Below the pieces are notes generated by a model. It was not told the origin of the DNA. It did no database searches and saw only the letters and a list, made by a program, of their open reading frames with translations. The position numbers were made by a program, and so were the translations under genes. From positions 1-64,000 of the forward strand of contig PGXY01000011.1 in the NCBI GenBank assembly GCA_002839375.1: DNA of 64,000 bases, in the 5' to 3' direction. Below, piece by piece: positions 1 through 64,000 of this stretch (positions are counted from its first letter, which is position 1; each line of letters starts with the position of its first letter). The stretch is from Spirochaetae bacterium HGW-Spirochaetae-1 (GTDB taxonomy: Bacteria; Spirochaetota; UBA4802; UBA5550).

Positions 1-21
1 AACCCCCTCCTGCATTCACCT

Positions 22-39
22 TGTCCCGGTTCCGGGACA
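22..39. repeat. Perfect inverted repeat TGTCCCGG-TT-CCGGGACA
   Basis: Two 8-base arms are separated by only two bases, so this is more likely a protein-binding dyad than an RNA hairpin. It sits at the very edge of the window and the gene it would serve may lie outside it. No function is assigned. Confidence 0.35.
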
Positions 40-45
40 TCCAAA

Positions 46-80
46 AATACAAAAAGGGGTGCCCTTTTGAGACACCCCCA
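46..80 (-). terminator. Possible minus-strand rho-independent terminator
   Basis: Read on the minus strand, GGGGTG and CACCCC pair around an 11-base loop and are followed directly by a T-rich tract. No minus-strand gene is visible just upstream of it (80-443), so the transcript it would end is unknown. Confidence 0.35.
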
Positions 81-443
81 CTACAATATATCCGCTGTTC
101 ACCATAACATATCCACCGGTCGCCACAATTGATTCATGCCAACCGGTAATTGATCCCATCACATCGCAAAATCAATATGGATTGCCAGAAATAATGCGTG
201 GATTCAAAACATTGCATTATCCCGAATCCGGCACTATATCCGCAACAATCCCTCCAATTGGCGTGATACCACGCGCGAAAAATTAAATGCATAAAAAAAC
301 AGTCCCTGTTTATAAACCTGGTCGACAGGCGCCGTTTAATATAGGTAATATGTCACCAGCACATCATGATGCGGCGAACAGTTTCAAGCCGTTCATTACG
401 TCGAGATGTACTATTTCTCTACCACAATATTGCGAGGTATGCC
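81..443. other. Leader gap before the first gene
   Basis: About 360 bases without a convincing gene. A 75-codon open frame from 287 has no ribosome binding site and overlaps the iron-sulfur gene in another frame. I see no tRNA, repeat family or clear consensus promoter here. Confidence 0.4.
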
Positions 444-1268
444 ATGTCGCACAGACCCAAATGGTGGCTGGACTTTCTCAGGATCATCTGGCCCCTCACC
501 ACGATCAGCGCTAAAATGACGCAGTGGCCCGTATTCGGTCCCGTTCTTGCCTTCCTGGTTAAACCCATATTTACGGGAAAGAATTTCCATGTGAGCTATG
601 TCCCCATCAATGCCACCGTGGACGGGACTGTGAGCTCAGTTATCCCGGAAAAACTCCTGGAGGAGCTTATCAGACGCTCGGCCCACCGCGTCACCATCAA
701 CCGCTGTACCTGCCGTGAATCAGAGAAGTGTGAGCATTTTCCTGTCGAAGACGCGTGCCTGCACCTGGGCGAGGGAACCATGAACATTGACCGGCACCTT
801 GCCACGCCGCGGACTGTTGACGAGGCGATTGCCCACACACGGAAGATGATCGGTATGGGGCTCGTACCAATGATCGGCAGGGTGCGCATGGACGATTTTT
901 TCTATGGTGAACCCAACACGGGGAAGATGCTCACCATTTGTTACTGCTGCTCCTGCTGCTGCACCATCATGAAGTCTATGCGGTATTTTCCCAACGATGT
1001 AAAAAAATCCCTGGTCCTTTTGAAGGGGCTTCGGGTTGTCGTGGACAACGAAGCGTGCACGCGCTGCGGTGTATGTGTGGCTGAATGCTTCGCAGGAGCG
1101 CTTGCCATGGGGGATGGGGGAATTGCCTGGAATGAGTCGCTCTGTAAGGGGTGCGGCCGCTGCGTTACGGTGTGCCCCGTTAAAGCAGTGTCAATCGTCG
1201 TGGACGATATGGACCGGGCCATTGATGATATGAAAGGCCGGATAAGGGAGCGCGTCGATATCGAGTGA
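444..1268 (+). CDS. Iron-sulfur protein with two C-terminal 4Fe-4S ferredoxin motifs
   Basis: Probable cytoplasmic electron-transfer or regulatory iron-sulfur protein of 274 residues; substrate unknown. The C-terminus carries two ferredoxin motifs: CxxCxxCxxxC at about residues 205-215 and again at 234-244. Upstream lie two further cysteine groups: CTC with C96 and C105 (about 88-105), and a very dense CYCCSCCC (166-173). The ATG at 444 is preferred over the upstream in-frame ATG at 366 because GCGAGG lies six bases before it. The gene at 20578 has the same arrangement and is probably a paralogue. It converges on parB with a 12-base gap. The 4Fe-4S domains are certain; the exact role is not. 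Confidence 0.85.
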   Translation: MSHRPKWWLDFLRIIWPLTTISAKMTQWPVFGPVLAFLVKPIFTGKNFHVSYVPINATVDGTVSSVIPEKLLEELIRRSAHRVTINRCTCRESEKCEHFPVEDACLHLGEGTMNIDRHLATPRTVDEAIAHTRKMIGMGLVPMIGRVRMDDFFYGEPNTGKMLTICYCCSCCCTIMKSMRYFPNDVKKSLVLLKGLRVVVDNEACTRCGVCVAECFAGALAMGDGGIAWNESLCKGCGRCVTVCPVKAVSIVVDDMDRAIDDMKGRIRERVDIE

Positions 1269-1280
1269 AGTGCCGGATCG

Positions 1281-2171
1281 TCAGCCCTTCATGAGCTCCA
1301 CGATACGCTCGAAGTCGTCCAGTGAGTAATAGCTGATCTCGATCTTTCCCTTGGTGCCGGAATGCTTGATCTCGATCTTGGTGCCCAGGATGGCCCTGAG
1401 TTTCTCTTCCATCTTTTTGATATGGGCTTCCTTGTCTTTTTGCTGTTTGGTCTTTTTCGCCGAAGGGACGTCCTCGGTCTTTTCGTCCTTCAGGCGGTCT
1501 TCCAGGGCCCGTACCGAAAGCCCCTTTTCCAGTATCTCTTCAAAGAGACGGGGCTGCATCTCCTCGGGCGCCGAGAGCAGGACCTTTGCGTGGCCCGTGC
1601 TTATGCGCCCCTCGGAAATCGCCTGCTGGATGTCGTCGGAGAGGTTGAGGAGGCGGAGTGCGTTGGCGATGGAGGTCCGGTCCTTGCCCACCTTTTTGGC
1701 AATATCCTGCTGCTTCAGTTTGAACTTGTTGATGAGCACGCGGTAGGCCTTGGCTTCCTCCATGGGGTCCAGGTCCTCGCGCTGTATGTTCTCGATGAGT
1801 GCAATGGTGAAATTCTTTTCCTCGTCGGCCTCGATGACCACGGACCTGATCTTCAGGAGCCCTAATGACTTCACGGCACGCAGGCGGCGCTCGCCGGCCA
1901 CAACAAAGTATCCCTTGTCGTGTTTCCGTACTATGATGGGCTCGATGAGGCCCACGGACTGGATGGACTCGGCCAGGCCGCTGATGGTGCTCTCGTCGAA
2001 ATGGATGCGCGGCTGGTCTGGGTTGGGCGTTATCTGGTCTACGTCCAGGTCGATGATGCGGTCCTTATCCTCGATCACTGCTTTTTCCATCACGTCCACG
2101 GGGGTGGGTGATGTGGATATTATAGCCTCCAGACCTTTTCCAAGTTTGCGTTTTGTCGTAGTATTAGCCAT
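1281..2171 (-). CDS. parB: Chromosome partitioning protein ParB
   Basis: DNA-binding CTPase that loads at parS centromere sites and works with ParA in chromosome segregation. The 296 residues match the family length. The N-terminal ParB/Srx domain includes the CTP-binding GERRLRA box (about residues 93-99) and the ENIQREDL box. A helix-turn-helix segment follows (about 140-190), then a lysine-rich linker and the C-terminal dimerisation domain. The start overlaps the end of parA by eight bases, indicating translational coupling in a parA-parB operon. I did not find a full parS consensus in the window. Identification is secure. Confidence 0.96.
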
Positions 2172-2925
2172 TTTTTATTACCTCGTCAGCCAGCTTGTCA
2201 TAGGTTACGCTTCCGGCGCTGGAACGGTCGTAGAGATTGATGGGTTTGCCGAAGGAAGGCGCTTCCGAGAGTCGTACGTTTCTGGGAATTATCGTTTCGA
2301 ATACCTTGTTTTTAAAGAATTCACGCACGTCCGTGACCACCTGCTGGGCCAGGTTGGTGCGGGAATCGTACATGGTGAGAACAACGCCCTCGATCTTCAA
2401 AGAGCGGTTCAGGCCTTCCTGAACCATGGCGATGATGCGCAGGAGCTGGCTGAGCCCCTCCAGGGCGTAGTATTCGCACTGCAGTGGGATCATGACCGAA
2501 TCGGCCGCCACGAGACTGTTAAGGGTGAGTATACCCAGGGACGGCGGACAGTCTATCAATATATAGTGAAAGTTGTCCTTGATATCCTTGAGGGCGTTTT
2601 TGAGGATAAACTCTTTTCTCTCGGCTCCCAGCAGATCAACCTGGGCACCGGAAAGATGAATGTTGCTCGGGACAAGAAAGAGACCTTCCACATCGGTGCT
2701 GAAAATGGCATCCTTTATGGGAATCTCGCCGATGAGCACTTCATAGATCGTGGATTCGATTTCTTCCGCGTTTACGCCGATACCGAACCCGGCGTTTCCC
2801 TGGGGATCGATGTCAATAATAAGGACCTTTTTGCCCTTTTCAGCCAGGTACGCAGCCAGGTTCACCGTTGTCGTTGTTTTTCCGACCCCGCCCTTTTGAT
2901 TGGAAACTGAGATAACCCGTCCCAT
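2164..2925 (-). CDS. parA: Chromosome partitioning ATPase ParA (Soj)
   Basis: Walker-type ATPase that binds DNA non-specifically and drives ParB-parS complexes apart. The deviant Walker A motif KGGVGKTTT is near residue 11, the switch DxDPQGN near 40 and the Walker B segment LIDCPPSL near 120. At 253 residues it is the usual length for chromosomal ParA. The ATG at 2925 has GGAG seven bases upstream. It is the first gene of the parAB operon; the 370-base gap upstream probably holds its promoter. Identification is secure. Confidence 0.96.
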
Positions 2926-3294
2926 ATGATGCTCCCGAAATTGAAATATGCCTCAGACACAGCGGTATTGTATACACATCCTGTACAATTGTTCAGGTTA
3001 AAATACGGCATTGTAATAGTTTGAAGTTAATCCAGTGATACCCCGTCTGGTGCATGGAGGAACATATTCGGGGAAACACCGGCAGGGTAATTATTGAATC
3101 AGAGTAATGTGAATATATAGAGATGAAGGCGTCAAATCAATGCAAGAACTTTTCTTAAAAAAAACAGGACATAATCGCTTTTTTTCCGGGAGGGTAGACG
3201 TAATTTCCCGGGAGATATTAACCCGGGAAGGCAGGAATTATTCTTGACTTCTTTTTTACCCGGGGGAAAATACCGGAATTATGAGGGACAGAGC
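2926..3294. promoter_or_regulatory. Divergent promoter gap between parA and the HAMP protein gene
   Basis: On the parA side, ATTGTA (2967-2972) and TACAAT (2984-2989) form a small dyad over a weak minus-strand promoter. On the right, TTCCCGGG (3205-3212) and CCCGGGAA (3222-3229) form a perfect 8-base inverted repeat with a 9-base spacer. It lies just upstream of TTGACT (3244-3249) with a weak GAAAAT -10. Related CCCGGG or CCGGGA cores recur at about 3185 and 3259, so several operator copies may be present. Confidence 0.45.
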
Positions 3295-3852
3295 ATGCTG
3301 AAAAGAAAGATCAGGTTAATCGACCGCCGGTTCCAGCTGAAAACCACCTTTACCATTCTGGGCATTTCCATCATTGCCTTTCTCGCCATTATCGCCCTGG
3401 TGGCCATAACCGCGTCGGGAAACAACCGTAAGATAGCACGGACCGTTTCTGAGTTGAACCAGGCCGTGGAAATAGAAGACCGCATTGTCCTGACCCTGCT
3501 TACGGGGAGTGTGAATGAAAAGGCCGAAAGGGATATGCTCATCAGGGAGCACCGGGGGAGCATTGATCTCATCAGGCAGCAGTCTTCCATGCTCGACTGC
3601 TTTATCCGGCAGAATTTACTGCTCATTTCCATCATCGTGGCCGTGGTTCTTCTCCAGTCCATTGCCCTTTTCTTCTACCTGATCCGTCTGACCCATCGTA
3701 TTTCCGGTCCCATTCATGTCATATCGATGCATATGAAGGATATCATGGAGGGGAGGGATCCGCAGTTCCGTGAGCTCAGGGAGAAGGATGAATTCCAGGA
3801 GTTCTATCAGAATTTTTGTGATATGGCCGAAATTATTAAGGACCAGGACTAA
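3295..3852 (+). CDS. Membrane protein with HAMP-like domain, methyl-accepting/sensor type
   Basis: A 185-residue inner-membrane protein that looks like the input half of a chemoreceptor or sensor without its output domain. Transmembrane helices are at about residues 14-36 and 101-125. A short periplasmic loop of about 65 residues, probably helical, lies between them. A HAMP-like linker follows the second helix (proline of SGPIHVI, acidic EFQEFYQNF). The ATG at 3295 has GAGG eight bases upstream; the open frame extends to 3244 without a site. It converges on, and overlaps by four bases, the next gene. Partner and signal are unknown. Confidence 0.65.
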   Translation: MLKRKIRLIDRRFQLKTTFTILGISIIAFLAIIALVAITASGNNRKIARTVSELNQAVEIEDRIVLTLLTGSVNEKAERDMLIREHRGSIDLIRQQSSMLDCFIRQNLLLISIIVAVVLLQSIALFFYLIRLTHRISGPIHVISMHMKDIMEGRDPQFRELREKDEFQEFYQNFCDMAEIIKDQD

Positions 3853-5063
3853 GAAAAGCGCCGCCGTCTTATAGAATATTTCCTGCCGTCTATTATCCTT
3901 GAAAAAACCAGAAAGAGAATAATGCCCGCCAGCATTGCCAGACCCAGGGCAATTTTCAGGAAATGGGGAATGATGCGGCTTCCTTCGGCGCTTATTATGC
4001 CAAACATGCCGTGTCTTGCCGTTGTTGACGGGAAAACCCTGATGAAGCAGAAGGTGTTGTCGCCGCCCTTGATGTCGAAGGACTGATCCGTGTCAAAACT
4101 GTCACGCGACTCGATGATGGAAAGGCCGCTGTCAAGTATGTCGATCTGGCAGGGCTCCTTTTCCGATATAAAATAAATGGTGTTATTTCCCGGTGAAAGG
4201 GGCAGCCGGTACATGCGGGAGGTTTCCCCCTGCAGTAAGGCGTCGACGATACGGCCGCTAATGTATTGTTCCCATTTTCCCGCCTGGTCTTCCAGTTTCT
4301 TCAGGAGGTGGCCGCCGGCAATGCGGTAGATGTTGAAGCGCCGAAAATCGCTGAAAAGGGTGCTGTGATAGCTGGTGTAGAGGATTTCTCCGCTTCCCCG
4401 TTTCATCAGCATGCTGATAGGCCCGCTACGACCGCCACGGGGCGTTTCGTATGATGCCTCGGCAATAATCTCTGCGTCGCGGGCTTTCTTGACGGCGACC
4501 CATCCCGTATGGGTGATGTAGATAGCCATTTCATTTTTCAGGCAGAATTTGGCCAGGTCGTTTTTCATGACGGCCTCAATCCTTGCCGGTATGCCCATGT
4601 AGGGGAAATTATCGAAGAAGTCGAAGGGGGCATAGGCCTCCTGGAGAAACTTGAAGGCATATCCGGAAAAATATGCCGAGCCGCCGTTGTTTACGAACCT
4701 TTCTATATTATGGGCAATCTTTTTGATATTCTCATCGTAATCATCTTTTTTTAACGATACGGACTTTATGGTCGTGCCCTGGGAAAGAAGATTTATTCTG
4801 GTGTGGAGCGGGGGTTCCATGCCGCAGGGGAAGTAGATGGCGCGATACGTGTCTAAGGTTTCCTGTTTTTCCAGGTCACGGAGCGTTATGACCTTGAAGG
4901 GGATATGATAGTTTGTCAGGACGAGTTCCACAGGATCGAATAGGCTTTGCACTACCGCCAGGGGTTTCTCCCGGGCGAAAGCCGTGTTCGTGAACAGCAG
5001 GGGGAGAATCAGGTACAGTACGATCCGGGATTTTTCTTTCAAAAGTTGCGTCAATTCCGTCAT
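3849..5063 (-). CDS. Unknown exported protein with C-terminal membrane anchor
   Basis: 404 residues that I cannot assign to a characterised family. A signal peptide (about residues 13-30, ending TAFA) and one C-terminal transmembrane helix (about 372-392) followed by a basic tail (RRRRFS) predict a periplasmic domain anchored in the inner membrane. The N-terminal half has a glutamine-amidotransferase-like layout (beta strand, YRAIYFPCGM, later FVNNGGSAYFSGY), as in ThuA/DUF4350-type proteins, but without an obvious catalytic triad. It starts one base inside the end of the gene at 5063-6010, so the two are probably translated together. Confidence 0.6.
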   Translation of the reverse strand: MTELTQLLKEKSRIVLYLILPLLFTNTAFAREKPLAVVQSLFDPVELVLTNYHIPFKVITLRDLEKQETLDTYRAIYFPCGMEPPLHTRINLLSQGTTIKSVSLKKDDYDENIKKIAHNIERFVNNGGSAYFSGYAFKFLQEAYAPFDFFDNFPYMGIPARIEAVMKNDLAKFCLKNEMAIYITHTGWVAVKKARDAEIIAEASYETPRGGRSGPISMLMKRGSGEILYTSYHSTLFSDFRRFNIYRIAGGHLLKKLEDQAGKWEQYISGRIVDALLQGETSRMYRLPLSPGNNTIYFISEKEPCQIDILDSGLSIIESRDSFDTDQSFDIKGGDNTFCFIRVFPSTTARHGMFGIISAEGSRIIPHFLKIALGLAMLAGIILFLVFSRIIDGRKYSIRRRRFS

Positions 5064-6010
5064 CAGAGCTCCCCGTGTTTTTTTTTCAGGAGAATCTGTT
5101 CTCTTTTTTCCTTCATTGCGGGGTAATCCAGCGATATACTCAGAGAGCGCAGGGTTTTTTCGGCCTGCTTCCGGTATTGGGCCGACGCGAAATATCTCTT
5201 CAAGGTGTCCGACAGGGGATATACCTGTTCTGCCGGTTCGTACACAAGGGGTGTTGTACTTTCAACGTCATAAATTGTGCCCGTAGTGAATCCCCAGGTG
5301 ATGTCATTCATGGGAAGGTCGTGGAGGTCCCGCATGACGGCGCGGATGAACCCCTCCCGGGAGGGATCGAGGAAGCGGAATATTTTCGCGTACATCATGG
5401 CGAGATGGAAATGATCGGCAACGGCCAGAAATCCGTCCCTGCTTACGACTTCACCGATGGCAAGCATCATTTTCATGAGGTGTGATAGGACGCCAAGCCC
5501 CGGTTTATCCTGGCCGGGAAGCTGGGGTTTTCCGTCCGTAAAATGTGAACTGGGGTTGTAAGCCGAGGCCCAGTCGATGTTTATCATGTCAAGATTGTCC
5601 TTGAGCTGGCGCCGGGTTCTGTTGTCGGGGATGACGCGGGCCTCGGACATCTTGATGCTGATGAGCAGGTTTTGTGGGAGTGCCCTGTGGGAAAAAACCG
5701 AGAGGCAGTGGCGACCACCCTCGTCACGATCGATATCCACGAGGAGTTCGTCGAATCCCTTCCGGGCCAGTTCTTCCCTGAGGCCGGTCCTGTCCATTAT
5801 GGCCAGAATGTCCTTTTCATCGAGGCGGTTGAGAAAGAGCATTTCGCATGTCGTTGTATGGGCGCTTGCCTCGAAGCCGCATTCCAGGTTCTGTACATGG
5901 AAATGTGCATTTTCGGTATCGACAATATCCCCAAAACTGAAAAGATTACCTTTTTTCATGGGTGCAATTCTTGATAACAGGCTTCTGATTATATTAGTTT
6001 TTGCTTCCAT
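5063..6010 (-). CDS. Unknown cytoplasmic protein, partner of the anchored protein downstream
   Basis: 315 residues, no signal peptide or membrane segment, no motif that I recognise. Histidines cluster in two places (HFHVQ near 36, ADHFHLAMMYAK near 205), and the C-terminus is lysine-rich. The one-base junction with the downstream membrane-anchored gene makes a two-gene operon very likely. Its start faces the gap before the M20 peptidase. Existence as a gene is supported by length, coupling and coding character; function is unknown. Confidence 0.55.
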   Translation of the reverse strand: MEAKTNIIRSLLSRIAPMKKGNLFSFGDIVDTENAHFHVQNLECGFEASAHTTTCEMLFLNRLDEKDILAIMDRTGLREELARKGFDELLVDIDRDEGGRHCLSVFSHRALPQNLLISIKMSEARVIPDNRTRRQLKDNLDMINIDWASAYNPSSHFTDGKPQLPGQDKPGLGVLSHLMKMMLAIGEVVSRDGFLAVADHFHLAMMYAKIFRFLDPSREGFIRAVMRDLHDLPMNDITWGFTTGTIYDVESTTPLVYEPAEQVYPLSDTLKRYFASAQYRKQAEKTLRSLSISLDYPAMKEKREQILLKKKHGEL

Positions 6011-6250
6011 TGTCCAGATCCATTTCCTATCAGTTTTAAATGGCCGGGGAATATTTTTGTCAAGTCTTTAGTGTAGGGATATTTTTTTATTTATTTGTTG
6101 CGGTACACCTGTTATAATGTTCATGGGCCTCCACTTGAAAAAGCAAATAAGTACAGGAAAGTCCATAAGGGAACCTCTATGAATCATTTTTATTGTTAAT
6201 GAAAAACCTGATTTTTAGAAATGCCCATAAGATATATTGAAAGGAGTAAC

Positions 6251-7717
6251 ATGATGAAAAGGATCGCGAAAGGCCTGATTGCGGTGATGTGCATCTTATT
6301 GCTGATTATTTTTGTAAAGGCGCTGTTGTTTTCCTCAAAGCAGGTCAGCGTGAAAGGACCTGAAAATATGATTGCGGACAAATCCCTGGTGGCGAGGCAC
6401 CTTGCCGGCGCCCTTGCATGCAGGACTATTTCATCCGAAGATGAATCACGCCTGGACAGGGGGGCCTTCCTGAAGCTGCACCGGTACCTGGAACGGACCT
6501 ATCCCCGCGCACACCGTGTGATGAAAAAAGAAGTGGTAAGCGGTCTCAGTCTCCTTTATACCTGGAAGGGTACCGATCCTTCCCTGAAACCTCTTCTCTT
6601 CATGTCGCATCTCGATGTGGTTCCCGCGGAGAAAAGCGACGGTGAGGGGTGGACTCATCCGCCTTTTTCCGGAATCATTGCCGATGGCTATATATGGGGC
6701 CGCGGGGCCCTGGATGTTAAAAACGGTCTTATCGGTATAATGGAAGCCATGGAAATGATGGCCGCAAAGGGAATTTCACCAGCCAGGACCATCTACCTGG
6801 CCTTCGGTCATGATGAAGAAGTGGGCGGCGACCGGGGCAACAGAAAGATAGCTGCGCTGCTTAAAGAGCGCGGGATCCGGCTTGCCTGCGTGATCGATGA
6901 GGGGGGATATATCGTTGGCGGAATGATTCCCGGTGTTGCCGCTCCCGTGGCACTCATTGGCATTGCCGAAAAGGGTTATCTCAGCCTGGAGCTCTCGGCC
7001 CAGGGCGCCGGCGGGCATTCGTCCATGCCGCCGAAAAATACCAATGTGGGTAAAGTGGCCAGGGCCGTATACCGGCTGGAAAAACATCCCTTTCCCGGGA
7101 CGCTGGACGGTCCGGCCCGGGATATGTTTGAATTCGTGGGACCGGAGATGCCTTTCACCTACCGGATACTTTTCGGCAATACCTGGCTTTTTAAGCCCCT
7201 CATCGGCATGGTCCTTTCGGCGTCGCCGTCCACGGCAGCCATGATACGGACAACAACGGCCGCAACCATGTTTAATGCCGGAACCATGGAAAATGTGCTG
7301 GCGCAAAAAGCCGTGGCCACCATCAATTTCAGGATACTGCCGGGAGAAACGGCCGGAAGCGTCATTGCCCGGGTACGCCGGGTAATAGATGACGACGATG
7401 TCATCATAACGGAACTGAAGCATTCACAGGATCCGTCGCCCGTATCGTCAGTAGATGCCCGGGAATTCACGGCGCTCCAGCGGGCTATCAGCGCAATATT
7501 TCCCCGTGCCATTGTGGCGCCTTATCTTGTCGTGGGTGCCACGGACTCGCGACACTATAGCGATGTTGCGGATCAGGTCTACCGTTTCCTGCCGGGGCGT
7601 CTTGGAAAAGAAGATATGAAAAAGATTCACGGCACAAATGAAAGGATCAGCGTGGATAACATGGCGGAAATACCCCTGTTTATTATTGCTTTCATCAGTG
7701 AGCTGGACAGGCGGTAA
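6251..7717 (+). CDS. M20-family metallopeptidase, carboxypeptidase S / PM20D1-like
   Basis: Di-zinc hydrolase; relatives cleave or form N-acyl amino acids or release C-terminal residues from peptides. An N-terminal transmembrane helix (about residues 4-24) anchors it facing the periplasm. Metal and catalytic motifs are all present: SHLDVVP (first His-Asp), GRGALDVKNG (bridging Asp), GHDEEVGG (catalytic Glu pair), the lid motif GAGGHSSMPP, and TDSRHY near the end. About 488 residues fits the CPS1/PM20D1 group. AAGGAG precedes the ATGATG pair at 6251 and 6254; either could be the start. It stands alone, with no partner that narrows the substrate. Confidence 0.88.
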   Translation: MMKRIAKGLIAVMCILLLIIFVKALLFSSKQVSVKGPENMIADKSLVARHLAGALACRTISSEDESRLDRGAFLKLHRYLERTYPRAHRVMKKEVVSGLSLLYTWKGTDPSLKPLLFMSHLDVVPAEKSDGEGWTHPPFSGIIADGYIWGRGALDVKNGLIGIMEAMEMMAAKGISPARTIYLAFGHDEEVGGDRGNRKIAALLKERGIRLACVIDEGGYIVGGMIPGVAAPVALIGIAEKGYLSLELSAQGAGGHSSMPPKNTNVGKVARAVYRLEKHPFPGTLDGPARDMFEFVGPEMPFTYRILFGNTWLFKPLIGMVLSASPSTAAMIRTTTAATMFNAGTMENVLAQKAVATINFRILPGETAGSVIARVRRVIDDDDVIITELKHSQDPSPVSSVDAREFTALQRAISAIFPRAIVAPYLVVGATDSRHYSDVADQVYRFLPGRLGKEDMKKIHGTNERISVDNMAEIPLFIIAFISELDRR

Positions 7718-7804
7718 TTTTTATAGATGTTCTTGATGTACCGGAAACGGTGAGGTTCTGATGTGACAATATGAGGCTGTATCAAATACTGCGGAGGGGC
7801 CGGT

Positions 7805-8704
7805 ATGGAAAATTTATTTTATGAGAAGCTCGTAGAGAATCTTTTTGACGGTGTATATTATGTTGACCTGGATAATGTCATCACTTACTGGAATAGGGCC
7901 GCTGAACGTATCACGGGTTACGCCAGGGAGGAAGTCCTGGGATCGCGCTGTTCCGATAACATACTGCGGCATATAGACGCCGAGGGCAATGAACTCTGCC
8001 TGGCAGGGTGCCCGCTGCGCGCTTCAAGGAGCGATGGTATGATCCACGAGGCAGATGTCTTTCTCCATCACAAGGCCGGTCACCGGGTCCCGGTAACGGT
8101 GCGCGTATCACCCATTCGCGATGAAGGCGGGGCCGTCATGGGAGCCGTTGAGGTCTTTTCCGATAATTCAAAACGCCTTGACGTGCTCCAGGAAATCGAG
8201 AGTCTTAAGCAAGAGGCCTATACCGACCAGTTGACGGGCGTGGCAAACCGGCGTTTTGCCGAGATGCGGCTCCATGGATGGATGGAGGAATTCCGCGCCT
8301 TTGAGGTTCCCTTTGGATTCCTGTTCATGGACATCGACCGGTTTAAGAGCTTTAATGATACCTATGGCCACAATATAGGGGACCAGGTTCTGCAGATGGT
8401 GGGCCATACCATTTCTAATCTTCTCCGTAAACTCGATGTGGTGGCCCGGTGGGGAGGCGAGGAATTTATCGTACTCGTACCCAATGTGGATGAAGATAAA
8501 CTGGGGCGTATCGCCGAGAGGATACGGGTTTTCATAGAGAGAAGCTGGCTCACGGTAAACGGCAAGCATCTTTTTGTCACGGTGTCCATAGGCTGTACCA
8601 TGGCGGCAAAAAATGATTCGGTCGATGTCCTGGTGCAGAGGGCCGATTCCCTCATGTATAAGAGCAAGGAAGGCGGGCGCAACCGTATCACGACGGATTT
8701 CTGA
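7805..8704 (+). CDS. PAS-GGDEF diguanylate cyclase
   Basis: Soluble enzyme predicted to make cyclic di-GMP from two GTP under control of an N-terminal PAS domain. The PAS domain occupies about residues 4-120 and contains CLAGCPLRA, a cysteine pair typical of one PAS subfamily. The cyclase domain follows (about 138-298) with signature GGEEF. The allosteric inhibitory site RKLD lies exactly five residues before it, so product inhibition is likely. GGAGGGG precedes the ATG. No membrane segment is seen. It converges on the DUF2207 gene with almost no gap. Confidence 0.93.
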   Translation: MENLFYEKLVENLFDGVYYVDLDNVITYWNRAAERITGYAREEVLGSRCSDNILRHIDAEGNELCLAGCPLRASRSDGMIHEADVFLHHKAGHRVPVTVRVSPIRDEGGAVMGAVEVFSDNSKRLDVLQEIESLKQEAYTDQLTGVANRRFAEMRLHGWMEEFRAFEVPFGFLFMDIDRFKSFNDTYGHNIGDQVLQMVGHTISNLLRKLDVVARWGGEEFIVLVPNVDEDKLGRIAERIRVFIERSWLTVNGKHLFVTVSIGCTMAAKNDSVDVLVQRADSLMYKSKEGGRNRITTDF

Positions 8705-8707
8705 ACG

Positions 8708-10654
8708 CTACCAGCCTCCGCCTCCGCCTCCACCGCCGCCTCCACCCGAGGAACCGCCTGAACCTCCCCCCGAAGATGATCCCGGGGGAGAAGAGGAAGA
8801 TGAGACGGCGCTTCCCAGGGAACTGCCCAAATCCGATATAAATTGCGAGGAATCATGGAAATTCCACGATGTTCCCGAATACCATGCGGGATGCCATGTG
8901 CTGCCGTCGGAGGAGGAATCGGCGGTCTGTATGACATCGCTGAAGTAGTCGGCCCACTGGTTGGCTATTCCCAGGGCCAGGGCATACGGCAGAAATCGTT
9001 CAAATGTTTTCGGGCTTTTGTCCGGTCTGGCGAGCGTATTGAGCCGGTCCTTTTCAGCCACGGCCATGTACATTCTAAATCCCTCTATTTTATCCAGGAC
9101 CTGCCGCCCGGCGCGGGTAGGCGCTTTCAGAAGATGATAGAAGACAAAATTGACCAGGGCCATGGCCAGGACCGAGACCGGCATGAGCCAGCTTGCCATG
9201 GTAATGTAGAAACCCAGCACGAATAATTCGGCGCCCAGAAAGGGAATCGAAAAGGCCGTGATAAAAAGCGCCCCGAAAATATGTACCGGCTTGAAACTCC
9301 GGGCACGCAGCGCCTCCTGCCAGGCCATGACGACGCGCGACATGAGAAAGAATACGCCGATGGTCCAGAAAAAGAGCCATATGATTATGAAGTTCTCCGG
9401 CGTCGTGGTGAAATCAATGAAGAGTGAAACCAGCATAATAACACAGGAAAGTACCAGGCCGGGAATGAAGTATTTCAGATTTTTCATGAAATAATTTTTT
9501 TCATAGGTGAGAGACAGGGAATCTTTAAGTGATTTGACGGCCGCGGCGATGGCGGCATGATTTTTATTTTTAAGGGCAATGATATCTTTCCCCTTTTTAA
9601 AAAGCTTTTCCGTTATTTTTTTCTCTTCCGGGGCCAGGTCAGTCCCTTTCCCTGTTTTTTTCAGGGTATAGTCGCCATTATCATCCTCAATGGTGATATA
9701 GCCCTTGACGGCCAGGTTCAGAAGCGATGAGGCGAAAACCTCCTTGTCGTAGCCCATCTGTGTTATGTATCGCATGGCCGCCGGCGAGAGCTTGTCGGGA
9801 GGAGTATACTGCGGTATGATGGTCCCCTTCCCGGGGTCACGGCCCACGGCTATCCATACAGCCAGGTAATACAGGAATACGGCCATGATTCCCGCCAGGG
9901 CTAAAAATATGCCCCGGTTTGCCTTAATGAACCGGCTCCTGGTTTCCTCAGTTGATGGTTTATCCACGAATCCATCGGGCCACTGCACCACAATGGTAAG
10001 TCCTTCGTTCAGATTCAGAGGACCGGTAGTTTTAAAAAAAACCCTGTTGCTGTGCACCAGGCGGGACAGAAAAAATTTGTCCCGTGATCCTGCTGTTCCC
10101 GTGTACCCGTCAATTTTCAGTATCTCCACGTTCTGCGGCAGGGGCAGGATCACATCGGCCGAGGCTCTGTCAATCGGAAAGGCCCATTCATTGCCGGTGA
10201 CGTTCCAGTATAGTTCCGTGAAGGAACCGAAATATCCCAGCTGGCTGTCGGTTCGGTAGGTAAGTATATAAACGTGTTCACCGGGCTCGAGGTCTGTGTC
10301 GGCCCGGCCAATTTTAACGCGTACACTGCTCCCCTGGTTTTCCAATGTATAAATTTCCGGTTCTTCGTTACGCATAACGCCCAGAACAGTGAAGCCAACC
10401 CTTCGGATGAAACCCGTATTTGTTTTATACACGACGGGGAAATCACGGTAGATGCCGTGCCTGATTTCGGCTCCGGTGCTGCGTACTTTAATCACTTCCG
10501 TAACGAGAAGGGATGAGTCCTTTCGGATGTTTATTGTGCTGTGAAAATCGAGGATTCTTTCATCAGGCTCCCGGGCTGCGGCGTCCGGGGGTGATAACAG
10601 GATCAGGGCTGCAATAACGGCTGTCAGCATGGTGAAACGGAGTTTAGTTTTCAT
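8708..10654 (-). CDS. DUF2207 membrane protein with polyglycine C-terminus
   Basis: 648-residue membrane protein of unknown biochemical role. A signal peptide (about residues 1-27) precedes a periplasmic beta-rich domain (30-235). One transmembrane helix (about 246-268) is followed by the family motif around QYTPPDKLSPA, a cytoplasmic domain and further membrane helices (about 400-500). The last 30 residues are Ser/Gly-rich and end in a polyglycine run plus Trp, which is typical of DUF2207 and not an artefact. The lemA-like gene lies 16 bases upstream on the same strand, a pairing common for this family, pointing to a shared envelope function. Confidence 0.85.
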   Translation of the reverse strand: MKTKLRFTMLTAVIAALILLSPPDAAAREPDERILDFHSTINIRKDSSLLVTEVIKVRSTGAEIRHGIYRDFPVVYKTNTGFIRRVGFTVLGVMRNEEPEIYTLENQGSSVRVKIGRADTDLEPGEHVYILTYRTDSQLGYFGSFTELYWNVTGNEWAFPIDRASADVILPLPQNVEILKIDGYTGTAGSRDKFFLSRLVHSNRVFFKTTGPLNLNEGLTIVVQWPDGFVDKPSTEETRSRFIKANRGIFLALAGIMAVFLYYLAVWIAVGRDPGKGTIIPQYTPPDKLSPAAMRYITQMGYDKEVFASSLLNLAVKGYITIEDDNGDYTLKKTGKGTDLAPEEKKITEKLFKKGKDIIALKNKNHAAIAAAVKSLKDSLSLTYEKNYFMKNLKYFIPGLVLSCVIMLVSLFIDFTTTPENFIIIWLFFWTIGVFFLMSRVVMAWQEALRARSFKPVHIFGALFITAFSIPFLGAELFVLGFYITMASWLMPVSVLAMALVNFVFYHLLKAPTRAGRQVLDKIEGFRMYMAVAEKDRLNTLARPDKSPKTFERFLPYALALGIANQWADYFSDVIQTADSSSDGSTWHPAWYSGTSWNFHDSSQFISDLGSSLGSAVSSSSSPPGSSSGGGSGGSSGGGGGGGGGGGW

Positions 10655-10670
10655 TGCGTGTCTCCCGGGA

Positions 10671-11222
10671 TCAGAGGTTCAGGGGTGGATTCTGCCGTTC
10701 CGTTACGGTCTCTATTTCGAAGAATTCCGAACTCTTGAATGAAAAGAGACGGGCGATGATGACGGGGGGGAACTGTTCCGCCAGGGTGTTGAAATCGCGA
10801 ACATTGCCATTGTAATACCGGCGGGCAAGCTGTATCTGGTCTTCTATCTCGGCGAGGTTTTTCTGGAGATCGAGGAAATTTTCACTGGCCCTGAGCTGAG
10901 GGTATGCCTCGGCCACGGCAAAAAGCCGCCGTATGCCGTCGGTGAGGATGCTTTCCGCCTTTGCCTTTTCGGCCGGCTCTTCCGTAATCATACAGCGGGA
11001 TCTGAGATTGGCAATTTCCTCGAACAGTGACTTTTCGTGCCTGGAGTAGGCCTTGACCGTTCCCACAAGGCCGGGGATGAGATCATAGCGGCGTTTCAGC
11101 TGGACATCGATGCCGCTCCAGGCCTCCCTTAGAAGATTTCTTCCTTTCACGAAGCGGTTATAGGTTATGATAATCCAGAGAATGAATATGAGCAGTATGC
11201 CGCCGGTTATGCCTGGAATCAT
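10671..11222 (-). CDS. lemA: LemA family protein
   Basis: 183-residue membrane-anchored helical protein of poorly defined function, frequently encoded beside DUF2207 or TPM-domain proteins. One N-terminal transmembrane helix (about residues 3-22) precedes the LemA signature region: YNRFVKGRN, WSGIDVQLKRRYDLIPGL, then a long helical bundle, and YYNGNVRDFN near 140. It is the first gene of a two-gene operon with the DUF2207 gene. Family assignment is secure; the gene symbol follows the family name rather than demonstrated orthology. Confidence 0.9.
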   Translation of the reverse strand: MIPGITGGILLIFILWIIITYNRFVKGRNLLREAWSGIDVQLKRRYDLIPGLVGTVKAYSRHEKSLFEEIANLRSRCMITEEPAEKAKAESILTDGIRRLFAVAEAYPQLRASENFLDLQKNLAEIEDQIQLARRYYNGNVRDFNTLAEQFPPVIIARLFSFKSSEFFEIETVTERQNPPLNL

Positions 11223-11319
11223 GAATGTCCTCCCGAACGTTTCAGATATTGTAACAGTATACCATACTGTATCCCGATTTCAATCCAAATAACGAAGATT
11301 TTGAGCACCCCCATATTTT

Positions 11320-12651
11320 TTAAGGATTCACTTTTTTAAAAGCCCCTTTCGGCATAAAACAGATGGGGCACTCTTCGGGGGCTTCGCTGCCTTCATGGAT
11401 GTAGCCGCACATGGAACAGCGCCATAATATTGCACCGTCTTTCCCTTCACCCAGGAGGTCCGTGTCCCTGATGATAGGAATTTCCTCAAGAGGAGGCATG
11501 GCCGGTTTGTATGAATTCAGGGCGTGGCCCGAAACGATGACGCGTTGTACCTCGCTGGTCCCCTCGTAAATCATGAGAAGACGCGTGTCGCGGAAAAGTT
11601 TTTCCAGGGGATACATTTTTGTGTAGCCGTATCCACCCATAATCTGCAGGGCGTCGCTGACCACTTCCATGGCCGATTCCGTGGCATAGAATTTTGCCAG
11701 GGAGGCGTTTACGGTGGGATCAATTCCCTGGTCCGATTCCCAGGCGGCCTTGTGAACCAGGAGACGCGAGGTCTCTACTTTCTGGTACATGGCGGCGATC
11801 TTGTGCTGTATTGCCTGGAAGTTCGATATTTTCGAACCGAAGGCCTGCCTGCGTTTTGCATAATCGATGGCATATTCCATGGCAGAGCGCGCCGCTCCCA
11901 CGGCAAAGGCCCCGATGATGGGCCTGGTTCTCGCGAAGGTTTTCATAGCCAGGGCAAAACCTTCACCAGGGTCTGCCAGGACATTTTCCATGGGCACAAC
12001 GACGTTTTTAAAGTTCCATGCAGCCGTGTTCGAGGTGCGCTGCCCCATTTTCGGAATGTCTCTGCCCACGGTGACACCCTCCCACTCCCGGTGGACCACG
12101 AAGGCGCAGATGCCGCCGTGCTTCTGCTTGGGATCAACCGTAGCGAAAACCGTCATGTAGTCGGCCACGCCGGCGTTGGTTATCCAGTACTTTGTTCCGT
12201 TCAGGATATACTCATCGCTCTTTTTTTCAGCCCTGCACCTTATACCGGCAACATCGGAACCCATGGTGGGCTCCGATGTTGCGAAGCAAATGAGCTTTCC
12301 CTGCCGGGCGATCAGTGGCAGGTATTTCTTTTTTATTTCTTCTCTGTTGGAAAGTATGATCGGTTCCATTCCCAGGGAATTGTCGAAAATAGACGTGGCA
12401 AGCCCCGGGCAGGCGGCTGAGATCTCCTCAGTGACGATGGCCCCTTCAACGAGTCCCATGCCCTTGCCTCCGTACATGACGGGGATATCGGAGTTCATGA
12501 GGCCCGCTTCAAAGGCTTTGTTCAGTATCTCCCGGGGTATTTTGTCCTTTTCATCGTAGTACCAGGCAACGGGCAGTATTTCTTTTATGGCGAAATCGCG
12601 GGCTTTTTTCTGCAGATCAAGCTGTTCCGGGCTCAGGGAAAAGTTCAGCAT
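11320..12651 (-). CDS. Acyl-CoA dehydrogenase fused to a C-terminal rubredoxin-like domain
   Basis: FAD enzyme introducing the alpha-beta double bond in an acyl-CoA, about 443 residues. The first ~380 residues are a complete dehydrogenase: CFATSEPTMGSD and YWITNAG flavin motifs, the arginine region RRQAFGSKI, and catalytic glutamate in MIYEGTSEVQR. A tail of about 35 residues adds CSMCGY and CPIC, a four-cysteine rubredoxin/rubrerythrin-type iron site not found in ordinary family members. The ATG at 12651 is chosen over an upstream ATG because AAAGGAGG lies just before it. The iron domain may take electrons from FAD directly, in place of or beside ETF; that is inference. Confidence 0.92.
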   Translation of the reverse strand: MLNFSLSPEQLDLQKKARDFAIKEILPVAWYYDEKDKIPREILNKAFEAGLMNSDIPVMYGGKGMGLVEGAIVTEEISAACPGLATSIFDNSLGMEPIILSNREEIKKKYLPLIARQGKLICFATSEPTMGSDVAGIRCRAEKKSDEYILNGTKYWITNAGVADYMTVFATVDPKQKHGGICAFVVHREWEGVTVGRDIPKMGQRTSNTAAWNFKNVVVPMENVLADPGEGFALAMKTFARTRPIIGAFAVGAARSAMEYAIDYAKRRQAFGSKISNFQAIQHKIAAMYQKVETSRLLVHKAAWESDQGIDPTVNASLAKFYATESAMEVVSDALQIMGGYGYTKMYPLEKLFRDTRLLMIYEGTSEVQRVIVSGHALNSYKPAMPPLEEIPIIRDTDLLGEGKDGAILWRCSMCGYIHEGSEAPEECPICFMPKGAFKKVNP

Positions 12652-12760
12652 GATAAACCTCCTTTTTGGAAAGGGTTGAGGGGCTTTATCGGCCCCGGCG
12701 GCTTTATTGTATGCTTTAATGATATTACATGAAAGAAGAATATGCAAGAAATTTTATCTA

Positions 12761-12789
12761 TTGCAATTATCCGTTGTATCGTCTATACT
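12761..12789 (+). promoter_or_regulatory. Sigma-70-type promoter TTGCAA-17-TATACT
   Basis: TTGCAA (12761-12766) and TATACT (12784-12789) are 17 bases apart, placing a transcript start near 12796, about 50 bases before the phosphoesterase-nucleotidyltransferase gene. Confidence 0.55.
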
Positions 12790-12845
12790 GGTTGAAATGA
12801 AATCGTGGCGGCAGGTATCCATGCCGGTCTGAATGGTATCTAAAT

Positions 12846-14519
12846 ATGAAAATAATCTATTGCACCGATATTCACGGCGGCTTTGACGAACTGAAATCCC
12901 TTCTTCTGGAAACGGTGGCCGATATATATATCGTATCGGGCGATCTCATTGATATCCCCTTCTATGCCATTGAAACGGCCATCCACTATCATGAGCTCCA
13001 GTCCTATTTCCACGGCCTGCGGCGGCAGTGGAACATGGAGGAACAGCTCCTGGAGGATTTTGTCGAGGACCTGGTGAACTTCCCCGAAACAAGCGAAGAG
13101 ATTTTGAAGATGGGGATGCAGTTCCAGCAGCTCACCATCCGCGCCCGACGCGTCATGCAGCAGAAGTATAAGGTCCTGGAAAATATCCTGGCCTTCAAAA
13201 CCGCGTCGAGGATATTCTGCATCCCGGGGAATTATGATATGGACCTGAAGTTCACGGCTCTTCATGAGAGAGACCTGCATCTTCACTGGTACACTATTAA
13301 TACGCTGAAAATAGCGGGATACGGCGGCGGCGATTCCTGGACTGCCGGAATACCGGAGCGCTATATAGTCCGGTATAAGGCCGGTATCGGAATCAACGAC
13401 CGGAGCAATGAGATGTACTCATTTTTCAAGGCGGTGAAACCGGGAATCATCGTAACGCACCAGCCCGCCCATGGCGTCCATGACTGGCTTTCATTCAAGG
13501 GGCCTTCGGGATCGCCGGCCCTGCGGACGTACTGCGACAACAATCCCGTGCTGCTGTGTCTTTCCGGGCATATACACGAGCAGTGGGGACTTGAATATAT
13601 CGAAGGGACTGTGTATCTCAACCCGTCAAATTTCGGCGATGTTACCACCTCGTCGGGCGAAATTCGCGAGGGAGGATTCTTTTTCCAGATAGAGATGGAC
13701 GAGCAGAAAATTGAACGCATTATTTTTAAAAAACTGGTGAGCAACCGGATTCATGACATGGCGGAGTACACGCCCGCCGGGGGAACCTGGAAGGAAAAGA
13801 TCATCGACGGCAAACGCTACGATGCACTGAAGAGAAGGGAAAACCACGACCTGGAAATAAAAAAATATTCCCACATACCGCAGATCGAGCTTTTTAATGA
13901 CATACGAAATTTTTTCAGGATGTTCCAGACCAGGGAAACCGAGGAACGCATCGATATGCTGGAAAAAGTGACCCGCCTTCTCGAGGGACATTTTGAAACC
14001 ATTGCCATGGATGTCATGGGGTCTGTAAACGTGGGCCTTTCACAGTCCCAGTCCGATATTGACATGGTGCTCTATCTGGAGTGTGGCCATGAATGTGTTT
14101 CCGAGAGGGGGAAATGTGAGAACTATCGCAGGGCCGAATCCATGATCACGGAGCGGCTCGCGGGCATATATAAATTTGAGATTATCGATTGTGTCGATCT
14201 GTCCACGGTTATGCGGAGCATCAAGGAACGCAATTTTGAATGCGAGATGACGCAGCGTTTCGTCGCTCACCGCTCTATGGGCAGACCCATCAACTATCGC
14301 GTCATAGCGCCTGTCGAGGACATGTTGAACAGGGATGTCGAGCTGCGCAGTGAGATAGAGGGGAGCATTCATGCCTTTTTTAAAATATTCACCAACACTT
14401 CGCAGCATGTCACTTCTTTCGAAAAGTATGAACTGAGGCTGAAGTCCCTGGGAATAAAAATACCCGATGCCATACGGTCAAAGATACGGGATTATCTCCA
14501 GCGTGATGAAAATACATGA
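12846..14519 (+). CDS. Calcineurin-like phosphoesterase fused to a nucleotidyltransferase-like domain
   Basis: 557-residue two-domain protein. The N-terminal ~300 residues carry all metallophosphoesterase motifs: DIHG (about 8-11), GDLID (32-36), GNYDMD, THQPAH and SGHIHE. After a lysine/glutamate linker, residues about 395-420 hold a polymerase-beta-type signature, GS followed 11 residues later by SDIDMVL, suggesting nucleotide transfer to a protein, RNA or small molecule. A helical C-terminus follows. No transmembrane segment is present. No neighbour shares the strand and spacing, so the substrate is unknown. The combination of opposed activities, nucleotide transfer and phosphodiester removal, in one chain is the point of interest. 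Confidence 0.8.
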   Translation: MKIIYCTDIHGGFDELKSLLLETVADIYIVSGDLIDIPFYAIETAIHYHELQSYFHGLRRQWNMEEQLLEDFVEDLVNFPETSEEILKMGMQFQQLTIRARRVMQQKYKVLENILAFKTASRIFCIPGNYDMDLKFTALHERDLHLHWYTINTLKIAGYGGGDSWTAGIPERYIVRYKAGIGINDRSNEMYSFFKAVKPGIIVTHQPAHGVHDWLSFKGPSGSPALRTYCDNNPVLLCLSGHIHEQWGLEYIEGTVYLNPSNFGDVTTSSGEIREGGFFFQIEMDEQKIERIIFKKLVSNRIHDMAEYTPAGGTWKEKIIDGKRYDALKRRENHDLEIKKYSHIPQIELFNDIRNFFRMFQTRETEERIDMLEKVTRLLEGHFETIAMDVMGSVNVGLSQSQSDIDMVLYLECGHECVSERGKCENYRRAESMITERLAGIYKFEIIDCVDLSTVMRSIKERNFECEMTQRFVAHRSMGRPINYRVIAPVEDMLNRDVELRSEIEGSIHAFFKIFTNTSQHVTSFEKYELRLKSLGIKIPDAIRSKIRDYLQRDENT

Positions 14520-14566
14520 TTTAGTCTGAATGTTACAGGCGTGAGCCGGAGATGCACTGAAAACAG

Positions 14567-15151
14567 CTATTCCGTTTCGTATTTCAATTCCACTATGAGA
14601 GTCACTGGTTTTTCCGTGTTGATTTTTATCACGGCTGTGAGGGGAAGGTGCTGAGGGTCTCCGATTAAATTGGATTTTCTCCTCGGAATGAGCGACTGCG
14701 GATGGTTGTCGATAAAGTCTATGATTTTTGCGTCATCCATCATTGTTTCGAATACACGTTTTTCAAAGGGCCTGAAGGTCTGGCGTGTTTCATTCCTGCC
14801 TATTTCCGTTCCGTATATAAACTGGCCTTCGGACTGAAAAGTGATCTGCATGATCGATGAGTGATACAGGGCCGTTAATTCTCCCGGCGCCAGCGAATGC
14901 AGGGCGATCGTGAGGATGTGCCGGCCTGTTTTTATATTCTTCGCGATCACGATGTTGTAGTTGATGTGGTCATACTCAAGGGTAGTGGTGGTGTAATTTC
15001 TTGTCGGAGTTTTTTTGTATATCGTCACCATGGCGAGGATGACGATGAGATTGATTATGATCAGGAAACCCGATATCTTTTTGGTCTTTGATGGCTTTGG
15101 AGGAAGGCCTTGCCTGACCCGTTCGATTTTTTCTTTTATTTCATCATTCAT
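14567..15151 (-). CDS. Unknown single-pass membrane protein
   Basis: 194 residues. A basic N-terminus (PPKPSKTKK) precedes one transmembrane helix (about residues 27-45). The rest, about 145 residues, is predicted to lie outside the cytoplasm and is rich in beta-forming residues. No catalytic motif or known family is recognised. The gap upstream (15152-15388) separates it from a forward gene, so it is probably transcribed alone. Confidence 0.6.
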   Translation of the reverse strand: MNDEIKEKIERVRQGLPPKPSKTKKISGFLIIINLIVILAMVTIYKKTPTRNYTTTTLEYDHINYNIVIAKNIKTGRHILTIALHSLAPGELTALYHSSIMQITFQSEGQFIYGTEIGRNETRQTFRPFEKRVFETMMDDAKIIDFIDNHPQSLIPRRKSNLIGDPQHLPLTAVIKINTEKPVTLIVELKYETE

Positions 15152-15388
15152 ATCCCGTATACCTTCGCTTCAGGCCGTGCTTTGTGTTAAATTTTCTTGA
15201 CATAAAATCCAAGAGATATTAAAAAAAGTCGTATAGCCGATTGAGGGTTTTATACATACTGGAAATATAAACAGTCAAGCTATTTTATGGCATATCCGGT
15301 CATAAAATATTAATCTTCAATACTCTGCAGCGGATTTGATGATAATCCCGAGGGAGTTAATGGGTCGATATCATCCAAGGAGGCAACT

Positions 15389-15745
15389 GTGGCTGAAGCA
15401 AAAAAGATCAAAAACCGTAGAAAAGGTCCCGACGCTGTTATACATGCCATCAAGATTTTTTCAGGATTTGCCTGGTTCATTTCACTGGCGATTTTTATTA
15501 CCTTTACGATGGCAAAACCGCGCTTCGACGGCATGACTCTCGGAGGCAGTTCCGTTGGAGGAGTTGATAAGACGGCACTCCAGATCGGTTTCTATCTCAT
15601 GATAATGCAGGCCCTGCTCTGCGCCGTGGGCATTTTCGTAAGCATGAGCCGAATGAAGCGGAAGACCGACAGGATGAGCCTGTCCCTCATCGCTTTCGAG
15701 GCCCTGGCCATAATGAGCATCCTCGGTTATATCTTCGTAAAATAG
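15389..15745 (+). CDS. Small unknown membrane protein, GTG start
   Basis: 118 residues with three probable transmembrane helices (about 23-42, 66-85, 95-117) and a basic cytoplasmic N-terminus. The start is GTG at 15389, fixed by AAGGAGG five bases upstream (15377-15383). A possible promoter TTGACA with a weak TAAAAA lies at 15197-15225, leaving a leader of about 160 bases. The family is not recognised. Confidence 0.65.
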   Translation: MAEAKKIKNRRKGPDAVIHAIKIFSGFAWFISLAIFITFTMAKPRFDGMTLGGSSVGGVDKTALQIGFYLMIMQALLCAVGIFVSMSRMKRKTDRMSLSLIAFEALAIMSILGYIFVK

Positions 15746-15904
15746 GCCCTGTTTCTGACCTGTTTTGCACGATGCCGGCTCTTTGCGGTCTGTCTAAAAC
15801 CGTAATTTGAGATACACTTATTCATCATTTTCCGGACAAACCATGGCAGTGCGCTACCATGCTCCGATTACACAACGGGGATATTATGTCATACAGGTGA
15901 TACA

Positions 15905-16603
15905 ATGAAAAAAATGATCGTCATTTTGCTGCTCTCGCTCCTTTCCTGCGGCGGGGGCTCCTACCTCGACCTCCTGCAGTGCAATGCCCTGCGCCGTGAG
16001 AAGAACAAGAGCCTGGATGACAGGATAAGCGGTATCCAGCAGCGGATAAAGGAGCTGGAAAATGATGAGAATAAAAGAAAACAATTTCCCCTGCTCATGG
16101 GCGATCTGTACAGCAATATGGGAAACAGGCTCCTGGAAGCGGGGCAATGGGATGCCGCCATCGATGCCTTCAATAATGCCCTGAAAAACGGCAGGGGAGG
16201 GCATTCCGTATACTATTCCCTGGGCCTTGCCTATGGCAATAAGGCAAGCATGTCAAAAAACATGGAGGACATCAACAAGGCACAGTGGAATTACGAGAAA
16301 GCCCTTGAGTTGGAGCCGGGGTACAATACGGCAAAGTATTCCCTGGCCATACTGCTATTTTTTCAGAAGGATGAAAAGGCCAAGGCCATTGCCATGATGG
16401 AAGAGGTTGTGGCGGCCAACAGGTCTTATTTCAAGGCCCGCTTTGCCCTGGGACGTTTTTATTATGATACCGATAAAATTGACAAATCACGCCGGGTCTA
16501 TGAGGAATTGAGCGCTGATCTTGAAAAGGCGCCGGATTCTGAAATAATTCTGGATTACCGAAGGCAGTGCGGGGAGAATCTGCAGAACCTCATGAACCGG
16601 TAG
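15905..16603 (+). CDS. TPR-repeat lipoprotein
   Basis: 232 residues. The N-terminus MKKMIVILLLSLLSC is a lipoprotein signal with the acylated cysteine at residue 15. A coiled-coil stretch (about 32-60) is followed by tetratricopeptide-type helical pairs (about 62-205), recognisable from alternating small and aromatic residues such as WDAAIDAFNNAL, AQWNYEKALELEPGYN and YYDTDKIDKSRRVYEEL. Such lipoproteins usually scaffold envelope complexes. It converges on motB but shares no operon with it, so no partner is inferred. Confidence 0.8.
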   Translation: MKKMIVILLLSLLSCGGGSYLDLLQCNALRREKNKSLDDRISGIQQRIKELENDENKRKQFPLLMGDLYSNMGNRLLEAGQWDAAIDAFNNALKNGRGGHSVYYSLGLAYGNKASMSKNMEDINKAQWNYEKALELEPGYNTAKYSLAILLFFQKDEKAKAIAMMEEVVAANRSYFKARFALGRFYYDTDKIDKSRRVYEELSADLEKAPDSEIILDYRRQCGENLQNLMNR

Positions 16604-16626
16604 GGTCAGGTCCACGGTCCCGAATC

Positions 16627-17415
16627 TTAGCGTTGCCATTCCTCGTCGGGCAGGGGGCGCGGGACTTTCTTGTTTTTACTTTCCTCAAGGCCCTTTTCAG
16701 TGAGCACAACAATATCGACACGCCTGTTGTAGGCACGTCCTTCCGGTGCGTTGTTTTCGTCAATGGGCCGGTACTGGGCAAATGCCACGGCTGAGAGCTG
16801 CCGGGGGTTGATGCTCTCTTCCTCGGCGAGAAATTTTACCACGTTGACGCTCCGGGCGCTGGAAAGTTCCCAATTCGATGAGTATCCCTTTCCTTCCGTG
16901 GCCACCTTTACGGGTTTGTTATCCGTGTGTCCCTCGACCCTTATGAAGTTATCCAGGTTCTTGAGGAGGGTGCCCACCCTGCCCAGGACATCGCGGGCCT
17001 CGGTCTTGAGCATGGCACTTCCCGGGTCAAAGAAGAGATCGCTGGAAATGGATATGATGAGGCCCCGTTCATCCTCGGAAACCCGTACCTGCCGGGACTG
17101 GATCTCCGGCTTAAGTATTTCCGTTGCCTTGCGGAGCATCTGGGCATACCGGGCCTTCTTCTGCGACGAAGGCAGTGACATGATATTGTTTCCCATCTCG
17201 GAGAGCTTTCCCTTCGTGATGGTTTTACCCCCTTCAAGGACGCCCAGGGAGCCCCGGAATGAACTCATGGTGAGAAGGAATTCTTCTTTTATAACCTCTG
17301 TCGTATCGCCCATCATGACGATGAAAAAGCACATGAGGAGATTGTTCAGGTCCCCCATGGAAACCATCCACGACGGGGTGCCTTTTTTTTGTTTCTTATT
17401 CCTTTTTACGGGCAT
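16627..17415 (-). CDS. motB: Flagellar motor stator protein MotB
   Basis: 262-residue stator subunit that anchors the motor to peptidoglycan. A basic N-terminus (PVKRNKKQKK) precedes the single membrane helix, which contains the proton-binding aspartate (SMGDLNNLL, residue about 22). The C-terminal OmpA/MotB peptidoglycan-binding domain (about 130-245) includes VEGHTDNKPV and the RSVNVVKFL segment. It overlaps motA by one base. No other flagellar gene is in the window. The helix, with NNLLMCFF, differs from the usual AMMAFF pattern but keeps the key aspartate. Confidence 0.93.
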   Translation of the reverse strand: MPVKRNKKQKKGTPSWMVSMGDLNNLLMCFFIVMMGDTTEVIKEEFLLTMSSFRGSLGVLEGGKTITKGKLSEMGNNIMSLPSSQKKARYAQMLRKATEILKPEIQSRQVRVSEDERGLIISISSDLFFDPGSAMLKTEARDVLGRVGTLLKNLDNFIRVEGHTDNKPVKVATEGKGYSSNWELSSARSVNVVKFLAEEESINPRQLSAVAFAQYRPIDENNAPEGRAYNRRVDIVVLTEKGLEESKNKKVPRPLPDEEWQR

Positions 17416-18194
17416 TACTCGCCGACCTCTTCATTTATCGATTCACGGTCGCTGGGCGGCAGGTAGGAGATCAGCTTGTCTTTGACGATACGCGGGTTGT
17501 CACCTGCCTGTATGGACAGGGTCCCTTCCAGTATGATGGACTTGATGTTTAGTTCCGTACCCGTCAGCTGGTCAAGCCGTGAGGCCGCGGGGCTCCAGAA
17601 GAGATAACAGAGTATGGCGCCATAGAGGGTCGTGAGCAAGGCAACAGCCAGGAAGGGGCCAACCGTGGACTTGTCCTCCAGGTTGGCGAGCATCATGACG
17701 AGACCGATGAGAGTACCGATCATACCAAAGGCCGGTGAAAAAGAGGCGCCGTCGTCGAACATAGTTTTTAACACATCGTGTCGCGCCCCGATATTTTCCA
17801 TCTCTTTTTCCATGATGTTGCGCACCAGCTCCGGGTCCGTGCCGTCTACGACGAGCTGGAGCCCCTTTCTCATGAATTGATCGTCCAGTTCGTCCAAGTC
17901 GTCCTCCAGGGCCAGGAGACCCTCGCGGCGGGCTTTCTCGGAGAAGGAAACCAGGGTTATGACCAGCTCGGAGGGATTGTACTTGGGAGGAAATACGCAT
18001 ATCTGGACTATTTTAGGTAATTTCATTAACATGGGAATTTTATAGGCGACGAGCATTGAGGCTATGGTGCCACCCATGGTGATGAGAAGCGAGGGCGGGT
18101 CCCAGAACATGAGTACGCTGCCGCCTCCGACGAGTATACCGAATATAATAAATACAAAACCGGCGATTATCCCTATGGGCATTGATATATCCAT
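17415..18194 (-). CDS. motA: Flagellar motor stator protein MotA
   Basis: 259-residue inner-membrane stator subunit forming the ion channel with MotB. Four membrane helices fit the family: two near the N-terminus (about 7-28 and 31-52) and two late (about 145-170 and 180-200). The characteristic FSPAFGMIGTLIGLV precedes the third. The cytoplasmic loop between helices 2 and 3 (about 60-140) is rich in charged residues (KARREGLLALEDDLDEL), as needed to contact the rotor. It is the first gene of a motA-motB operon. Confidence 0.94.
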   Translation of the reverse strand: MDISMPIGIIAGFVFIIFGILVGGGSVLMFWDPPSLLITMGGTIASMLVAYKIPMLMKLPKIVQICVFPPKYNPSELVITLVSFSEKARREGLLALEDDLDELDDQFMRKGLQLVVDGTDPELVRNIMEKEMENIGARHDVLKTMFDDGASFSPAFGMIGTLIGLVMMLANLEDKSTVGPFLAVALLTTLYGAILCYLFWSPAASRLDQLTGTELNIKSIILEGTLSIQAGDNPRIVKDKLISYLPPSDRESINEEVGE

Positions 18195-18581
18195 ATGCCT
18201 ACCTTTCCCTCTCAGACCTGAGTTTACAGTATATAAAAAAATAATACTTGTTACTGTATATTTCGGTATCAGGGTGGCTAATTCTTTACATTTTTTCTAT
18301 TCATTTCCCGTGCGTTGAGTAGTAATATATTATTGATCGGTTTGAATTCGGAGTTGCCGGTAAGGCTGGGGACAGGGAATGTATTGTTTTTATATAGTTC
18401 ATCGGGCGTGAGTGAAATGGAGGTAATATATAGGTAAAAACAACGATTTTTTCCCGGCACTGTCTTGACAGGCCCACTGTATGGGCGCTATAATCAGGGA
18501 TTATGGATATATGATTTTTTCTTTTTCCTCTATATATTAATTATTAATAATCCATATAATTTTATCCACAGGGAGGCTGTT
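18195..18581. other. Gap between motA and the cysteine-rich secreted protein gene
   Basis: No gene is seen. On the motA side TACAGTA (18225-18231) and TACTGTA (18252-18258) form an inverted repeat with a 20-base spacer that could be an operator. The right end carries the consensus promoter listed separately. The middle is AT-rich and featureless to me. Confidence 0.5.
18465..18494 (+). promoter_or_regulatory. Consensus promoter TTGACA-18-TATAAT
   Basis: Both hexamers match the sigma-70 consensus exactly, with an 18-base spacer. Transcription would start near 18501, giving an 80-base leader before the small cysteine-rich gene at 18582. This implies strong expression. Confidence 0.75.
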
Positions 18582-18872
18582 ATGAAAAAGGTGTTTTTTT
18601 CCGTACTCGTGGTTGCTATTACAATGGGGCTGGCTTTCGGCGCTGATGTGACACCGAAGGATGTGGCCTGCGAAGCGGGATGCAAAAAGACTCTTGACGA
18701 CTGCAAAGGCAAGGCCGGCGGTAACAGAATGAAAGACGCGGGCTGCAAAGCGGCTCACGATAAATGCCTGAAGAACTGCAAGGCGGAGAAGAAAGAAGAA
18801 AAAGCCGAGAAAAAAGACGCAAATAAAGGGAAAAAAGTCGAGAAAAAAGACGATAAAAAAGGGAAAAAATAA
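18582..18872 (+). CDS. Small secreted cysteine-rich protein with lysine-rich tail
   Basis: 96 residues. A type I signal peptide (about 1-20, cut after AFG) is followed by a 45-residue core whose six cysteines are spaced C-x3-C-x6-C-x13-C-x6-C-x3-C, an exactly mirror-symmetric pattern. This suggests a helical hairpin closed by disulfides or a metal site. The last ~30 residues are almost entirely Lys/Glu/Asp (KKEEKAEKKDANKGKK). The ATG at 18582 has GGGAGG six bases upstream. A consensus promoter upstream and a strong terminator downstream make it a single-gene, probably highly expressed unit. Family and function are unknown to me. Confidence 0.8.
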   Translation: MKKVFFSVLVVAITMGLAFGADVTPKDVACEAGCKKTLDDCKGKAGGNRMKDAGCKAAHDKCLKNCKAEKKEEKAEKKDANKGKKVEKKDDKKGKK

Positions 18873-18910
18873 CGGATATATTTTTCCCGTACCGGTAATT
18901 GAAAAGATGA

Positions 18911-18946
18911 GGCCGTTCCGTAACAATCCCTGGAACGGCCTTTCTT
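18911..18946. terminator. Rho-independent terminator between convergent genes
   Basis: GGCCGTTCC (18911-18919) and GGAACGGCC (18932-18940) form a perfect 9-base stem with a 12-base loop, followed by TTTCTT on the plus strand. It ends the small secreted-protein transcript and may also serve the convergent glycosylase gene. Confidence 0.85.
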
Positions 18947-18959
18947 GTGCCCTTCGGGT

Positions 18960-19580
18960 CTATTTGTACTTGGCTTGAATGGGCATGCCCAGCCGCTCCA
19001 TAACCTTCTGAATGTCATTCCATACGTCCCTGCGCAGGGGGCTTTTATCGCCGCCGTTGCGCAGTATATAACTGGGATGGTACGTGGGCATGACGGGTAT
19101 TCCCATGAACTCGTTCCAGGTGCCCCGTGTCTTCGTGATTCCCGTTTTTGTTTTCAGGATAAACTGCGTGGCGGGATTCCCCAGGGTGATGATTGCTTCG
19201 GGCTGAATTATTTTAATCTGGTCCAGGAGATGGGGAGAGCAGGCCGATACTTCGTCGGGTTCGGGCGGCCGGTCCCTTTCCATTTGCATGTCCACCGTGG
19301 GCCGGCATTTCACGATATTGGCGATGTATACCTGTCCGCGGGGAATGCCCATGCCCAGTTCGATGATACGCGTGAGCAGTTCGCCGGCCCTGCCCACGAA
19401 GGGACGGCCCGTCAGGTCTTCCTGTTTTCCCGGTCCTTCGCCGATGAACATGATCCGGGCTTCGGGATTTCCCTCGCCAAAGACCACGCAGGTGCGCGTC
19501 GAGGCAAGCCTGCATTTCCGGCATTGCAGAACCTGCTCTTTCAGGGACTGAAGATGGCTTGTTTTGATATTTTGTTCCAT
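18960..19580 (-). CDS. Uracil-DNA glycosylase, family 4 (4Fe-4S)
   Basis: Removes uracil from DNA to start base-excision repair; about 206 residues. The iron-sulfur cysteines are visible: CRKC near the N-terminus, then one in IVKCRP and one in ACSPHL. Catalytic motif GEGPGKQED, substrate-pocket FVGRAGELL and the C-terminal [11 protein letters not shown] are all family-4 signatures. Start choice is uncertain: ATG at 19580 fits the family N-terminus but lacks a good ribosome site. The open frame extends to 19655, and a GTG near 19617 is another option. Confidence 0.9.
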
Positions 19581-19898
19581 AATAATAAACGGGCCGGCAG
19601 CCCGCGATCGAAATACACGGTATGATAATTCTCCTGCCCTTCCTGTCAAGTCCAATGACTGACATTTTGGAACAGGGTATTCTTTTTATGGGTATCTTTA
19701 AAAATTAGGTGTTTCAACCCCTTAGAGGTTCCCTTATGTTGAAAGCACCCCTGTTTTTGGCCAACTTAAAGATATACTATTACTCTGAGTACTTTGAAGC
19801 ACATCGTTGATCTCTCTTTCGGAGGGGACAGAGCCCCGGTTTTTTACCGGAAAGAAGGCTCAGTGTAATATATATATATGAACACAAGGAGGTTCTGC

Positions 19899-20366
19899 AT
19901 GCAGGAAATAACGCTTACCAGCAAGGCATTCAGCCATGGCAAGGCCATTCCGGAGCGATATACCGGTGATGGCGAGGATATATCGCCACCCCTGTCCTGG
20001 GGCAATGTTCCTGAAGGGACGAAAAGTTATGCCCTTATCTGTGATGATCCTGATGCGCCCATAGGTAACTGGGATCACTGGGTACTCTTTAATATCCCCG
20101 GTGAAGCCCGTGAATTGCTCGAGCATTTCCTTTTGAAGAATTCCGTCCTGAAGGGAGTGCGGGGCGGAATGAATGATTTTCGTCGTCTTGAATACGGCGG
20201 TCCCTGTCCGCCCGGGGGTACACACCGGTATTTTTTTAAGATTTATGCCCTTGATGTCGTCCTGGAAATGAAGGAGGGCGTGAAGAAGAAGGAGTTGCAG
20301 AGAGTAATGGAGGGGCACATCCTGGGGAAAGGGGAGCTCATGGGGACCTATACGCGGCGGAAATAG
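19899..20366 (+). CDS. YbhB/YbcL family (PEBP, Raf-kinase-inhibitor-like) protein
   Basis: 155-residue member of the phosphatidylethanolamine-binding-protein fold family; bacterial members have no settled function. Conserved ligand-pocket motifs are present: PERYTGDGEDISPPLSW, DDPDAPIGNWDHWVLFNIP and GPCPPGGTHRYFFKIYALD. No signal peptide, so it is cytoplasmic. The ATG at 19899 is selected because AAGGAGG lies six bases before it; an in-frame ATG at 19878 has no site. Probably monocistronic. Confidence 0.92.
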   Translation: MQEITLTSKAFSHGKAIPERYTGDGEDISPPLSWGNVPEGTKSYALICDDPDAPIGNWDHWVLFNIPGEARELLEHFLLKNSVLKGVRGGMNDFRRLEYGGPCPPGGTHRYFFKIYALDVVLEMKEGVKKKELQRVMEGHILGKGELMGTYTRRK

Positions 20367-20577
20367 GTTCCGGCGGGCATATATCCTGCACGTATTAACG
20401 GTGAATATTTTACTCTGAGTACATCATGGCATGAAAAAAAGGTTGCATAAAAAAGCCCTGTAGCAAATTGTAACATAACAGTGTTATTATTGATTTTTCA
20501 AAAAGGACTGCTGCCGCCCGGAGACAATTCCGCATTATGGCTGATATACGGTCCATACGAAAAAAACAGGGGGATAT

Positions 20578-21657
20578 ATGAACGATACGGTCTATGTGCG
20601 GCTCAGGGAACTTCTCGATACCCTCCCCAACGGGTATCCCGCCACGGAATCGGGTATTGAAATTAAAATATTGAAAAAGATTTTTACCCCCGAAGAAGCG
20701 GAGATATTCATGCAGCTCAGGCTGAAGTGGGAAACCCCCGAAGTCATTGCGGTGCGCTCGGGCATGGATGCCGCCTACCTGACGCGGAAGCTTCCGGAAA
20801 TGCTCAACAACGGACAGCTTGCCGGTGTGAAGATAGGCACGGTGCAGCTTTTCAAGCTTATACCCTTTATCATCGGCATCTATGAATATCAGTTGAACCG
20901 TATGGACGATGAGTTCGTCCGTCTCACCAGCGAGTATATGGATACTGTCTATGCGCAGGAAATGGGCAGTTATGACCCGCCCTTCATGCGCGTCATTCCC
21001 GTGGAGAGCGATATACCCTCGGGAGCGGTGATTGAGCCCTATGAAAGCCTGAAATATCAGATCGAGAGCGCCAAGGCCTGGGCTGTAGGCGACTGCATCT
21101 GCAAGAAGGAAAAGAAAATGCTGGGCCACGGGTGCGATAAGCCCATGGAGGTATGCATCTCCTTTGCCCCGCTGGAGAATTTTTTTCAGGACTACTTCTG
21201 GGGACGCCCCATCACAAAGGATGAGGCCTTCGATATACTGGAGATGTCCGAGAAGGCCGGGCTTGTGCATATGACCAATAACCTGAAGAACGGCCAGTAC
21301 ATGGTGTGCAACTGCTGCGAGTGCTGCTGCGGCATGCTCCGCGGGCTCAACATGTTCGGCCTTGAAGGTGCCGTATCGCCGTCGCGCTATGTCGCCGTGG
21401 TGGATGAGTCCCTGTGCAGCGGCTGCGGGATCTGCGCTGAACGCTGCCAGGTAAGGGCCGTGGACATGGAGGACCTCGCCGCCATAAACGGGCGCTGTAT
21501 CGGGTGCGGTCTCTGCGTGAGCACCTGTCCCGGCGGAGCCATAAGCCTTATAATGCGGGAATCAGCCCCCGTAGTTCCCGAAAACGAGAAGCAGTGGCTG
21601 AAGGAGCGTGACAATGCCAGGGGCGGCAGCGGAGAATATAAAAAACTGATCGGATGA
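20578..21657 (+). CDS. Iron-sulfur protein with two 4Fe-4S motifs, paralogue of the gene at 444
   Basis: 359 residues. The N-terminal ~150 residues resemble a helical, possibly winged-helix, region (EIKILKKIFTPEEAEIF; VRSGMDAAYLTRKLPEML), which could sense or bind a partner. A cysteine cluster CICKKEKK with later C residues (about 178-196) and the dense CNCCECCC (about 243-250) match the order seen in the gene at 444. The C-terminus has two ferredoxin motifs (CSGCGICAERC about 280, CIGCGLCVSTC about 304). Role is probably electron transfer or redox sensing. Start ATG at 20578 follows a GGGGGA site. Confidence 0.88.
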   Translation: MNDTVYVRLRELLDTLPNGYPATESGIEIKILKKIFTPEEAEIFMQLRLKWETPEVIAVRSGMDAAYLTRKLPEMLNNGQLAGVKIGTVQLFKLIPFIIGIYEYQLNRMDDEFVRLTSEYMDTVYAQEMGSYDPPFMRVIPVESDIPSGAVIEPYESLKYQIESAKAWAVGDCICKKEKKMLGHGCDKPMEVCISFAPLENFFQDYFWGRPITKDEAFDILEMSEKAGLVHMTNNLKNGQYMVCNCCECCCGMLRGLNMFGLEGAVSPSRYVAVVDESLCSGCGICAERCQVRAVDMEDLAAINGRCIGCGLCVSTCPGGAISLIMRESAPVVPENEKQWLKERDNARGGSGEYKKLIG

Positions 21658-21682
21658 AAAGCGCCGGCGGATTTTTATCGTT

Positions 21683-22117
21683 TTACAGGATCTCTTCCAG
21701 TATTTCAGCAGCGCTTTCCACGTATACAGGGCATTTCGTGTAGAATATGTTTTCTTTCCGTGCTTTTTCCAGTCCCTGCTGTGTGGTGATATCACAGTCC
21801 AGGAGGTCGCGGCACGAGAGGGACCTGTGCCTGGCCATGAATTTTTCGTTAAAAATCTTCATTATCGTGAACAGCTTTTCCTTTGACTTTTCATCACCGG
21901 GATCAAATTCGCCGTGCACCAGGCCCATGACCATGTAGGCGCCGGTGACGGCCCCGCAGGTTTTCTGCATGTAGCCCATGCCCGCCCCGAAGGGCCGGCC
22001 TATTTTCTTGCACATATCGTCGGGCAGTCCCAACGCGGGGCCGAATGTCGAGAGCACCGACTGGGAGCAGTTCAGGCCCGAAGTGAAAAGAGAGGACGCT
22101 TTTTCCTTTTTATTCAT
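21683..22117 (-). CDS. C-GCAxxG-C-C family protein
   Basis: 144-residue cysteine-pattern protein of the family named for its C-GCAxxG-C-C motif. Here the pattern is NCSQSV (about residue 17), CGAVTG (about 54-59), SCRDLLDC (about 102) and C near 125. Proposed roles in this family are redox or metal related; none is demonstrated for this gene. It converges on the iron-sulfur gene at 20578 and is divergent from the ArsR gene, so the shared metal/redox theme is only suggestive. Confidence 0.85.
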   Translation of the reverse strand: MNKKEKASSLFTSGLNCSQSVLSTFGPALGLPDDMCKKIGRPFGAGMGYMQKTCGAVTGAYMVMGLVHGEFDPGDEKSKEKLFTIMKIFNEKFMARHRSLSCRDLLDCDITTQQGLEKARKENIFYTKCPVYVESAAEILEEIL

Positions 22118-22248
22118 ACAATCCTCGCATATGAGTTGGTTATTCCCGGCGTGTCAGGGCTTATTGAACGGGAAAGCAATAACAATCAACCCGCATTTAC
22201 GAAAATCAAGAAAAATTTACTTTACGGGAATATAAAATGGAAAAAATC

Positions 22249-22290
22249 TTGACAATAAATGTATATATGAACACATGATCATATGTACTG
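22249..22290 (+). promoter_or_regulatory. ArsR/SmtB-type operator over the efflux operon promoter
   Basis: TTGACA (22249-22254) is followed by a long dyad: GTATATATGA (22261-22270) and TCATATGTAC (22279-22288), 9 of 10 positions complementary, 8-base spacer. Sites of this shape are bound by zinc-type ArsR repressors. The downstream gene encodes such a protein, so autoregulation is likely. Confidence 0.6.
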
Positions 22291-22326
22291 TGTGTCATGG
22301 TCGAAATCAGGGGAAAACGGTATTCT

Positions 22327-22632
22327 ATGAAAAAAAACCAGGAACTGAAACTCACGGGGGATATTTTCCAGAACCTGTCGGATTTTTTCAAGGTGATGGG
22401 GGATTTTACCAGGCTGCGGATCATTCACTTTCTATCTGACCGGGAGATGAATGTGAACGAGATAGCGGCCGAACTGGGTATGGAACAGTCGGCCATTTCC
22501 CATCAGCTGCGCATATTGAAACAGTCGCGGCTTGTAAAATACCGGCGCGAAGGAAAGCAGGTGTTTTATTCACTGGACGACCAGCATGTCAGACAGGTTT
22601 TTATTCAGGGTCTGGAACACGTGATGGAGTAA
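22327..22632 (+). CDS. ArsR/SmtB-family metal-responsive repressor
   Basis: About 101-residue winged-helix repressor. The recognition helix region MEQSAISHQLRILKQSRLVKYRREGKQVFYSL is classic ArsR, following FFKVMGDFTRLRIIHFL and MNVNEIAAELG. The ELCVC metal box of ArsR proper is absent. The C-terminal helix (DDQHVRQVFIQGLEHV) offers Asp/His ligands, as in zinc sensors of the CzrA/SmtB type. It lies 28 bases before the CDF transporter. Start could be the ATG at 22327 or 22297; neither has a strong site, and 22327 fits the family length. Confidence 0.87.
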   Translation: MKKNQELKLTGDIFQNLSDFFKVMGDFTRLRIIHFLSDREMNVNEIAAELGMEQSAISHQLRILKQSRLVKYRREGKQVFYSLDDQHVRQVFIQGLEHVME

Positions 22633-22660
22633 CCATCCGATCATCGGGAGAAAAGAGCAT

Positions 22661-23647
22661 ATGGAACATATTCATGAACATGATCATAGTCACGAACACC
22701 ATGAAGGGCACCACCATCATCATGCACCGGCGAGTGCGGGTCGCCTCCTGGCTGTCATAGTATTCAATATTATTATCACACTGGCGGAATTCATAGGGGG
22801 GCTCCTGTCGGGAAGCCTGGCCCTGGTGTCCGACGCATGGCATAATCTTTCTGACGTTCTTTCCCTCATGCTGGGATATGCCGGGGAAAGGGTTTCGCAG
22901 CGTGGTGGTGGAAGCAGCTATACCTTTGGCTTGAAACGCTTTGAGGTGCTCATTGCCATGGTGAATGCTGTCAGTCTCCTGGCCATCGGGATTTTTATAG
23001 TATATGAAGCGGTTATGCGTTTTATCAATCCCGGAGTTATCAATGTGAGCATCATGCTTCCCGTGGCCCTCGTGGGTCTTGCGGGAAACGCCTTTTCCAT
23101 ACTGGCACTGCTGAAAAACAGGAAGGACAATATCAACCTCAGGGCCGCTTTCCTTCACCTTTTTTATGACACCATCTCATCCGTGGCGGTCATTGGTGCG
23201 GCAATCGTCATACACTTTACCGGGCTCTTCTGGATAGACCTGGCAATAAGCCTGCTCATCGTGGTAATGATGGTGTGGAGCTCCATGGGGATTGTGCGGG
23301 AATCGCTGCGCATATTCATGCAGGGGGCACCGGCGCATATCAATACCGAAGAGGTATACCGGTCCATACTTGAAATAAAGGACGTGGGCAGTATCCATGG
23401 TCTCCACATCTGGTCCGTTTCGTCGGCGGAGGTTTTCCTGTCGTGTCATATATGCCTCATTGATCAGGGGTCGGGATTCCCTGACAGCAATGATGTCATC
23501 CGGCAGGTGAATGCCATGCTCAGTGATGCCTACGGGATTAATCACACGGCCCTGCAGATAGAAACCTCGCTTATATGCGGGATCGGCGACGGTGCGTGCT
23601 GCAACCGTGACGGTATGAAGACCCCCAATGGGGGTGGAGACTGCTGA
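22661..23647 (+). CDS. CDF-family zinc/cation efflux transporter
   Basis: 328-residue inner-membrane proton/metal antiporter exporting zinc or similar divalent cations. A histidine-rich N-terminus (about half of residues 3-22 are His) probably binds metal. Six membrane helices follow. Transport-site motifs are HxxxD-type: DAWHNLSD in helix 2 and HLFYD in helix 5. A cytoplasmic C-terminal domain (about 225-300) includes GLHIWSVSS. Cysteines near the end (CGIGDGACCNRDG) are an additional feature. Operon with the ArsR gene gives metal-induced efflux. Confidence 0.93.
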   Translation: MEHIHEHDHSHEHHEGHHHHHAPASAGRLLAVIVFNIIITLAEFIGGLLSGSLALVSDAWHNLSDVLSLMLGYAGERVSQRGGGSSYTFGLKRFEVLIAMVNAVSLLAIGIFIVYEAVMRFINPGVINVSIMLPVALVGLAGNAFSILALLKNRKDNINLRAAFLHLFYDTISSVAVIGAAIVIHFTGLFWIDLAISLLIVVMMVWSSMGIVRESLRIFMQGAPAHINTEEVYRSILEIKDVGSIHGLHIWSVSSAEVFLSCHICLIDQGSGFPDSNDVIRQVNAMLSDAYGINHTALQIETSLICGIGDGACCNRDGMKTPNGGGDC

Positions 23648-23778
23648 CGAATGGGCAAAGTCCAGATTTATTCGCCGGGGGTCGGTCGGGGAACGGGAAA
23701 TTGAATCAAAATAATTGTAGCAATTTAAAGAAACTGTATTTATTATTGCATTGAATGATTTTATCTCAGGAGCAGTGT

Positions 23779-24276
23779 ATGGAACCGAAAAGCGTATCAA
23801 TAAGCAGTATGGAAGTTGTGCAGCAGATGACACAGCAGGATGCCAACCTTGCCGGCAATGTGCATGGCGGTGTAATAATGAAACTCATAGACAATACGGC
23901 GGGAATAGTGGGAAGCCGTCATGCTCAATCCAATGTGGTCACGGCTTCAATTGACCGTCTGTTTTTTCACAGCCCTGTTTTTGTCGGCGATCTGCTCAGG
24001 GTCAAGGCAAGTATCAACATGGTGGGGAACACTTCCATGGAAATAGGGGTCCGGGTGGAGGCTGAGAACTTCATTACCGGCGCAGTCCGTCATACGGCAT
24101 CGGCATATCTGACCTTTGTTGCCCTGGACACCGACGGCATGCCTAAAAAGATTCCGCCGGCCCTGTTTGTGACCGAAAAAGAAAAACGACGCAACTGTGA
24201 AGCACTAAAAAGAAAGGAAAGGAGACTCAAGGCGATAAATGAGGAACAGGATTCCTGTGCTGAAAAGAATGAGTGA
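23779..24276 (+). CDS. Hotdog-fold acyl-CoA thioesterase (YciA-like)
   Basis: 165-residue enzyme hydrolysing acyl-CoA to free acid and CoA. The hotdog signature is clear: NLAGNVHGGVIMKLIDNTAG (about 25-44), with the catalytic aspartate, then ASIDRLFFHSPVFVGDLL and VEAENFITG. A charged C-terminal extension (KRKERRLKAINEEQ) replaces a second domain. AGGAG six bases upstream fixes the ATG at 23779. The next gene follows within 20 bases. Confidence 0.9.
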   Translation: MEPKSVSISSMEVVQQMTQQDANLAGNVHGGVIMKLIDNTAGIVGSRHAQSNVVTASIDRLFFHSPVFVGDLLRVKASINMVGNTSMEIGVRVEAENFITGAVRHTASAYLTFVALDTDGMPKKIPPALFVTEKEKRRNCEALKRKERRLKAINEEQDSCAEKNE

Positions 24277-24295
24277 CGGCAGGGAGGTGCTATTC

Positions 24296-24478
24296 ATGCG
24301 GAAAACTATTATGTCAATAATCGACGAGGCCTTTGAAAAACATCGCGATGACGAGGATCTCATTCGGGAGGTGGTGGAGAACCTTGTTCACACCTGTGTC
24401 CAGTTGCGGGGCGAAGAGGGGCTGAGGGACATAGAAGAGTGCATCGACATGGAGAGGAAAAGGATGATCCCGCGGTGA
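24296..24478 (+). CDS. Small conserved-looking hypothetical protein
   Basis: 60 residues, acidic and helical (DEAFEKHRDDEDLIREVVENL), no membrane segment and one cysteine pair spaced far apart. ATG at 24296 has GGGAGG eight bases upstream; a longer in-frame start at 24239 would overlap the thioesterase gene and lacks a site. It is probably co-transcribed with the thioesterase. Function unknown. Confidence 0.55.
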   Translation: MRKTIMSIIDEAFEKHRDDEDLIREVVENLVHTCVQLRGEEGLRDIEECIDMERKRMIPR

Positions 24479-24577
24479 GATATGCCTGTGTTTGTTTCAT
24501 GATGTTATTGGTTTAAAATTATCGTAACAATTCACCCCTTATGATGTCTTATGTAAAAATAAACAACAGGAGGTTTC

Positions 24578-24676
24578 ATGCAGGTAGACTTCAAAAGACT
24601 GCTCCAGGGGATTGTGGTTCTGGTCATGTTTCTCGTGATTGCCATTATCACCGACGGCGCAGTTGTCTGTTCATAA
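24578..24676 (+). CDS. 32-residue single-helix membrane peptide
   Basis: A short gene starting MQVDFKRLLQG and ending AVVCS. The middle (about residues 11-26) is one strongly hydrophobic helix (IVVLVMFLVIAIIT), with Lys-Arg on the N-terminal side, predicting an N-in topology. AGGAGG sits six bases before the ATG, the best ribosome site in this gap. Small proteins of this type often regulate larger membrane proteins; no partner can be named. A hairpin near 24725 could end the transcript. Confidence 0.5.
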   Translation: MQVDFKRLLQGIVVLVMFLVIAIITDGAVVCS

Positions 24677-24724
24677 TTACTGCAGACAAGCGATAAAGAT
24701 GTGCCGGAGAATATACCGTTAGAA

Positions 24725-24742
24725 CCCCTCCTTGAAGAGGGG
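24725..24742. terminator. Hairpin between convergent small peptide gene and valS
   Basis: CCCCTC (24725-24730) and GAGGGG (24737-24742) pair around a 6-base loop. No clear T-run follows on either strand, so termination is possible but weakly supported. Confidence 0.3.
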
Positions 24743-24771
24743 ATTATCCTCTGTGTGTTTATATTGAGAAA

Positions 24772-27417
24772 TTACCCCAGCTTTCCGAGACTCTCCTTCA
24801 GCTTCTCCAGGACCTGAACAAACTCATCGCGCTTGGCCTTCTCCTTGTCAATTACCTCTGCCGGTGCCTTTCCGACAAAACTTTCGTTTGACAGCTTGGC
24901 GTCGACCCTTTTCAGTTCTTCTTCCATGCGGGATATTTCCTTTTCCAGGCGGGCCCGTTCCTTGTCGAAGTCGATGAGTTCCTTCAGGGGGATATACATC
25001 TCCAGGTCTTTCAGAACAGCCGATGCGTCGGTGTTGTCGGGAACATACTGCGCGTTGATGATGACGTTATGAACCTTCGCCAGGGCCTGGATGTGTACCG
25101 TGTCGCGCCGTACGAGTTCAGCCAGGTCGGCGCTGCCGGTTTTAAATACAACGCTGGCTTTTTTGTCGGGCGGGATATTCATCTCGCCGCGGACGTTTCG
25201 TATCTTGTACACGATCTCCTTGAATGTCTCGGTCTCCGCCGTCTCTGCCTGAAAATCGAAGGCCTCATCGGGTTCGGGCCAGGACGAAACGATGATGCGG
25301 CCTTCGCCGGGCTGTTTTATTTTGTCCCAGATTTCTTCGGTGATGAAGGGCATGAAGGGATGCATGAACTGCAGGGTGCTTCTCAGGATGTGGTATAAAA
25401 CCTGTCGCGCCGTTTCCGATGATTCTTCGGCGGTTCCGTCTTTCGCATAGAGACGCTGCTTGGTAAGCTCTATATACCAGTCACAGACATCGTGCCACCA
25501 GAAGTCATAGATCTCCTGGGCAGCGTCATTGAATTTGTATTCACCCAGGGATGAGGATATGGTTCTCACGGCCCGGTTGAGCCGGTGCAGTATCCAGCGG
25601 TCGAAGATTTCCAGGTTCGCGGTGTTTATTTTTCCGGGCCTGAAATCACCGCCCAGGTTCATGAGAATAAAGCGTGTCGCCTGCCAGATCTTGTTGATGA
25701 AGGCGCGGTATCCCTCGACGCGTTTTTCAGAGAAGACGATGTCTCTGCCCTGGGCGGCGAAAATAGCCAGGGTGAACCGGAAGGCGTCGGTGCCGTACTG
25801 GTCCATGAGAATAAGGGGGTCAATGACATTACCCTTTGACTTGCTCATCTTCTGTCCGTGCTCGTCACGTATGAGGGCGTGGATATACACATCCCTGAAG
25901 GGGACATCACCCATGAATTTGATGCCCATCATGATCATGCGGGCCACCCAGAAAAAGATGATGTCAAAGGCCGTGACCAGCACCGATGTGGGATAGTATT
26001 TTTTCAGAGCCGCCGTGTCTTCGGGCCATCCCAGCGTTGAGAAGGGCCACAGTCCCGAGGAGAACCAGGTGTCGAGAACATCCTCATCCTGCTTCAGGTT
26101 TTTCGAACCGCACTTCGCGCAGGATTCCGGCGTGTCTATTTCCACGTTGATATGGTCACAGTCCCGGCAGTAAAAGGCGGGAACCCGGTGCCCCCACCAG
26201 AGCTGCCGCGAGATGCACCAGTCCCGGATGTTGTACATCCATTCATAATAGGTTTTCTCCCAGTTTTTCGGGACAAAGCGGATTTTTCCCTGTTCGACGG
26301 CCTTTATGGCCTCGTCGGCAAGGGGCTTTATTTTAACAAACCATTGTTTGGAAAGATAGGGTTCGATAATGGTCTGGCACCGGTAGCAGTGTCCCACGGA
26401 ATGGTTGTGCTTTTCCACTTTTACGAGGAGACCCAGCGCATCCAGGTCTTCCACGATTTTTTTCCGCGCTTCGAAACGGCTCATTCCCTGGTACGGACCG
26501 CCGTTGGCGTTGATATATCCGCGGCTGTCAAGAATGTTGATCTCTTCCAGGTTGTGCCTTTTGCCCATATCGAAGTCGTTGGGATCATGGGCCGGGGTTA
26601 CCTTCACGAGGCCCGTGCCGAATTCTTTGTCGACATACTCGTCGGCGAAGACGGGTATGTCCCTGTTCATGAGGGGAAGCACGACCATCTTTCCCACCAG
26701 GTACGTGTAGCGTTCATCGCCGGGATTCACTGCCACGCCCGTGTCACCCAGCATGGTTTCGGGGCGCGTCGTGGCGATGGTGATATGGTCCTTGGTGCCG
26801 GCGATGGGATATTTTATGTGCCAGAAACTTCCTTCCAGTTCCTGGTATTCTGTCTCGATATCCGAGAGGGCCGTTTCACAGCGGGGGCACCAGTTGATTA
26901 TGCGGTATCCCTGGTAGATCAGTCCCTCGTCATAGAGGGTTTTGAAGACATGGTGAACTGCGCGGGAGAGTCCTTCGTCGAGAGTAAAACGTTCGCGCTG
27001 CCAGTCCAGGGAACATCCCAGCCTTTTAAGCTGTCCCTTTATCTGTCCGCCCGAATGCTCCTTCCATTCCCAGACCCGCTCCTCGAATTTTTCCCTGCCC
27101 AGGTCATCCTTTGTTTTTCCTTCCGCTTTCAAAAGCCGTTCCACAACATTCTGTGTGGCAATGCCGGCATGGTCCATGCCGGGCATCCACAGGGTGGACT
27201 TTCCCATCATGCGCTGCCAGCGGGCCAGTATGTCCTGCAGCGTGTTGTTCAGGGCGTGTCCCATGTGCAGGTTGCCCGTGACATTGGGAGGCGGTATGAC
27301 TATGCAGTAGGGTTTTTTGCCGTCGCTTTCAACGGCGTGAAAATATCCCTCCTGTTCCCATATTTCATACCATTTATTTTCCGCTTCGTGGGGCTCAAAT
27401 ATTGAAGGAAGTTCCAT
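24772..27417 (-). CDS. valS: Valyl-tRNA synthetase
   Basis: 881-residue class I synthetase charging tRNA-Val. HIGH-type motif PPNVTGNLHMGHAL is at about residues 42-55 and the KMSKSKGNV loop at about 520. The editing domain lies between (about 190-330; TTRPETMLGDTGVAV). Cysteine pairs (CYRCQ; CRDCD; CAKCG) suggest zinc-ribbon insertions. The C-terminal ~70 residues form the usual tRNA-binding coiled coil (FDKERARLEKEISRMEEELKRV region). Length and motifs are fully normal. Confidence 0.98.
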   Translation of the reverse strand: MELPSIFEPHEAENKWYEIWEQEGYFHAVESDGKKPYCIVIPPPNVTGNLHMGHALNNTLQDILARWQRMMGKSTLWMPGMDHAGIATQNVVERLLKAEGKTKDDLGREKFEERVWEWKEHSGGQIKGQLKRLGCSLDWQRERFTLDEGLSRAVHHVFKTLYDEGLIYQGYRIINWCPRCETALSDIETEYQELEGSFWHIKYPIAGTKDHITIATTRPETMLGDTGVAVNPGDERYTYLVGKMVVLPLMNRDIPVFADEYVDKEFGTGLVKVTPAHDPNDFDMGKRHNLEEINILDSRGYINANGGPYQGMSRFEARKKIVEDLDALGLLVKVEKHNHSVGHCYRCQTIIEPYLSKQWFVKIKPLADEAIKAVEQGKIRFVPKNWEKTYYEWMYNIRDWCISRQLWWGHRVPAFYCRDCDHINVEIDTPESCAKCGSKNLKQDEDVLDTWFSSGLWPFSTLGWPEDTAALKKYYPTSVLVTAFDIIFFWVARMIMMGIKFMGDVPFRDVYIHALIRDEHGQKMSKSKGNVIDPLILMDQYGTDAFRFTLAIFAAQGRDIVFSEKRVEGYRAFINKIWQATRFILMNLGGDFRPGKINTANLEIFDRWILHRLNRAVRTISSSLGEYKFNDAAQEIYDFWWHDVCDWYIELTKQRLYAKDGTAEESSETARQVLYHILRSTLQFMHPFMPFITEEIWDKIKQPGEGRIIVSSWPEPDEAFDFQAETAETETFKEIVYKIRNVRGEMNIPPDKKASVVFKTGSADLAELVRRDTVHIQALAKVHNVIINAQYVPDNTDASAVLKDLEMYIPLKELIDFDKERARLEKEISRMEEELKRVDAKLSNESFVGKAPAEVIDKEKAKRDEFVQVLEKLKESLGKLG

Positions 27418-27485
27418 AGCACCTGACCTCTAAATCCATGATAACAGTCATTTAGGAAGCCCGTCGGAACGGTGTCAATCCATTT

Positions 27486-27986
27486 TCACCGCAGGCTCAG
27501 GACAGCCTTTTCAAGCCTTGTCAGTGTGTCATCTCTGGCGCCGGTTTCACTGAAGACTATATTTCCCGCCGCATTGACGAGAAAGGTGCAGGGAACGCTT
27601 TTCGCGGGATTGTACTTTACCAGTGCCATATGATACATATCCATGAGAAAGTCATGGCTGACTTTGATATCATCAAGAGTATCCATGGCCTTTTCCCGGG
27701 CGCTTTTGCCCGTATCGTTGGTATCCACATTGATGAGAATGAGTGACAGATTTTTTTCCCTGCCGTATTTTTTTTCCATTTCCACGAGGAGGGGCATTTC
27801 CTTTTTGCAGGGCACGCAATAGCTTGCCCAGAATGAAATAATCAGATTACCCTTCAGTTTCGACAGGTAAACAAAATTGCCGTTATTGTCAGTCAGGGCG
27901 AATCCCGGCGCTTTTTTATACCCGGCGTGGGTTGCTGAAAAGGCCATGAGAGCGATGCACATGGCTATGAACAGGGTCTTTTTCAT
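27486..27986 (-). CDS. Exported TlpA/ResA-like thioredoxin
   Basis: 166-residue periplasmic thiol-disulfide protein. A signal peptide (about residues 1-21) precedes the peroxiredoxin-like fold with active site SYCVPCKKEM. YLSKLKGNLIISFWASY, the later cis-proline region AKSVPCTFLVN and the C-terminal strand fit TlpA/ResA. The ATG at 27986 is chosen because AAGGAG lies seven bases upstream and directly precedes the signal peptide; an upstream in-frame start would spoil it. The role is probably reduction of exported disulfides, for example in cytochrome maturation, but no such genes are nearby. Confidence 0.9.
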   Translation of the reverse strand: MKKTLFIAMCIALMAFSATHAGYKKAPGFALTDNNGNFVYLSKLKGNLIISFWASYCVPCKKEMPLLVEMEKKYGREKNLSLILINVDTNDTGKSAREKAMDTLDDIKVSHDFLMDMYHMALVKYNPAKSVPCTFLVNAAGNIVFSETGARDDTLTRLEKAVLSLR

Positions 27987-28129
27987 GGAATGCTCCTTAT
28001 GATAAATTCGGAAAAATGGCGAGGATACTGCCGCACCGGAAGTCATTATGCGGCATGGACTTTATTCGTGCAATTATTTTATTGTGAGGCAGCCATCATT
28101 AAAAGTCCCCCTCCGTGGGATTTAGGGGG

Positions 28130-28143
28130 GGCAATATATTGCC
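28130..28143. repeat. Perfect 14-base palindrome GGCAATATATTGCC
   Basis: Self-complementary site in the divergent gap between the thioredoxin-like gene and the methyltransferase gene, 54 bases before the latter. Just upstream, CCCCCT and AGGGGG form a separate hairpin (about 28107-28129). Operator or attenuator roles are possible; neither is established. Confidence 0.35.
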
Positions 28144-28196
28144 GACAACACAGGAATGGGTTTGACAAACAGGAAAGATACTCTTGAATTGGAACC

Positions 28197-28940
28197 ATGG
28201 AACCAGTCTATCACACAGAACCCTACACTGACCTGGCCGAGGCCTATGATTATATCCTCAGGCATGTCGATTACCAGGAATGGTATCAATATATCCGCAA
28301 GGTCATGGAGCGCTTTACCGTGGATGCAAAAATGGTGGTGGAATTGGGATGCGGTACCGGGAGATTCGGCGCCAAATTTTCCACGGACGGCTTCGAGATT
28401 TATGGCGTTGATAAATCGCTGGAAATGCTCAGGGTGGCCAAAGCCCGGGCGTTCAAAAACTTCCGCATCATCTGCGCCGATATGGCGGAGTTTCACCTGG
28501 CGAAAAAGGCCGATTTCATTTTTTCCGTGCATGACACCATGAATTATTTCATCAACAAGTCCGATGTCCGCCGTGTCTTTTCCTGCGTGAGGAACATCAT
28601 GCACGAAGATAGCGTGTTTATGTTCGATATAACCACGGAATACAATATCGAAAGCAACTTCCACGACGTTACCAACACCTATGAGATACGGGGACGCTCC
28701 GTGGAATGGACCAATGAGTTCAACCGGCGCAGGCGCATGGTTCTTTCCACCCTGCGCTTTTTCAACCGCGACGGTACTGCCGGGGTGGAGAATCATATCC
28801 AGAGAATATACAGCATCGGCGAGATAAAGAAGCTTCTGAAAAAGGAAGGCTTCGAGGTGCTGGGAATATTCGGAGATTATTCCTTCATGCCCCCTTCGGG
28901 CACCACGGTGATGATAAATTTCGTGACACGGCTGGCGTGA
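28197..28940 (+). CDS. Class I SAM-dependent methyltransferase
   Basis: 247-residue methyltransferase of unknown substrate. Motif I VVELGCGTGRFGAKF (about 46-60) binds S-adenosylmethionine; the acidic end of the second strand is seen in YGVDKS, and later IICADMAEF and FSVHDTMNYF complete the Rossmann core. Resembles small-molecule methyltransferases acting near sugars or quinones, but this is unspecific. The ATG at 28197 has only a weak ribosome site. The following gene begins one base after its stop, so the two are coupled. Confidence 0.82.
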   Translation: MEPVYHTEPYTDLAEAYDYILRHVDYQEWYQYIRKVMERFTVDAKMVVELGCGTGRFGAKFSTDGFEIYGVDKSLEMLRVAKARAFKNFRIICADMAEFHLAKKADFIFSVHDTMNYFINKSDVRRVFSCVRNIMHEDSVFMFDITTEYNIESNFHDVTNTYEIRGRSVEWTNEFNRRRRMVLSTLRFFNRDGTAGVENHIQRIYSIGEIKKLLKKEGFEVLGIFGDYSFMPPSGTTVMINFVTRLA

Positions 28941-28941
28941 T

Positions 28942-29289
28942 ATGAGTATACTCCTGTACATGGCGGGCCTGGTTATAGGCCTGGTCCTGTTTCTCTACAT
29001 TCTCTCTCTCTACAATTCCGGGAAGGAAAAAATACAGATTGCCACGGGCAAGAGGCAGCCCCGGCCAAAACCCCGGGCCGATCTTCCTGCGGGGAACCTC
29101 AGCTTTGCCTCGATTCCGCCTGGTGAGCGCATGTGTCCCCTGTGCCGCTCCAAGCTGACAAAATACGAGGCCCTCTACGCCTCGCGCATGAAGACCAGCG
29201 ACGGCGATAAAATATTCGTCCACGGCTGCCGGTACTGCTACAAGCCCGATGAGGACCCGGACCAGGCCAGGAAATCCACGCTGCCGTGA
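28942..29289 (+). CDS. Small membrane protein with zinc-ribbon cysteines
   Basis: 115 residues. One N-terminal transmembrane helix (about residues 4-25) is followed by a basic proline-containing linker and a cytoplasmic four-cysteine domain: CPLC (about 65-68) and C with CRYC (about 93-97), a typical zinc-ribbon spacing. It starts one base after the methyltransferase stop. Function unknown; a membrane-tethered nucleic-acid or protein-binding ribbon is plausible. Confidence 0.65.
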   Translation: MSILLYMAGLVIGLVLFLYILSLYNSGKEKIQIATGKRQPRPKPRADLPAGNLSFASIPPGERMCPLCRSKLTKYEALYASRMKTSDGDKIFVHGCRYCYKPDEDPDQARKSTLP

Positions 29290-29392
29290 TAGTTCTTGCG
29301 GTGAAACCCGGCATTGCTACTGATCATAAATATAGTTCAGTACATTTATAGACGTGAAAATTATCGCAAAACCTGTCGTGGTTTCCGGTGAA

Positions 29393-29860
29393 TCACTGAA
29401 GTGCTTTCAACTCTTTCCGTTTATTCCTCGCACCGATAAACAGCGATGTTGAAACAACAGCCCATATCAAAAGAAAGCTGCTGATCATTTTTTGCTTATG
29501 AACATTTGCCCAGTTTCCCTGTGAATTTTTGTTAAGCGTTTCGTCGGATATTTCTATTTGCAGCTCCTTTCCGTGGGCCATGTCGTCCGCTGCAGTCAAA
29601 CGCCAGGTGCCTATTGCCTTTGGGACAAAGGCAATAACCCCGTCGGCATCTGTCCGGGAATTCATATACTCAATTTTATTGTTGCCCGGAGCGTATATTT
29701 TTACTGCGGCATAGCTGAAGGGTTCTCCGTCATCATACCGTATATCGACTATGACCGCCCTGCCAATGCGTGATGCTGCCGTAACCCCGTGGCCGTAAAG
29801 ATTCTGTGAAAGCATCAATAAAGAGAACAGAATTCCTATTATCGTTCCTTTAAATTTCAT
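29393..29860 (-). CDS. NikL-like exported component of nickel/cobalt uptake, membrane anchored
   Basis: 155 residues. Signal peptide (about 1-22, ending LYG) exposes HGV, as in the NikL-type extra component of nickel ECF transporters. The body is a small beta-sandwich with family features YDDGEPFSYAAVKIYAPGNN, TDADGVIAFVPKAIGTWRLTA and MAHGKEL. One C-terminal helix (about 128-148) anchors it. Last gene of the tonB-exbB-exbD operon. Start ATG at 29860 is preferred for the signal peptide, with GAGGAG 13 bases upstream; the frame is open to 29881. Role in metal binding is inferred from similarity and context. Confidence 0.62.
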   Translation of the reverse strand: MKFKGTIIGILFSLLMLSQNLYGHGVTAASRIGRAVIVDIRYDDGEPFSYAAVKIYAPGNNKIEYMNSRTDADGVIAFVPKAIGTWRLTAADDMAHGKELQIEISDETLNKNSQGNWANVHKQKMISSFLLIWAVVSTSLFIGARNKRKELKALQ

Positions 29861-29889
29861 CGTAGAGTATTTTCTCCTCAATCAAAAAT

Positions 29890-30291
29890 TCATTTTTTAA
29901 CCGCCAGGGCTATCCTGCTCACACCTGATTTTCTGATGAGTCCCATTACGCGGGTAATACTTCCGTAATTTAGCCCTTCATCAGCGGACAGAGTCACCCT
30001 CATCGCGGGTCTGAACTTAACCTGGCTTGAAAGAGACGTGATTAGTGCGTTCTCGTCAACTATGGAACCGTCAAGCATCAGGTGTCCCTTTTTTGTCAGT
30101 GATATCTGCGTTGACTCAGCCACATTGGGGTCAGCGGAAGAGGATTTAGGCAGATGGATGTTGACCGATTCCTTTTTCAGGAAGCTGGCCGTTACCATGA
30201 ATATCACCAGCAGCACAAGTAGAATATCAACCAGGGGTGTTATATTAATCGAGCTGATAACGCTGTTGTTGTCGCTGATATTGTCTGTCAT
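29890..30291 (-). CDS. exbD: Energy-transducing protein ExbD
   Basis: 133-residue inner-membrane partner of ExbB in the proton channel that powers TonB. The single membrane helix carries the essential aspartate (TPLVDILLVLLVIFMV, Asp about residue 21), and a periplasmic domain with VRVTLSADEGLNYG-type strands follows. Its start overlaps the exbB stop by four bases. Normal length and features. Confidence 0.93.
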   Translation of the reverse strand: MTDNISDNNSVISSINITPLVDILLVLLVIFMVTASFLKKESVNIHLPKSSSADPNVAESTQISLTKKGHLMLDGSIVDENALITSLSSQVKFRPAMRVTLSADEGLNYGSITRVMGLIRKSGVSRIALAVKK

Positions 30292-30938
30292 AAATCTTTT
30301 TCTCCTTCCCAGCCGGGGTCCTTGCTGTTGTTGAAGCCGTAGCTTGCCTGGAATTCCTTCGACAGGTATTCCAGGTTTTGCATGATAACCCTGGTGGCGC
30401 TGGCGAAATAGTTGTTCACAATTACAACGGGCACGGCAACGGCAAGGCCGGCTGCCGTAGCAATCAGTGCAGAAGAAATGCTCCGCATGACGATCTCGGC
30501 GCCAACTCCTCCCAGCATGCCCAGACCATAGAATGCCTTGATCACTCCCAGCACCGTGCCCAGAAGTCCGATAAAGGGCGCATTATTTCCCAGCGTGCTC
30601 AGAATTGAAACATGCTTTTCCAACTCGACCCTGATTTCGATGCGTTTACCATCCATCAGGTCTCCTAGCCCCTGGCGTCCCGCGCGATAATGGGTCAGGG
30701 CATAGCTGGCAAAGCGCTGATATACGCCGGGAACGAATTGGTCGGAATAACGGAGGGCGTTTTCAATATCGCGGGAGTGGAGCATTTCTACGAGCCGCTC
30801 CATGAAGACACCGGCTTTGCCGGCCCCGTTTCGGCGGAACACGACAAAGCGTTCAATTGCAACTGTAAGGGCTATTATGCTTGATATGCCCAGGGCAAAG
30901 AAAATGACAATTTCTCCATAATCAACGAATGGATTCAT
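30288..30938 (-). CDS. exbB: Energy-transducing proton channel protein ExbB (MotA/TolQ family)
   Basis: 216-residue inner-membrane protein with three helices (about 8-28, 108-130, 150-175). The family signature LSTLGNNAPFIGLLGTVLGVIKAF spans helix 2, and SSALIATAAGLAVAVPVVI spans helix 3. TolQ is a formal alternative, but operon membership with tonB three bases upstream and exbD downstream decides for ExbB. Confidence 0.93.
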   Translation of the reverse strand: MNPFVDYGEIVIFFALGISSIIALTVAIERFVVFRRNGAGKAGVFMERLVEMLHSRDIENALRYSDQFVPGVYQRFASYALTHYRAGRQGLGDLMDGKRIEIRVELEKHVSILSTLGNNAPFIGLLGTVLGVIKAFYGLGMLGGVGAEIVMRSISSALIATAAGLAVAVPVVIVNNYFASATRVIMQNLEYLSKEFQASYGFNNSKDPGWEGEKDL

Positions 30939-30941
30939 GAT

Positions 30942-31574
30942 TTACTCCAGTTGAAAGGTAAAGGCGATGGTGTGGTTCATTTTCACCCTTCTTCCGTTTT
31001 TATATCCGGGACGAAAGCGCGCCAGTTTAAGTATCCGCACCGCGGCCTCGTCAAAACCGTAACCGGCAGGCTCCGAGGCGACACGTACACTGTCCAGGGT
31101 TCCTCTTTCATCGACGCGTATATTGACCATCACCGTTTTTTTCTTTATATTGGCCCGTCTTGCCTCGGCGGGATAATAATTATTTACATTAAAGCGTATG
31201 ACCGGCACGGGCGGGCTGTCACCGTGAATCGAAAACAGATATCCGTCACCATCGGTGGAATTTCCCGACAGGGCATTCTCGTTCTCTTCAACAGCCGGAG
31301 CATCGGGTTTTTCGTCTTTCCTGCCAGAGCCCTCTATCCATTGCGGAGCATCAATTTTTTTCGGATCAGTGTCTCCTCCAAAGAGCTCCGGGGGAATATC
31401 AGCTATCTCGACTTCCAGGGGCGAAACATTGATATCCTCCGAAGAATAAACATCGCCTGAAAAGGAATCGGCGACAAAGACCAGGCACAACAGGCCATGG
31501 ACGGCCAGGGAAAGGGCGAAACTGTTTCTTAACAAATTATTGTGCACCGACATCCTTTTAATAAATGCGTTCAT
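30942..31574 (-). CDS. tonB: TonB energy transducer
   Basis: 210-residue periplasm-spanning protein linking ExbBD to the outer-membrane receptor. One N-terminal helix (about 18-36) carries the SxxxH-type pattern (SLAVHGL). A short acidic linker replaces the usual Pro/Lys region. The C-terminal TonB domain (about 125-210) includes YYPAEARRANIKKKTVMVN and FRPGYKNGRRVKMNHTIAF. First gene of the operon and divergent from the receptor gene, so it is probably dedicated to it. Confidence 0.92.
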   Translation of the reverse strand: MNAFIKRMSVHNNLLRNSFALSLAVHGLLCLVFVADSFSGDVYSSEDINVSPLEVEIADIPPELFGGDTDPKKIDAPQWIEGSGRKDEKPDAPAVEENENALSGNSTDGDGYLFSIHGDSPPVPVIRFNVNNYYPAEARRANIKKKTVMVNIRVDERGTLDSVRVASEPAGYGFDEAAVRILKLARFRPGYKNGRRVKMNHTIAFTFQLE

Positions 31575-31758
31575 CTGCCTCGCTATATCATCCGGGACTA
31601 TCTTTGAGTATTATACGATTGTTATTTTGTTGTTAAAATAGTCAATAAAAAAATAAAATATACATAAAAGAATACAAGAAATAAATTAATACTTGACTAA
31701 TGTTACAAAAAAGAAAAAGGTGCTACGTGATTTTAGCATTTTCAAGGAGGATTATTTC
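31575..31758. promoter_or_regulatory. Divergent promoter region of the TonB locus
   Basis: 184 AT-rich bases serve both tonB (minus) and the receptor gene (plus). TATTTT (31623-31628) and AAAATA (31635-31640) form a small dyad around GTTGTT that could be an operator. I see no NikR-type dyad, Fur box or cobalamin riboswitch here. Confidence 0.4.
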
Positions 31759-33975
31759 ATGTTGAGAAGGGTCTTTTATGTGGTACTTATTTGTCTGCTT
31801 TCTTCTCCCGTCTCGCTTTTGGCCCAGAACGTCGTCGGAGATGACAATGACAGGGATACCACAGCGGCAACAGAATCAGAAAAAGATGTAGCAAAGAAAG
31901 AAACCGAAAAAAAGGAAAATCATAAAAAAAAATCGGTCAATGAAATTGTGGTCAAGGGACAGGCCAATAAAATGGTATTTCCCATTGTCACGAAAGAAAA
32001 GGATCTTCCCGGTGATCCCCAGAGCATTCTCGATATAATGAAGAGCCAGGCAATTCTTAACTACCGGGGGCAATCGGACCTGGTAACCAAGGACGATGAT
32101 TATTTCATGCGCGGTTTCGGCAGCAACCGCTTTACCACTGCCGTGGACGGTATGGTCATCAGGAAGACCGGGGGCAGACAGGCCAGTGACATCGTGGATT
32201 ACGGGTTTATCCCGCCATGGCTCGTGGAGACCACGGAACTTATACCGGGCCCCCATTCGGCCCTGTTTCCGGCCAAATCCATCGGCGGCGTGGTGAACTT
32301 CGTCACGAAAAAACCCACGGTGAGGGACACCTTCTGGCCGGAAATAGACATGTCCATCTCGTATAAATCGTATAACACGCAGAATTACAACACTAACGTG
32401 AGCGGGAGCGTGTACAATTTTACCTATGACGCGGGATACCAGTATTATTACACAGACGGGTATCTCCGCCATACGAACACCGCCGTGCAGAACATCTTCG
32501 GCCGCCTGGGGTACGCCTTCGAGAACGGGGGATACGTGGCACTGAGCATCATGGATTCACGGGCTGACCGGGAGCTGGCCGTGGAAAACTACCCCGGCGT
32601 CGACGCCGATGACGGCTGCCCCATTGCTACAGCCACATACGACAATGATTACCCCATAGTCGATGTGGAGCAGACCGGCAACACTCGAAACAAATTCTAC
32701 AGCTGGCAGGACCCCACCTGGGACCGAACCTCCCGGGCCTACCGTCTGGGCGCCAGCTATCCCACCTTTCTCGGTACCTTTAGCCTGGGGGCCTACCTGC
32801 ACAAGGAGGTAAAGACCAAAGAATATGAGCAGTACAAATCGGGAGCTATCTCGCATAACGAATCCGAGACCAAATACTGGAGTCAGGGAGGGCGCATCGA
32901 GGATGTGATAAGCATCACCGAGTGTCACAAGACCACCGTGGCCTACGACATGGAGCAGCTTTTCGACGGTGACGACAGGGACAAGCGCGTGGAGGTCCAC
33001 GGCGGCGCCCTGCAGCATGAATGGATTATTATAGATCCTCTCACGCTTACGCTGGGGATGCGCTACGAGCATGTGTGGATAAATGTGAGCAATGCAAGCA
33101 CTAATCCAATCGCGGGACAGGGTGACTGGATTGAAAAGAACTGGCAGGGATTTATGCCGAAATCAGCCCTGGAATATGACATGGACAACCTGGCCGAGTT
33201 CCTCCGCGATACATCGCTCATCCTTGCCGCGAGCCGAATCTGGCACGCCCCGGACAGCCACGGTCTCTATGATCCCCAGGGGAAACCCACGGGATACTGG
33301 CTCAAACCCGAGACGGGCATGGGATATGACCTTATTTTTTCGCGTCGGCTCTTCGGAGATTTTTACATGAAGGCGGGATACTCTTTCTCGCACATCGAAA
33401 AATATTTCGCCTATAACAGCACTCACGCCGAGTACACCCCGACGGCATATACCGGAGATGCCTCACTGTATTATAAGGACTACATGTTGAACCTGGACCA
33501 GATGCACCGTCATGGCGTTGAGGTGGATATGAACGGCAATGTCCTCGATTGTCTGAAGGTGAACCTGTCCTATGCGTTCCAGAAATACTTCAACAGGGGT
33601 GATGAACCGGCCGGTAAAGAAACGGCCAGCGACAGGCCCGAACACAAGCTCAATGCCGGCATTCGCTATACCATCATCAGGAACCTGGTAGTCATGGCTG
33701 ATTATTCCTTTCAGTCGAAGCAGGTGGCAACGACTGTTGAAGAAGTGGATGACGGTTTTGGAGGCATTATTTATGACGTGCAAAAAAATCCCATGGAAGC
33801 ATACCAGCTGGTCAACCTGGGCATGGCCTTCGCCTTCATAGACCATCAGTTGGGCATGAAGAACGCCACCATTAAGATTTACGTAAACAATGTCTTTGGC
33901 GAAAAGTATGAAAACGCCAAGGGATATCAGATGACCGGGCGGACTTACGGGTGTGCCCTGAGCGCGAAAATATAA
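31759..33975 (+). CDS. TonB-dependent outer-membrane receptor
   Basis: 738-residue ligand-gated outer-membrane barrel. A signal peptide (about 1-22, ending LLAQ) is followed by a very charged Lys/Glu/Asp linker (about 25-55), the TonB-box-like VNEIVVKGQ, and the plug domain (about 60-195; FMRGFGSNRFTTAVDG, IPGPHSALFPAKSIGGVVNFVTKKP). Many amphipathic strands with Tyr/Asp form the barrel. The ligand is not visible from sequence. Flanking NikL-like, DUF4198 and tetrapyrrole-methylase-like genes suggest nickel/cobalt or a metal-tetrapyrrole. AAGGAGG fixes the ATG at 31759. Confidence 0.9.
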   Translation: MLRRVFYVVLICLLSSPVSLLAQNVVGDDNDRDTTAATESEKDVAKKETEKKENHKKKSVNEIVVKGQANKMVFPIVTKEKDLPGDPQSILDIMKSQAILNYRGQSDLVTKDDDYFMRGFGSNRFTTAVDGMVIRKTGGRQASDIVDYGFIPPWLVETTELIPGPHSALFPAKSIGGVVNFVTKKPTVRDTFWPEIDMSISYKSYNTQNYNTNVSGSVYNFTYDAGYQYYYTDGYLRHTNTAVQNIFGRLGYAFENGGYVALSIMDSRADRELAVENYPGVDADDGCPIATATYDNDYPIVDVEQTGNTRNKFYSWQDPTWDRTSRAYRLGASYPTFLGTFSLGAYLHKEVKTKEYEQYKSGAISHNESETKYWSQGGRIEDVISITECHKTTVAYDMEQLFDGDDRDKRVEVHGGALQHEWIIIDPLTLTLGMRYEHVWINVSNASTNPIAGQGDWIEKNWQGFMPKSALEYDMDNLAEFLRDTSLILAASRIWHAPDSHGLYDPQGKPTGYWLKPETGMGYDLIFSRRLFGDFYMKAGYSFSHIEKYFAYNSTHAEYTPTAYTGDASLYYKDYMLNLDQMHRHGVEVDMNGNVLDCLKVNLSYAFQKYFNRGDEPAGKETASDRPEHKLNAGIRYTIIRNLVVMADYSFQSKQVATTVEEVDDGFGGIIYDVQKNPMEAYQLVNLGMAFAFIDHQLGMKNATIKIYVNNVFGEKYENAKGYQMTGRTYGCALSAKI

Positions 33976-34048
33976 GCACAAAACCCGGGGATTTTACCCC
34001 GTTAACTTTTGCGGTCAGAAAACCGCGCTATACTATAAGGAGTAAAAT

Positions 34049-34906
34049 ATGAAATTCAGACACAACATATGTATCCCGGTTGTTTTTCTCGCACTGGTGT
34101 GCCTCGCTGTTGGTTGTACGCAGGCCAAGCTTCCCGCGGACACGAAACTTTTCCTGGTGGGCATGGGTCCGGGAGACCCGGACCTCATAACCGTACGGGC
34201 TCTCGATGTTATCAAGGGCGCCGATGTCATTGTCTGTTTTGAAAAATCCAGGGATAAATACGCCTCGGTCATCGGAAGTAAAACAACTATTACGGCGCCC
34301 CATGGGTTCTGGCATAATTATGGGAAAAAAATCAGCGATATCAAAGACTGTAAGGCCGCTGAACAGGAAAAGGCCATCGCGCCCAAACGCGATGCCTTCA
34401 TTAAAGAGGTGCGGTCTCTTGTCGCAGAAGGAAAAGTAGTGGCCGTTCTGGACAGCGGTGACCCCATGGTTTACGGCCCCTGGGCCTGGATACTGGAGGA
34501 GCTTGAGGATCTGAACCCCTCCGTGGTGCCGGGACTCAGCTGCTTCAATGCAGCCAACGCGGCCATGAAAAAATCTCCCACCATCTCGGCCTCCACCAAG
34601 TCGGTCATCCTGAGTGCCAATGACTGGAAAGGAAAAAAAGATACCATAGACAAGCTTGCCAAAGTCGGGGCTTCCATGGCCCTGTTCACCATGAGGGCCG
34701 AGTTCGATTACTTTATTGAAAAGCTGAAAGCGGGATATCCCCTGGACACCCCCGTGGCCATCGTCATGCACGCGGGATACAAGGATAAGGAAAAGGTCAT
34801 CACCGGGACACTGGGGGACATTTCCGGAAAAATTAAAGACCGCCCTTTTGAATACATGATTTATATCGGTGATTTTATCACATATAAACAAAAGGGAAGG
34901 CAGTAA
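34049..34906 (+). CDS. Exported tetrapyrrole-methylase-like lipoprotein
   Basis: 285 residues. Residues about 30-280 are a full tetrapyrrole (corrin/porphyrin) methylase fold: FLVGMGPGDPDLITVRALD, VLDSGDPMVYGPW and VVPGLSCFNAANAA all match motifs of CobI/CobM-type enzymes. In front is a lipoprotein signal, with the acylated cysteine at about residue 23 (LAVGC). Cytoplasmic relatives use S-adenosylmethionine, which is not expected in the periplasm, so this copy may bind a tetrapyrrole or metal rather than methylate. AAGGAG precedes the ATG. It follows the receptor gene and precedes the DUF4198 gene on the same strand. Confidence 0.85.
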   Translation: MKFRHNICIPVVFLALVCLAVGCTQAKLPADTKLFLVGMGPGDPDLITVRALDVIKGADVIVCFEKSRDKYASVIGSKTTITAPHGFWHNYGKKISDIKDCKAAEQEKAIAPKRDAFIKEVRSLVAEGKVVAVLDSGDPMVYGPWAWILEELEDLNPSVVPGLSCFNAANAAMKKSPTISASTKSVILSANDWKGKKDTIDKLAKVGASMALFTMRAEFDYFIEKLKAGYPLDTPVAIVMHAGYKDKEKVITGTLGDISGKIKDRPFEYMIYIGDFITYKQKGRQ

Positions 34907-34914
34907 AGAGTGAG

Positions 34915-34936
34915 CGCCGCCCCTGTCGGGGCGGCG
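34915..34936 (+). promoter_or_regulatory. Strong intercistronic hairpin
   Basis: CGCCGCCCC and GGGGCGGCG form a perfect 9-base stem with a TGTC loop between the lipoprotein and DUF4198 genes. No T-run follows, so it more likely stabilises mRNA ends or tunes read-through than terminates. Confidence 0.5.
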
Positions 34937-34962
34937 TGATATTACTAAAAGGGGACTATATT

Positions 34963-35727
34963 ATGAAAAAATACGCGGTGGTTTTAATAAGTGTTCTGTG
35001 CCTGTCGGTTCAGACTCCCGGCCATGCCCATTCACTGTGGATGACGGCAGACAAAGACAATCCGGCGGTGGGAGAAAAAGTGACCATTACGGTGAGCTGG
35101 GGACACGGTCTGGCGAAAAAACAGGAAATGAAGGAAGGAGTTATCGAAAAGGTCTCTGTTATCGGACCCGACGGTAAAGAGATCACTCCCCAAAAGATCG
35201 ATCTTATTCACTACAGCTTTGTTCCGAAAAAGGCGGGGTACTACGTTATCTCTGCGGGAATGCACTCCGGATTCATGACAAAGACGACGACGGGCAGAAA
35301 ACGACAGAGCAAAAAAGGTCTGGATAACGCACTGAGCTGCATGAACTTCGACATACGATCGAAAATGGTGATAAGGGCGGGAAAAGAAAAGTCTTCGGCG
35401 GCTTCCACGGTGGGAGCTCCTATCGAGATAGTTCCCCTGGGCGATGTGAGCAGCCTGAAAAAAGGAGACAGTCTTGAGGTTGTGATCATGTTTAAGGGAA
35501 AACCCGCTGCAGGTATGACCGTTGCTGCGGATCATGAAGGTTTTTCGGGTAAAAGCCACGATGAGCACAGCGTATCGGCCAGGACCGACGCCTCCGGGAA
35601 GGTCCGTCTGAAACTTTCCAAACCAGGGGTCTGGCTCATACAGGTAAAAAATGAGCTGCCCTATCCCGATCTTGAAGTCTGTGATACATATATGTATGCC
35701 ACGAGTCTCAGTCTTACGGTACAGTGA
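34963..35727 (+). CDS. DUF4198-type exported protein, nickel/cobalt uptake context
   Basis: 254 residues. Signal peptide (about 1-23), then the family start HAHSLWMTADKDNPAVGEKV, a beta-sandwich domain (about 25-125), a Lys-rich linker and a second domain (about 150-250; GKPAAGMTVAADHEGF, RTDASGKVRLKLSKPGVWLI). Such proteins recur next to TonB receptors and nickel/cobalt permeases and are thought to be periplasmic metal-handling components; the biochemical role is unproven. The ATG at 34963 is chosen for the signal peptide and the GGGG site; the frame is open to 34936. Confidence 0.75.
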   Translation: MKKYAVVLISVLCLSVQTPGHAHSLWMTADKDNPAVGEKVTITVSWGHGLAKKQEMKEGVIEKVSVIGPDGKEITPQKIDLIHYSFVPKKAGYYVISAGMHSGFMTKTTTGRKRQSKKGLDNALSCMNFDIRSKMVIRAGKEKSSAASTVGAPIEIVPLGDVSSLKKGDSLEVVIMFKGKPAAGMTVAADHEGFSGKSHDEHSVSARTDASGKVRLKLSKPGVWLIQVKNELPYPDLEVCDTYMYATSLSLTVQ

Positions 35728-36211
35728 AATTTTAAAGAGAAAAACGGGCCGGGGTTAGCGGGTCTCACATCGCTGCCCCGGCCGATCTGCCGACGGGAAG
35801 TCTCAGCTTTGAGTAAATATCACCGCTCCCACATTCATGTATCCCGGTATACCGCCAATGATAAAAAAATTGATTATTCCTTCTAAATAATTATTTTTTA
35901 AATATAGATAGAGCGGAATTGCTTTTATTTAATTTACACCTTTCAATACAATACCGACAGGTGTATTCTGATTCATTCATTCATTGTTATCGTTGGTTAG
36001 TATATAAAAAGATGTTACTGACCCACAATTTTCTGCAATTGACAAAAAATATTAAATATATACATAGCCTTAATGCATAATTTTTAATGTCCTGTTATTT
36101 TTTTCAGGTTTCCGATAGATGCCTTTGTATTGCTTGTTCCATCAACGACCCATGGATGTGCATGTGTATTAATAATTATACAATTATTTTAAACGGATCA
36201 TGGAGGTTGTT
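35728..36211. other. Gap between the DUF4198 gene and the PHP-domain gene
   Basis: About 480 bases, increasingly AT-rich to the right. GGCCGGGG (35747-35754) and CCCCGGCC (35776-35783) form an 8-base perfect inverted repeat that may end the TonB-locus transcript, although no T-run follows. TTGACA at 36039-36044 with a poorly spaced TATACA may be the promoter of the PHP gene. I see no gene or RNA. Confidence 0.45.
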
Positions 36212-37645
36212 ATGTCTAAAAAAAGATTTTTAAGGTTTCTTTTCTGTATGGTTGTTATTTTTCAGATATCCTGTTATTTCGGCAAACCGGAGGTGGTTTA
36301 TTTCGACGGTCATATGCACACAACACACTCCGATGGCAGCGGTTCTATCGCTGATCTGAAGGAAGTGGCACTGGCCCGCAATCTTGATGCAGTATTCGTT
36401 ACTAATCACGCAAAGTCGATTATCGATGTGGATGAATGGAATGACATTGTAGACAGCTGCGGTGCACTTTCGGAAGAGGAATTTTTAATGATCCCTTCCT
36501 TCGAGATTACCGGCAGCGAAGGCCTGTTGTGCCGTGATCATGTACTTGCCTGGGGAGTGGAGAGTCCCTTTGTGGGCGATCCTGTCAATGGTTCGGTCCC
36601 TGAAGAGGTCTGGCCATCACCGTCTAATCCCTACGGCACCGGCCCTCTCTATCCGGAAAATATACGGGAATGGACCGACTGGATCCATGACAATAACGGG
36701 TTAGCGGTCCATAATCACACTACCGGCACGACGCAGCTCAGTTATAATGTGGATTTTATCGAGGTCATCAACATGAGCCATATCAAGGACTTTGCCCGTT
36801 TCGCGGAAATGGCCGGTTTTAGCGAGGACGATGCGTGGAACCTGGGCCTGCTCTTCAACAGTTTTTCCGTTTACGGGGACCGGTATCTCCAGATGATCGT
36901 TGATATGCCCAACCCCTATAATCCCGGAACAACCATTCAGCTGCCTTTGCAGCAGGCGCTGTACCTGGGAACAGCGCTCATCGGCGACATGGGAGAAAAT
37001 TCCGGAGGAGCCCAGTGGCTCGGTTATGGATTGCCGGAAAACCTTATTGGCTCCGAGGCCATGCCCGGTGCTCCCCTGAATTCCTGGGATGATCTGCTCA
37101 TGGCCTATATCAACGGGGAAATAGATCATCCTGTCTATTGTGTGGCAAACAGCGATTCCCATAACACCGCTAACATCGATGTGGGGAGCGCCGATTATGA
37201 TGATTCCGATGTCGGGGAGGCAAAGAACGGCGTGTTTCTCAGTCATTTAGACAAGAGATCCTTGTTATGCGCTATCAGCCGGGGCAACCTCTTTGCGACC
37301 AGCGGTCCTTCAATATACTTCGATGTAAATCGTAAAATCATGGGTGAGACATTGAAGATCGGGGCGAAAGGAAAAAAACCCGTAAGTCTGACACTTTCTG
37401 TCGACTCGGAAAGCCCGACAGCCCTTCTTGTCACAGTTGATATTATTAAAAACGGCGAAGTGATACATTCCGTACAACCGATGGCATCGGAATACCAGCT
37501 GGTGCTGAAAGATGAGGTATCGGAAGATTGCTATTATCGTGTTGAAGTTACTTCCCTGGAGGGGGCTGACAATCGACCGCGGTTCGCCTATGGTAATCCG
37601 GTTTTTATAGATTTTTCCGGTAAAAAACCTTGTGTCAGACATTGA
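36212..37645 (+). CDS. PHP-domain phosphoesterase-like lipoprotein
   Basis: 477 residues. Lipoprotein signal with cysteine at about residue 21 (FQISC). The PHP metal-binding start GHMHTTHSDGSGSI follows, then VFVTNHAKS and EITGSEGLLCRDHVLAWGV, the order of the first ligand clusters. CVANSDSHNTANID supplies a late His-Asp pair. The C-terminal ~100 residues look like a beta-sandwich. Probable surface or periplasmic metal-dependent phosphoesterase of unknown substrate. GGAGG fixes the ATG at 36212. It is monocistronic, ending at the terminator at 37733. Confidence 0.82.
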   Translation: MSKKRFLRFLFCMVVIFQISCYFGKPEVVYFDGHMHTTHSDGSGSIADLKEVALARNLDAVFVTNHAKSIIDVDEWNDIVDSCGALSEEEFLMIPSFEITGSEGLLCRDHVLAWGVESPFVGDPVNGSVPEEVWPSPSNPYGTGPLYPENIREWTDWIHDNNGLAVHNHTTGTTQLSYNVDFIEVINMSHIKDFARFAEMAGFSEDDAWNLGLLFNSFSVYGDRYLQMIVDMPNPYNPGTTIQLPLQQALYLGTALIGDMGENSGGAQWLGYGLPENLIGSEAMPGAPLNSWDDLLMAYINGEIDHPVYCVANSDSHNTANIDVGSADYDDSDVGEAKNGVFLSHLDKRSLLCAISRGNLFATSGPSIYFDVNRKIMGETLKIGAKGKKPVSLTLSVDSESPTALLVTVDIIKNGEVIHSVQPMASEYQLVLKDEVSEDCYYRVEVTSLEGADNRPRFAYGNPVFIDFSGKKPCVRH

Positions 37646-37732
37646 TGCGGATCCAGGGAAAACATAGAGGATTATTATGATGAAACAATTAATGTAATAG
37701 TATACGGTTTTGTCAATTGGGATACAATTTAA

Positions 37733-37755
37733 AGCCCCGGAAGCGGGGCTTTTTT
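37733..37755 (+). terminator. Rho-independent terminator
   Basis: AGCCCCG and CGGGGCT form a perfect 7-base stem with a GAAG tetraloop, followed directly by six T. It ends the PHP-gene transcript. Confidence 0.9.
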
Positions 37756-37836
37756 ATCAATAAGCCGGCTAAATGTTTTTATATTTTAAAGAAATTCAGG
37801 AAGCTGAATGTTCGCAGGAATAAAGTACTAATCACA

Positions 37837-38538
37837 TCATTCTTTATTTTCTTCTTTTTCTTCTTCACCTTCCGGTTCCGGCGGCACCGGTTCCAGGTCG
37901 ACCCAGCCGTACTGGCCCCGGATCGAGGGCAGGGCGCAGTAGCCGTGAAAGGTAAAATTGCGAAACGTGTCAACGCCGTCTATGACGGTGTTTTTATATT
38001 TGACGATACGCTGCTGGATGACCGGGCCCATGGCAAACACGGCATGGTGGTCTTCTTTCAGAATGGCCAGGAGCGAGAGTGGTCGCTGCCTGCATGAGGC
38101 GTGGATGATAAGGCCGTCGAAGTATCCAAGTTCATCCATGATTTCCGTGGCGTCGCCGGCAAAGGAACGGACATTGAAGAAACCGCTGTTTACCAGTTTC
38201 TCCCTGGCCATGCGGGCCAGCGTTTCATGATACTCGAAGGTCACCACCTGCTTCACCATGGTTGAAAGGATAGCCGTGGAGTATCCCGAGCCTGTGCCTA
38301 CTTCCAGTAGCTTCCATGATTTTCTGGGTTCCAGGACGTCGATCATCCTGGCCAGCACCAGGGCATCGTCGCTTTTTTCTCCGCAGCCGATGGAAATTGG
38401 AGCCTGCTGGTAATACTCCATTCCCATGGTTTTTTCTATAAAATCTTCCTGGTTAACCTTGGAGAAGGCATCGACGGTTTTTTTGTGAATGCCCTGTTCT
38501 GTAAGGTATTTAAACAGTTTCTTTTTTTCTTTCATCAT
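37837..38538 (-). CDS. pcm: Protein-L-isoaspartate O-methyltransferase-like protein
   Basis: 233 residues. SAM-dependent repair methyltransferase that converts isoaspartyl residues. Typical landmarks are the N-terminal VNQEDFI, the QQAPISIGCGEKSDD segment (family consensus is Q-PxTIS), motif I LLEVGTGSGYSTAILS, and LIIHASCRQRPLSLL. The C-terminal ~30 residues are an acidic Glu-rich tail. The substitution around QAPISIG versus the usual TIS motif leaves slight doubt over substrate. It lies downstream of mlaE on the same strand after a 69-base gap. Confidence 0.85.
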   Translation of the reverse strand: MMKEKKKLFKYLTEQGIHKKTVDAFSKVNQEDFIEKTMGMEYYQQAPISIGCGEKSDDALVLARMIDVLEPRKSWKLLEVGTGSGYSTAILSTMVKQVVTFEYHETLARMAREKLVNSGFFNVRSFAGDATEIMDELGYFDGLIIHASCRQRPLSLLAILKEDHHAVFAMGPVIQQRIVKYKNTVIDGVDTFRNFTFHGYCALPSIRGQYGWVDLEPVPPEPEGEEEKEENKE

Positions 38539-38607
38539 GTTCCGTTGCCGGTCGCATTGCTGTAAATTTTATAATGGCCCCGGCAGGGGCCATCGTGCTA
38601 CATGTTT

Positions 38608-39390
38608 TCAAAGGTTGATAAATGTCAAGAGATATGTGAGAAAGTAGTCTGATATCAGTATAACCATGGATGAATTGACCACGGCCGATATGGTCGATTT
38701 TCCCACGCCCTCAGCCCCTCCCCTGGTGTTGAATCCCTGGTAGCAGGCGATTACGGCGATGATGACCCCGAAAAAAACCGATTTCACGAGCCCCGAAAGC
38801 AAATCCTGGATGCTCACATACTGGATGATGTTGTCCATGTATTTATCGGGCGTGATGCCCAGGCCGAACATGGCGATGAAAGCGCCGCCCAGAACCCCCA
38901 CCATATCGGTGATGATGGTGAGCATGGGCGTCATGACCAGACAGGCCAGGAAGCGCGGTACCGATAGATACTGTATCGGTTCAGCCGAGAGTGTGCGAAG
39001 GGCGTCTACCTGTTCAGTCACCTGCATCGTGCCGATTTCGGCGGCGATCGATGAGCCAACGCGGCCCGCCAGGAGGAGACCCGTAAGTACGGGACAGAGC
39101 TCCCTGAACATGGATATGGTTACGGCGCTCCCGATAAAGATCGATGAGCCGGATAAGAGGGCGTCCATGGCCCTGCCTATCTGGTAGGCCATGACCATGC
39201 CGGTAAAGAAGAGTGTGATGGCTGTGACCGGGATGGATTTATAACCGATCTCCAGCATCTGGCCGATCACGTTGGCAGTGTCGAAGGGCGGTCGGAATGT
39301 CCATTTGATGGTGTCCTTCAGGAAAATGAAATGGGCCCCGAGGCTTTCAAAAATGGCGAGGACGGGGTTGAAGGAACCGTTATTGTTCAT
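38608..39390 (-). CDS. mlaE: MlaE-family lipid ABC transporter permease
   Basis: 260-residue inner-membrane permease of the Mla/Yrb lipid transport system. Family segments are ITLFFTGMVMAYQIG, VLTGLLLAGRVGSSIAAEIGTMQVTEQVDAL (the conserved cytoplasmic signature) and the C-terminal helices. The start lies 11 bases inside the end of dnaB, so it is translated from the ribosomal-protein operon. No MlaF ATPase or MlaD partner is beside it; they must be encoded elsewhere. Confidence 0.9.
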   Translation of the reverse strand: MNNNGSFNPVLAIFESLGAHFIFLKDTIKWTFRPPFDTANVIGQMLEIGYKSIPVTAITLFFTGMVMAYQIGRAMDALLSGSSIFIGSAVTISMFRELCPVLTGLLLAGRVGSSIAAEIGTMQVTEQVDALRTLSAEPIQYLSVPRFLACLVMTPMLTIITDMVGVLGGAFIAMFGLGITPDKYMDNIIQYVSIQDLLSGLVKSVFFGVIIAVIACYQGFNTRGGAEGVGKSTISAVVNSSMVILISDYFLTYLLTFINL

Positions 39391-40738
39391 AGGACGGACT
39401 GGCCTCCTCGTAATAGTGGCTCTTTTCCAGGTTTTCGAATTTCGTATATTTGTCCCAGAATTTCAGGCTTATGGTGCCGATGGGGCCGTTTCTCTGCTTG
39501 GCCACAATAATATCGGCGATGCCCCTTTTTTCCGAATCCTTCTTCACCTTTTCTTCACGGTAAATGAACATGACCACGTCGGCGTCCTGTTCGATGGCGC
39601 CCGATTCACGCAGGTCTGCAAGGGTCGGTATCTGGTCGGCTCTCTGCTCCACGGCCCGTGAGAGCTGTGACAGGGCGATGACGGGAACTTCGAGCTCACG
39701 GGCGAGCTGTTTGAGAAACCGTGATATTTCCGCGATCTGCAGATGCCGGTCCACGCGGGAAATGCTCGAAATGAGCTGCAGGTAGTCAACGACAATGAGC
39801 CCGATGGGATTTCTCTGGTGCAGCCTCCGGGCCTTGGCCCTGATTTCCATGATGTTGATGGATGGTGTATCGTCGATGAATATTTTTGATTTACTCAGGC
39901 GGTCCGCCGAGGAGAATAGCTGCTTTAGTTCTTCGGAACTGATGTGTCCGGTCCGAACGCGCTGGGAGTCGATCATGGACTGGATACAGAGGAGGCGCAT
40001 GCCCAACTGCTGGGCCGGCATCTCCAGGGAGAAGAATATGACGGACTTGTCCTTTTCCACCTGGGCGATGTTGCTGATGATATTCAGGGCGATGGCGGTT
40101 TTACCCATACCGGGGCGGGCGGCAATGATGATGAGCTCGGCGCCGTGAAAACCCGTGAGCATTTCATCCAGGTCTTTGTATCCCGACGGCATACCGGTCA
40201 CTACCTTCTTTGATTCATACCAGGAGCCGATGTCCTGCAGCGTGTCCTGGAGGACATCGTCTATTGTCTTGTAATCGGAGACGATTCTCTTTTCTGTTAC
40301 GGAAAAGATTTCCTGTTCGATTTCGTCGATGATCTCCGTGGTGTCCCTGGTGGAATCGAAGCACTTTTCAATGGATTCGGTCGAGACCTCGATGAGTTTT
40401 CTCCGCAGGCTCAGCTCCTTGATACGACGGGCGTAGAATTCGGCATTGGCCGATGTTGATACGGACTGGTAGAGCTCCACAAGGGACGTGTCGCCGCCGA
40501 TTTTCTCCAGGAGGTTCTTGTCGGCAAGGCGCTGTTTAAGCGTGGTAAGGTCGACGGGAGTATTTTTCCGCTGAAGATCAAGTATGGATTCGAAGATGAT
40601 GCGGTGTTTATCAAGATAGAAATCCTCCGCCTGGAGGATTTCTATCACCTTGTACAGGGCTTCCCTGCTGAGAAGAGCCGAAGCCAGGCAGGCTGTTTCG
40701 GTATCAACATCCTGAGGGGGAAGCCGGTCGATAATCAT
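39380..40738 (-). CDS. dnaB: Replicative DNA helicase DnaB
   Basis: About 452-residue hexameric helicase that unwinds DNA at the fork. The N-terminal helical domain (about 1-130; DVDTETACLASALLSRE) is followed by the RecA-like domain with Walker A AARPGMGKTAIALNI, Walker B LIVVDYLQL and LSQLSRAVEQRADQIP. A start at 40738 has AGGG eight bases upstream and a 13-base gap to rplI; the in-frame ATG at 40768 would overlap rplI by 17 bases. Confidence 0.96.
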   Translation of the reverse strand: MIIDRLPPQDVDTETACLASALLSREALYKVIEILQAEDFYLDKHRIIFESILDLQRKNTPVDLTTLKQRLADKNLLEKIGGDTSLVELYQSVSTSANAEFYARRIKELSLRRKLIEVSTESIEKCFDSTRDTTEIIDEIEQEIFSVTEKRIVSDYKTIDDVLQDTLQDIGSWYESKKVVTGMPSGYKDLDEMLTGFHGAELIIIAARPGMGKTAIALNIISNIAQVEKDKSVIFFSLEMPAQQLGMRLLCIQSMIDSQRVRTGHISSEELKQLFSSADRLSKSKIFIDDTPSINIMEIRAKARRLHQRNPIGLIVVDYLQLISSISRVDRHLQIAEISRFLKQLARELEVPVIALSQLSRAVEQRADQIPTLADLRESGAIEQDADVVMFIYREEKVKKDSEKRGIADIIVAKQRNGPIGTISLKFWDKYTKFENLEKSHYYEEASPSYEQ

Positions 40739-40751
40739 GGGAACACCCTGG

Positions 40752-41198
40752 TCAAACGGCCTTTTCAACGATAACTTTTATTTTTGCCGTGAGGCCTTCT
40801 TCCAGTTTGACGGGAATTTCAAATTCACCAAGTTCCTTGATGGGTTGTTCCATCTGGATCTTTCTTTTATCGATTTCAAACCCAAGCATTTTCAGCTGTT
40901 TTGCTATATCCATGGTGGTTATGGAACCGAAGAGTTTGTCCTCGTCTCCCACCTGGGCTGTCAGTTTTATCTCGATGCCGCTCATGCTTTCAGAAAGCTT
41001 TTCGCTGACTTTTTTCCTTTTTTCTTTTTTAAACTTTATAAGCCGTTTTTGATGTTCAGCCGCTTTCTGGCTCGAGGAGTTGGCCAGAATTACCAGTTTT
41101 TGCGGGAGCAGGTAATTACGGGCGTATCCGTCGGCAACGTCTTTTATATCACCCGCATCTCCCAGATTGGGAACGTCCTTCTGAAGAATCACTTTCAT
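40752..41198 (-). CDS. rplI: 50S ribosomal protein bL9
   Basis: 148-residue large-subunit protein. The N-terminal signature MKVILQKDVPNLGDAGDIKDVADGYARNYLLP is diagnostic in parts (LGDAGDI, GYARNYLLP). The connecting helix and the C-terminal domain are complete. It lies between the DUF2232 gene and dnaB in the standard order. Confidence 0.98.
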   Translation of the reverse strand: MKVILQKDVPNLGDAGDIKDVADGYARNYLLPQKLVILANSSSQKAAEHQKRLIKFKKEKRKKVSEKLSESMSGIEIKLTAQVGDEDKLFGSITTMDIAKQLKMLGFEIDKRKIQMEQPIKELGEFEIPVKLEEGLTAKIKVIVEKAV

Positions 41199-41252
41199 GA
41201 CAAGCTCCTGTGTATTAAATTTTTAGCGTAATTACAATAGTTTTATTGACTG

Positions 41253-42122
41253 TTATTCCGGTTTCGGTTTGTCCAGTTTCCTGAAATCGGCCCAGAAATC
41301 CAGTGTTCCCAGTCCTGCCAGGAGAATGGCTCCGAAAGCCGTCACCTCTTTTCCCATGAGAACCAGGAGTACAAGGAAAAGAGGCGCCAGATATGGCGGA
41401 AAGCCTCTTTTCATCAGGTAAAATTTGATGACCCCCAGCGACTGAATTATGTAAAGCAGTGTCGCAATAAGGGCGCAGTTCAATCCCGTCAGATAAGGAA
41501 TGTAATAATCGCTTTTGTCAATCAGTAAAACAACGGCCCATCCAGCGATGAGCACAAAAATAAAGTAGTCGTTCAGCCTGAAAAGCTCAAGGCCGCTGAT
41601 TGCCTTTGCGCCTACCGTCCTCTGAAGAAAGGATTTTACTACGTAAAAACTCAAGGCTGAAAAGAGGACCGAGTAAATAAAGGTCCCGAAGGGTATAATA
41701 TCCTTCATCATTTCCAGCCACATATCAAAATCTCCCAGCAGCTCCTTTTTCTGATCTTCCGGGACCTTTGATGTTTCTATCATTTTCATCATCTCGACTT
41801 TTGACTGGTCGAGAATATCAATGTTTTCCACTAATTTCAATTGATAGTAATTAGCCGAAAAAAGAACAGTCAGGGAAAGCGAAACAATGAGAGTGTAGAA
41901 CATCAATGACTTTTCTTTTTTAAAAGTGTATCCCCCTGTTCCGCCCAGGATAATGGGAGCAAGAAAGGTTGCTACATCCCCTGACAGGCTTCCCGGATAC
42001 ACTGTTACGGCTATGATGGGAATGAATATAATAAAAGCTTTCCACTCCCACCGGTAAAAAAGGTACGCTGAACTGAGAACCAGTATCAGCACCACCAATG
42101 GTGCAATAATAATTGATGCCAC
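41253..42122 (-). CDS. DUF2232 (YybS-like) polytopic membrane protein
   Basis: 289 residues with about eight membrane helices and no signal peptide. One hydrophilic loop (about 95-130, LDQSKVEMMKMIETSKVPEDQ) is charged. DUF2232 proteins are known from this exact position between rpsR and rplI in several phyla; their function is undefined. The start is five bases after the rpsR stop. Assignment rests on topology, length and position. Confidence 0.75.
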   Translation of the reverse strand: MASIIIAPLVVLILVLSSAYLFYRWEWKAFIIFIPIIAVTVYPGSLSGDVATFLAPIILGGTGGYTFKKEKSLMFYTLIVSLSLTVLFSANYYQLKLVENIDILDQSKVEMMKMIETSKVPEDQKKELLGDFDMWLEMMKDIIPFGTFIYSVLFSALSFYVVKSFLQRTVGAKAISGLELFRLNDYFIFVLIAGWAVVLLIDKSDYYIPYLTGLNCALIATLLYIIQSLGVIKFYLMKRGFPPYLAPLFLVLLVLMGKEVTAFGAILLAGLGTLDFWADFRKLDKPKPE

Positions 42123-42127
42123 GTTCC

Positions 42128-42355
42128 TTATTTCTCAACGTAGGTGAGCAGCGCAATTGACCGTGCTATTTTTATTTCCCGGGCAATGGCCCTCTGATGT
42201 TTTGAGCATGTTCCGGTGATCCTCCGGGGCAGTATTTTACCCCTGTCGGTGATAAAGCTTTCCAGGATGTCGGAACGTTTGTAATCGATGACGGCGTTTT
42301 TATCGTGACAGAACCGGCACACCTTTTTTCTGAACCGGGGCATACGGGGACCCAT
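42128..42355 (-). CDS. rpsR: 30S ribosomal protein bS18 (conserved core)
   Basis: 75-residue core with family features [40 protein letters not shown] and the basic C-terminal helix. The frame remains open far upstream of this ATG and encodes a charged Arg/Asp/Pro extension (see 42356-42614). The genuine start is therefore probably the ATG at 42614, reached only after a one-base frame change. The internal ATG at 42355 has a weak AGG site and could yield the core alone. Confidence 0.93.
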
Positions 42356-42614
42356 TTCAGACCTGCTGAAATCATCTTCCCTTCCATCACCGTCTTCCGA
42401 TTTAAACCGTGGCCTTCTTCCGTCGGGGCGCGGTCCACGGGGGCCGTCTTCTCTGGGGCGGTACTCGCGTGGAGCAGCAGCCGGTCTTTCCGTTGAAGCT
42501 GCAGCCGGTGTTTCCGCTGGAGCAGCAGCCGGTGTTTCCGCTGGAGCAGCAGCCGGTGTTTCCGCTGGAGCAGCAGCCGTCTTCCGCTTCTGTATTTTTT
42601 ATCTCGTCTGACAT
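42356..42614 (-). other. Frame-interrupted N-terminal extension of bS18
   Basis: AGGAG lies six bases before an ATG at 42614 that reads [13 protein letters not shown], then a Cys/Ser/Gly repeat (CCSSGNTG) and stops at 42402. The +1 frame over the same bases reads [16 protein letters not shown], then [17 protein letters not shown] and [16 protein letters not shown], and runs without a stop into bS18; that frame has no start codon of its own. One base fewer, for example in the A6 run at 42595-42600 (T6 on the plus strand), would join them. Sequencing error, mutation or programmed slippage cannot be told apart here. Confidence 0.75.
42481..42576. repeat. 24-base tandem repeat, four units
   Basis: Units at 42505, 42529 and 42553 are identical (CCGGTGTTTCCGCTGGAGCA plus GCAG). 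The unit at 42481 is diverged. 24 is a multiple of three, so copy number changes would not alter the frame of the bS18 extension; they would only lengthen its PAETPAAA repeat. Confidence 0.9.
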
Positions 42615-42632
42615 TGTCTTCTCCTGTAATTA

Positions 42633-43073
42633 TTAGAATGGGATATCATCATCTGAAAAGGGATTGTTGTCCACATCGGCGGGCATGGGAGCTGATTGCG
42701 CTGCCGATGGCATATCGATCTGAATATCCCCCGGTGCCGAATCGCGTCCCGATAGAAACTGGACGTTTTCCGTCACGATTTCAATGGTGGATCTCTTGTT
42801 TCCGTTCTGATCCTCCCAGCTTCGCTGCTGAAGCCTTCCCTCGATTCCGATACGGGATCCCTTTTTGCAGTACTGAACGATCAGTTCTCCCAGTTTGCTC
42901 CAGGCAATGCAGTTGAAAAAGCTTGCCTGTTCTTTTTTTTCATTATTAACGGTGTATGTCCTGTTATTTGCCACGGAAAAACTTGCTACAGCAGTCCCGC
43001 CGGGTGTGTAGCGCAGCTCAGGATCACGCACCAGTCTGCCTATCATTATAACCTTGTTGAGGTCACTGGCCAT
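42633..43073 (-). CDS. ssb: Single-stranded DNA-binding protein
   Basis: 146-residue tetrameric SSB. OB-fold signature LNKVIMIGRLVRDPELRYT, then SFFNCIAWSKLGELI and EGRLQQRSWEDQNG. A short Pro/Asp linker leads to the acidic tip NPFSDDDIPF that recruits partner proteins. Lies between rpsF and rpsR as usual. Confidence 0.97.
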   Translation of the reverse strand: MASDLNKVIMIGRLVRDPELRYTPGGTAVASFSVANNRTYTVNNEKKEQASFFNCIAWSKLGELIVQYCKKGSRIGIEGRLQQRSWEDQNGNKRSTIEIVTENVQFLSGRDSAPGDIQIDMPSAAQSAPMPADVDNNPFSDDDIPF

Positions 43074-43094
43074 GGTAGCCCTCCTGATTTTGTA

Positions 43095-43382
43095 TTAAGC
43101 GGTTTTTTGTTCGTTCATTTTTACAAACAGGAATCTCAGGATATCAGGCGTCAGCCTGAAATCAATGATTACCTTGTCCACGATCTCAGGAGCTGCCTGT
43201 ACATGCGCGAAGAAATAATATCCTTCTTTTTCTTCGTCGATCATGTATGCCAGCCTTTTGGTGCCCCAGGAATCCTCTTTTACAACGGTTACGCCATGTT
43301 TCTGAAGAATTCCCGACAGCTTTTCTTTGAGGGATTCAACCTCGCGGTTGCGTAGAATAACGGTGAGTTCGTAATTGTTCAC
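43095..43382 (-). CDS. rpsF: 30S ribosomal protein bS6
   Basis: 95-residue small-subunit protein. MNNYELTVILRNREVE, VVKEDSWGTKRLAYMIDEEKEGYYF and the C-terminal DFRLTPDILRFLFVKM are standard. First gene of the rpsF-ssb-rpsR-DUF2232-rplI-dnaB-mlaE operon; bS6 binds with bS18 on 16S rRNA. Confidence 0.97.
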   Translation of the reverse strand: MNNYELTVILRNREVESLKEKLSGILQKHGVTVVKEDSWGTKRLAYMIDEEKEGYYFFAHVQAAPEIVDKVIIDFRLTPDILRFLFVKMNEQKTA

Positions 43383-43610
43383 GATGTCCTCCTTTCTATG
43401 GTATTAACTGCTGAAATACATTGAGTTCTCAGCAGAAAGGTGGTGCAATACTTGCAAAGGCCCCTTATTTTTCAAGTAAAATTCCATAACGAACTATACT
43501 ATCAGGGTATTTTTTATAGAAATCAGGCCATGTTTGTTTTTTCGCCTGTTATTTACGGGGAATCGCCGGTATTTTGCAGTTTTATTTTTTTTAATTAATT
43601 GATAAAAATA

Positions 43611-43639
43611 TTGACAAAAATAGAGAAGCTTAGTAAATT
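43611..43639 (+). promoter_or_regulatory. Promoter TTGACA-17-TAAATT of the forward biosynthetic operon
   Basis: TTGACA (43611-43616) and TAAATT (43634-43639) have ideal spacing. A second possible pair, TTGTGA (43667) and TATATA (43689), lies downstream. The shared motif at 43650-43663 falls between them and could control either. Confidence 0.55.
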
Positions 43640-43649
43640 TTATCATTGG

Positions 43650-43663
43650 ACCATCCAGACGGT
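43650..43663. promoter_or_regulatory. Shared 14-base operator candidate, copy 1
   Basis: ACCATCCAGACGGT (reverse complement ACCGTCTGGATGGT). It is nearly palindromic (ACC, TC, GA, GGT symmetric). Followed by a T-run, as in copies 2 and 3 when read towards their genes. Confidence 0.55.
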
Positions 43664-43713
43664 TTTTTGTGATACATAATTGAAAATATATATAGATTTA
43701 TGTATCGGGATTC

Positions 43714-45159
43714 ATGACTTTTCACAAGCTTTTGGAGTTTCAACGTTTCTTGCGGATGTCGAAGCTGATAAAAAGCTATCTGTCGCCTGTATTATATGAT
43801 GCCAGAGGGATAAGGAATAAAAGTATGAAATTCATTTTACTTATTTTTTCAGCGGTTGTACGGGTTCATATGAACCAGTGGCTGCCCCTCACCATCCAGA
43901 AGCGCATGGCGGAAAGAAGAGTTTTGAAAATGGTGCGTTTTGCCTATGAAAATGTCCCTTATTATAGAAAAAAGTACGACGACGCCGGGGTCGATATGGC
44001 CTCTCTCCGTTCTATAAATGATCTGAAAAAGCTTCCCTTTTTGACCAAGGAGGATGTTCTCAATAATTTTCCCCGGGGTATCGTGGCCCGGGGGTATGAT
44101 GTGGACAAGTGTCATTATTCAGCCACGACGGGGTCTACGGGAAGGTCGCTGCCCTTCATCTTCAGTTCACCGACCTTCGCCTTTTATATCGCTACTGTTA
44201 TGCGTGTCTATACCATGATTGGTTTCAGGCCCTGGCATAAGACCGTTTATATCAAATACAAGCCCGTGGAATATCCCCGTATCGGTCCATTTTTCAGGAC
44301 CGACTGTATCGCCTCCACCATTCCCGTGGAAGAGCAGATCGCGAAACTGCGCGAGGCTAAACCGGACCTCCTCGTGGGATATGCCTCCATTGTTCTTGAG
44401 ATCGCCCAGAAGCTGACAAAGGAGGACCTGGAGATCATCAGGCCGAAATTTGTCGGTCTCAACTCCGAACTTTCCTCACAGAGCCAGCGTGATTTTATTT
44501 CCGGGGTTTTTAACTGTCCCGTATACGATGAGTATTCCACGGAGGAAACGTGGATGGTGGCATCACACTGCAAACGACACAGCTATCATATCTTTATCGA
44601 TAATGTGTGGGTGGAATTTCTCGATGAAACGGGAAATGAGGCTCTTCCCGGTCAGATCGGGGAAATCGTGCTTACGGCCACACGCAGTTTTGCCATGCCC
44701 TTTATCAGGTACCGAATAGGTGACCTGGGAAGATACAGTGCCGGAACATGCGGATGCGGGATCGGGCTTCCCGTACTGGAAAGCTTTGAGGGCAGGGCCG
44801 ATGATTCATTCATTCTTCCCAGCGGTAAATTCGTCTCTTCGCTGAAGGTGCTTAATACCTTCACGACCTATATTAAAAAATATCTCCATCTTATGGAGGA
44901 GTTCCGCGTAGTGCAGCGCGAGAAGGGGCTTATTGTAATCGAGCTGGTGAGGGGAAAGGAGTATAGCGAGGAGCGGTTTCAGGAACTCATCAACCGACTT
45001 CATGAAATAATGGGAGAACCGGTCACTATCCGGGTTGATATGGTGGACGCCATTGACACCGGCGGGAGCATCAAACGCAAGGCCATTGAATCGCTGGTAA
45101 GCCGCAACGCGGCCCTGGCCTCAATGGAATCGCGGCATGCCGCGGCGCCGGTGAGCTAA
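43714..45159 (+). CDS. PaaK/CapK-like adenylate-forming enzyme
   Basis: 481 residues resembling phenylacetate-CoA ligase and CapK-type proteins, which activate a carboxylic acid as acyl-AMP. The phosphate loop SATTGSTGRS (about 136-145), YDEYSTEE (about 272) and MPFIRYRIGDLGRY with a cysteine pair (about 330-350) are the expected motifs. The C-terminal lid ends GGSIKRKA, supplying the usual lysine. First gene of the forward part of the biosynthetic locus. It probably activates a building block; substrate unknown. Start at 43714 has only a weak site. Confidence 0.8.
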   Translation: MTFHKLLEFQRFLRMSKLIKSYLSPVLYDARGIRNKSMKFILLIFSAVVRVHMNQWLPLTIQKRMAERRVLKMVRFAYENVPYYRKKYDDAGVDMASLRSINDLKKLPFLTKEDVLNNFPRGIVARGYDVDKCHYSATTGSTGRSLPFIFSSPTFAFYIATVMRVYTMIGFRPWHKTVYIKYKPVEYPRIGPFFRTDCIASTIPVEEQIAKLREAKPDLLVGYASIVLEIAQKLTKEDLEIIRPKFVGLNSELSSQSQRDFISGVFNCPVYDEYSTEETWMVASHCKRHSYHIFIDNVWVEFLDETGNEALPGQIGEIVLTATRSFAMPFIRYRIGDLGRYSAGTCGCGIGLPVLESFEGRADDSFILPSGKFVSSLKVLNTFTTYIKKYLHLMEEFRVVQREKGLIVIELVRGKEYSEERFQELINRLHEIMGEPVTIRVDMVDAIDTGGSIKRKAIESLVSRNAALASMESRHAAAPVS

Positions 45160-45183
45160 AAATAATGTAACAGGGAGTGCCTC

Positions 45184-46614
45184 ATGATACGGAATTTTAT
45201 AATAATACTGATCGCGAGTTTGCTGGTATGCCCGATTCTTTTACCCGGGAGGGCCGAGGCCTGTGATGTGGCGGTCGTATCGGGAAAAGTGACGACGAAC
45301 GGGAGGCCCATATTATGGAAGAGCAGGGACTGCTCGGCCAACTGGCACCAGGAACTGGAGTACTTCCCTGCCATTAACAGCAGGGCCGGCGGCTGTGTCA
45401 TGGTGCACAATTATGATGACCTTGCCTGGATCAACAATGGTGTTCGCGAAAACCCGTCGGGGGGCCTGAACGAGGCCGGCCTGGCCGTATCATGCACATC
45501 GGTATACGAAGACTTCAATCCCTACCATGAGGCCATCAATATAAACACGGACCTGATCCGCGAGACCCTGCAGGAGTGCGCCACGCTGGATGATTTTGAT
45601 ACCTATCTGAAAAACTGGTATAACAATCATGCCGGCATGGTCATCAGCGGTAATTTTGTCGTTATCGACGCCCAGGGCGGAGCCGCACTGTACGAGTGCT
45701 ATACGGGCCAGATTGCCGGGCAGATAAAATACCGCAAGTACGATGCTAACACGGGCAGGGAAACGGACTGGGACGGCACAGCGGAAACGGTCATGACGGA
45801 GAGCCGCGAAGGTGAAGATGATTTCAATTATTTTTATAACCGCGCCAATAATAACTCCTATATCAATATCAATTTCGGTGAAGAACGGGCCATTCGCGCC
45901 AATGAACTTCTTAATATGCTCGTCGATGAGGGCAATATGAATTATCGTACTCTCATGCGCGTCGTGACAAAGGACGTGACGGGCAACCAGCTCGACCCGG
46001 TAACCGGTACGGTGCTGGCCGAGGAAGAGGAAGACCTCGGGAATTACAGCACAACCTACTGCATCAGCCGCAACCAGACCCGCACGGCTCTGGTGGTGGA
46101 CGGCGTCAAGGCCGGTGACAATCCGGCTCTCTCCGTATTCTACTGTGCCCTGGGGGAGCCCTCCATCTCGGTGTATACTCCTTATTTCGCCCATGCCCAG
46201 GCCGTGTCGTGGCTTTGTCATATCGACTCCATGGATCTCATAGGCAGGCTCTACGATCTCAACGATACCTGTTTTCTGAACAGGGCCATGAACCGGCGTG
46301 AGGCCTATGACAATCTTATCTATAAGACCAATACCGGCGACGTCATCCAGGGAATGGACAATGTCTGTATCAATAAAATCGAACTTGCCGCAGCACAGGA
46401 ATGGACACTGCCCCTGGAGGACTTTATTCTCGACATGACGGCGGAATACATCGATGACATGAGAGGAAAGTCTTCGTATATCACTCAGGCCAATCTTGCC
46501 AGCTTCAGTGATTATTGCGTTGAATATCTGTATGAAAATTATAACGCCGCTTCGGCCGATTACTATCCCTGGACCATGGAAAAGCCCTGGGGAAGCCTGA
46601 ACTGGGGGAGATAA
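45184..46614 (+). CDS. Secreted Ntn-hydrolase, acyl-transferase/acylase (C45/C59-like)
   Basis: 476 residues. Type I signal peptide (about 1-26) ending AEA directly before Cys-Asp-Val; removal would expose an N-terminal cysteine, the nucleophile of Ntn-hydrolases. Downstream, GRPILWKSRDCS, GGLNEAGLAVSCTSVYED and VVIDAQGGAALYECY follow the order in penicillin acylase/isopenicillin N acyltransferase-type enzymes. Such enzymes cleave or move amide-linked acyl groups. In this locus it could remove a fatty-acyl group from an exported precursor or protect the host. GGGAG precedes the ATG. Confidence 0.75.
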   Translation: MIRNFIIILIASLLVCPILLPGRAEACDVAVVSGKVTTNGRPILWKSRDCSANWHQELEYFPAINSRAGGCVMVHNYDDLAWINNGVRENPSGGLNEAGLAVSCTSVYEDFNPYHEAININTDLIRETLQECATLDDFDTYLKNWYNNHAGMVISGNFVVIDAQGGAALYECYTGQIAGQIKYRKYDANTGRETDWDGTAETVMTESREGEDDFNYFYNRANNNSYININFGEERAIRANELLNMLVDEGNMNYRTLMRVVTKDVTGNQLDPVTGTVLAEEEEDLGNYSTTYCISRNQTRTALVVDGVKAGDNPALSVFYCALGEPSISVYTPYFAHAQAVSWLCHIDSMDLIGRLYDLNDTCFLNRAMNRREAYDNLIYKTNTGDVIQGMDNVCINKIELAAAQEWTLPLEDFILDMTAEYIDDMRGKSSYITQANLASFSDYCVEYLYENYNAASADYYPWTMEKPWGSLNWGR

Positions 46615-46674
46615 GGGTAAAGCGGAAATTAAAAAGGTTTATAACGGAAAAAGGAATAAGTGAAAAAATAAAAT

Positions 46675-47652
46675 ATGAAGACCGGCGCTCAACATAGTAA
46701 AATTCTACCCCTGGTAAAAAGGCTGATACCCTGGTTCGTAGCCGCGGTCATCCTCGTCTTCCTTTTTTATCGTGTTGATGGCAGGCATTTTGTCCAGTCT
46801 ATGCAGGTGGCTGACCTGTCCATGTATGCGCCATGGCTGGTTGTCTTTTGCCTGGCCTGGTTCTTTTTCGATGTTCAGAATATCCAGGCAACGGTGAACA
46901 ATTACGGATATACCGTGAGCTTTCGTGATATCATGTCCATGCGCGGTGTGACCTACCTGCTGATGATAGTGGATTATACCCTGGGGATGGGCGGCATGGT
47001 GCTCTATCTCAAAAATGATAAGAATATCCCCATCGTTAAAAGCACCGGTCTCATGATGGTTTATACCGGCGTTACCCAGTTCAGCCTTTTCATCATGGCG
47101 GCGATAGGATGCTGGCTCGGTGATATGTCAAAGGTCCTTTTCAGGACTGTTTTTGCAACCTGTGTTTCCCTTGCCGCGGTGTATGTAGCCGCGATTATTG
47201 TTATCAAATTGCTTCCTGAAAAGGGCAGGGTGGGCCGTTTTAAAAATCTTGCTATTGTGAAGCTCTATCACGAGGTTTCGTGGCAGGGATATGTGTCCCT
47301 CATCGTGTGGAGAATTGCCTATTATGCCACCTATATCCTGTTTTATTATATTGCCATGCCGCTTTTTGGCATGCATGTGCCCATTGAGGTTCTCATAACG
47401 GCTGTGCCGCTTATTCTGCTGGTGATCAGTTTTCCCGTAACTCCCTTCGGGCTGGGGACTGCCCAGGCAGCCATGCTTTTTCTTTTCAAAGGGTATGGAA
47501 CCGAGGCTGCCATACTGGCCTTTGGTATTACCTATTCAACATCCATTGTGCTGATCAGGGGACTTATCGGTCTCTTCTATGTTAAAAAAATATCAGGTCT
47601 CATGCCTGGTAAACTGTGGGATTCCAAGGAGATGCTTAATGAAAAGATTTAA
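46675..47652 (+). CDS. Flippase-like polytopic membrane protein (LPG-synthase transmembrane family)
   Basis: 325 residues with about eight helices. Belongs by pattern to the YbhN/UPF0104 group, relatives of the membrane half of lysylphosphatidylglycerol synthase (VVFCLAWFFFDVQN; ITAVPLILLVISFPVTPFGLGTAQAAML). These proteins are suspected lipid or lipid-linked intermediate flippases. No cytoplasmic transferase domain is attached. Ends 14 bases inside the following gene. Likely export function for the product of this locus, by inference. Confidence 0.75.
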   Translation: MKTGAQHSKILPLVKRLIPWFVAAVILVFLFYRVDGRHFVQSMQVADLSMYAPWLVVFCLAWFFFDVQNIQATVNNYGYTVSFRDIMSMRGVTYLLMIVDYTLGMGGMVLYLKNDKNIPIVKSTGLMMVYTGVTQFSLFIMAAIGCWLGDMSKVLFRTVFATCVSLAAVYVAAIIVIKLLPEKGRVGRFKNLAIVKLYHEVSWQGYVSLIVWRIAYYATYILFYYIAMPLFGMHVPIEVLITAVPLILLVISFPVTPFGLGTAQAAMLFLFKGYGTEAAILAFGITYSTSIVLIRGLIGLFYVKKISGLMPGKLWDSKEMLNEKI

Positions 47653-48781
47653 TGTGCTATTATCCATATTGCTGATCATCGTTGCCATGGCGATTGTGCC
47701 TGGTTGCGACAGCGGCTCCCTGGGAGGAGGATCCAATTCCCGCGACACGGACGGCGGTTCAGATGGTGACGGGACCGGACCGGTAAAGCTACTGTTTACC
47801 GGTGACGTCATGCTTGCAAGGAATGTGGCCAATCTCGTTTATGAAAAAAACGGCGGTGATTACAGCTGGCCCTTCCTGAAGATTGCCGATTTCCTCAATG
47901 ATGCCGACCTGACCATCTCCAACCTGGAAGGACCTATTTCCGACAAGGGCGACAAGTATCTTAAATCTGCTCCATGGTTCAGGGCGGAACCCGAGGCGGT
48001 CAACGGTCTGAACTATGCCGGTATTGACATTGTTTCACTGGCTAACAACCACATCTTTGACTACGGACGCGAGGCCATGGAAGATTGTTTTGGTCAGTTG
48101 GACAGGGCAGGGATCAGATACATGGGCGCCGGAATGACTCGTGACGAGGCCTATGCGCCGGTTATCGTCAACATAAATGGACTGAAGATAGCATTCCTGG
48201 CCTTCACGAACCACGGCGATGCTTCATGGCAGGCCGAGGTTGATTATTATACGACCTTTGAGGAATTAGTTGCCCAGGTACCGCTAATCGGTGATCTTTT
48301 TCTTCAGACCCAGGTGCTGGATCATCTCATGAACATGCCGATACCCGTTACCGAGGAATCGTCGGGTGTGGCCTGGCTCTATATCAAACAGCTTGAGCGG
48401 GCCATATACAAGGCCCGTGAAGAGGCGGACATAGTTATCGTTTCACTGCATTTCGGCGAGGAGTATGCCGAGACGATCAGTTCTGCCCAGGACCGCTATG
48501 CTCACCTGGCCATTGATCGCGGAGCGGACATGGTCGTGGGCCATCACCCCCACGTGACACAGCCCATAATGGTGTATATGGGTAAAGTCATTGCCTATTC
48601 CCTGGGAAATTTTGTTTTTGATCAACGTGAATCCTATGAATCGGGGACAACAACGGGCCTGGTTCTGGAAGTAAATATCGAGGACAAGAAAATTCAGAAC
48701 GTGGAAGGCCATTATACAAAGATAATTGAAGAAGAATGGCAGACGCAGCTTACGCCCTTTGAATATGGAGATCTGGACTGA
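47639..48781 (+). CDS. CapA-family metallophosphatase-like lipoprotein
   Basis: 380 residues. Lipoprotein signal with the cysteine near residue 22 (AIVPGC), then a Gly/Ser/Asp linker. CapA fold motifs are VKLLFTGDVMLARNV, LTISNLEGPISD, IDIVSLANNHIFDYG, HFGEEY and VVGHHPHVTQPI, the calcineurin-like metal ligands. CapA is named from poly-gamma-glutamate synthesis, where it acts in polymer export or anchoring. AAGGAG six bases before the ATG at 47639 supports overlap with the flippase gene. Confidence 0.88.
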   Translation: MKRFNVLLSILLIIVAMAIVPGCDSGSLGGGSNSRDTDGGSDGDGTGPVKLLFTGDVMLARNVANLVYEKNGGDYSWPFLKIADFLNDADLTISNLEGPISDKGDKYLKSAPWFRAEPEAVNGLNYAGIDIVSLANNHIFDYGREAMEDCFGQLDRAGIRYMGAGMTRDEAYAPVIVNINGLKIAFLAFTNHGDASWQAEVDYYTTFEELVAQVPLIGDLFLQTQVLDHLMNMPIPVTEESSGVAWLYIKQLERAIYKAREEADIVIVSLHFGEEYAETISSAQDRYAHLAIDRGADMVVGHHPHVTQPIMVYMGKVIAYSLGNFVFDQRESYESGTTTGLVLEVNIEDKKIQNVEGHYTKIIEEEWQTQLTPFEYGDLD

Positions 48782-48788
48782 TAAAAAT

Positions 48789-49913
48789 ATGAACAGCCCG
48801 TTCGCACATACCAGGAGCGATGATGGACGTGTGAGTCTTGAAGAAAGACTTGCGGCCCTGATTCCCGTCAGGCATGTTGTCCTGACCGGGTATGCGAGAA
48901 ATGCCCTCTTTCTCCTGGTGAAAACCATGGGTTGGGACAGCGGTGCCGAGGTTATCATTCCCGCCTTTACCTGTTCGGTTGTTCCCATGTCAATCCGTGA
49001 GGCCGGGGCGATACCCATACCTGTAGATGCCGAGTCCCAAGGTATTAACATGGATCCGGCCCTTATCGAAAGGGCTATCACACCGCGAACCAGGGCTATC
49101 TACGTGGTACATACCTACGGGACACCGGCCCGTATGGAGGAAATATGCGCTATTGCGAATAAACACGGTCTCAAGGTTATTGAAGACCTGGCGCAATCCT
49201 TCTTTGCAGAGCATCGGGGCAGGAATGTGGGGAGTTTCGGCGATTTTGCCATACTGAGTTTTACCAAGAAGATCATTAATTTTGAGGGAGGAGCTCTCAC
49301 CACCAATGATACGGAACTGTACTGCCGCATGAAGGATACACAGGCCGCCCTTAACCGGGAAAGGCATTTTACTGTTGCGGGGCTTACGGACCAGGTAGTG
49401 AGAATAATCAGTTCCTTCTGGGAATCGCGTTTCTCCTTTTCCGTTCTGCTTGTCTTCAAACTGCTGGATATGATCAATACGGTTTTATACCGGGGCTCCT
49501 ATGGCGTTTCCGTCAATCCGCAGCGGTTTATGATGCATGGTCTGGCGATTAAAATAACGGGAATGCAACTCGATTCGTGGAGAACGAAGACCGGCAATGG
49601 CAGAAATATCCGCCGCTTTGAAAACGGGCTGAGAGAAGTCGTTGCATGCCCCGGCGCGGTGAGCGGTCTGGCCGATCCGAGGCCGGAATATTTTACCGGT
49701 ATACCGCTTAAGGAATCGTTCTGGATGCGGTTTATATCGTTCCGGACATGGCATAATTTCAATGAAAAGGGAGTATTCCCGCGTGCCGATTATCTTTATG
49801 AAAATTACAGGGTTTTTTCCAGAATAATACTTTGGTCTTCCCGGAGAGAACGGGAAGGAGCCATGGCATATCATGAACGGGAGTATGACCGGTCTGCCGG
49901 GAATGCCCGGTGA
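48789..49913 (+). CDS. DegT/DnrJ/EryC1/StrS-type PLP-dependent protein
   Basis: About 374 residues. Fold type I aminotransferase family that modifies sugars or small building blocks. HVVLTGYARNALFLLV, EVIIPAFTCSVVPM, KVIEDLAQSFFAEH and SFGDFAILSFTKKIINFEGGAL are the family series; the last contains the likely PLP lysine. The C-terminal third is atypical. Start is uncertain: ATG at 48789, after the capA-like stop, is preferred over in-frame ATGs at 48726 and 48765. It could aminate a precursor for the synthetase. Confidence 0.82.
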   Translation: MNSPFAHTRSDDGRVSLEERLAALIPVRHVVLTGYARNALFLLVKTMGWDSGAEVIIPAFTCSVVPMSIREAGAIPIPVDAESQGINMDPALIERAITPRTRAIYVVHTYGTPARMEEICAIANKHGLKVIEDLAQSFFAEHRGRNVGSFGDFAILSFTKKIINFEGGALTTNDTELYCRMKDTQAALNRERHFTVAGLTDQVVRIISSFWESRFSFSVLLVFKLLDMINTVLYRGSYGVSVNPQRFMMHGLAIKITGMQLDSWRTKTGNGRNIRRFENGLREVVACPGAVSGLADPRPEYFTGIPLKESFWMRFISFRTWHNFNEKGVFPRADYLYENYRVFSRIILWSSRREREGAMAYHEREYDRSAGNAR

Positions 49914-49932
49914 AAATGAGGGAGGTTTTATT

Positions 49933-51036
49933 ATGAACCAGGCAATAGCTGACAGGGTAAAAGAATATCAGACTTCAGAACAGGAAGTAAAAAAGGCTCT
50001 CCCTGTCACATGCAATAATTTTTTCCTTCTGAATCACAGGGGATTCAATTACTATGGCATTGACCTGCGAAAAGTCGACTTCGAAATCATCAGGGACATA
50101 GTGAAAGGTTGCGAGGAAGTGGAGAAAGACTGCTGGGATCCCCAGGAGAATTTCTTTGATTACATTCAAAAAAGTGATATTCTCGCTTATGCGGAAAAAG
50201 ACGGCCGCATCGTCGGCTTCAATCTCGTTTCTCTCCTTATGTCCGACGGGCACTGCATATACAGTATAGACGAGGCCATGGTTCTCAAAAAATGCCAGGG
50301 GAACAATATAGCCCGCAATGTTGTGATGCTTACCATACGCTGGTTTTTCCTGAAGACCGACGAGGCCCTGACAGTGAAGAAAATATACCCGCTTTCCATT
50401 TCAGCCAACCCAAAGGTTGTAAATAATTATTTCAAAAACAAGTATCTAACCAGCATTTTTGATAATTCGTTCCGCCCTTCGGAGAAACTGATCGATCTTC
50501 ATCTCCAGTACGTGAAGGAAAACAATTTGTTGCTGGTCGACGAGAAATATCCTTTCTGCGTAAAGAACCTGTTTCCCGGCTCAAACCGTTTCAAAGAGAA
50601 CGATAAGCGATACCAGTTTAAGGACGGCGTTAAAAAGAACATGCCCGATGATTTCGATCATATTCACCGCGGTGATGCCTTCTCCTTCATGGTCAGGATC
50701 GGCGTAGGTCCCTTCTGGTTTGTCAATACCCTCCTCCTCCTGATAATTCTGGGGAAAAAGATGATTTTCAATAAGGGGATAGGATTCCTTGGCTCCGGGA
50801 AATACCAAAGCGCCGATGAAAGCTTTCAGTATACTGACGAGTATAGTGACAGAAGAGGCGGAGATCGAAGAGTTATGGATATTGGTGCGTATCTCGATGA
50901 TCGGTTTAACCGAAGGAAAACGGGAAGGCGTACAGTCGACGAAAATTTAAACTCCAGGGATGGACTGAAAAGAAAACTCCGGCTCACGGGAAAGAAAGAA
51001 TCGCGAAAAATAGCATCGATGACACTGCTGCTGTAG
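49933..51036 (+). CDS. GNAT-like protein with membrane helix and basic tail
   Basis: 367 residues. The first ~220 contain a GNAT-like core (ILAYAEKDGRIVGFNLVSL, then IDEAMVLKKCQGNNIARNVVMLT, matching the acetyl-CoA loop region). One hydrophobic helix (about 253-270) follows, then a basic arginine-rich tail (DRRGGDRR, RRKTGRR). It could N-acylate an amino intermediate, for instance that of the DegT-type enzyme upstream. GGGAGG seven bases before the ATG at 49933 decides the start; the frame is open to 49873. Family assignment moderate. Confidence 0.65.
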   Translation: MNQAIADRVKEYQTSEQEVKKALPVTCNNFFLLNHRGFNYYGIDLRKVDFEIIRDIVKGCEEVEKDCWDPQENFFDYIQKSDILAYAEKDGRIVGFNLVSLLMSDGHCIYSIDEAMVLKKCQGNNIARNVVMLTIRWFFLKTDEALTVKKIYPLSISANPKVVNNYFKNKYLTSIFDNSFRPSEKLIDLHLQYVKENNLLLVDEKYPFCVKNLFPGSNRFKENDKRYQFKDGVKKNMPDDFDHIHRGDAFSFMVRIGVGPFWFVNTLLLLIILGKKMIFNKGIGFLGSGKYQSADESFQYTDEYSDRRGGDRRVMDIGAYLDDRFNRRKTGRRTVDENLNSRDGLKRKLRLTGKKESRKIASMTLLL

Positions 51037-52290
51037 TTATAAAAATTTGCTTTTTTGAACCGGGTATTCCTTCGCGGACTGCAACGTAGAATAAGTCGGC
51101 TTCCGGGCTTGAAGCTCCTTCTTTAAGCGTTCGAGCAGAGCTTCAAGTCGTCCTCTCGAGGCGAGGGCATTGGGAAGAGATAGCGTGAGTTCCACCCTTT
51201 TATGAGTGCCTGCCAGTGCCATGAAGAAGGGAAGGGATTCTACGCCCGGCGGAATAAAGAAACCGGTATTACAAACAAACCCGCCTCCCTGAAAGTGTTC
51301 CAGGGGAAGCCGTCCTGGATTGGACAGAATCCCGGAATTCCTGAAAAATCCGCTCCGGTATTTCATTGCTGTTTCCCGGTATACTGTGCCTTTGAGAAGC
51401 CATAGAGGTATGAAACGGGCAAGATTATCCCCCCAGTACTGCATACCGTCACATCGTTTTTCAATCTGTGCGGTAATGTCAGCGGAAACCAATTCCGGTG
51501 TTGAGTCGGGCAAGATATCCAGGTATATGAGATTGGTCAGGTTTCCTGTTGATTGCAGCCCCTGAACACGGAACCGCATATCCACCGGGACGGCGATCCT
51601 TACCTTGCCATCTTTATGTTTTCTTGCCTCATCGGCCATGATGCAGGCGATCTGGCCCAGCAGATTCGGATATTTTCCTTCAAGGGTTACCCTTTTCCAT
51701 ATAATGCCTCGCTTGTCTGCATCGGCCCAGCCCGTGGGAGCTATAAAGCGGTGTTTTGGTGGTGTTCTGCTTTCTTTCTGATATAAACGGGCGAGTTTCT
51801 GTTCCGTGAGAGCACAATGAGACCCAATAGGTTTTTCGCCGCGGAGCGAGCGGAATATATCCAGGGCCCATGACATAGTGCCCCTGGCGTCCATGGCGCC
51901 ATGGTGAGTGCGGAATGCGATACGCGGAGTGCCGCCGTTAATCAGGATGACTTCGCAGGTGGGTCCTTTTATGGGAGAAAGTTTTCTTTCGAGAAATGGA
52001 GCTCCTTCAGGACCTATACCGTTCCAGGCGGATCCATCCTCTTTACGCACATCGGGGGCAATTCCTGAGTCAACCCAGTGGCTCAGCGGGCCGTGTCCCC
52101 GGCATACGATACGGCTTCCGGGATTTGCTTTCGAGGCCTCTTTAACCGCCAGTATCCATTTTTTGTAATCAAGACAGCCTGATCCTTCGAGGATCATCTG
52201 GTTGGCGAAGGGCGGACATATGTGATTATATATCAGGTAAACTCGTTCCGTAGGTGACATTTTTCGTTTGTATTTATTTTGTTCGTTCAT
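51037..52290 (-). CDS. Stand-alone HHxxxDG acyltransferase paralogue 5 (variant motif)
   Basis: 417 residues, last of five tandem paralogues. Shares PTERVYLIYNHICPPFANQM at the N-terminus, a central VRIAVPVDMR with LQSTGNLT, and a late GILSNPGRLPLEHF. The active-site motif is THHGAMDARG rather than HHxxxDGRG: catalytic histidine and aspartate remain but glycine is alanine. It could still acylate, or be altered in specificity. A longer C-terminal tail (KPTYSTLQSAKEYP) is unique among the five. Its 3' end abuts the GNAT-like gene with no gap. AAGGA lies upstream. Confidence 0.78.
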   Translation of the reverse strand: MNEQNKYKRKMSPTERVYLIYNHICPPFANQMILEGSGCLDYKKWILAVKEASKANPGSRIVCRGHGPLSHWVDSGIAPDVRKEDGSAWNGIGPEGAPFLERKLSPIKGPTCEVILINGGTPRIAFRTHHGAMDARGTMSWALDIFRSLRGEKPIGSHCALTEQKLARLYQKESRTPPKHRFIAPTGWADADKRGIIWKRVTLEGKYPNLLGQIACIMADEARKHKDGKVRIAVPVDMRFRVQGLQSTGNLTNLIYLDILPDSTPELVSADITAQIEKRCDGMQYWGDNLARFIPLWLLKGTVYRETAMKYRSGFFRNSGILSNPGRLPLEHFQGGGFVCNTGFFIPPGVESLPFFMALAGTHKRVELTLSLPNALASRGRLEALLERLKKELQARKPTYSTLQSAKEYPVQKSKFL

Positions 52291-52338
52291 ATCAATAAGG
52301 TCCTTCTGAAAAAATATATGGAAAAAAAATTTTCTTTT

Positions 52339-53544
52339 CTACTGCGGTGGTTTCTCAGCGGGCCGAAAGTTCGCGGATATGCGGTTAAATGTATCTTCAA
52401 GACGGCCGTTTGTTGCCAGTACTTTCGGAACAGTAAGAATCATTTCAAAAATATTTCCATATCCGCCCAGGCCAAGAAAAAATGGAAAATACTCGATAGT
52501 GGGGGGGATTCCAAAAAGGCCATCGGTGTTGAATCCTCCACCGGAGAAATATTGAAGAGGTATCCTTCCCATATTGGTCAGGACCCCGGACATGCTGTAC
52601 AGATTATTTTCATGACGGCGGGCTATAATTTTTTTTGTTTTCTCCGCCATGAGCTTTATCGGAATATGACGATACAGGTCGTCTCCCGGTGTCAGCATTC
52701 CCTCACGCCTTTCTCTCACCTGTTGTTCGACTTCAGCGGCGACTTGTTCGGGTGTCGTTTCCGGTCGGACTTCAATGTAGATGGCAAAGCTCAGGTTTCC
52801 CGTTGAGCGGAGACCCTTCTGGTGTTGCCGCATATCAACGGGAATAGAGAAACGGACAACACCCTCGCGGTGACGCCATGCTTCCTTCGCTGTGAGGACC
52901 GCTATCTGTCCCAGCGCATTGGGGTATGTTCCGGTGAGGCGTTTTCTTTTCCATGTCATCCCTTCTTCGCTCCCCTGTGCTGAACCGGTCGGCGCTATAT
53001 GTTCGACCGGGTATGGCTTTCGGGTTTCTTTCTGGATTTCCCGTGCCAGTTCAGTATCGGTGAGTATAGAAGTTGATCCGATGGGTTCCTCGCCGCGGAG
53101 GACACGAAAAATATCTTCAGCCCAGGTCATGGTACCTCTGCCGTCCATAACTGCGTGATGAGTCCTGAAAGCGACACGCAGAGGATTCCCATGAATAAGG
53201 AGAATTTCGCAGCTGGGTCCTTCCCGATAAGGCAGTATTGTCTTTAAAAAAGGAGCATTATCGGGGCCCATTGCATCCCATGACGAGCCATCGGCTTCCC
53301 GAATCGTTGGAGTTTTGCCCGTATCGATCCACCTGCTTCTCCCTAATCGTCCCTTCAGAACTACCCTGCTTCCGGGATTTGCTTCCGATGCCGTTTTTAC
53401 TGCCTGCTCCCATCTTTTTTTATCAAGCACTCCACTTCCTTCGAAAATAAGCTGATTGGCAACTGGTGGGCACATCTCGTCAAAAACGAGAAAAAATCTT
53501 TCATTGAAGGAAAGAGGCCGGGTGTATTTTACAGATTGTTTCAT
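52339..53544 (-). CDS. Stand-alone HHxxxDG acyltransferase paralogue 4
   Basis: 401 residues. Belongs to the superfamily of NRPS condensation domains, PapA proteins and CAT, judged from THHAVMDGRGTM (His-His-Asp about residue 130) and VRFSIPVDMR with LRSTGNLS. The start at 53544 (MKQSVKYTRPLSF) aligns with the other paralogues; the longer open frame to 53616 would overlap paralogue 3. GGGAA lies seven bases upstream and the gap to paralogue 3 is 16 bases, so the two form one transcript. Confidence 0.82.
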   Translation of the reverse strand: MKQSVKYTRPLSFNERFFLVFDEMCPPVANQLIFEGSGVLDKKRWEQAVKTASEANPGSRVVLKGRLGRSRWIDTGKTPTIREADGSSWDAMGPDNAPFLKTILPYREGPSCEILLIHGNPLRVAFRTHHAVMDGRGTMTWAEDIFRVLRGEEPIGSTSILTDTELAREIQKETRKPYPVEHIAPTGSAQGSEEGMTWKRKRLTGTYPNALGQIAVLTAKEAWRHREGVVRFSIPVDMRQHQKGLRSTGNLSFAIYIEVRPETTPEQVAAEVEQQVRERREGMLTPGDDLYRHIPIKLMAEKTKKIIARRHENNLYSMSGVLTNMGRIPLQYFSGGGFNTDGLFGIPPTIEYFPFFLGLGGYGNIFEMILTVPKVLATNGRLEDTFNRISANFRPAEKPPQ

Positions 53545-53560
53545 GGTAACTTCCCTATTT

Positions 53561-54739
53561 TTATAAACTGCCGGTAATGGCGTCCAGGATTGATTCGATT
53601 CTTCCATTTCCTGCATACACCCCGGGCATGGTAGCCAGAATCTCCAGAGTGTCGCCGTTTCCCGTTGTGGTGATGCTCACGGGAAGCGATTCCAGGCATA
53701 CCGGGACGAAAAAAACGGTCCCGGTCGTAAATCCTCCTCCGTAAAAATTTTCAACGGGAAATCTACCAAGATTGGAGACGAAGGCCGAACAACGAAAATG
53801 GTTTTCCGCCTGTTTTCTTCTTGTTTCCTCCCTGAGGGCCGCGCGGAGCACCCAGAGGGGTAGATGACGGACAACCCGGTCTTCCCATGTGAGCTCGCCG
53901 TCAATTTTTTGTGCGAGGCGTTTTTGCAGATCTTCACTCACTGATTCCATCGTCGATTCCATTGATATATCAATGTAAAGAGCGTTGGTCAGGTTTCCCG
54001 TGGAGCGGGCCTCGGGCTTCCGGGGGCGGAGATCAACGGGTATTCCTATCCGGACCATCCCTTCCTCGTACCGCCATGCTTCGCGGGCAATGGTGAGCAT
54101 GATGCGGGGCAGCAGCTTCGTGAATGGTCCCTGGGCCCGGGTTCTCTTCCATACAAGTCCCGGGGAATTTCCCGTCGCCCTGCCTGCCGGGGATATGTAC
54201 CGGTGAGGAATGGTTTTGGCCAGCTTTTTACCGGAGAGATTGAGCAGATCATTTTCCGTCAGGGGGATCTGTGAGCCAAGGGGTTCCTCGCCCCGGAGCA
54301 CCCGGAAGATATCCTCGGCCCAGAGCATGGTCCCCCTGCCGTCCATGACGGCGTGGTGTGTCCTGAAGGCAATCCGTGGCGGGGTGCCGTTGATGATGAC
54401 CACTTCGCAGGTAGCGCCTTTTCTGAGATGGAAGACGCTTTTCAGGAATGGAGCATTTTCGCTGCCCATGCCATCCCATGCCGATCCGTCGATTTCGCGG
54501 ATTGCCGGTGTAATGCGTGAATCGACCCACTTGCTCGTGCCGCCATAACCGTGAAACTTAAGGCGGCTTCCCGGGTTTGCTTCCGAAGCGATTTCCACGG
54601 CACGGGCCAGGTCCTGGCGGTTGATATCACCTGTGCCTTCCATGATCATCTGGTTGGCCAGGGGCGGGCATACTCGGCCTGCGGCTACCCATAATCGTGA
54701 AGCATTGGAACATGTACGAAATGACCTTTTTTTACCCAC
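53561..54739 (-). CDS. Stand-alone HHxxxDG acyltransferase paralogue 3, GTG start
   Basis: 392 residues. Active site THHAVMDGRGTMLWAED and VRIGIPVDLR with ARSTGNLT. The N-terminus (KKRSFRTCSNASRLWVAAG) is diverged from the other four, but the family NQMIMEG block aligns, supporting the GTG at 54739. Its only ribosome-site candidate, AAAGG, lies in the 3' arm of a 12-base-pair hairpin (54748-54780), and a copy of the shared 14-base motif lies further upstream. Independent transcription and hairpin-controlled translation are therefore likely. Confidence 0.8.
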   Translation of the reverse strand: MGKKRSFRTCSNASRLWVAAGRVCPPLANQMIMEGTGDINRQDLARAVEIASEANPGSRLKFHGYGGTSKWVDSRITPAIREIDGSAWDGMGSENAPFLKSVFHLRKGATCEVVIINGTPPRIAFRTHHAVMDGRGTMLWAEDIFRVLRGEEPLGSQIPLTENDLLNLSGKKLAKTIPHRYISPAGRATGNSPGLVWKRTRAQGPFTKLLPRIMLTIAREAWRYEEGMVRIGIPVDLRPRKPEARSTGNLTNALYIDISMESTMESVSEDLQKRLAQKIDGELTWEDRVVRHLPLWVLRAALREETRRKQAENHFRCSAFVSNLGRFPVENFYGGGFTTGTVFFVPVCLESLPVSITTTGNGDTLEILATMPGVYAGNGRIESILDAITGSL

Positions 54740-54747
54740 AGCTTTTA

Positions 54748-54780
54748 ACCTTTCCTGATCATGAATGCATCAGGAAAGGT
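54748..54780 (-). promoter_or_regulatory. Leader hairpin that may hide the ribosome site of paralogue 3
   Basis: ACCTTTCCTGAT and ATCAGGAAAGGT pair perfectly over 12 bases with a 9-base loop. On the minus strand the second arm contains AAAGG, nine bases before the GTG at 54739, and the first arm is complementary to it. Confidence 0.5.
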
Positions 54781-54813
54781 CTACAATCGAAGAGAAGAAA
54801 AATCAAGAAAAAA

Positions 54814-54827
54814 AACCGTCTGGAAGG
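54814..54827. promoter_or_regulatory. Shared 14-base operator candidate, copy 2
   Basis: ACCGTCTGGAAGGG. The block 54801-54826 matches 57401-57426 at 25 of 26 bases, including AATCAA (a minus-strand TTGATT -35 candidate), so both gaps carry the same promoter module. Confidence 0.6.
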
Positions 54828-54893
54828 GGCAATATTTGATATGAATCTGACCTATGCTGCAATTTGTTTGGCGGCGATATTTCTCTGGCGCAA

Positions 54894-56084
54894 TCAGCCC
54901 GTGAATGAATCCAGTCCCCCGATGATGCCTTCCATGGCTTTTTCCAGCCTGCCATCGGTGGCAAGGGCCCGGGGCATGCTGACGACCAGTTCCACCGTGT
55001 CATTGTACCCGGCCAGTCCCATGAAAAAAGGCAGGTATTCCACCGCCGGCGGTATGCCGCAGAAGGCCGTGGCGTTGAACCCGCCGCCGGAGAAATAGCG
55101 CAGGTCGATGAGGCCCATGTTAGAAAGAATGGCAGTGTTGCGGTACAGACCCATATCATGCTTTATCTGTACTTCATTGCGGAGTGATCTTCTTACCATG
55201 GCAAGCGGAATGAATCGTACCACTTCATCGGCCCAGTACAGCATGCCGTCATTTTTGTTTGCTATCTGTTCCTCCATGTTTTTGACCAGGTCTTCATAGG
55301 TGGTGTTCTCCGTAACGTCAAAATAGATAAGGTTTGTCAGGTTGCCTGTCGAGCGCAGTTTTTCCTGCCGAAACCGCAGGTCCACGGGGATGGCAAAACG
55401 CACCGGTCCCGGAGAATGGCGCCATGCCTCGCGGGCAAGGAGGACGGCAACTTTTGGCAGCAGGTTTTTAATGGGTCCCTTTGTCTTATAACGGCGCCAG
55501 CAGATTCCCGTTACCCCCTGCGCCGCTTTGCCTGTGGGCGATATAAACTGGTGGCTGGGAGGGGTCCTTCCCTGCTTTTGATAGCTCCTGGCCAGTTCCT
55601 GCTCGGTAATGGCCGATGATGATCCCCGGGGCTTTTTATCGTTCAGGACCCGGAATATGTCTTCGATCCAGGTGAAGGTCCCCCTGCCGTCCATGATGGC
55701 ATGATGTGTTCTGAAAAAGACACGCAGGGTTTCGCCGTGGAGCAGGAGTACCTCGCTGCTGCGGCCGTCTGTTGTGGAAAGCTGCTTTTGCAGAAAGGGA
55801 GCATTATTGAGGTCCACGCCGGACCAGGAGCTGCCATCGGCTTCTACTACCTCGGGAGTCAATCCGGAGTCTACCCAGCGGCATCGGTTTAAAAATCCCC
55901 GGAGGATGAGCCTGCTGCCGGGATTCGCTTCCGAGGCTTCACGCACGGCTGCTTTCCATTTCTCTATATTGAATGAGCCGGTCCCTTCGAAAAAAAATTG
56001 GTTTGCGAAGGGTGGATTCATTTCGCCGTTAATCAGGTATATTCTTTCCGTTGAACTCAGTTTTCGCGTATATTTTTTCTGCAT
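54894..56084 (-). CDS. Stand-alone HHxxxDG acyltransferase paralogue 2
   Basis: 396 residues. THHAIMDGRGTFTWIED, VRFAIPVDLR and LRSTGNLTNLIYFDV are intact, as is the late NTAILSNMGLIDLRYFSGGGF block. The ATG at 56084 is chosen because GGAAGG lies seven bases upstream; an in-frame GTG at 56090 adds two residues. The gap to paralogue 1 is 43 bases, so these two are probably co-transcribed, while paralogue 3 has its own upstream module. Confidence 0.82.
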   Translation of the reverse strand: MQKKYTRKLSSTERIYLINGEMNPPFANQFFFEGTGSFNIEKWKAAVREASEANPGSRLILRGFLNRCRWVDSGLTPEVVEADGSSWSGVDLNNAPFLQKQLSTTDGRSSEVLLLHGETLRVFFRTHHAIMDGRGTFTWIEDIFRVLNDKKPRGSSSAITEQELARSYQKQGRTPPSHQFISPTGKAAQGVTGICWRRYKTKGPIKNLLPKVAVLLAREAWRHSPGPVRFAIPVDLRFRQEKLRSTGNLTNLIYFDVTENTTYEDLVKNMEEQIANKNDGMLYWADEVVRFIPLAMVRRSLRNEVQIKHDMGLYRNTAILSNMGLIDLRYFSGGGFNATAFCGIPPAVEYLPFFMGLAGYNDTVELVVSMPRALATDGRLEKAMEGIIGGLDSFTG

Positions 56085-56127
56085 ATACACACCTTCCCGG
56101 TGAAATAATGAAGATACTGCTGAAACA

Positions 56128-57333
56128 TTATTTTTTTCCTGACTCGTCCTGCTGCAGGCCTGTTATCAGCGTATCGAATATACTGTCCATACGATTTTGC
56201 CCGGCCAGTACCTTCGGCATAGTGATTATGATTTCCGTTGTGTCATTATTGTAGCTGCATGTTCCCATAACAAGGGGGAAATATTCCCCGCCGGGAGGTA
56301 TGCCCCACATGGCCGATGCGGTGAATCCGCCGCCGCTGAAGCGGGACAGGTCCAGGGCGCCCATATTGGAAATCAGGCTGGATATGCTGTAAATGCCTTC
56401 CCGGTGTCTCTCGCGGCATATGCTTTTGGCCTTCCATGCCATGAGACTCACCGGTATCTGCCGGTATATATCATCGCCTTCCGAGAGGATGCCGTCGGGG
56501 AACGAGGATATCTGAGCTGTAATGTCATTTTTGATGGATTCCACCGTTGAATCCTTTTTGATTTCCACATATATGGCAAAGGTGAGATTGCCCGTGGAGG
56601 TCAGACCTTCTTCGTAGGCCCGCAGGTCTACGGGAATGCTTATACGCACTATGCCATCACGGTATTTCCACGCTTCCCGGGCCAGGAGCAGAGCCAGCCG
56701 GGCCGTGATATTGGGATATGTTCCCTGGATGGTTCTTCTCTGCCAGGTCACTCCGCTCGGCTCTCCATCGGCTGTTCCCGTTGGTGCAATATGTTCAAAG
56801 GGGAAGGCCTTTCGCGATTTTGGCTGTATTTTCATGGCCAGTTCAGCATCGGTGAGAACTGAATTGCTTCCGCGGCATTTTTTTCCATTCAGGGCCCTGA
56901 ATATGTCAAAGATCCAGGTCATGGTTCCTCTTCCGTCCATGACGGAGTGGTGGGTGCGAAAAATAACCCTTTGAGGCGTTCCTTCCACTAGAAGAACTTC
57001 ACAGGGTAAGCCCTGGCGGATCGGCAGAGCCGTTTGCAGGAAGGGCGCGTTTTCAGGATCGTGTCCAGACCACTGTGATCCGTCAACCTGCTTAACCGGC
57101 GGTGTTTTGCCCGAGTCCACCAGGCGGCTGAATCCGAGATGTCCCTTGAGCATAACGCGGCTGCCGGGATTTGCCTCCGATGCTTCACGGACCGCCCTTT
57201 CCCATGATTCGGGTTCGAAGGAACCTGCCCCCTCCATGATGAATTGGTTGGCTATGGGAGGATTTATTTTGTCAAAAACCAGAAAAAATCTTTCGTTGAA
57301 GGAAAGCTGACGTTTGTATGGTGTTTTTTTCAT
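56128..57333 (-). CDS. Stand-alone HHxxxDG acyltransferase paralogue 1
   Basis: 401 residues, first of the five in transcription order. N-terminal SFNERFFLVFDKINPPIANQ; active-site His-His at 128-129 and Asp 133 in THHSVMDGRG; VRISIPVDLRAYEEG and LTSTGNLTFAIYV; a final SNMGALDLSRFSGGGF. No signal peptide or membrane helix, so cytoplasmic. In related enzymes the second histidine catalyses acyl transfer from a carrier protein or CoA to an amine or alcohol. AAGG eight bases before the ATG. Divergent from the giant synthetase gene. Confidence 0.83.
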   Translation of the reverse strand: MKKTPYKRQLSFNERFFLVFDKINPPIANQFIMEGAGSFEPESWERAVREASEANPGSRVMLKGHLGFSRLVDSGKTPPVKQVDGSQWSGHDPENAPFLQTALPIRQGLPCEVLLVEGTPQRVIFRTHHSVMDGRGTMTWIFDIFRALNGKKCRGSNSVLTDAELAMKIQPKSRKAFPFEHIAPTGTADGEPSGVTWQRRTIQGTYPNITARLALLLAREAWKYRDGIVRISIPVDLRAYEEGLTSTGNLTFAIYVEIKKDSTVESIKNDITAQISSFPDGILSEGDDIYRQIPVSLMAWKAKSICRERHREGIYSISSLISNMGALDLSRFSGGGFTASAMWGIPPGGEYFPLVMGTCSYNNDTTEIIITMPKVLAGQNRMDSIFDTLITGLQQDESGKK

Positions 57334-57413
57334 GTTTTTGGCCTTATTGCGTGGATTTTATATTTCTGTAATATATATAGATAAGCAAATTATTGTAAGA
57401 AATCAAGGAAAAA

Positions 57414-57427
57414 ACCGTCTGGAAGGA
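57414..57427. promoter_or_regulatory. Shared 14-base operator candidate, copy 3
   Basis: ACCGTCTGGAAGGA, eight bases upstream of the TTGATT -35 candidate of paralogue 1 on the minus strand, the same geometry as copy 2. Confidence 0.6.
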
Positions 57428-57562
57428 TTTATTTTTACAAGAAAATTAATCGCTTAATTAAATTTTATGGTGGAAAAATTCACCGGGGTGATTTATGAGA
57501 TGTTTACTGCTGAAGTATTCAGAAGATGCTGCATGATTAAATCAGAATGTCTAAAAATTGAC

Positions 57563-57591
57563 TTGATTCCGTCTGGACGGTGTTCTAAAAT
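57563..57591 (+). promoter_or_regulatory. Promoter TTGATT-17-TAAAAT containing operator copy 4
   Basis: The most symmetric motif copy, TCCGTCTGGACGGT (57568-57581), starts on the last base of TTGATT and fills the spacer. A protein bound here would block polymerase, arguing for repression at this site. Confidence 0.5.
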
Positions 57592-57724
57592 TGAATCCTG
57601 TTAATTTAATAGTAATAAAGAAGATGATATTTAAAATAATGAACAAAAAATTAAAAATATATAGTAAAATAAATAAAAAATGTTCTTTTTTGCCTTTTCT
57701 AAAACCCATATGGGAGGTTTTTTG

Positions 57725-57754
57725 TTGACATTATTTTAGAGATGTCGTTATAAT
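57725..57754 (+). promoter_or_regulatory. Consensus promoter TTGACA-18-TATAAT of the giant synthetase
   Basis: Both hexamers are exact. Transcription would begin near 57761, about 270 bases before the start codon. Motif copy 5 lies about 20 bases downstream of the expected start. Confidence 0.75.
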
Positions 57755-57778
57755 AGATTTGTCGTTAAAGTTAAAAAT

Positions 57779-57792
57779 ACCGGCTGGACGGT
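57779..57792. promoter_or_regulatory. Shared 14-base operator candidate, copy 5
   Basis: ACCGGCTGGACGGT, in the early transcribed region of the synthetase leader, where a bound repressor would act as a roadblock. Confidence 0.55.
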
Positions 57793-57962
57793 TTGATAGT
57801 TTGAAAAAACTTATCCTTCTCCATCAGTGTTTTAACGGGCCTTTGAAATTAAAAAATATAAAGACTCACAATAATCAATCAGCCAGATTATAAAACAACT
57901 CACTGACAAAAAAAGACCTTACATGCAAAATCAATCACACCTGGCTGCCGTCTGAAAGTATC

Positions 57963-57992
57963 CTGAAAAACTCCATCAATGAAGTTTTTCAG
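57963..57992 (+). promoter_or_regulatory. Leader hairpin before the synthetase gene
   Basis: CTGAAAAACT and AGTTTTTCAG pair perfectly over 10 bases with a 10-base loop. It lies 38 bases before the start codon and is not followed by a T-run. Attenuation, mRNA protection or antitermination are possible. Confidence 0.45.
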
Positions 57993-58029
57993 CTAATTGT
58001 TAATTGTAATACTTGGGGGGTATTCCATA

Positions 58030-61000
58030 ATGAATAAAAAGCTCGTCACCACGAACCAGAGTGATCTTGCCACACTTCCTGATGCGGTCACTTCAGGACC
58101 GGAACTCAATATTCTTCCTTATTTTCCCTTGACCCTTGTGGATATGATCTGCTCAACGGCCAGGATTGCCTCAAAAAGGGGCATTATCTATGTTGATACA
58201 CAGGGAAATGAAGAGCTGCAGACATACCCTGAACTGCTGGAGCAGAGCGGTCGAATCATGGGTGCTATGCGATCTATGGGGCTGGCTAAGGGCGACAGCG
58301 TCATAATGCAGCTGGATAACGAGAGAAATTTCATCGAGGGATTCTGGGCCTGTATCCTGGGCGGATTTATTCCCGTGCCGCTGGCGCTTCCCGCGGGCCT
58401 CATGGGAATCGGTGCCGAAAAGGTGGCCAATGTATGCCGCATCATGGGCAACGCTCATCTGCTCACGGATCAGTCCACTGACCAGTACAGGGATTTCCAG
58501 GTTCTTTCGGTCATTGAAATAGCGGGCCTTGGTGACCATGCCGAGGATCGGGACTATCATCGGCCCGATCCTGATGATCTGGCCTACCTGCAGTTTTCCT
58601 CGGGATCAACGGGAGATCCCAAGGGCGTCATGCTTTCTCACCGGAATCTCGCCAGCAATATATACGCTATAATCCGGGCCTCGGCCAACGAGGAGGAGCA
58701 GAAACTTATCGATGATATGTTCAGCAATCCCCCCGTTGAAATGGAATACCCCGTTTCTACGTGCAGCTGGCTTCCCCTTTCCCACGACATGGGTCTTATC
58801 GGTTTTCACATCGCACCCCTTGCCGTGAGTATGATGCAGATAAAAATGGGGACCACAACTTTTGTGGTCAATCCCTCGCTTCATTTACAGCTTATTCACA
58901 AGCACCGCGTTACGCAGATGGCAAGCCCCAATTTCGGTCTTTCATGGATGGTGAATGTCGTCAAGGATGAACTCATCCAGGGCGTTGATCTTTCCTGTGT
59001 CGAAATTCTTTTCAACGGCGCCGAACCCATTTCCGGCAGCGCCGTCAGGGCCTTTGTCGATCGTTTTTCGAAATATGGATTCAATCCCCGGGCCATGTTT
59101 CCGGTTTACGGCATGGCTGAGGCAACGCTCATGATATCGGCGCCTCCCGTCAACTCTGAAAACGTTTTTCATCACCTGGATCGGCGGACCTTTGCGCTCC
59201 GACATATGGCCGTTGATGCCGAAGGCGATGCCGAGATGATAGAATTCGCCGACGAGGGATACCCCTGCGCGGGCATGGAGGTGCGGATCGTCGATGATGA
59301 AGGAAATGCCGTCAAGGAAACCGTTGCCGGGCATATCCAGATAAAGGGCCCCCATGTAACGGGAGGCTATTACATGAATGAGAAGGCAAACACGGAGCTC
59401 TTCACCGAGGGATGGCTGAAAACCGGCGATCTGGGTTTCATCAGGGAGGGAAGGATCACTGTAACGGGCCGCTTTAAAGATGTTATTTTTGTCAACGGGC
59501 AGAATTTTTACTCGGAAGATATCGAGGAAATGCTGCAGCAACTTCCCTTTGTGGGATTCAAAAACCTGGCCGTATGCGGCATCACCGATTGTGAAGATGG
59601 AAATGAGAAGATAATTCTTTTTATGAAGACCGGCAAAGACAGGGAAAAGCTCCAGGACCTGCTCATGCGGATAAATGAAAGCATCGGTAAAAGAATAATG
59701 ACGGGCATTTCTTCCATCGTTCCCATGCAGGATATTCCCCGCACGACGAGCGGTAAAACCCAGCGGTACGTCATGAGGGAGATGTACATGCAGGGAAAAT
59801 TCGAGGACAGGGAAGTGAAGGCATCGATTGAAATCATGCCGGAAAACGAACCGGCCGGAGCCCCGGAAGAAAAGAGGAAGGAGATGGACCTTGAAGGTTT
59901 TATTAACATGCTCCCGCCGGCGATTACCAAAGGAAAATCAGGTCCCCGTCACCAGAGCCTTCACCTTTTCATCAGAAATCTGCCCATGATTATCAGGGTG
60001 GCCAATATAATCGCACCTGACAAGGGCCCCATATTCGTTGATACCGAGGGGAACGAAGAGCTGCTTACCTATGCAGAGCTGCTTCACAACGCCCGCTGCG
60101 TTCTGGGTGGTCTGAGGAAGCAGGGGATGAAACCCGGCGACCAGGTCATAATGCAGATTGAAGGAACCCGGGATTTCCTGGCGGGCTTCTGGGGATGCAT
60201 CCTCGGCGGGTTTCTGCCGGCCCCGCTCCCCGTTCCCGGAGGGTTTCCTATAAGTGAAGGTATGGAGCGTGTGGCAAAAGTAAGCGAGCTGCTCACCAGC
60301 TTCTGTATCATCACCGATCAGCCTCATGACACATATGCCTCCCTGGGTGAAGTAAAAATATATACTATCGGTGACTTGCTTAAAAATGTGCCTGATAAAA
60401 AGCATCACCGGCCGAAACAGAGTGACGCCGCTCTTCTGCAGTTTTCCTCGGGTTCAACGGGCGATCCCAAGGGTGTCATGCCCACGCACAAGAACATCAT
60501 AAACGCCATTGAGGCGGGGACTGCCGGCGTATTCGGCGTGCCCGACAATGATTACCGGCCCATCATCGGGTTTATCCTGCATATCATAAGGCGGAAGTTC
60601 CATAAACAGAATGCGATAAAAAATAACATGAAGCCGGGCCTGCTCCGCCGTTTCGACAGATCCAGGGCCGGTATCCTGCTGCGGAGATGGAAGGCGAGCG
60701 AGTACCTCCTGGATACGCTGCTCATCCTTTCGGGCAAAAAAATATCCACGTCGCTGGACATAACCTTCGACGATATTTCCATGGCCAACTGGATGCCCTT
60801 TTCCCATGTCATGGGACTTATCGGCTTTCATATTGCTCCCATGCTCGGCGCCGTGTACGCCGTGACTCTGACTCCCAGGACTTTCATTGAAAAACCGGCC
60901 CTGTTTCTAAGGCTTATCGACCGGTACGGCGCGACTCATATCCCGTGCCCCAATTTTGCGGCGCAGTGGCTTACGGCCCAGGTTAAGGAAGAGGATATGG

Positions 61001-64000
61001 ACAGGGTGGACCTCTCGTGCGTCAAGGCTCTCCTGAACGGATCGGAGCCCATCTCTTCCATGGTGACCAGGGACTTCCTCACCAGGTTCAGCAGATATGG
61101 TCTTGATCCCAGGACCATGTGGTGTGCCTACGGCATGTCCGAGGCCACGGTGGAAATCACCACATCACCGGTAATGCGTGAGCCCCTGTTCCATCGCGTC
61201 GACAAGGAAATGTTTTTTAAGCACAAGATCGCCGCTCCCACTATTTCACCCAATGACGGCATAGACCTGGCCGATGTGGGGAGTCCCATACAGGGCCTTG
61301 AAGTCCGCATTACGGATGAAAACGATCAGGTTGTACGCGAAAACATGGTGGGTCATATACAGGTGAAGGGAAACACCGTGGCATGGCGGGGATATTTCAA
61401 TAATCCCGTGGCGAACGAAAATCTCTTCACGACCGACGGATGGCTGAAAACCGGCGATATGGGTTTCATGATCGGCGGGCGCATCGTGGTGGCCGGAAGG
61501 TTAAAAGATATTATTTTTGTGAATGGCCAGAACCTGTATTCCAATGACATCGAAGAGCATATCAAGAAGGTTCCCGGTATGGCATATATCGAGTTTGCCG
61601 TAACGGGACTTAGGCAGTATGAGTCCGACAGCGAAAAGATCGTTATGTTTGTAAGGTCCGGTGAATCAAGCGAGGCCATGGCCGTGCGGCTGGCAAGGAT
61701 AAACAAGGCGCTTACCTCGGATATCGGTATTCATATAGATATCCTGGTCCCCGTGGAATCGATTCCCAGGACGCCCAGCGCCAAGATAAAGCGTTTTAAG
61801 CTGCGCGATAATTTCGAACAGGGAATGTACGGCGAACAGATCACTGCGGAAGATGCAGCCAAAATGCTTCCCGATTCCGGCGAGGCGGGCAGGGAAGAGG
61901 AGTTGACCGACACGGAAGAGCGACTCATGAGGATATGGCGGGAGGTTGTAGACCGGCAGGATATCCGCAAGACCGATAATTTTTTTGACATGGGAGGCAA
62001 CTCTCTCAAGGCCACCAGGATAGGGTCGCGCGTAAAAGAGGAATTCGGCATAGACGTTCCGCTGAGGGTGGCCTTTGAGAACCAGACCGTGCAGTCCCTT
62101 TCCGCGGCCATTGACGCTCTCCTGGGAAAGGTAAAGCCCGGCGAAGAAAAATCGTCCCTGCCGAAACTCGTACCCGTTGAGAAGAAGGAATACTACGAGG
62201 TCTCCCACGCTCAGAAGAGACTCTGGTATCTTGACAAGATCATACCCGACAGCCCCTTCTATAATATTCCCGGCGCCGTGCTCGTGGAGAATGTGGAACT
62301 GGATGTTGCCGTCATTGCCAGGGCCATGCAGGCCGTGGCGGACCGTCATGAAACACTGCGCACCGTTTTTCATGAAGTTAACGGAGAGCCGGTCCAGGTC
62401 ATTTCTGAATCAATCGCCATTGAAGTGCCGGTCATAGACCTTCAGGGAAAGGAGAACCAGGACGGTCTTATCGCGGAAATTCTGGAGAAGGAAAAGTTCA
62501 GGCCCTTTAATCTTGCAGCGGGCCCCCTTTTCAGGGTGAAAGTTGTGCGCTGCTCACCGCAGAAACACGCGCTGATCATAGTCATGCATCATATTATCTC
62601 TGATGGCTGGTCCATGGGGCTTCTGGTCCAGGAGGCCGTGGGCAATTATTTTGCCATGGCCGCCGGCGGAGCCGTTCCCCAGGGCAAACTCGCCATACAG
62701 TACAGGGATTATGCAGCCTGGCAGAACAGGGTACTGGCAGGCGATGCCTATGATGCTCAGAAAGAATACTGGCTGAAGGATCTTACGGGCGAGCTTCCCG
62801 TTCTGGAGCTCCCCTATGACCGTCAGCGGCCCGTCGTCCAGAGCCAGCGCGGTAAAACCTTCCGCACGGTCATGGATAAAAATCTGTCACGGCAGATCAG
62901 GGAATCGGCGCGCAGTCTCGATGTGACGCCCTTCATTCTGACCCAGGCAATATTTAAAATACTGCTTCATAAGCTTTCGCGGCAGGATGATATCATCATC
63001 GGCACTCCCATCGCCGGAAGAAACAGGTCCGAGATCGAGCCCCTCATCGGGTTTTTCGTCAACGTGCTTCCCATGCGGACCGTTATGACGGGAGATCCCG
63101 TGTTTAAGGCGCTTGTGGAAAGCGTGAAACAGACAGCCCTGGGAGCCTATGCCAACCAGGACTACCCCTTCGACAAGCTCGTGGAGGTCCTCAATCCCGC
63201 AAGGAACATGAGCCGTTCACCTATATTCGACGTGGTCTTCGAGTTCATCGAGGAGTCGGAGTACCTCTTCAATAACATGAACAGGAATGAAATACTACTG
63301 CGTGACATCACCGGCGATGATCCCAATGCGAAGTTTGATATTTTTCTCACTTTCATCGAGGGAAAGGAAGGCATAAATGTTAAGTTTGAATACAACGCCG
63401 ACCTGTTCAACGATGAAACCATTGAACGCTTCATGAAATATTATGTGAATATTGCGTCGTCGGTTCTGGAGAATCCCGATCTGTATATTTCTCAAATCAG
63501 CATGCTTGATGCCGGCGAAGAGAACATGGTTCTCCATGAATTCAACGGCAGGGAGCGCGATTATCCGCGGAACAAATGCATCCACGAGATATTTCAGGAT
63601 ATGGCCCTGCGGTACGCCGATAAGGCTGCCCTGGTCATGGGCGGCGAGACCATGACCTATGGAGAACTGGACATTCTTTCCAACCGGATGGCGCGCCATC
63701 TCCGCGAACACGGCGTGGGCAAGGGAACCCATGTCATACTCATGGTTGAAAAATCAACGGCGATGCTGGCGGCGGTTCTGGGCATCCTCAAGGCCGGGGG
63801 CGTGTATGTGCCCGTGGATCCCGAGTATCCACTGGCCCGCCGTAATTATATGATAAGCGATGTGAAGGCTCCCGTGGCCATTGTTCAAGGGTCCCTGACG
63901 GGAAACCTGGGTGATTTCACCGGACACACGGTGATACTGGACAGCTTTATACATGAGTGCGGTCATATAAACGGTTCGGCGATCACGAACGTCAATGATC
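58030..64000 (+). CDS. Giant NRPS-type synthetase: A(FAAL-like)-A(FAAL-like)-PCP-C-A, 3' end outside window
   Basis: Open for 1990 codons to the window edge. Domain 1 (about residues 35-620): fatty-acyl-AMP-ligase-like, FSSGSTGDPKGV, SWLPLSHDMGLIG, VYGMAEATL, KTGDLGF, PRTTSGK. Domain 2 (about 645-1265): the same series (NWMPFSHVMGLIG, CAYGMSEATV, PRTPSAK), with about 55 extra basic and hydrophobic residues after its HKN segment. Carrier domain (about 1295-1365): FFDMGGNSLKATR, with the phosphopantetheine serine. Condensation domain (about 1385-1815): SHAQKRLWYLD and HHIISDGWS. A third adenylation domain begins near 1840 (LTYGELD-like MTYGELD, ILKAGGVYVPVDPEYP) and is cut off. A GGGGGG tract precedes the ATG. 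Confidence 0.92.
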   Translation, partial: MNKKLVTTNQSDLATLPDAVTSGPELNILPYFPLTLVDMICSTARIASKRGIIYVDTQGNEELQTYPELLEQSGRIMGAMRSMGLAKGDSVIMQLDNERNFIEGFWACILGGFIPVPLALPAGLMGIGAEKVANVCRIMGNAHLLTDQSTDQYRDFQVLSVIEIAGLGDHAEDRDYHRPDPDDLAYLQFSSGSTGDPKGVMLSHRNLASNIYAIIRASANEEEQKLIDDMFSNPPVEMEYPVSTCSWLPLSHDMGLIGFHIAPLAVSMMQIKMGTTTFVVNPSLHLQLIHKHRVTQMASPNFGLSWMVNVVKDELIQGVDLSCVEILFNGAEPISGSAVRAFVDRFSKYGFNPRAMFPVYGMAEATLMISAPPVNSENVFHHLDRRTFALRHMAVDAEGDAEMIEFADEGYPCAGMEVRIVDDEGNAVKETVAGHIQIKGPHVTGGYYMNEKANTELFTEGWLKTGDLGFIREGRITVTGRFKDVIFVNGQNFYSEDIEEMLQQLPFVGFKNLAVCGITDCEDGNEKIILFMKTGKDREKLQDLLMRINESIGKRIMTGISSIVPMQDIPRTTSGKTQRYVMREMYMQGKFEDREVKASIEIMPENEPAGAPEEKRKEMDLEGFINMLPPAITKGKSGPRHQSLHLFIRNLPMIIRVANIIAPDKGPIFVDTEGNEELLTYAELLHNARCVLGGLRKQGMKPGDQVIMQIEGTRDFLAGFWGCILGGFLPAPLPVPGGFPISEGMERVAKVSELLTSFCIITDQPHDTYASLGEVKIYTIGDLLKNVPDKKHHRPKQSDAALLQFSSGSTGDPKGVMPTHKNIINAIEAGTAGVFGVPDNDYRPIIGFILHIIRRKFHKQNAIKNNMKPGLLRRFDRSRAGILLRRWKASEYLLDTLLILSGKKISTSLDITFDDISMANWMPFSHVMGLIGFHIAPMLGAVYAVTLTPRTFIEKPALFLRLIDRYGATHIPCPNFAAQWLTAQVKEEDMDRVDLSCVKALLNGSEPISSMVTRDFLTRFSRYGLDPRTMWCAYGMSEATVEITTSPVMREPLFHRVDKEMFFKHKIAAPTISPNDGIDLADVGSPIQGLEVRITDENDQVVRENMVGHIQVKGNTVAWRGYFNNPVANENLFTTDGWLKTGDMGFMIGGRIVVAGRLKDIIFVNGQNLYSNDIEEHIKKVPGMAYIEFAVTGLRQYESDSEKIVMFVRSGESSEAMAVRLARINKALTSDIGIHIDILVPVESIPRTPSAKIKRFKLRDNFEQGMYGEQITAEDAAKMLPDSGEAGREEELTDTEERLMRIWREVVDRQDIRKTDNFFDMGGNSLKATRIGSRVKEEFGIDVPLRVAFENQTVQSLSAAIDALLGKVKPGEEKSSLPKLVPVEKKEYYEVSHAQKRLWYLDKIIPDSPFYNIPGAVLVENVELDVAVIARAMQAVADRHETLRTVFHEVNGEPVQVISESIAIEVPVIDLQGKENQDGLIAEILEKEKFRPFNLAAGPLFRVKVVRCSPQKHALIIVMHHIISDGWSMGLLVQEAVGNYFAMAAGGAVPQGKLAIQYRDYAAWQNRVLAGDAYDAQKEYWLKDLTGELPVLELPYDRQRPVVQSQRGKTFRTVMDKNLSRQIRESARSLDVTPFILTQAIFKILLHKLSRQDDIIIGTPIAGRNRSEIEPLIGFFVNVLPMRTVMTGDPVFKALVESVKQTALGAYANQDYPFDKLVEVLNPARNMSRSPIFDVVFEFIEESEYLFNNMNRNEILLRDITGDDPNAKFDIFLTFIEGKEGINVKFEYNADLFNDETIERFMKYYVNIASSVLENPDLYISQISMLDAGEENMVLHEFNGRERDYPRNKCIHEIFQDMALRYADKAALVMGGETMTYGELDILSNRMARHLREHGVGKGTHVILMVEKSTAMLAAVLGILKAGGVYVPVDPEYPLARRNYMISDVKAPVAIVQGSLTGNLGDFTGHTVILDSFIHECGHINGSAITNVND

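Follow-up and report, generated by a model that had tools for sequence, protein, structure and literature searches.

An acyltransferase-rich cassette and a predicted lipopeptide synthetase operon lie side by side behind one probable operator in an uncultured member of Spirochaetota

Does the region at positions 43714-64000 of a contig from an uncultured member of Spirochaetota encode a single biosynthetic pathway, as an initial annotation had proposed, or more than one? The window, meaning the whole 64,000-nucleotide stretch of DNA that was analysed, spans positions 1-64000 of the 387-kb contig C11 in a 5.2-Mb genome (labelled G000); the contig beyond the window edge was also analysed, to about 90 kb. 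Our analysis favors, with a probability of roughly 70%, two adjacent and separable loci behind one predicted operator, rather than a single pathway: an NRPS operon at 57997-83408 and a cassette at 43714-57333 for a different acylated product. To our knowledge, uncultured Spirochaetota have so far yielded few natural products. Literature searches covering tandem FAALs, NRPS from Spirochaetes or Smithella, and lipopeptide aldehydes brought up nothing about this locus.

Table 1. Features of the cassette, the NRPS operon and their upstream regions (contig coordinates).
Feature	Position	Strand	Size or basis
Promoter-like TTGACA-17-TAAATT of cassette	43611..43639	+	
Palindromic predicted operator ACCATCCAGACGGT, just downstream of cassette -10	43650..43663		
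PaaK/CapK-like AMP-forming ligase	43714..45159	+	profile and relatives
Secreted Ntn-hydrolase, distantly C45/AAT-like	45184..46614	+	profile
LPG_synthase_TM (flippase-like) membrane protein, without aminoacyltransferase domain	46675..47652	+	PF03706, 4e-14
CapA-type PGA_cap protein	47579..48781	+	PF09587, 7e-79
DegT/DnrJ-type PLP aminotransferase	48726..49913	+	PF01041
GNAT-fold protein	49873..51036	+	predicted fold; weak GNAT profile matches in relatives
AT5, condensation-fold acyltransferase (HHGAMDARGT)	51037..52290	-	motif and tree
AT4 (HHAVMDGRGT)	52339..53616	-	AlphaFold and Foldseek
AT3, paralogue	53561..54739	-	motif and tree
Operator-like copy upstream of AT3, 2 mismatches to 14-mer	54815..54828		
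AT2, paralogue	54894..56090	-	motif and tree
AT1, paralogue	56128..57333	-	motif and tree
Operator-like copy upstream of AT1	57414..57427		
Predicted operator TCCGTCTGGACGGT, in spacer of promoter-like site 57563-57591 before NRPS	57568..57581		
Sigma-70 consensus 12/12, TTGACA-18-TATAAT, before NRPS	57725..57754	+	
Predicted operator ACCGGCTGGACGGT, downstream of 57725..57754 promoter	57779..57792		
NRPS1 (in window 57997..64000; likely start 58030)	57997-66699	+	2900 aa
NRPS2, four C-A-PCP and reductase	66692-80533 (beyond window)		4613 aa
SDR	80543-81301 (beyond window)		
Type II thioesterase (TEII)	81324-82067 (beyond window)		
Serine hydrolase, membrane-anchored, beta-lactamase-fold	82128-83408 (beyond window)		
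PPTase	83364-84053 (beyond window)	-	
Condensation-like acyltransferase, further copy	84162-85547 (beyond window)	+	
Condensation-like acyltransferase, further copy	85579-86973 (beyond window)	-	

The lipopeptide character sensed earlier from the opening part of the synthetase was borne out, since an NRPS cluster with a FAAL start and five modules lies there. The locus does not stop at 64000 but continues to about 83.4 kb, or 87 kb with the flanking acyltransferases. Motif positions and profile matches give the domain order FAAL-FAAL-ACP-C-A-PCP-E for NRPS1 and four C-A-PCP modules followed by a terminal reductase for NRPS2, so the synthetase, followed past the window edge, does not end without further modules. 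The C, A and PCP domains carry intact motifs, and the E domain was assigned from its HHLVVDGVSW sequence and its location after the PCP. Solved FAALs were the best PDB matches for both FAAL domains, with a match to the PRK09192 fatty acyl-AMP ligase above cutoff; the two are 42.5% identical to each other, and the second carries an insert after motif A3 in common with the single FAAL of another genome, G028 (54.7% identity). The reductase is marked by NAD_binding_4 at 4242-4483 of NRPS2 and by GVTGYLG and YARSK motifs; reductase domains are discussed in PMC2835699. The SDR gene that comes after NRPS2 had no specific family assignment above cutoff. Judged from its sequence, 57997-83408 is a complete lipopeptide NRPS cluster. 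The regulator and transporter ATPase that had been suggested as possible past 64000 were not recognised in the contig up to about 90 kb.

Pocket codes of the A domains were obtained by alignment to PheA, using what we take to be the PheA core numbering. In order, these are DAMFLGVTFK, DAQDIGVVDK, DLTKIGEVGK, DLFNNALTYK and DILQLGVVWK, that of module 4 being a manual reading because the automatic alignment was gapped at one residue. Similar codes have been published. DAFFLGVTFK occupies Ile/Val positions in cyanopeptolin synthetases (PMC2533009). DAQDLGVVDK accepts Glu and Gln; DLTKIGEVGK is treated together with Asn/Asp domains, and DILQLGMIWK together with Gly domains (PMC12283262). The module 4 code had no counterpart in the literature searched. 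Taken together, the five codes suggest the product acyl-D-(Ile/Val)-(Gln/Glu)-Asn-(Ala/Gly)-Gly, predicted to be released as an aldehyde or ethanolamine.

The corresponding route applies established biochemistry to a clear architecture. One or both FAAL domains would convert a fatty acid to its acyl-AMP and pass it to the acyl carrier protein, after which module 1 of NRPS1 would join the acyl chain to an Ile/Val-type residue and epimerise that residue, and NRPS2 would add Gln/Glu, Asn, Ala or Gly, and then Gly. The terminal reductase would release an aldehyde, on which the downstream SDR may act as a further reductase; the product would be an acyl-pentapeptide aldehyde or a lipopeptide ending in ethanolamine. 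The type II thioesterase would edit and the PPTase would prime, while the membrane-anchored serine hydrolase may work outside the cytoplasm, processing or degrading the product there. This amounts to a specific lipopeptide scaffold predicted from an uncultured member of Spirochaetota, and it is open to testing by expression.

Among 296 genomes, only G028, from another family of the same order, also gave a strong match to the second FAAL. Its first synthetase is 53% identical, with the same code order (Ile/Val-type, Gln-type, Asn-type), and the G028 synthetase has an extra condensation-type domain, probably E, after each of modules 2 and 3. On G028:C72 (L104-L105), an MMPL-family transporter gene is oriented divergently to the NRPS, and very large PKS-like ORFs lie at a greater distance; G028:C63 holds a 7163-aa NRPS ORF with seven condensation-type matches.

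An N-acyl-D-aminoacyl unit, which module 1 would make (FAAL...E), together with a membrane-anchored serine hydrolase in the operon, recalls prodrug activation of the ClbP/XcnG type, whereby the serine hydrolase or the Ntn-hydrolase of the cassette would be a periplasmic peptidase that cleaves an N-acyl-D-amino acid off an inactive precursor. The serine hydrolase does match ClbP weakly (E 5e-4), but its kinship to 8rlj and nylon-oligomer hydrolases is far closer, and the A1 code DAMFLGVTFK is Ile/Val-like, not an Asn code. The enzyme has one N-terminal membrane segment (by eye) and a C-terminus that is not hydrophobic, whereas ClbP has three C-terminal membrane segments (PMC9889268). On these grounds, we have largely rejected prodrug activation, which appears improbable here.

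The second of the two loci, the cassette, contains all of the proteins that the initial annotation had listed with the synthetase (PaaK-like ligase, Ntn-hydrolase, flippase-like protein, CapA, DegT, GNAT and five acyltransferases), as profiles, folds and motifs confirm. The six forward ORFs are co-directional, with gaps of 24 and 60 bp and overlaps thereafter. Best conserved is the PaaK-like ligase (60-66% across phyla). In the Ntn-hydrolase, R48-D49 is conserved and signal-peptide cleavage would expose Cys27; its scores lie below curated cutoffs (C45, 36.9 bits vs 85; AAT, 20.9 vs 23.2), so we consider it only a distant C45 relative. The CapA-type protein has a lipobox-like signal (by eye), and no CapB/CapC synthetase genes were found beside it at this locus. 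The PF01041 profile covers only the N-terminal half of the DegT protein. For the GNAT protein, profile matches in relatives are weak, but the fold predicted for it supports the assignment; this protein probably starts at 49933, and its C-terminal tail is of low confidence. A defence role for the cassette proteins was considered and set aside, as PADLOC gave no match. Before the cassette, between ssb and rpsR, a 70-aa ORF (42402-42614, reverse strand) contains 24-bp tandem repeats (4.6 copies) that encode Cys-rich GCCSSGNT units.

All five reverse-strand paralogues, AT1-AT5 (51037-57333), retain HHxxMDxRGT, and the HHxxxD active-site motif within it is found in 5/5 of them and in nearly all relatives; AT2-AT5 are each 42-53% identical to AT1. 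An AlphaFold model of AT4 (pLDDT 92) had AzeD (8s6l) as its nearest solved fold (Foldseek E 4e-20), followed by NRPS C/E domains (about 1e-17). By fold, with AT4 as the modelled member, AT1-AT5 are assigned to the condensation/CAT-BAHD superfamily. Against Pfam, including Condensation PF00668, none of the five had a match at E 0.001 and AT4 had nothing meaningful at E 1; AT4 likewise had no match among PDB sequences. These enzymes therefore form a family absent from Pfam. In G000 they are turned round, facing the cassette. AT5/AT2-like, AT3-like and AT4-like groups each span phyla in the acyltransferase tree, where many forks are starred, and this pattern is consistent with transfer of an array that already held several paralogues. 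Distant acyltransferase homologues (34%) also occur in Moritella and Bermanella (L077-L082), where they immediately follow an RND-type transporter and have GNAT-like genes close by (families by eye).

The distribution of the cassette among relatives bears on whether the two loci form one pathway. G003, G015 and G017:C6 retain the order PaaK-Ntn-LPGTM-CapA-DegT-GNAT-(acyltransferases); the G019:C120 cassette runs to the contig end, and that of G018 is split over two places. No NRPS was found beside the cassette in any of these five genomes. A condensation-domain match was absent throughout G015, G017, G018 and G019, and the one in G003 lies elsewhere. Because relatives keep the cassette with no NRPS alongside, the earlier suggestion that 43714-64000 is one complete pathway is not supported. 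Genes for activation, tailoring, export and processing are indeed present, as had been noted, but they mix two machineries. Flagellar-type genes lie near the cassette in G003, G015, G017:C6 and G018 (by eye, from sequence starts). Further versions occur in Desulfobacterota/Myxococcota-labelled and Bacillota MAGs, with related arrangements in MAGs labelled Smithella, Deltaproteobacteria, Syntrophomonas and Methanolinea, the last possibly mis-binned. A divergent cassette, L109 (G006:C293), has two large Ntn-hydrolase ORFs (1236 and 733 aa) and distant PaaK, LPGTM, CapA and GNAT proteins.

The two loci nevertheless appear to share control. A 14-bp palindrome, ACCGKCYRGMCGGT, precedes PaaK, AT1 and AT3 and occurs twice before the NRPS. 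With at most 1 mismatch, CCGTCTGGACGG has five copies within 43651-57791, and the rest of the window has none; allowing up to 2 mismatches gives 11 matches against 4.5 expected, and 0/100 shuffles reached 11. The motif that the initial annotation placed at three promoter gaps is real and, at five copies, stronger than claimed, but two of the copies precede the NRPS. As a candidate repressor target, the palindrome can be written ACCGTCTGGACGGT. It precedes PaaK in 4/5 same-family relatives (G003, G015, G018 and G019; 0-1 mismatch; 0/200 shuffles as good). It was not found before the cassettes of G017:C6, G028, G006 or the non-spirochaete loci, nor at the G028 NRPS; its absence at the G017:C6 and G028 cassettes and the G028 NRPS means that shared control is not universal.

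Genome-wide, a looser pattern gave 24 matches versus 4 in the control, palindromic sites being counted on both strands, and the sites mostly lie close upstream of lipoprotein, OmpL1-porin, START and DUF1302/LolA-like genes. Perfect 14-mers number 7, 5, 8, 4, 5 and 6 in the cassette-bearing genomes G000, G003, G015, G017, G018 and G019, compared with 0-3 in the other 54 genomes; among related genomes such as these, the tracking is an association, not proof. From these site patterns, the palindrome is probably an operator controlling both loci, and it defines a directly testable regulon tying the NRPS and the cassette together. A TetR gene beside the site at C4:503739 was discarded as the repressor, as its occurrence among relatives does not track how many operator sites they have. 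Outside the window, at 90701-97040 of contig C11 (L110), lipoprotein, LolA-like and DUF1302 genes stand behind two further operator copies, and homologues of two of these genes flank acyltransferases in G009:C137.

A shared operator does not prove a shared pathway, because many members of the regulon are unrelated lipoproteins. Were there one pathway, the cassette would tailor, acylate, flip and process the NRPS lipopeptide; the adjacency of the loci in G000 and the operator common to their promoters speak for this, as does the presence of PaaK, Ntn-hydrolase, CapA and DegT in G028. However, the G028 assembly has these genes and the NRPS on different contigs rather than side by side, and that genome gave no acyltransferase match. 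Cassettes also occur in genomes with no condensation-domain match (G015, G017, G019 and partly G018), and the operator stands before many unrelated genes. We consider a single pathway unlikely. Co-regulation favors some link between the cassette and the NRPS product, and the acyltransferases could act on the lipopeptide in G000, but the independent occurrence of the cassette disfavors a necessary link. The two loci are thus best described as separable but probably co-regulated.

What the cassette itself makes can be conjectured from family names, which point most likely to a mobile cassette for an amine-containing envelope lipid. The ligase would activate a carboxylate, the DegT protein would supply an amine, and the GNAT and condensation-fold acyltransferases would acylate that amine; the LPG-TM protein would then flip the product, on which the secreted Ntn-hydrolase and the CapA protein would act outside. 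Cassette neighbours elsewhere include RND/AcrB transporters and, at one Smithella locus, fatty-acid-synthase-like genes (by eye), both of which fit an exported lipid. Surface-polymer loci commonly hold CapK-like ligases, PGA_cap and DegT proteins, and matches to these families in the cassette would also suit an ordinary capsule/O-antigen type locus (CapK, CapA, DegT, flippase) unrelated to lipids. Such a locus seems a poor fit, and we give it a low probability: no glycosyltransferase or polymerase was recognised in the cassette, its hallmark is multiple condensation-fold acyltransferases, and START and LolA-like genes are among the members of the shared regulon. Returning to the acylated product, we tentatively suggest, at somewhat less than even odds, that PaaK/Ntn-hydrolase/LPG-TM/GNAT genes with Pfam-orphan tandem acyltransferases constitute an undescribed acylated-envelope-metabolite pathway that spread through anaerobes belonging to several phyla, and that this spirochaete has placed a lipopeptide NRPS under the same operator. 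Conservation of the cassette in MAGs named Smithella, Syntrophomonas and Spirochaetes points to an acyl metabolite, as yet uncharacterised, that is common in anaerobic communities.

Each part of the region can be set beside known systems. Like FAAL-initiated lipopeptide NRPS clusters, the operon has FAAL-ACP loading, a fatty-acyl-start condensation, A and PCP modules and one epimerisation domain; it differs in having two tandem FAAL domains and release by a reductase, not a thioesterase. The linear gramicidin synthetases LgrD/LgrE have a terminal Gly-type module, a reductase domain and a separate downstream reductase gene, an arrangement that this operon resembles. Here, however, there are five modules in place of fifteen-plus, the start is fatty-acyl rather than formyl, and the downstream enzyme is an SDR (a putative second reductase). 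ClbP/XcnG-type peptidases (PMC9889268) likewise pair a membrane-anchored, beta-lactamase-fold hydrolase with an NRPS that makes an acyl-D-residue, but the hydrolase here is closest to nylon-oligomer hydrolase/8rlj, lacks the C-terminal three-helix domain and accompanies no D-Asn code. The lysyl-phosphatidylglycerol synthase MprF shares the LPG_synthase_TM flippase domain with the cassette protein. The latter is not fused to an aminoacyltransferase, and the cassette instead has a GNAT protein of a different type, encoded separately. Finally, AT1-AT5 resemble the stand-alone condensation enzymes AzeD (8s6l) and OaaC (PMC13142362) in being single-domain condensation folds with HHxxxD, but they show 10-16% identity to solved structures, belong to no Pfam family, conserve HHxxMDGRGT and ANPGSR motifs, and occur in tandem arrays of up to five.

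Follow-up and report, generated by a model that had tools for sequence, protein, structure and literature searches.

Five tandem paralogues beside a synthetase

A block of five stand-alone acyltransferase-like genes next to a nonribosomal peptide synthetase (NRPS) raises the question of whether these genes serve the synthetase or belong to a system of their own. We addressed it in a 64,000-nucleotide stretch of contig PGXY01000011.1 of Spirochaetae bacterium HGW-Spirochaetae-1 (the window). The minus strand at 51037-57333 holds five intact, head-to-tail, paralogous open reading frames of about 400 aa each, exactly at the limits given in an earlier note on this DNA, which had described five tandem paralogues on one strand. 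In transcriptional order they are gene 1 (56128..57333; P0005, class alpha, 401 aa, the copy whose structure was modelled), gene 2 (54894..56090; P0004, class gamma, 398 aa), gene 3 (53561..54739; P0003, class beta, 392 aa, with a GTG start), gene 4 (52339..53616; P0002, class alpha) and gene 5 (51037..52290; P0001, class gamma, 417 aa). An internal ATG at 53544 is likely the real start of gene 4, and with this start its overlap with gene 3 disappears.

The paralogues are 42-53% identical in pairwise BLASTP comparisons over about 385-400 aa. The shared motifs claimed for them were largely borne out: HH-x3-D, PPxANQ, PVDxR and STGNL occur in all five, but the late SNxG block is present in only four, the product of 52339-53616 carrying TNMG instead. 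There is no break in GC content across the locus. Full-length homologues with the same motifs occur in many genomes, which excludes a chance occurrence.

On the other side of a 663-bp divergent intergenic region (57334..57996), which contains four CCGKCTGGAMGG-like repeat copies together with a sigma-70-like site (12/12) directed towards the NRPS, the synthetase starts on the plus strand at 57997 and extends beyond the window to contig position 80533; its first gene (57997..64000 in the window) continues to contig position 66699. Motif positions and domain matches give a domain order of two adenylate-forming domains, a carrier, C-A-carrier-E, four C-A-carrier modules and a thioester reductase. 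A crude scan for motifs over 40.0-58.1 and 80-90 kb detected no carrier protein standing alone, in agreement with the earlier claim that none is present. Further along the contig, past the NRPS and outside the window, lie two more stand-alone condensation-like genes of about 460 aa (contig 84162-85547 and 85579-86973).

Fold, catalytic residues and family membership

We modelled P0005 with AlphaFold (AF2) from an alignment of 43 homologues, drawn from the source genome and the loci compared, and obtained a pLDDT of 93.4 and a pTM of 0.93. The model predicts the two-lobed fold of the condensation/CAT-like type. In a Foldseek search against the PDB, the top matches were AzeD, CmnI, NRPS C and E domains and the plant BAHD enzyme COSY. 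Structures of the C, E and BAHD types matched with E values of 1e-19 to 1e-15 and TM scores to the query of about 0.53-0.74. Catalytic His129 and Asp133 of the HHxxxD motif (P0005 numbering) are invariant in 43/43 homologues, and the first His is kept in 34/43.

Profile methods gave little. Scans of the five proteins against Pfam and NCBIfam returned nothing above the curated cut-offs, so the condensation, PapA, WS/DGAT and AATase models named as a check in the earlier note were all out of reach. PF00668 (NRPS condensation) had no match at E<=1 for any of the five, and neither the PapA profile PF16911, BAHD PF02458 nor AATase PF07247 matched any of them; P0004 alone gave sub-threshold scores, to WS/DGAT PF03007 (13.1 bits against a cut-off of 23.6) and to PapA5 NF006787 (E 0.11, 11.4 bits against a cut-off of 396). 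A PDB sequence-profile search yielded chance matches only, and hhalign aligned the array profile to the source genome's own NRPS C domains with a probability of 6%. By contrast, profile-profile comparison with the second stand-alone family, of about 460 aa, reached 97.7%, and one member of that family in the source genome passes PF00668. The fold, the catalytic residues and this bridge through the 460-aa family together place the array in the superfamily. Thus, the claim that these are condensation-superfamily acyltransferases stands on the AlphaFold model, the Foldseek matches and the invariant HxxxD residues: judged by predicted fold and catalytic residues, they are acyltransferases of the condensation/BAHD superfamily. 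They form a coherent enzyme family without a Pfam or NCBIfam name.

Fold matches also raise the possibility that the array proteins act on a small amine or amino acid by another reaction of the superfamily, such as amide formation, dehydration or epimerisation. AzeD, the best match, is described as a dehydratase; next in rank comes an epimerisation domain, with CmnI also near the top, and the stand-alone C domain OaaC makes fatty acid amides (PMC13142362). However, fold ranks within the superfamily do not discriminate reaction type, and the export genes found with the array (flippase-like, CapA, RND or MFS) better suit a surface product. We regard such a reaction as decidedly unlikely.

Genomic partners of the array

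Immediately downstream of the array, on the other strand and convergent with it, six plus-strand genes at 43714-51036 form an operon. They encode a CapK/PaaK-like adenylate-forming ligase (43714..45159), a secreted Ntn hydrolase/acyltransferase of the C45 type, whose signal-peptide-like segment is immediately followed by a Cys (45184..46614), an LPG-synthase-TM type membrane protein that is a candidate lipid flippase (46675..47652), a CapA (PGA_cap) lipoprotein-like protein (47579..48781), a DegT/DnrJ/EryC1-type aminotransferase (48726..49913) and a GNAT-fold acyltransferase with a C-terminal hydrophobic segment (49873..51036), the fold of the last being predicted by a medium-confidence model (pLDDT 69). 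Because the two blocks lie on opposite strands, array and operon are not one transcript in the window.

Neighbours were compared among the window, relatives of the source genome and named metagenome-assembled genomes (Smithella, a deltaproteobacterial MAG and Spirochaetes). Recurrent neighbours of the array were the CapK/PaaK-like ligase (9 loci), the C45 hydrolase (7 loci), the LPG-TM protein (10 loci) and the GNAT-TM protein (10 loci). CapA (4 loci) and the DegT aminotransferase (5 loci) join this set in Spirochaetota and are missing in the Smithella versions, where an AcrB-type RND pump adjoins the array instead. Array and operon share one locus in the window genome and in G003, G015, G017, G018, G019 and G393-G396, and operon partners stand beside arrays in several loci of the Spirochaetota genomes G003, G015, G017 and G018 and of the Smithella and deltaproteobacterial MAGs. 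Among 20 genomes of the family, the GNAT gene is present in 7/8 that carry the array and in 0/12 that do not (Fisher p = 1e-4, a value that overstates independence because the genomes compared are related); the one array genome without it, G009, is a fragmented MAG that is 85% complete. Array and operon are nevertheless separable, as the operon of G017 holds a single copy and the four-gene array of this genome lies elsewhere. The GNAT gene is also missing from G426 and G646, which do have genes of the array family. The conserved partner of the array is the CapK/C45/flippase/GNAT operon, rather than the NRPS. No description of this operon was found in the papers searched.

The synthetase behaves differently. 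Canonical condensation domains occur in the family only in the window genome, in G003 (on another contig) and in G014 (which has no array). Of the seven array-bearing relatives in the family, six lack an NRPS C domain and the seventh has its own on a contig apart from the array. C domains are thus found in 2/8 array genomes and are linked to the array only in the window (p = 0.34). The tie between array and NRPS put forward in the earlier note does not survive this comparison, since occurrence of the same array in many genomes without a synthetase had been named beforehand as speaking against it. The NRPS neighbour is not conserved with the array and probably lies outside its module.

Local recruitment to the NRPS in this one genome is a separate matter. 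On such a reading the five enzymes, with the two condensation-like genes at contig 84-87 kb, would acylate a lipopeptide or generate variants of it. The common divergent region with its repeats, and the placing of the NRPS between array-family genes on one side and the related 460-aa genes on the other, are consistent with it. So is the occurrence of the array and 460-aa families together in three other loci (L088, L091 and L092), by which local integration into one pathway is possible and all of these genes could be one cluster. In addition, one homologue (L072, 1325 aa) joins an array-family part to a C-lobe, an adenylation domain and a carrier domain in a single protein, suggesting that the array fold may work with carrier-bound substrates; it is the exception, as array proteins stand alone in nearly all loci and not between assembly-line carrier domains. 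Against recruitment, beyond the missing C domains of the relatives, none of the other 19 genomes in the taxonomic family carries the 460-aa family, and the NRPS, already equipped with an E domain and a terminal reductase, shows no obvious missing step and no evident need for five transferases. Taken together, we consider recruitment unlikely, and outside this genome there is no support for the array as a set of accessories of the adjoining NRPS. The suggestion that the five might be release enzymes was dropped as unnecessary, since a thioester reductase domain already terminates the NRPS.

Distribution, classes and gene order

Within the phylum, the array family was detected in 8/393 sampled genomes, all of one taxonomic family, a distribution that rules out a housekeeping function. 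In Smithella's phylum, 6/395 sampled genomes had matches at E 1e-10, and in three of these six the match was only a distant one. Sampling of genomes was partial in both, and the relatives compared include MAGs. One locus titled Methanolinea (L008) is laid out as in Smithella and was taken to be a probable case of mis-binning. Other Spirochaetota, as well as Smithella/deltaproteobacterial MAGs, carry arrays of 2-4 copies. The layout that the earlier note had taken to be undescribed is therefore not unique. No account of it turned up in the literature searched on Smithella/Spirochaetota clusters, on CapK-linked acyltransferases and on stand-alone condensation acyltransferases in tandem.

A tree of 51 array-family rows resolves an alpha clade (12 rows, support 100/98) and a beta clade (12 rows, 100/99); the gamma group is weaker and not strongly supported as a single clade. 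Class-diagnostic N-terminal residues (N, A or T at residue 13 and F, W or Y at residue 17 for alpha, beta and gamma, respectively) place the window copies in the same classes as the tree does. Read 5' to 3', the window order is alpha-gamma-beta-alpha-gamma, that is, an alpha-gamma pair followed by beta-alpha-gamma. Elsewhere we found beta-alpha-gamma (L006, L007), beta-beta-alpha-gamma (L037), other-beta-alpha-gamma (L011, L032), gamma-beta-alpha (L010, L035) and alpha-gamma alone (L009). Beta stands directly before alpha in 8/8 arrays that hold both classes, some of them close relatives; beta-alpha-gamma is found in six of these eight and gamma-beta-alpha in the other two.

Smithella and deltaproteobacterial members are interleaved in the tree with those of Spirochaetota, indicating that the block moved between phyla. 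The tree further implies that the main classes predate the split between the Spirochaetota and deltaproteobacterial carriers. With three old classes in a recurrent order, the copies are old, differentiated enzymes that moved between phyla, and recent tandem amplification as the main cause of five copies is ruled out by the tree.

These data bear on whether the copies could be redundant or dosage paralogues, produced by repeated local duplication and gene conversion and without distinct roles. Copy number does vary from 1 to 5 per locus, the window alpha copies P0002 and P0005 pair together in the tree (92/86), and L037 holds two close beta copies. Such redundancy sits poorly, however, with classes older than the split between the carriers, with their recurrent order and diagnostic residues, and with an identity of 49-53% within classes against 41-45% between them. 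It is, in our judgement, very doubtful.

A proposed acylation cassette

The reading we prefer is that the array and the operon at 43714-51036 constitute a cassette, spread horizontally, for the stepwise acylation of one exported lipid or glycoconjugate; we assign this reading a probability of about 0.5. The array would be its acyltransferase block. Each array protein would act as a soluble HxxxD-type enzyme that takes an acyl group from a thioester, presumably of CoA or a carrier, and passes it to a presumed common acceptor at a hydroxyl or amine. Classes alpha, beta and gamma would carry out different, non-redundant acylation steps in some order of action, and the source genome would add a second alpha-gamma pair. 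Stepwise multi-acylation, one of the roles proposed in the earlier note, is favoured by the retention of three ancient classes together, though not as a function tied to the NRPS.

The operon products can be accommodated in the same scheme. The CapK/PaaK-like ligase may activate an acid, and the DegT and GNAT enzymes may introduce and then acylate an amino group. The product may be flipped by the LPG-type membrane protein and finished or handled outside by two exported proteins, C45 and CapA. A set of ligase, aminotransferase, GNAT, flippase-like protein and exported proteins would suit a lipid or glycoconjugate of the cell envelope, and the product is presumably a lipid or glycolipid. Distant arrays (L091 and L092) are found together with a UGT-type glycosyltransferase, a UDP-galactopyranose mutase, an MFS transporter and a distant CapA protein, hinting at a sugar acceptor.

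More tentatively, a bolder form may be proposed: a mobile cassette of Spirochaetota and syntrophic deltaproteobacteria, with neither a polyketide synthetase nor a peptide synthetase, might build a hitherto undescribed multiply acylated surface lipid or glycolipid through three ordered classes of an undescribed condensation-superfamily acyltransferase. If true, the cassette would be the counterpart, in bacteria and without a synthetase, of stepwise acylation of the PapA or ASAT type; it would have spread between phyla and would predict a new class of surface lipid. The conserved synthetase-free cassette is a more interesting finding than the NRPS adjacency. A gene block beside an NRPS can belong elsewhere, and an automatic cluster caller would probably absorb this one into the NRPS cluster.

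Comparison with known systems

NRPS condensation domains (PF00668) share the fold and HxxxD motif with the array proteins, none of which matches that profile. The closest parallels in working are mycobacterial: PapA2 and PapA1 act on trehalose sulfate in sulfolipid-1 (PMC6996325), and PapA3 (diacyltrehalose) works with Chp2 and MmpL10 (PMC4183827). As proposed for the array, these are stand-alone condensation-superfamily enzymes acting stepwise on one acceptor, and they are coupled both to a ligase of the adenylate-forming kind and to an exporter of the RND/MmpL type (PMC6996325, PMC4183827). In contrast to the PapA systems, the array proteins score below PapA models, their module has no polyketide synthase partner, and three classes stand side by side.

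Plant ASAT enzymes, which are of the BAHD type, belong to the same fold superfamily as the array proteins. In tomato, the four BAHD paralogues ASAT1-4 add acyl chains in sequence to sucrose (PMC13415957). Given their plant origin and the lack of a PF02458 match for the array, the likeness is one of logic only. OaaC resembles the array proteins in being a free-standing condensation domain that joins an acyl donor to a small acceptor, but it is one enzyme working with an ACP (PMC13142362), and the crude motif scan found none at the array locus. The PapA and ASAT precedents are thus best read, by analogy, as likenesses in working and not memberships. The array would represent a new family within a known kind of multi-acylation system, its function beyond fold and active site being inferred.

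Start of the NRPS gene and its surroundings

At its start, ahead of the first carrier domain, NRPS gene 1, which is divergent from the acyltransferase array and extends past the end of the window (57997-66699), apparently carries two tandem adenylate-forming domains. Their core motifs were located at residues 201 and 817, with a DIP2-like AMP segment lying between them, and this double start appears to be an unusual loading arrangement. Four spaced copies of the repeat CCGKCTGGAMGG (57415, 57569, 57780 and 57948) and a perfectly matching sigma-70-like site (57725-57754) were found in the region separating the gene from the array (57334-57996), and we regard these intergenic elements as candidate operators for some regulator. 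The NRPS cluster is also adjoined by a minus-strand gene for an acetyl-CoA hydrolase/transferase with a fused C-terminal GNAT domain (contig positions 86970-88910; L002 10971-12911).

Related transferases at other loci

Apart from the array, at contig about 220 kb, the same genome encodes a stand-alone transferase pair, one PF02458-like and one PapA_C-like (L004 6988-11874), with genes for a UGT-type glycosyltransferase and a methyltransferase-like protein next to it. A 1325-aa protein encoded on the minus strand of L072 (9046-13023) fuses an array-family domain to a condensation C-lobe-like part, an adenylation domain and a carrier domain. The Smithella-type cassette was also present on L008, a contig titled Methanolinea (an archaeon), probably through a binning error. 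Finally, a cluster common to two genomes (L091 2103-13246; L092 5230-16352) contains UDP-galactopyranose mutase, UGT, CapA and MFS genes together with a single array-like transferase and two or three of the 460-aa family; its product is possibly an acylated glycolipid containing galactofuranose.
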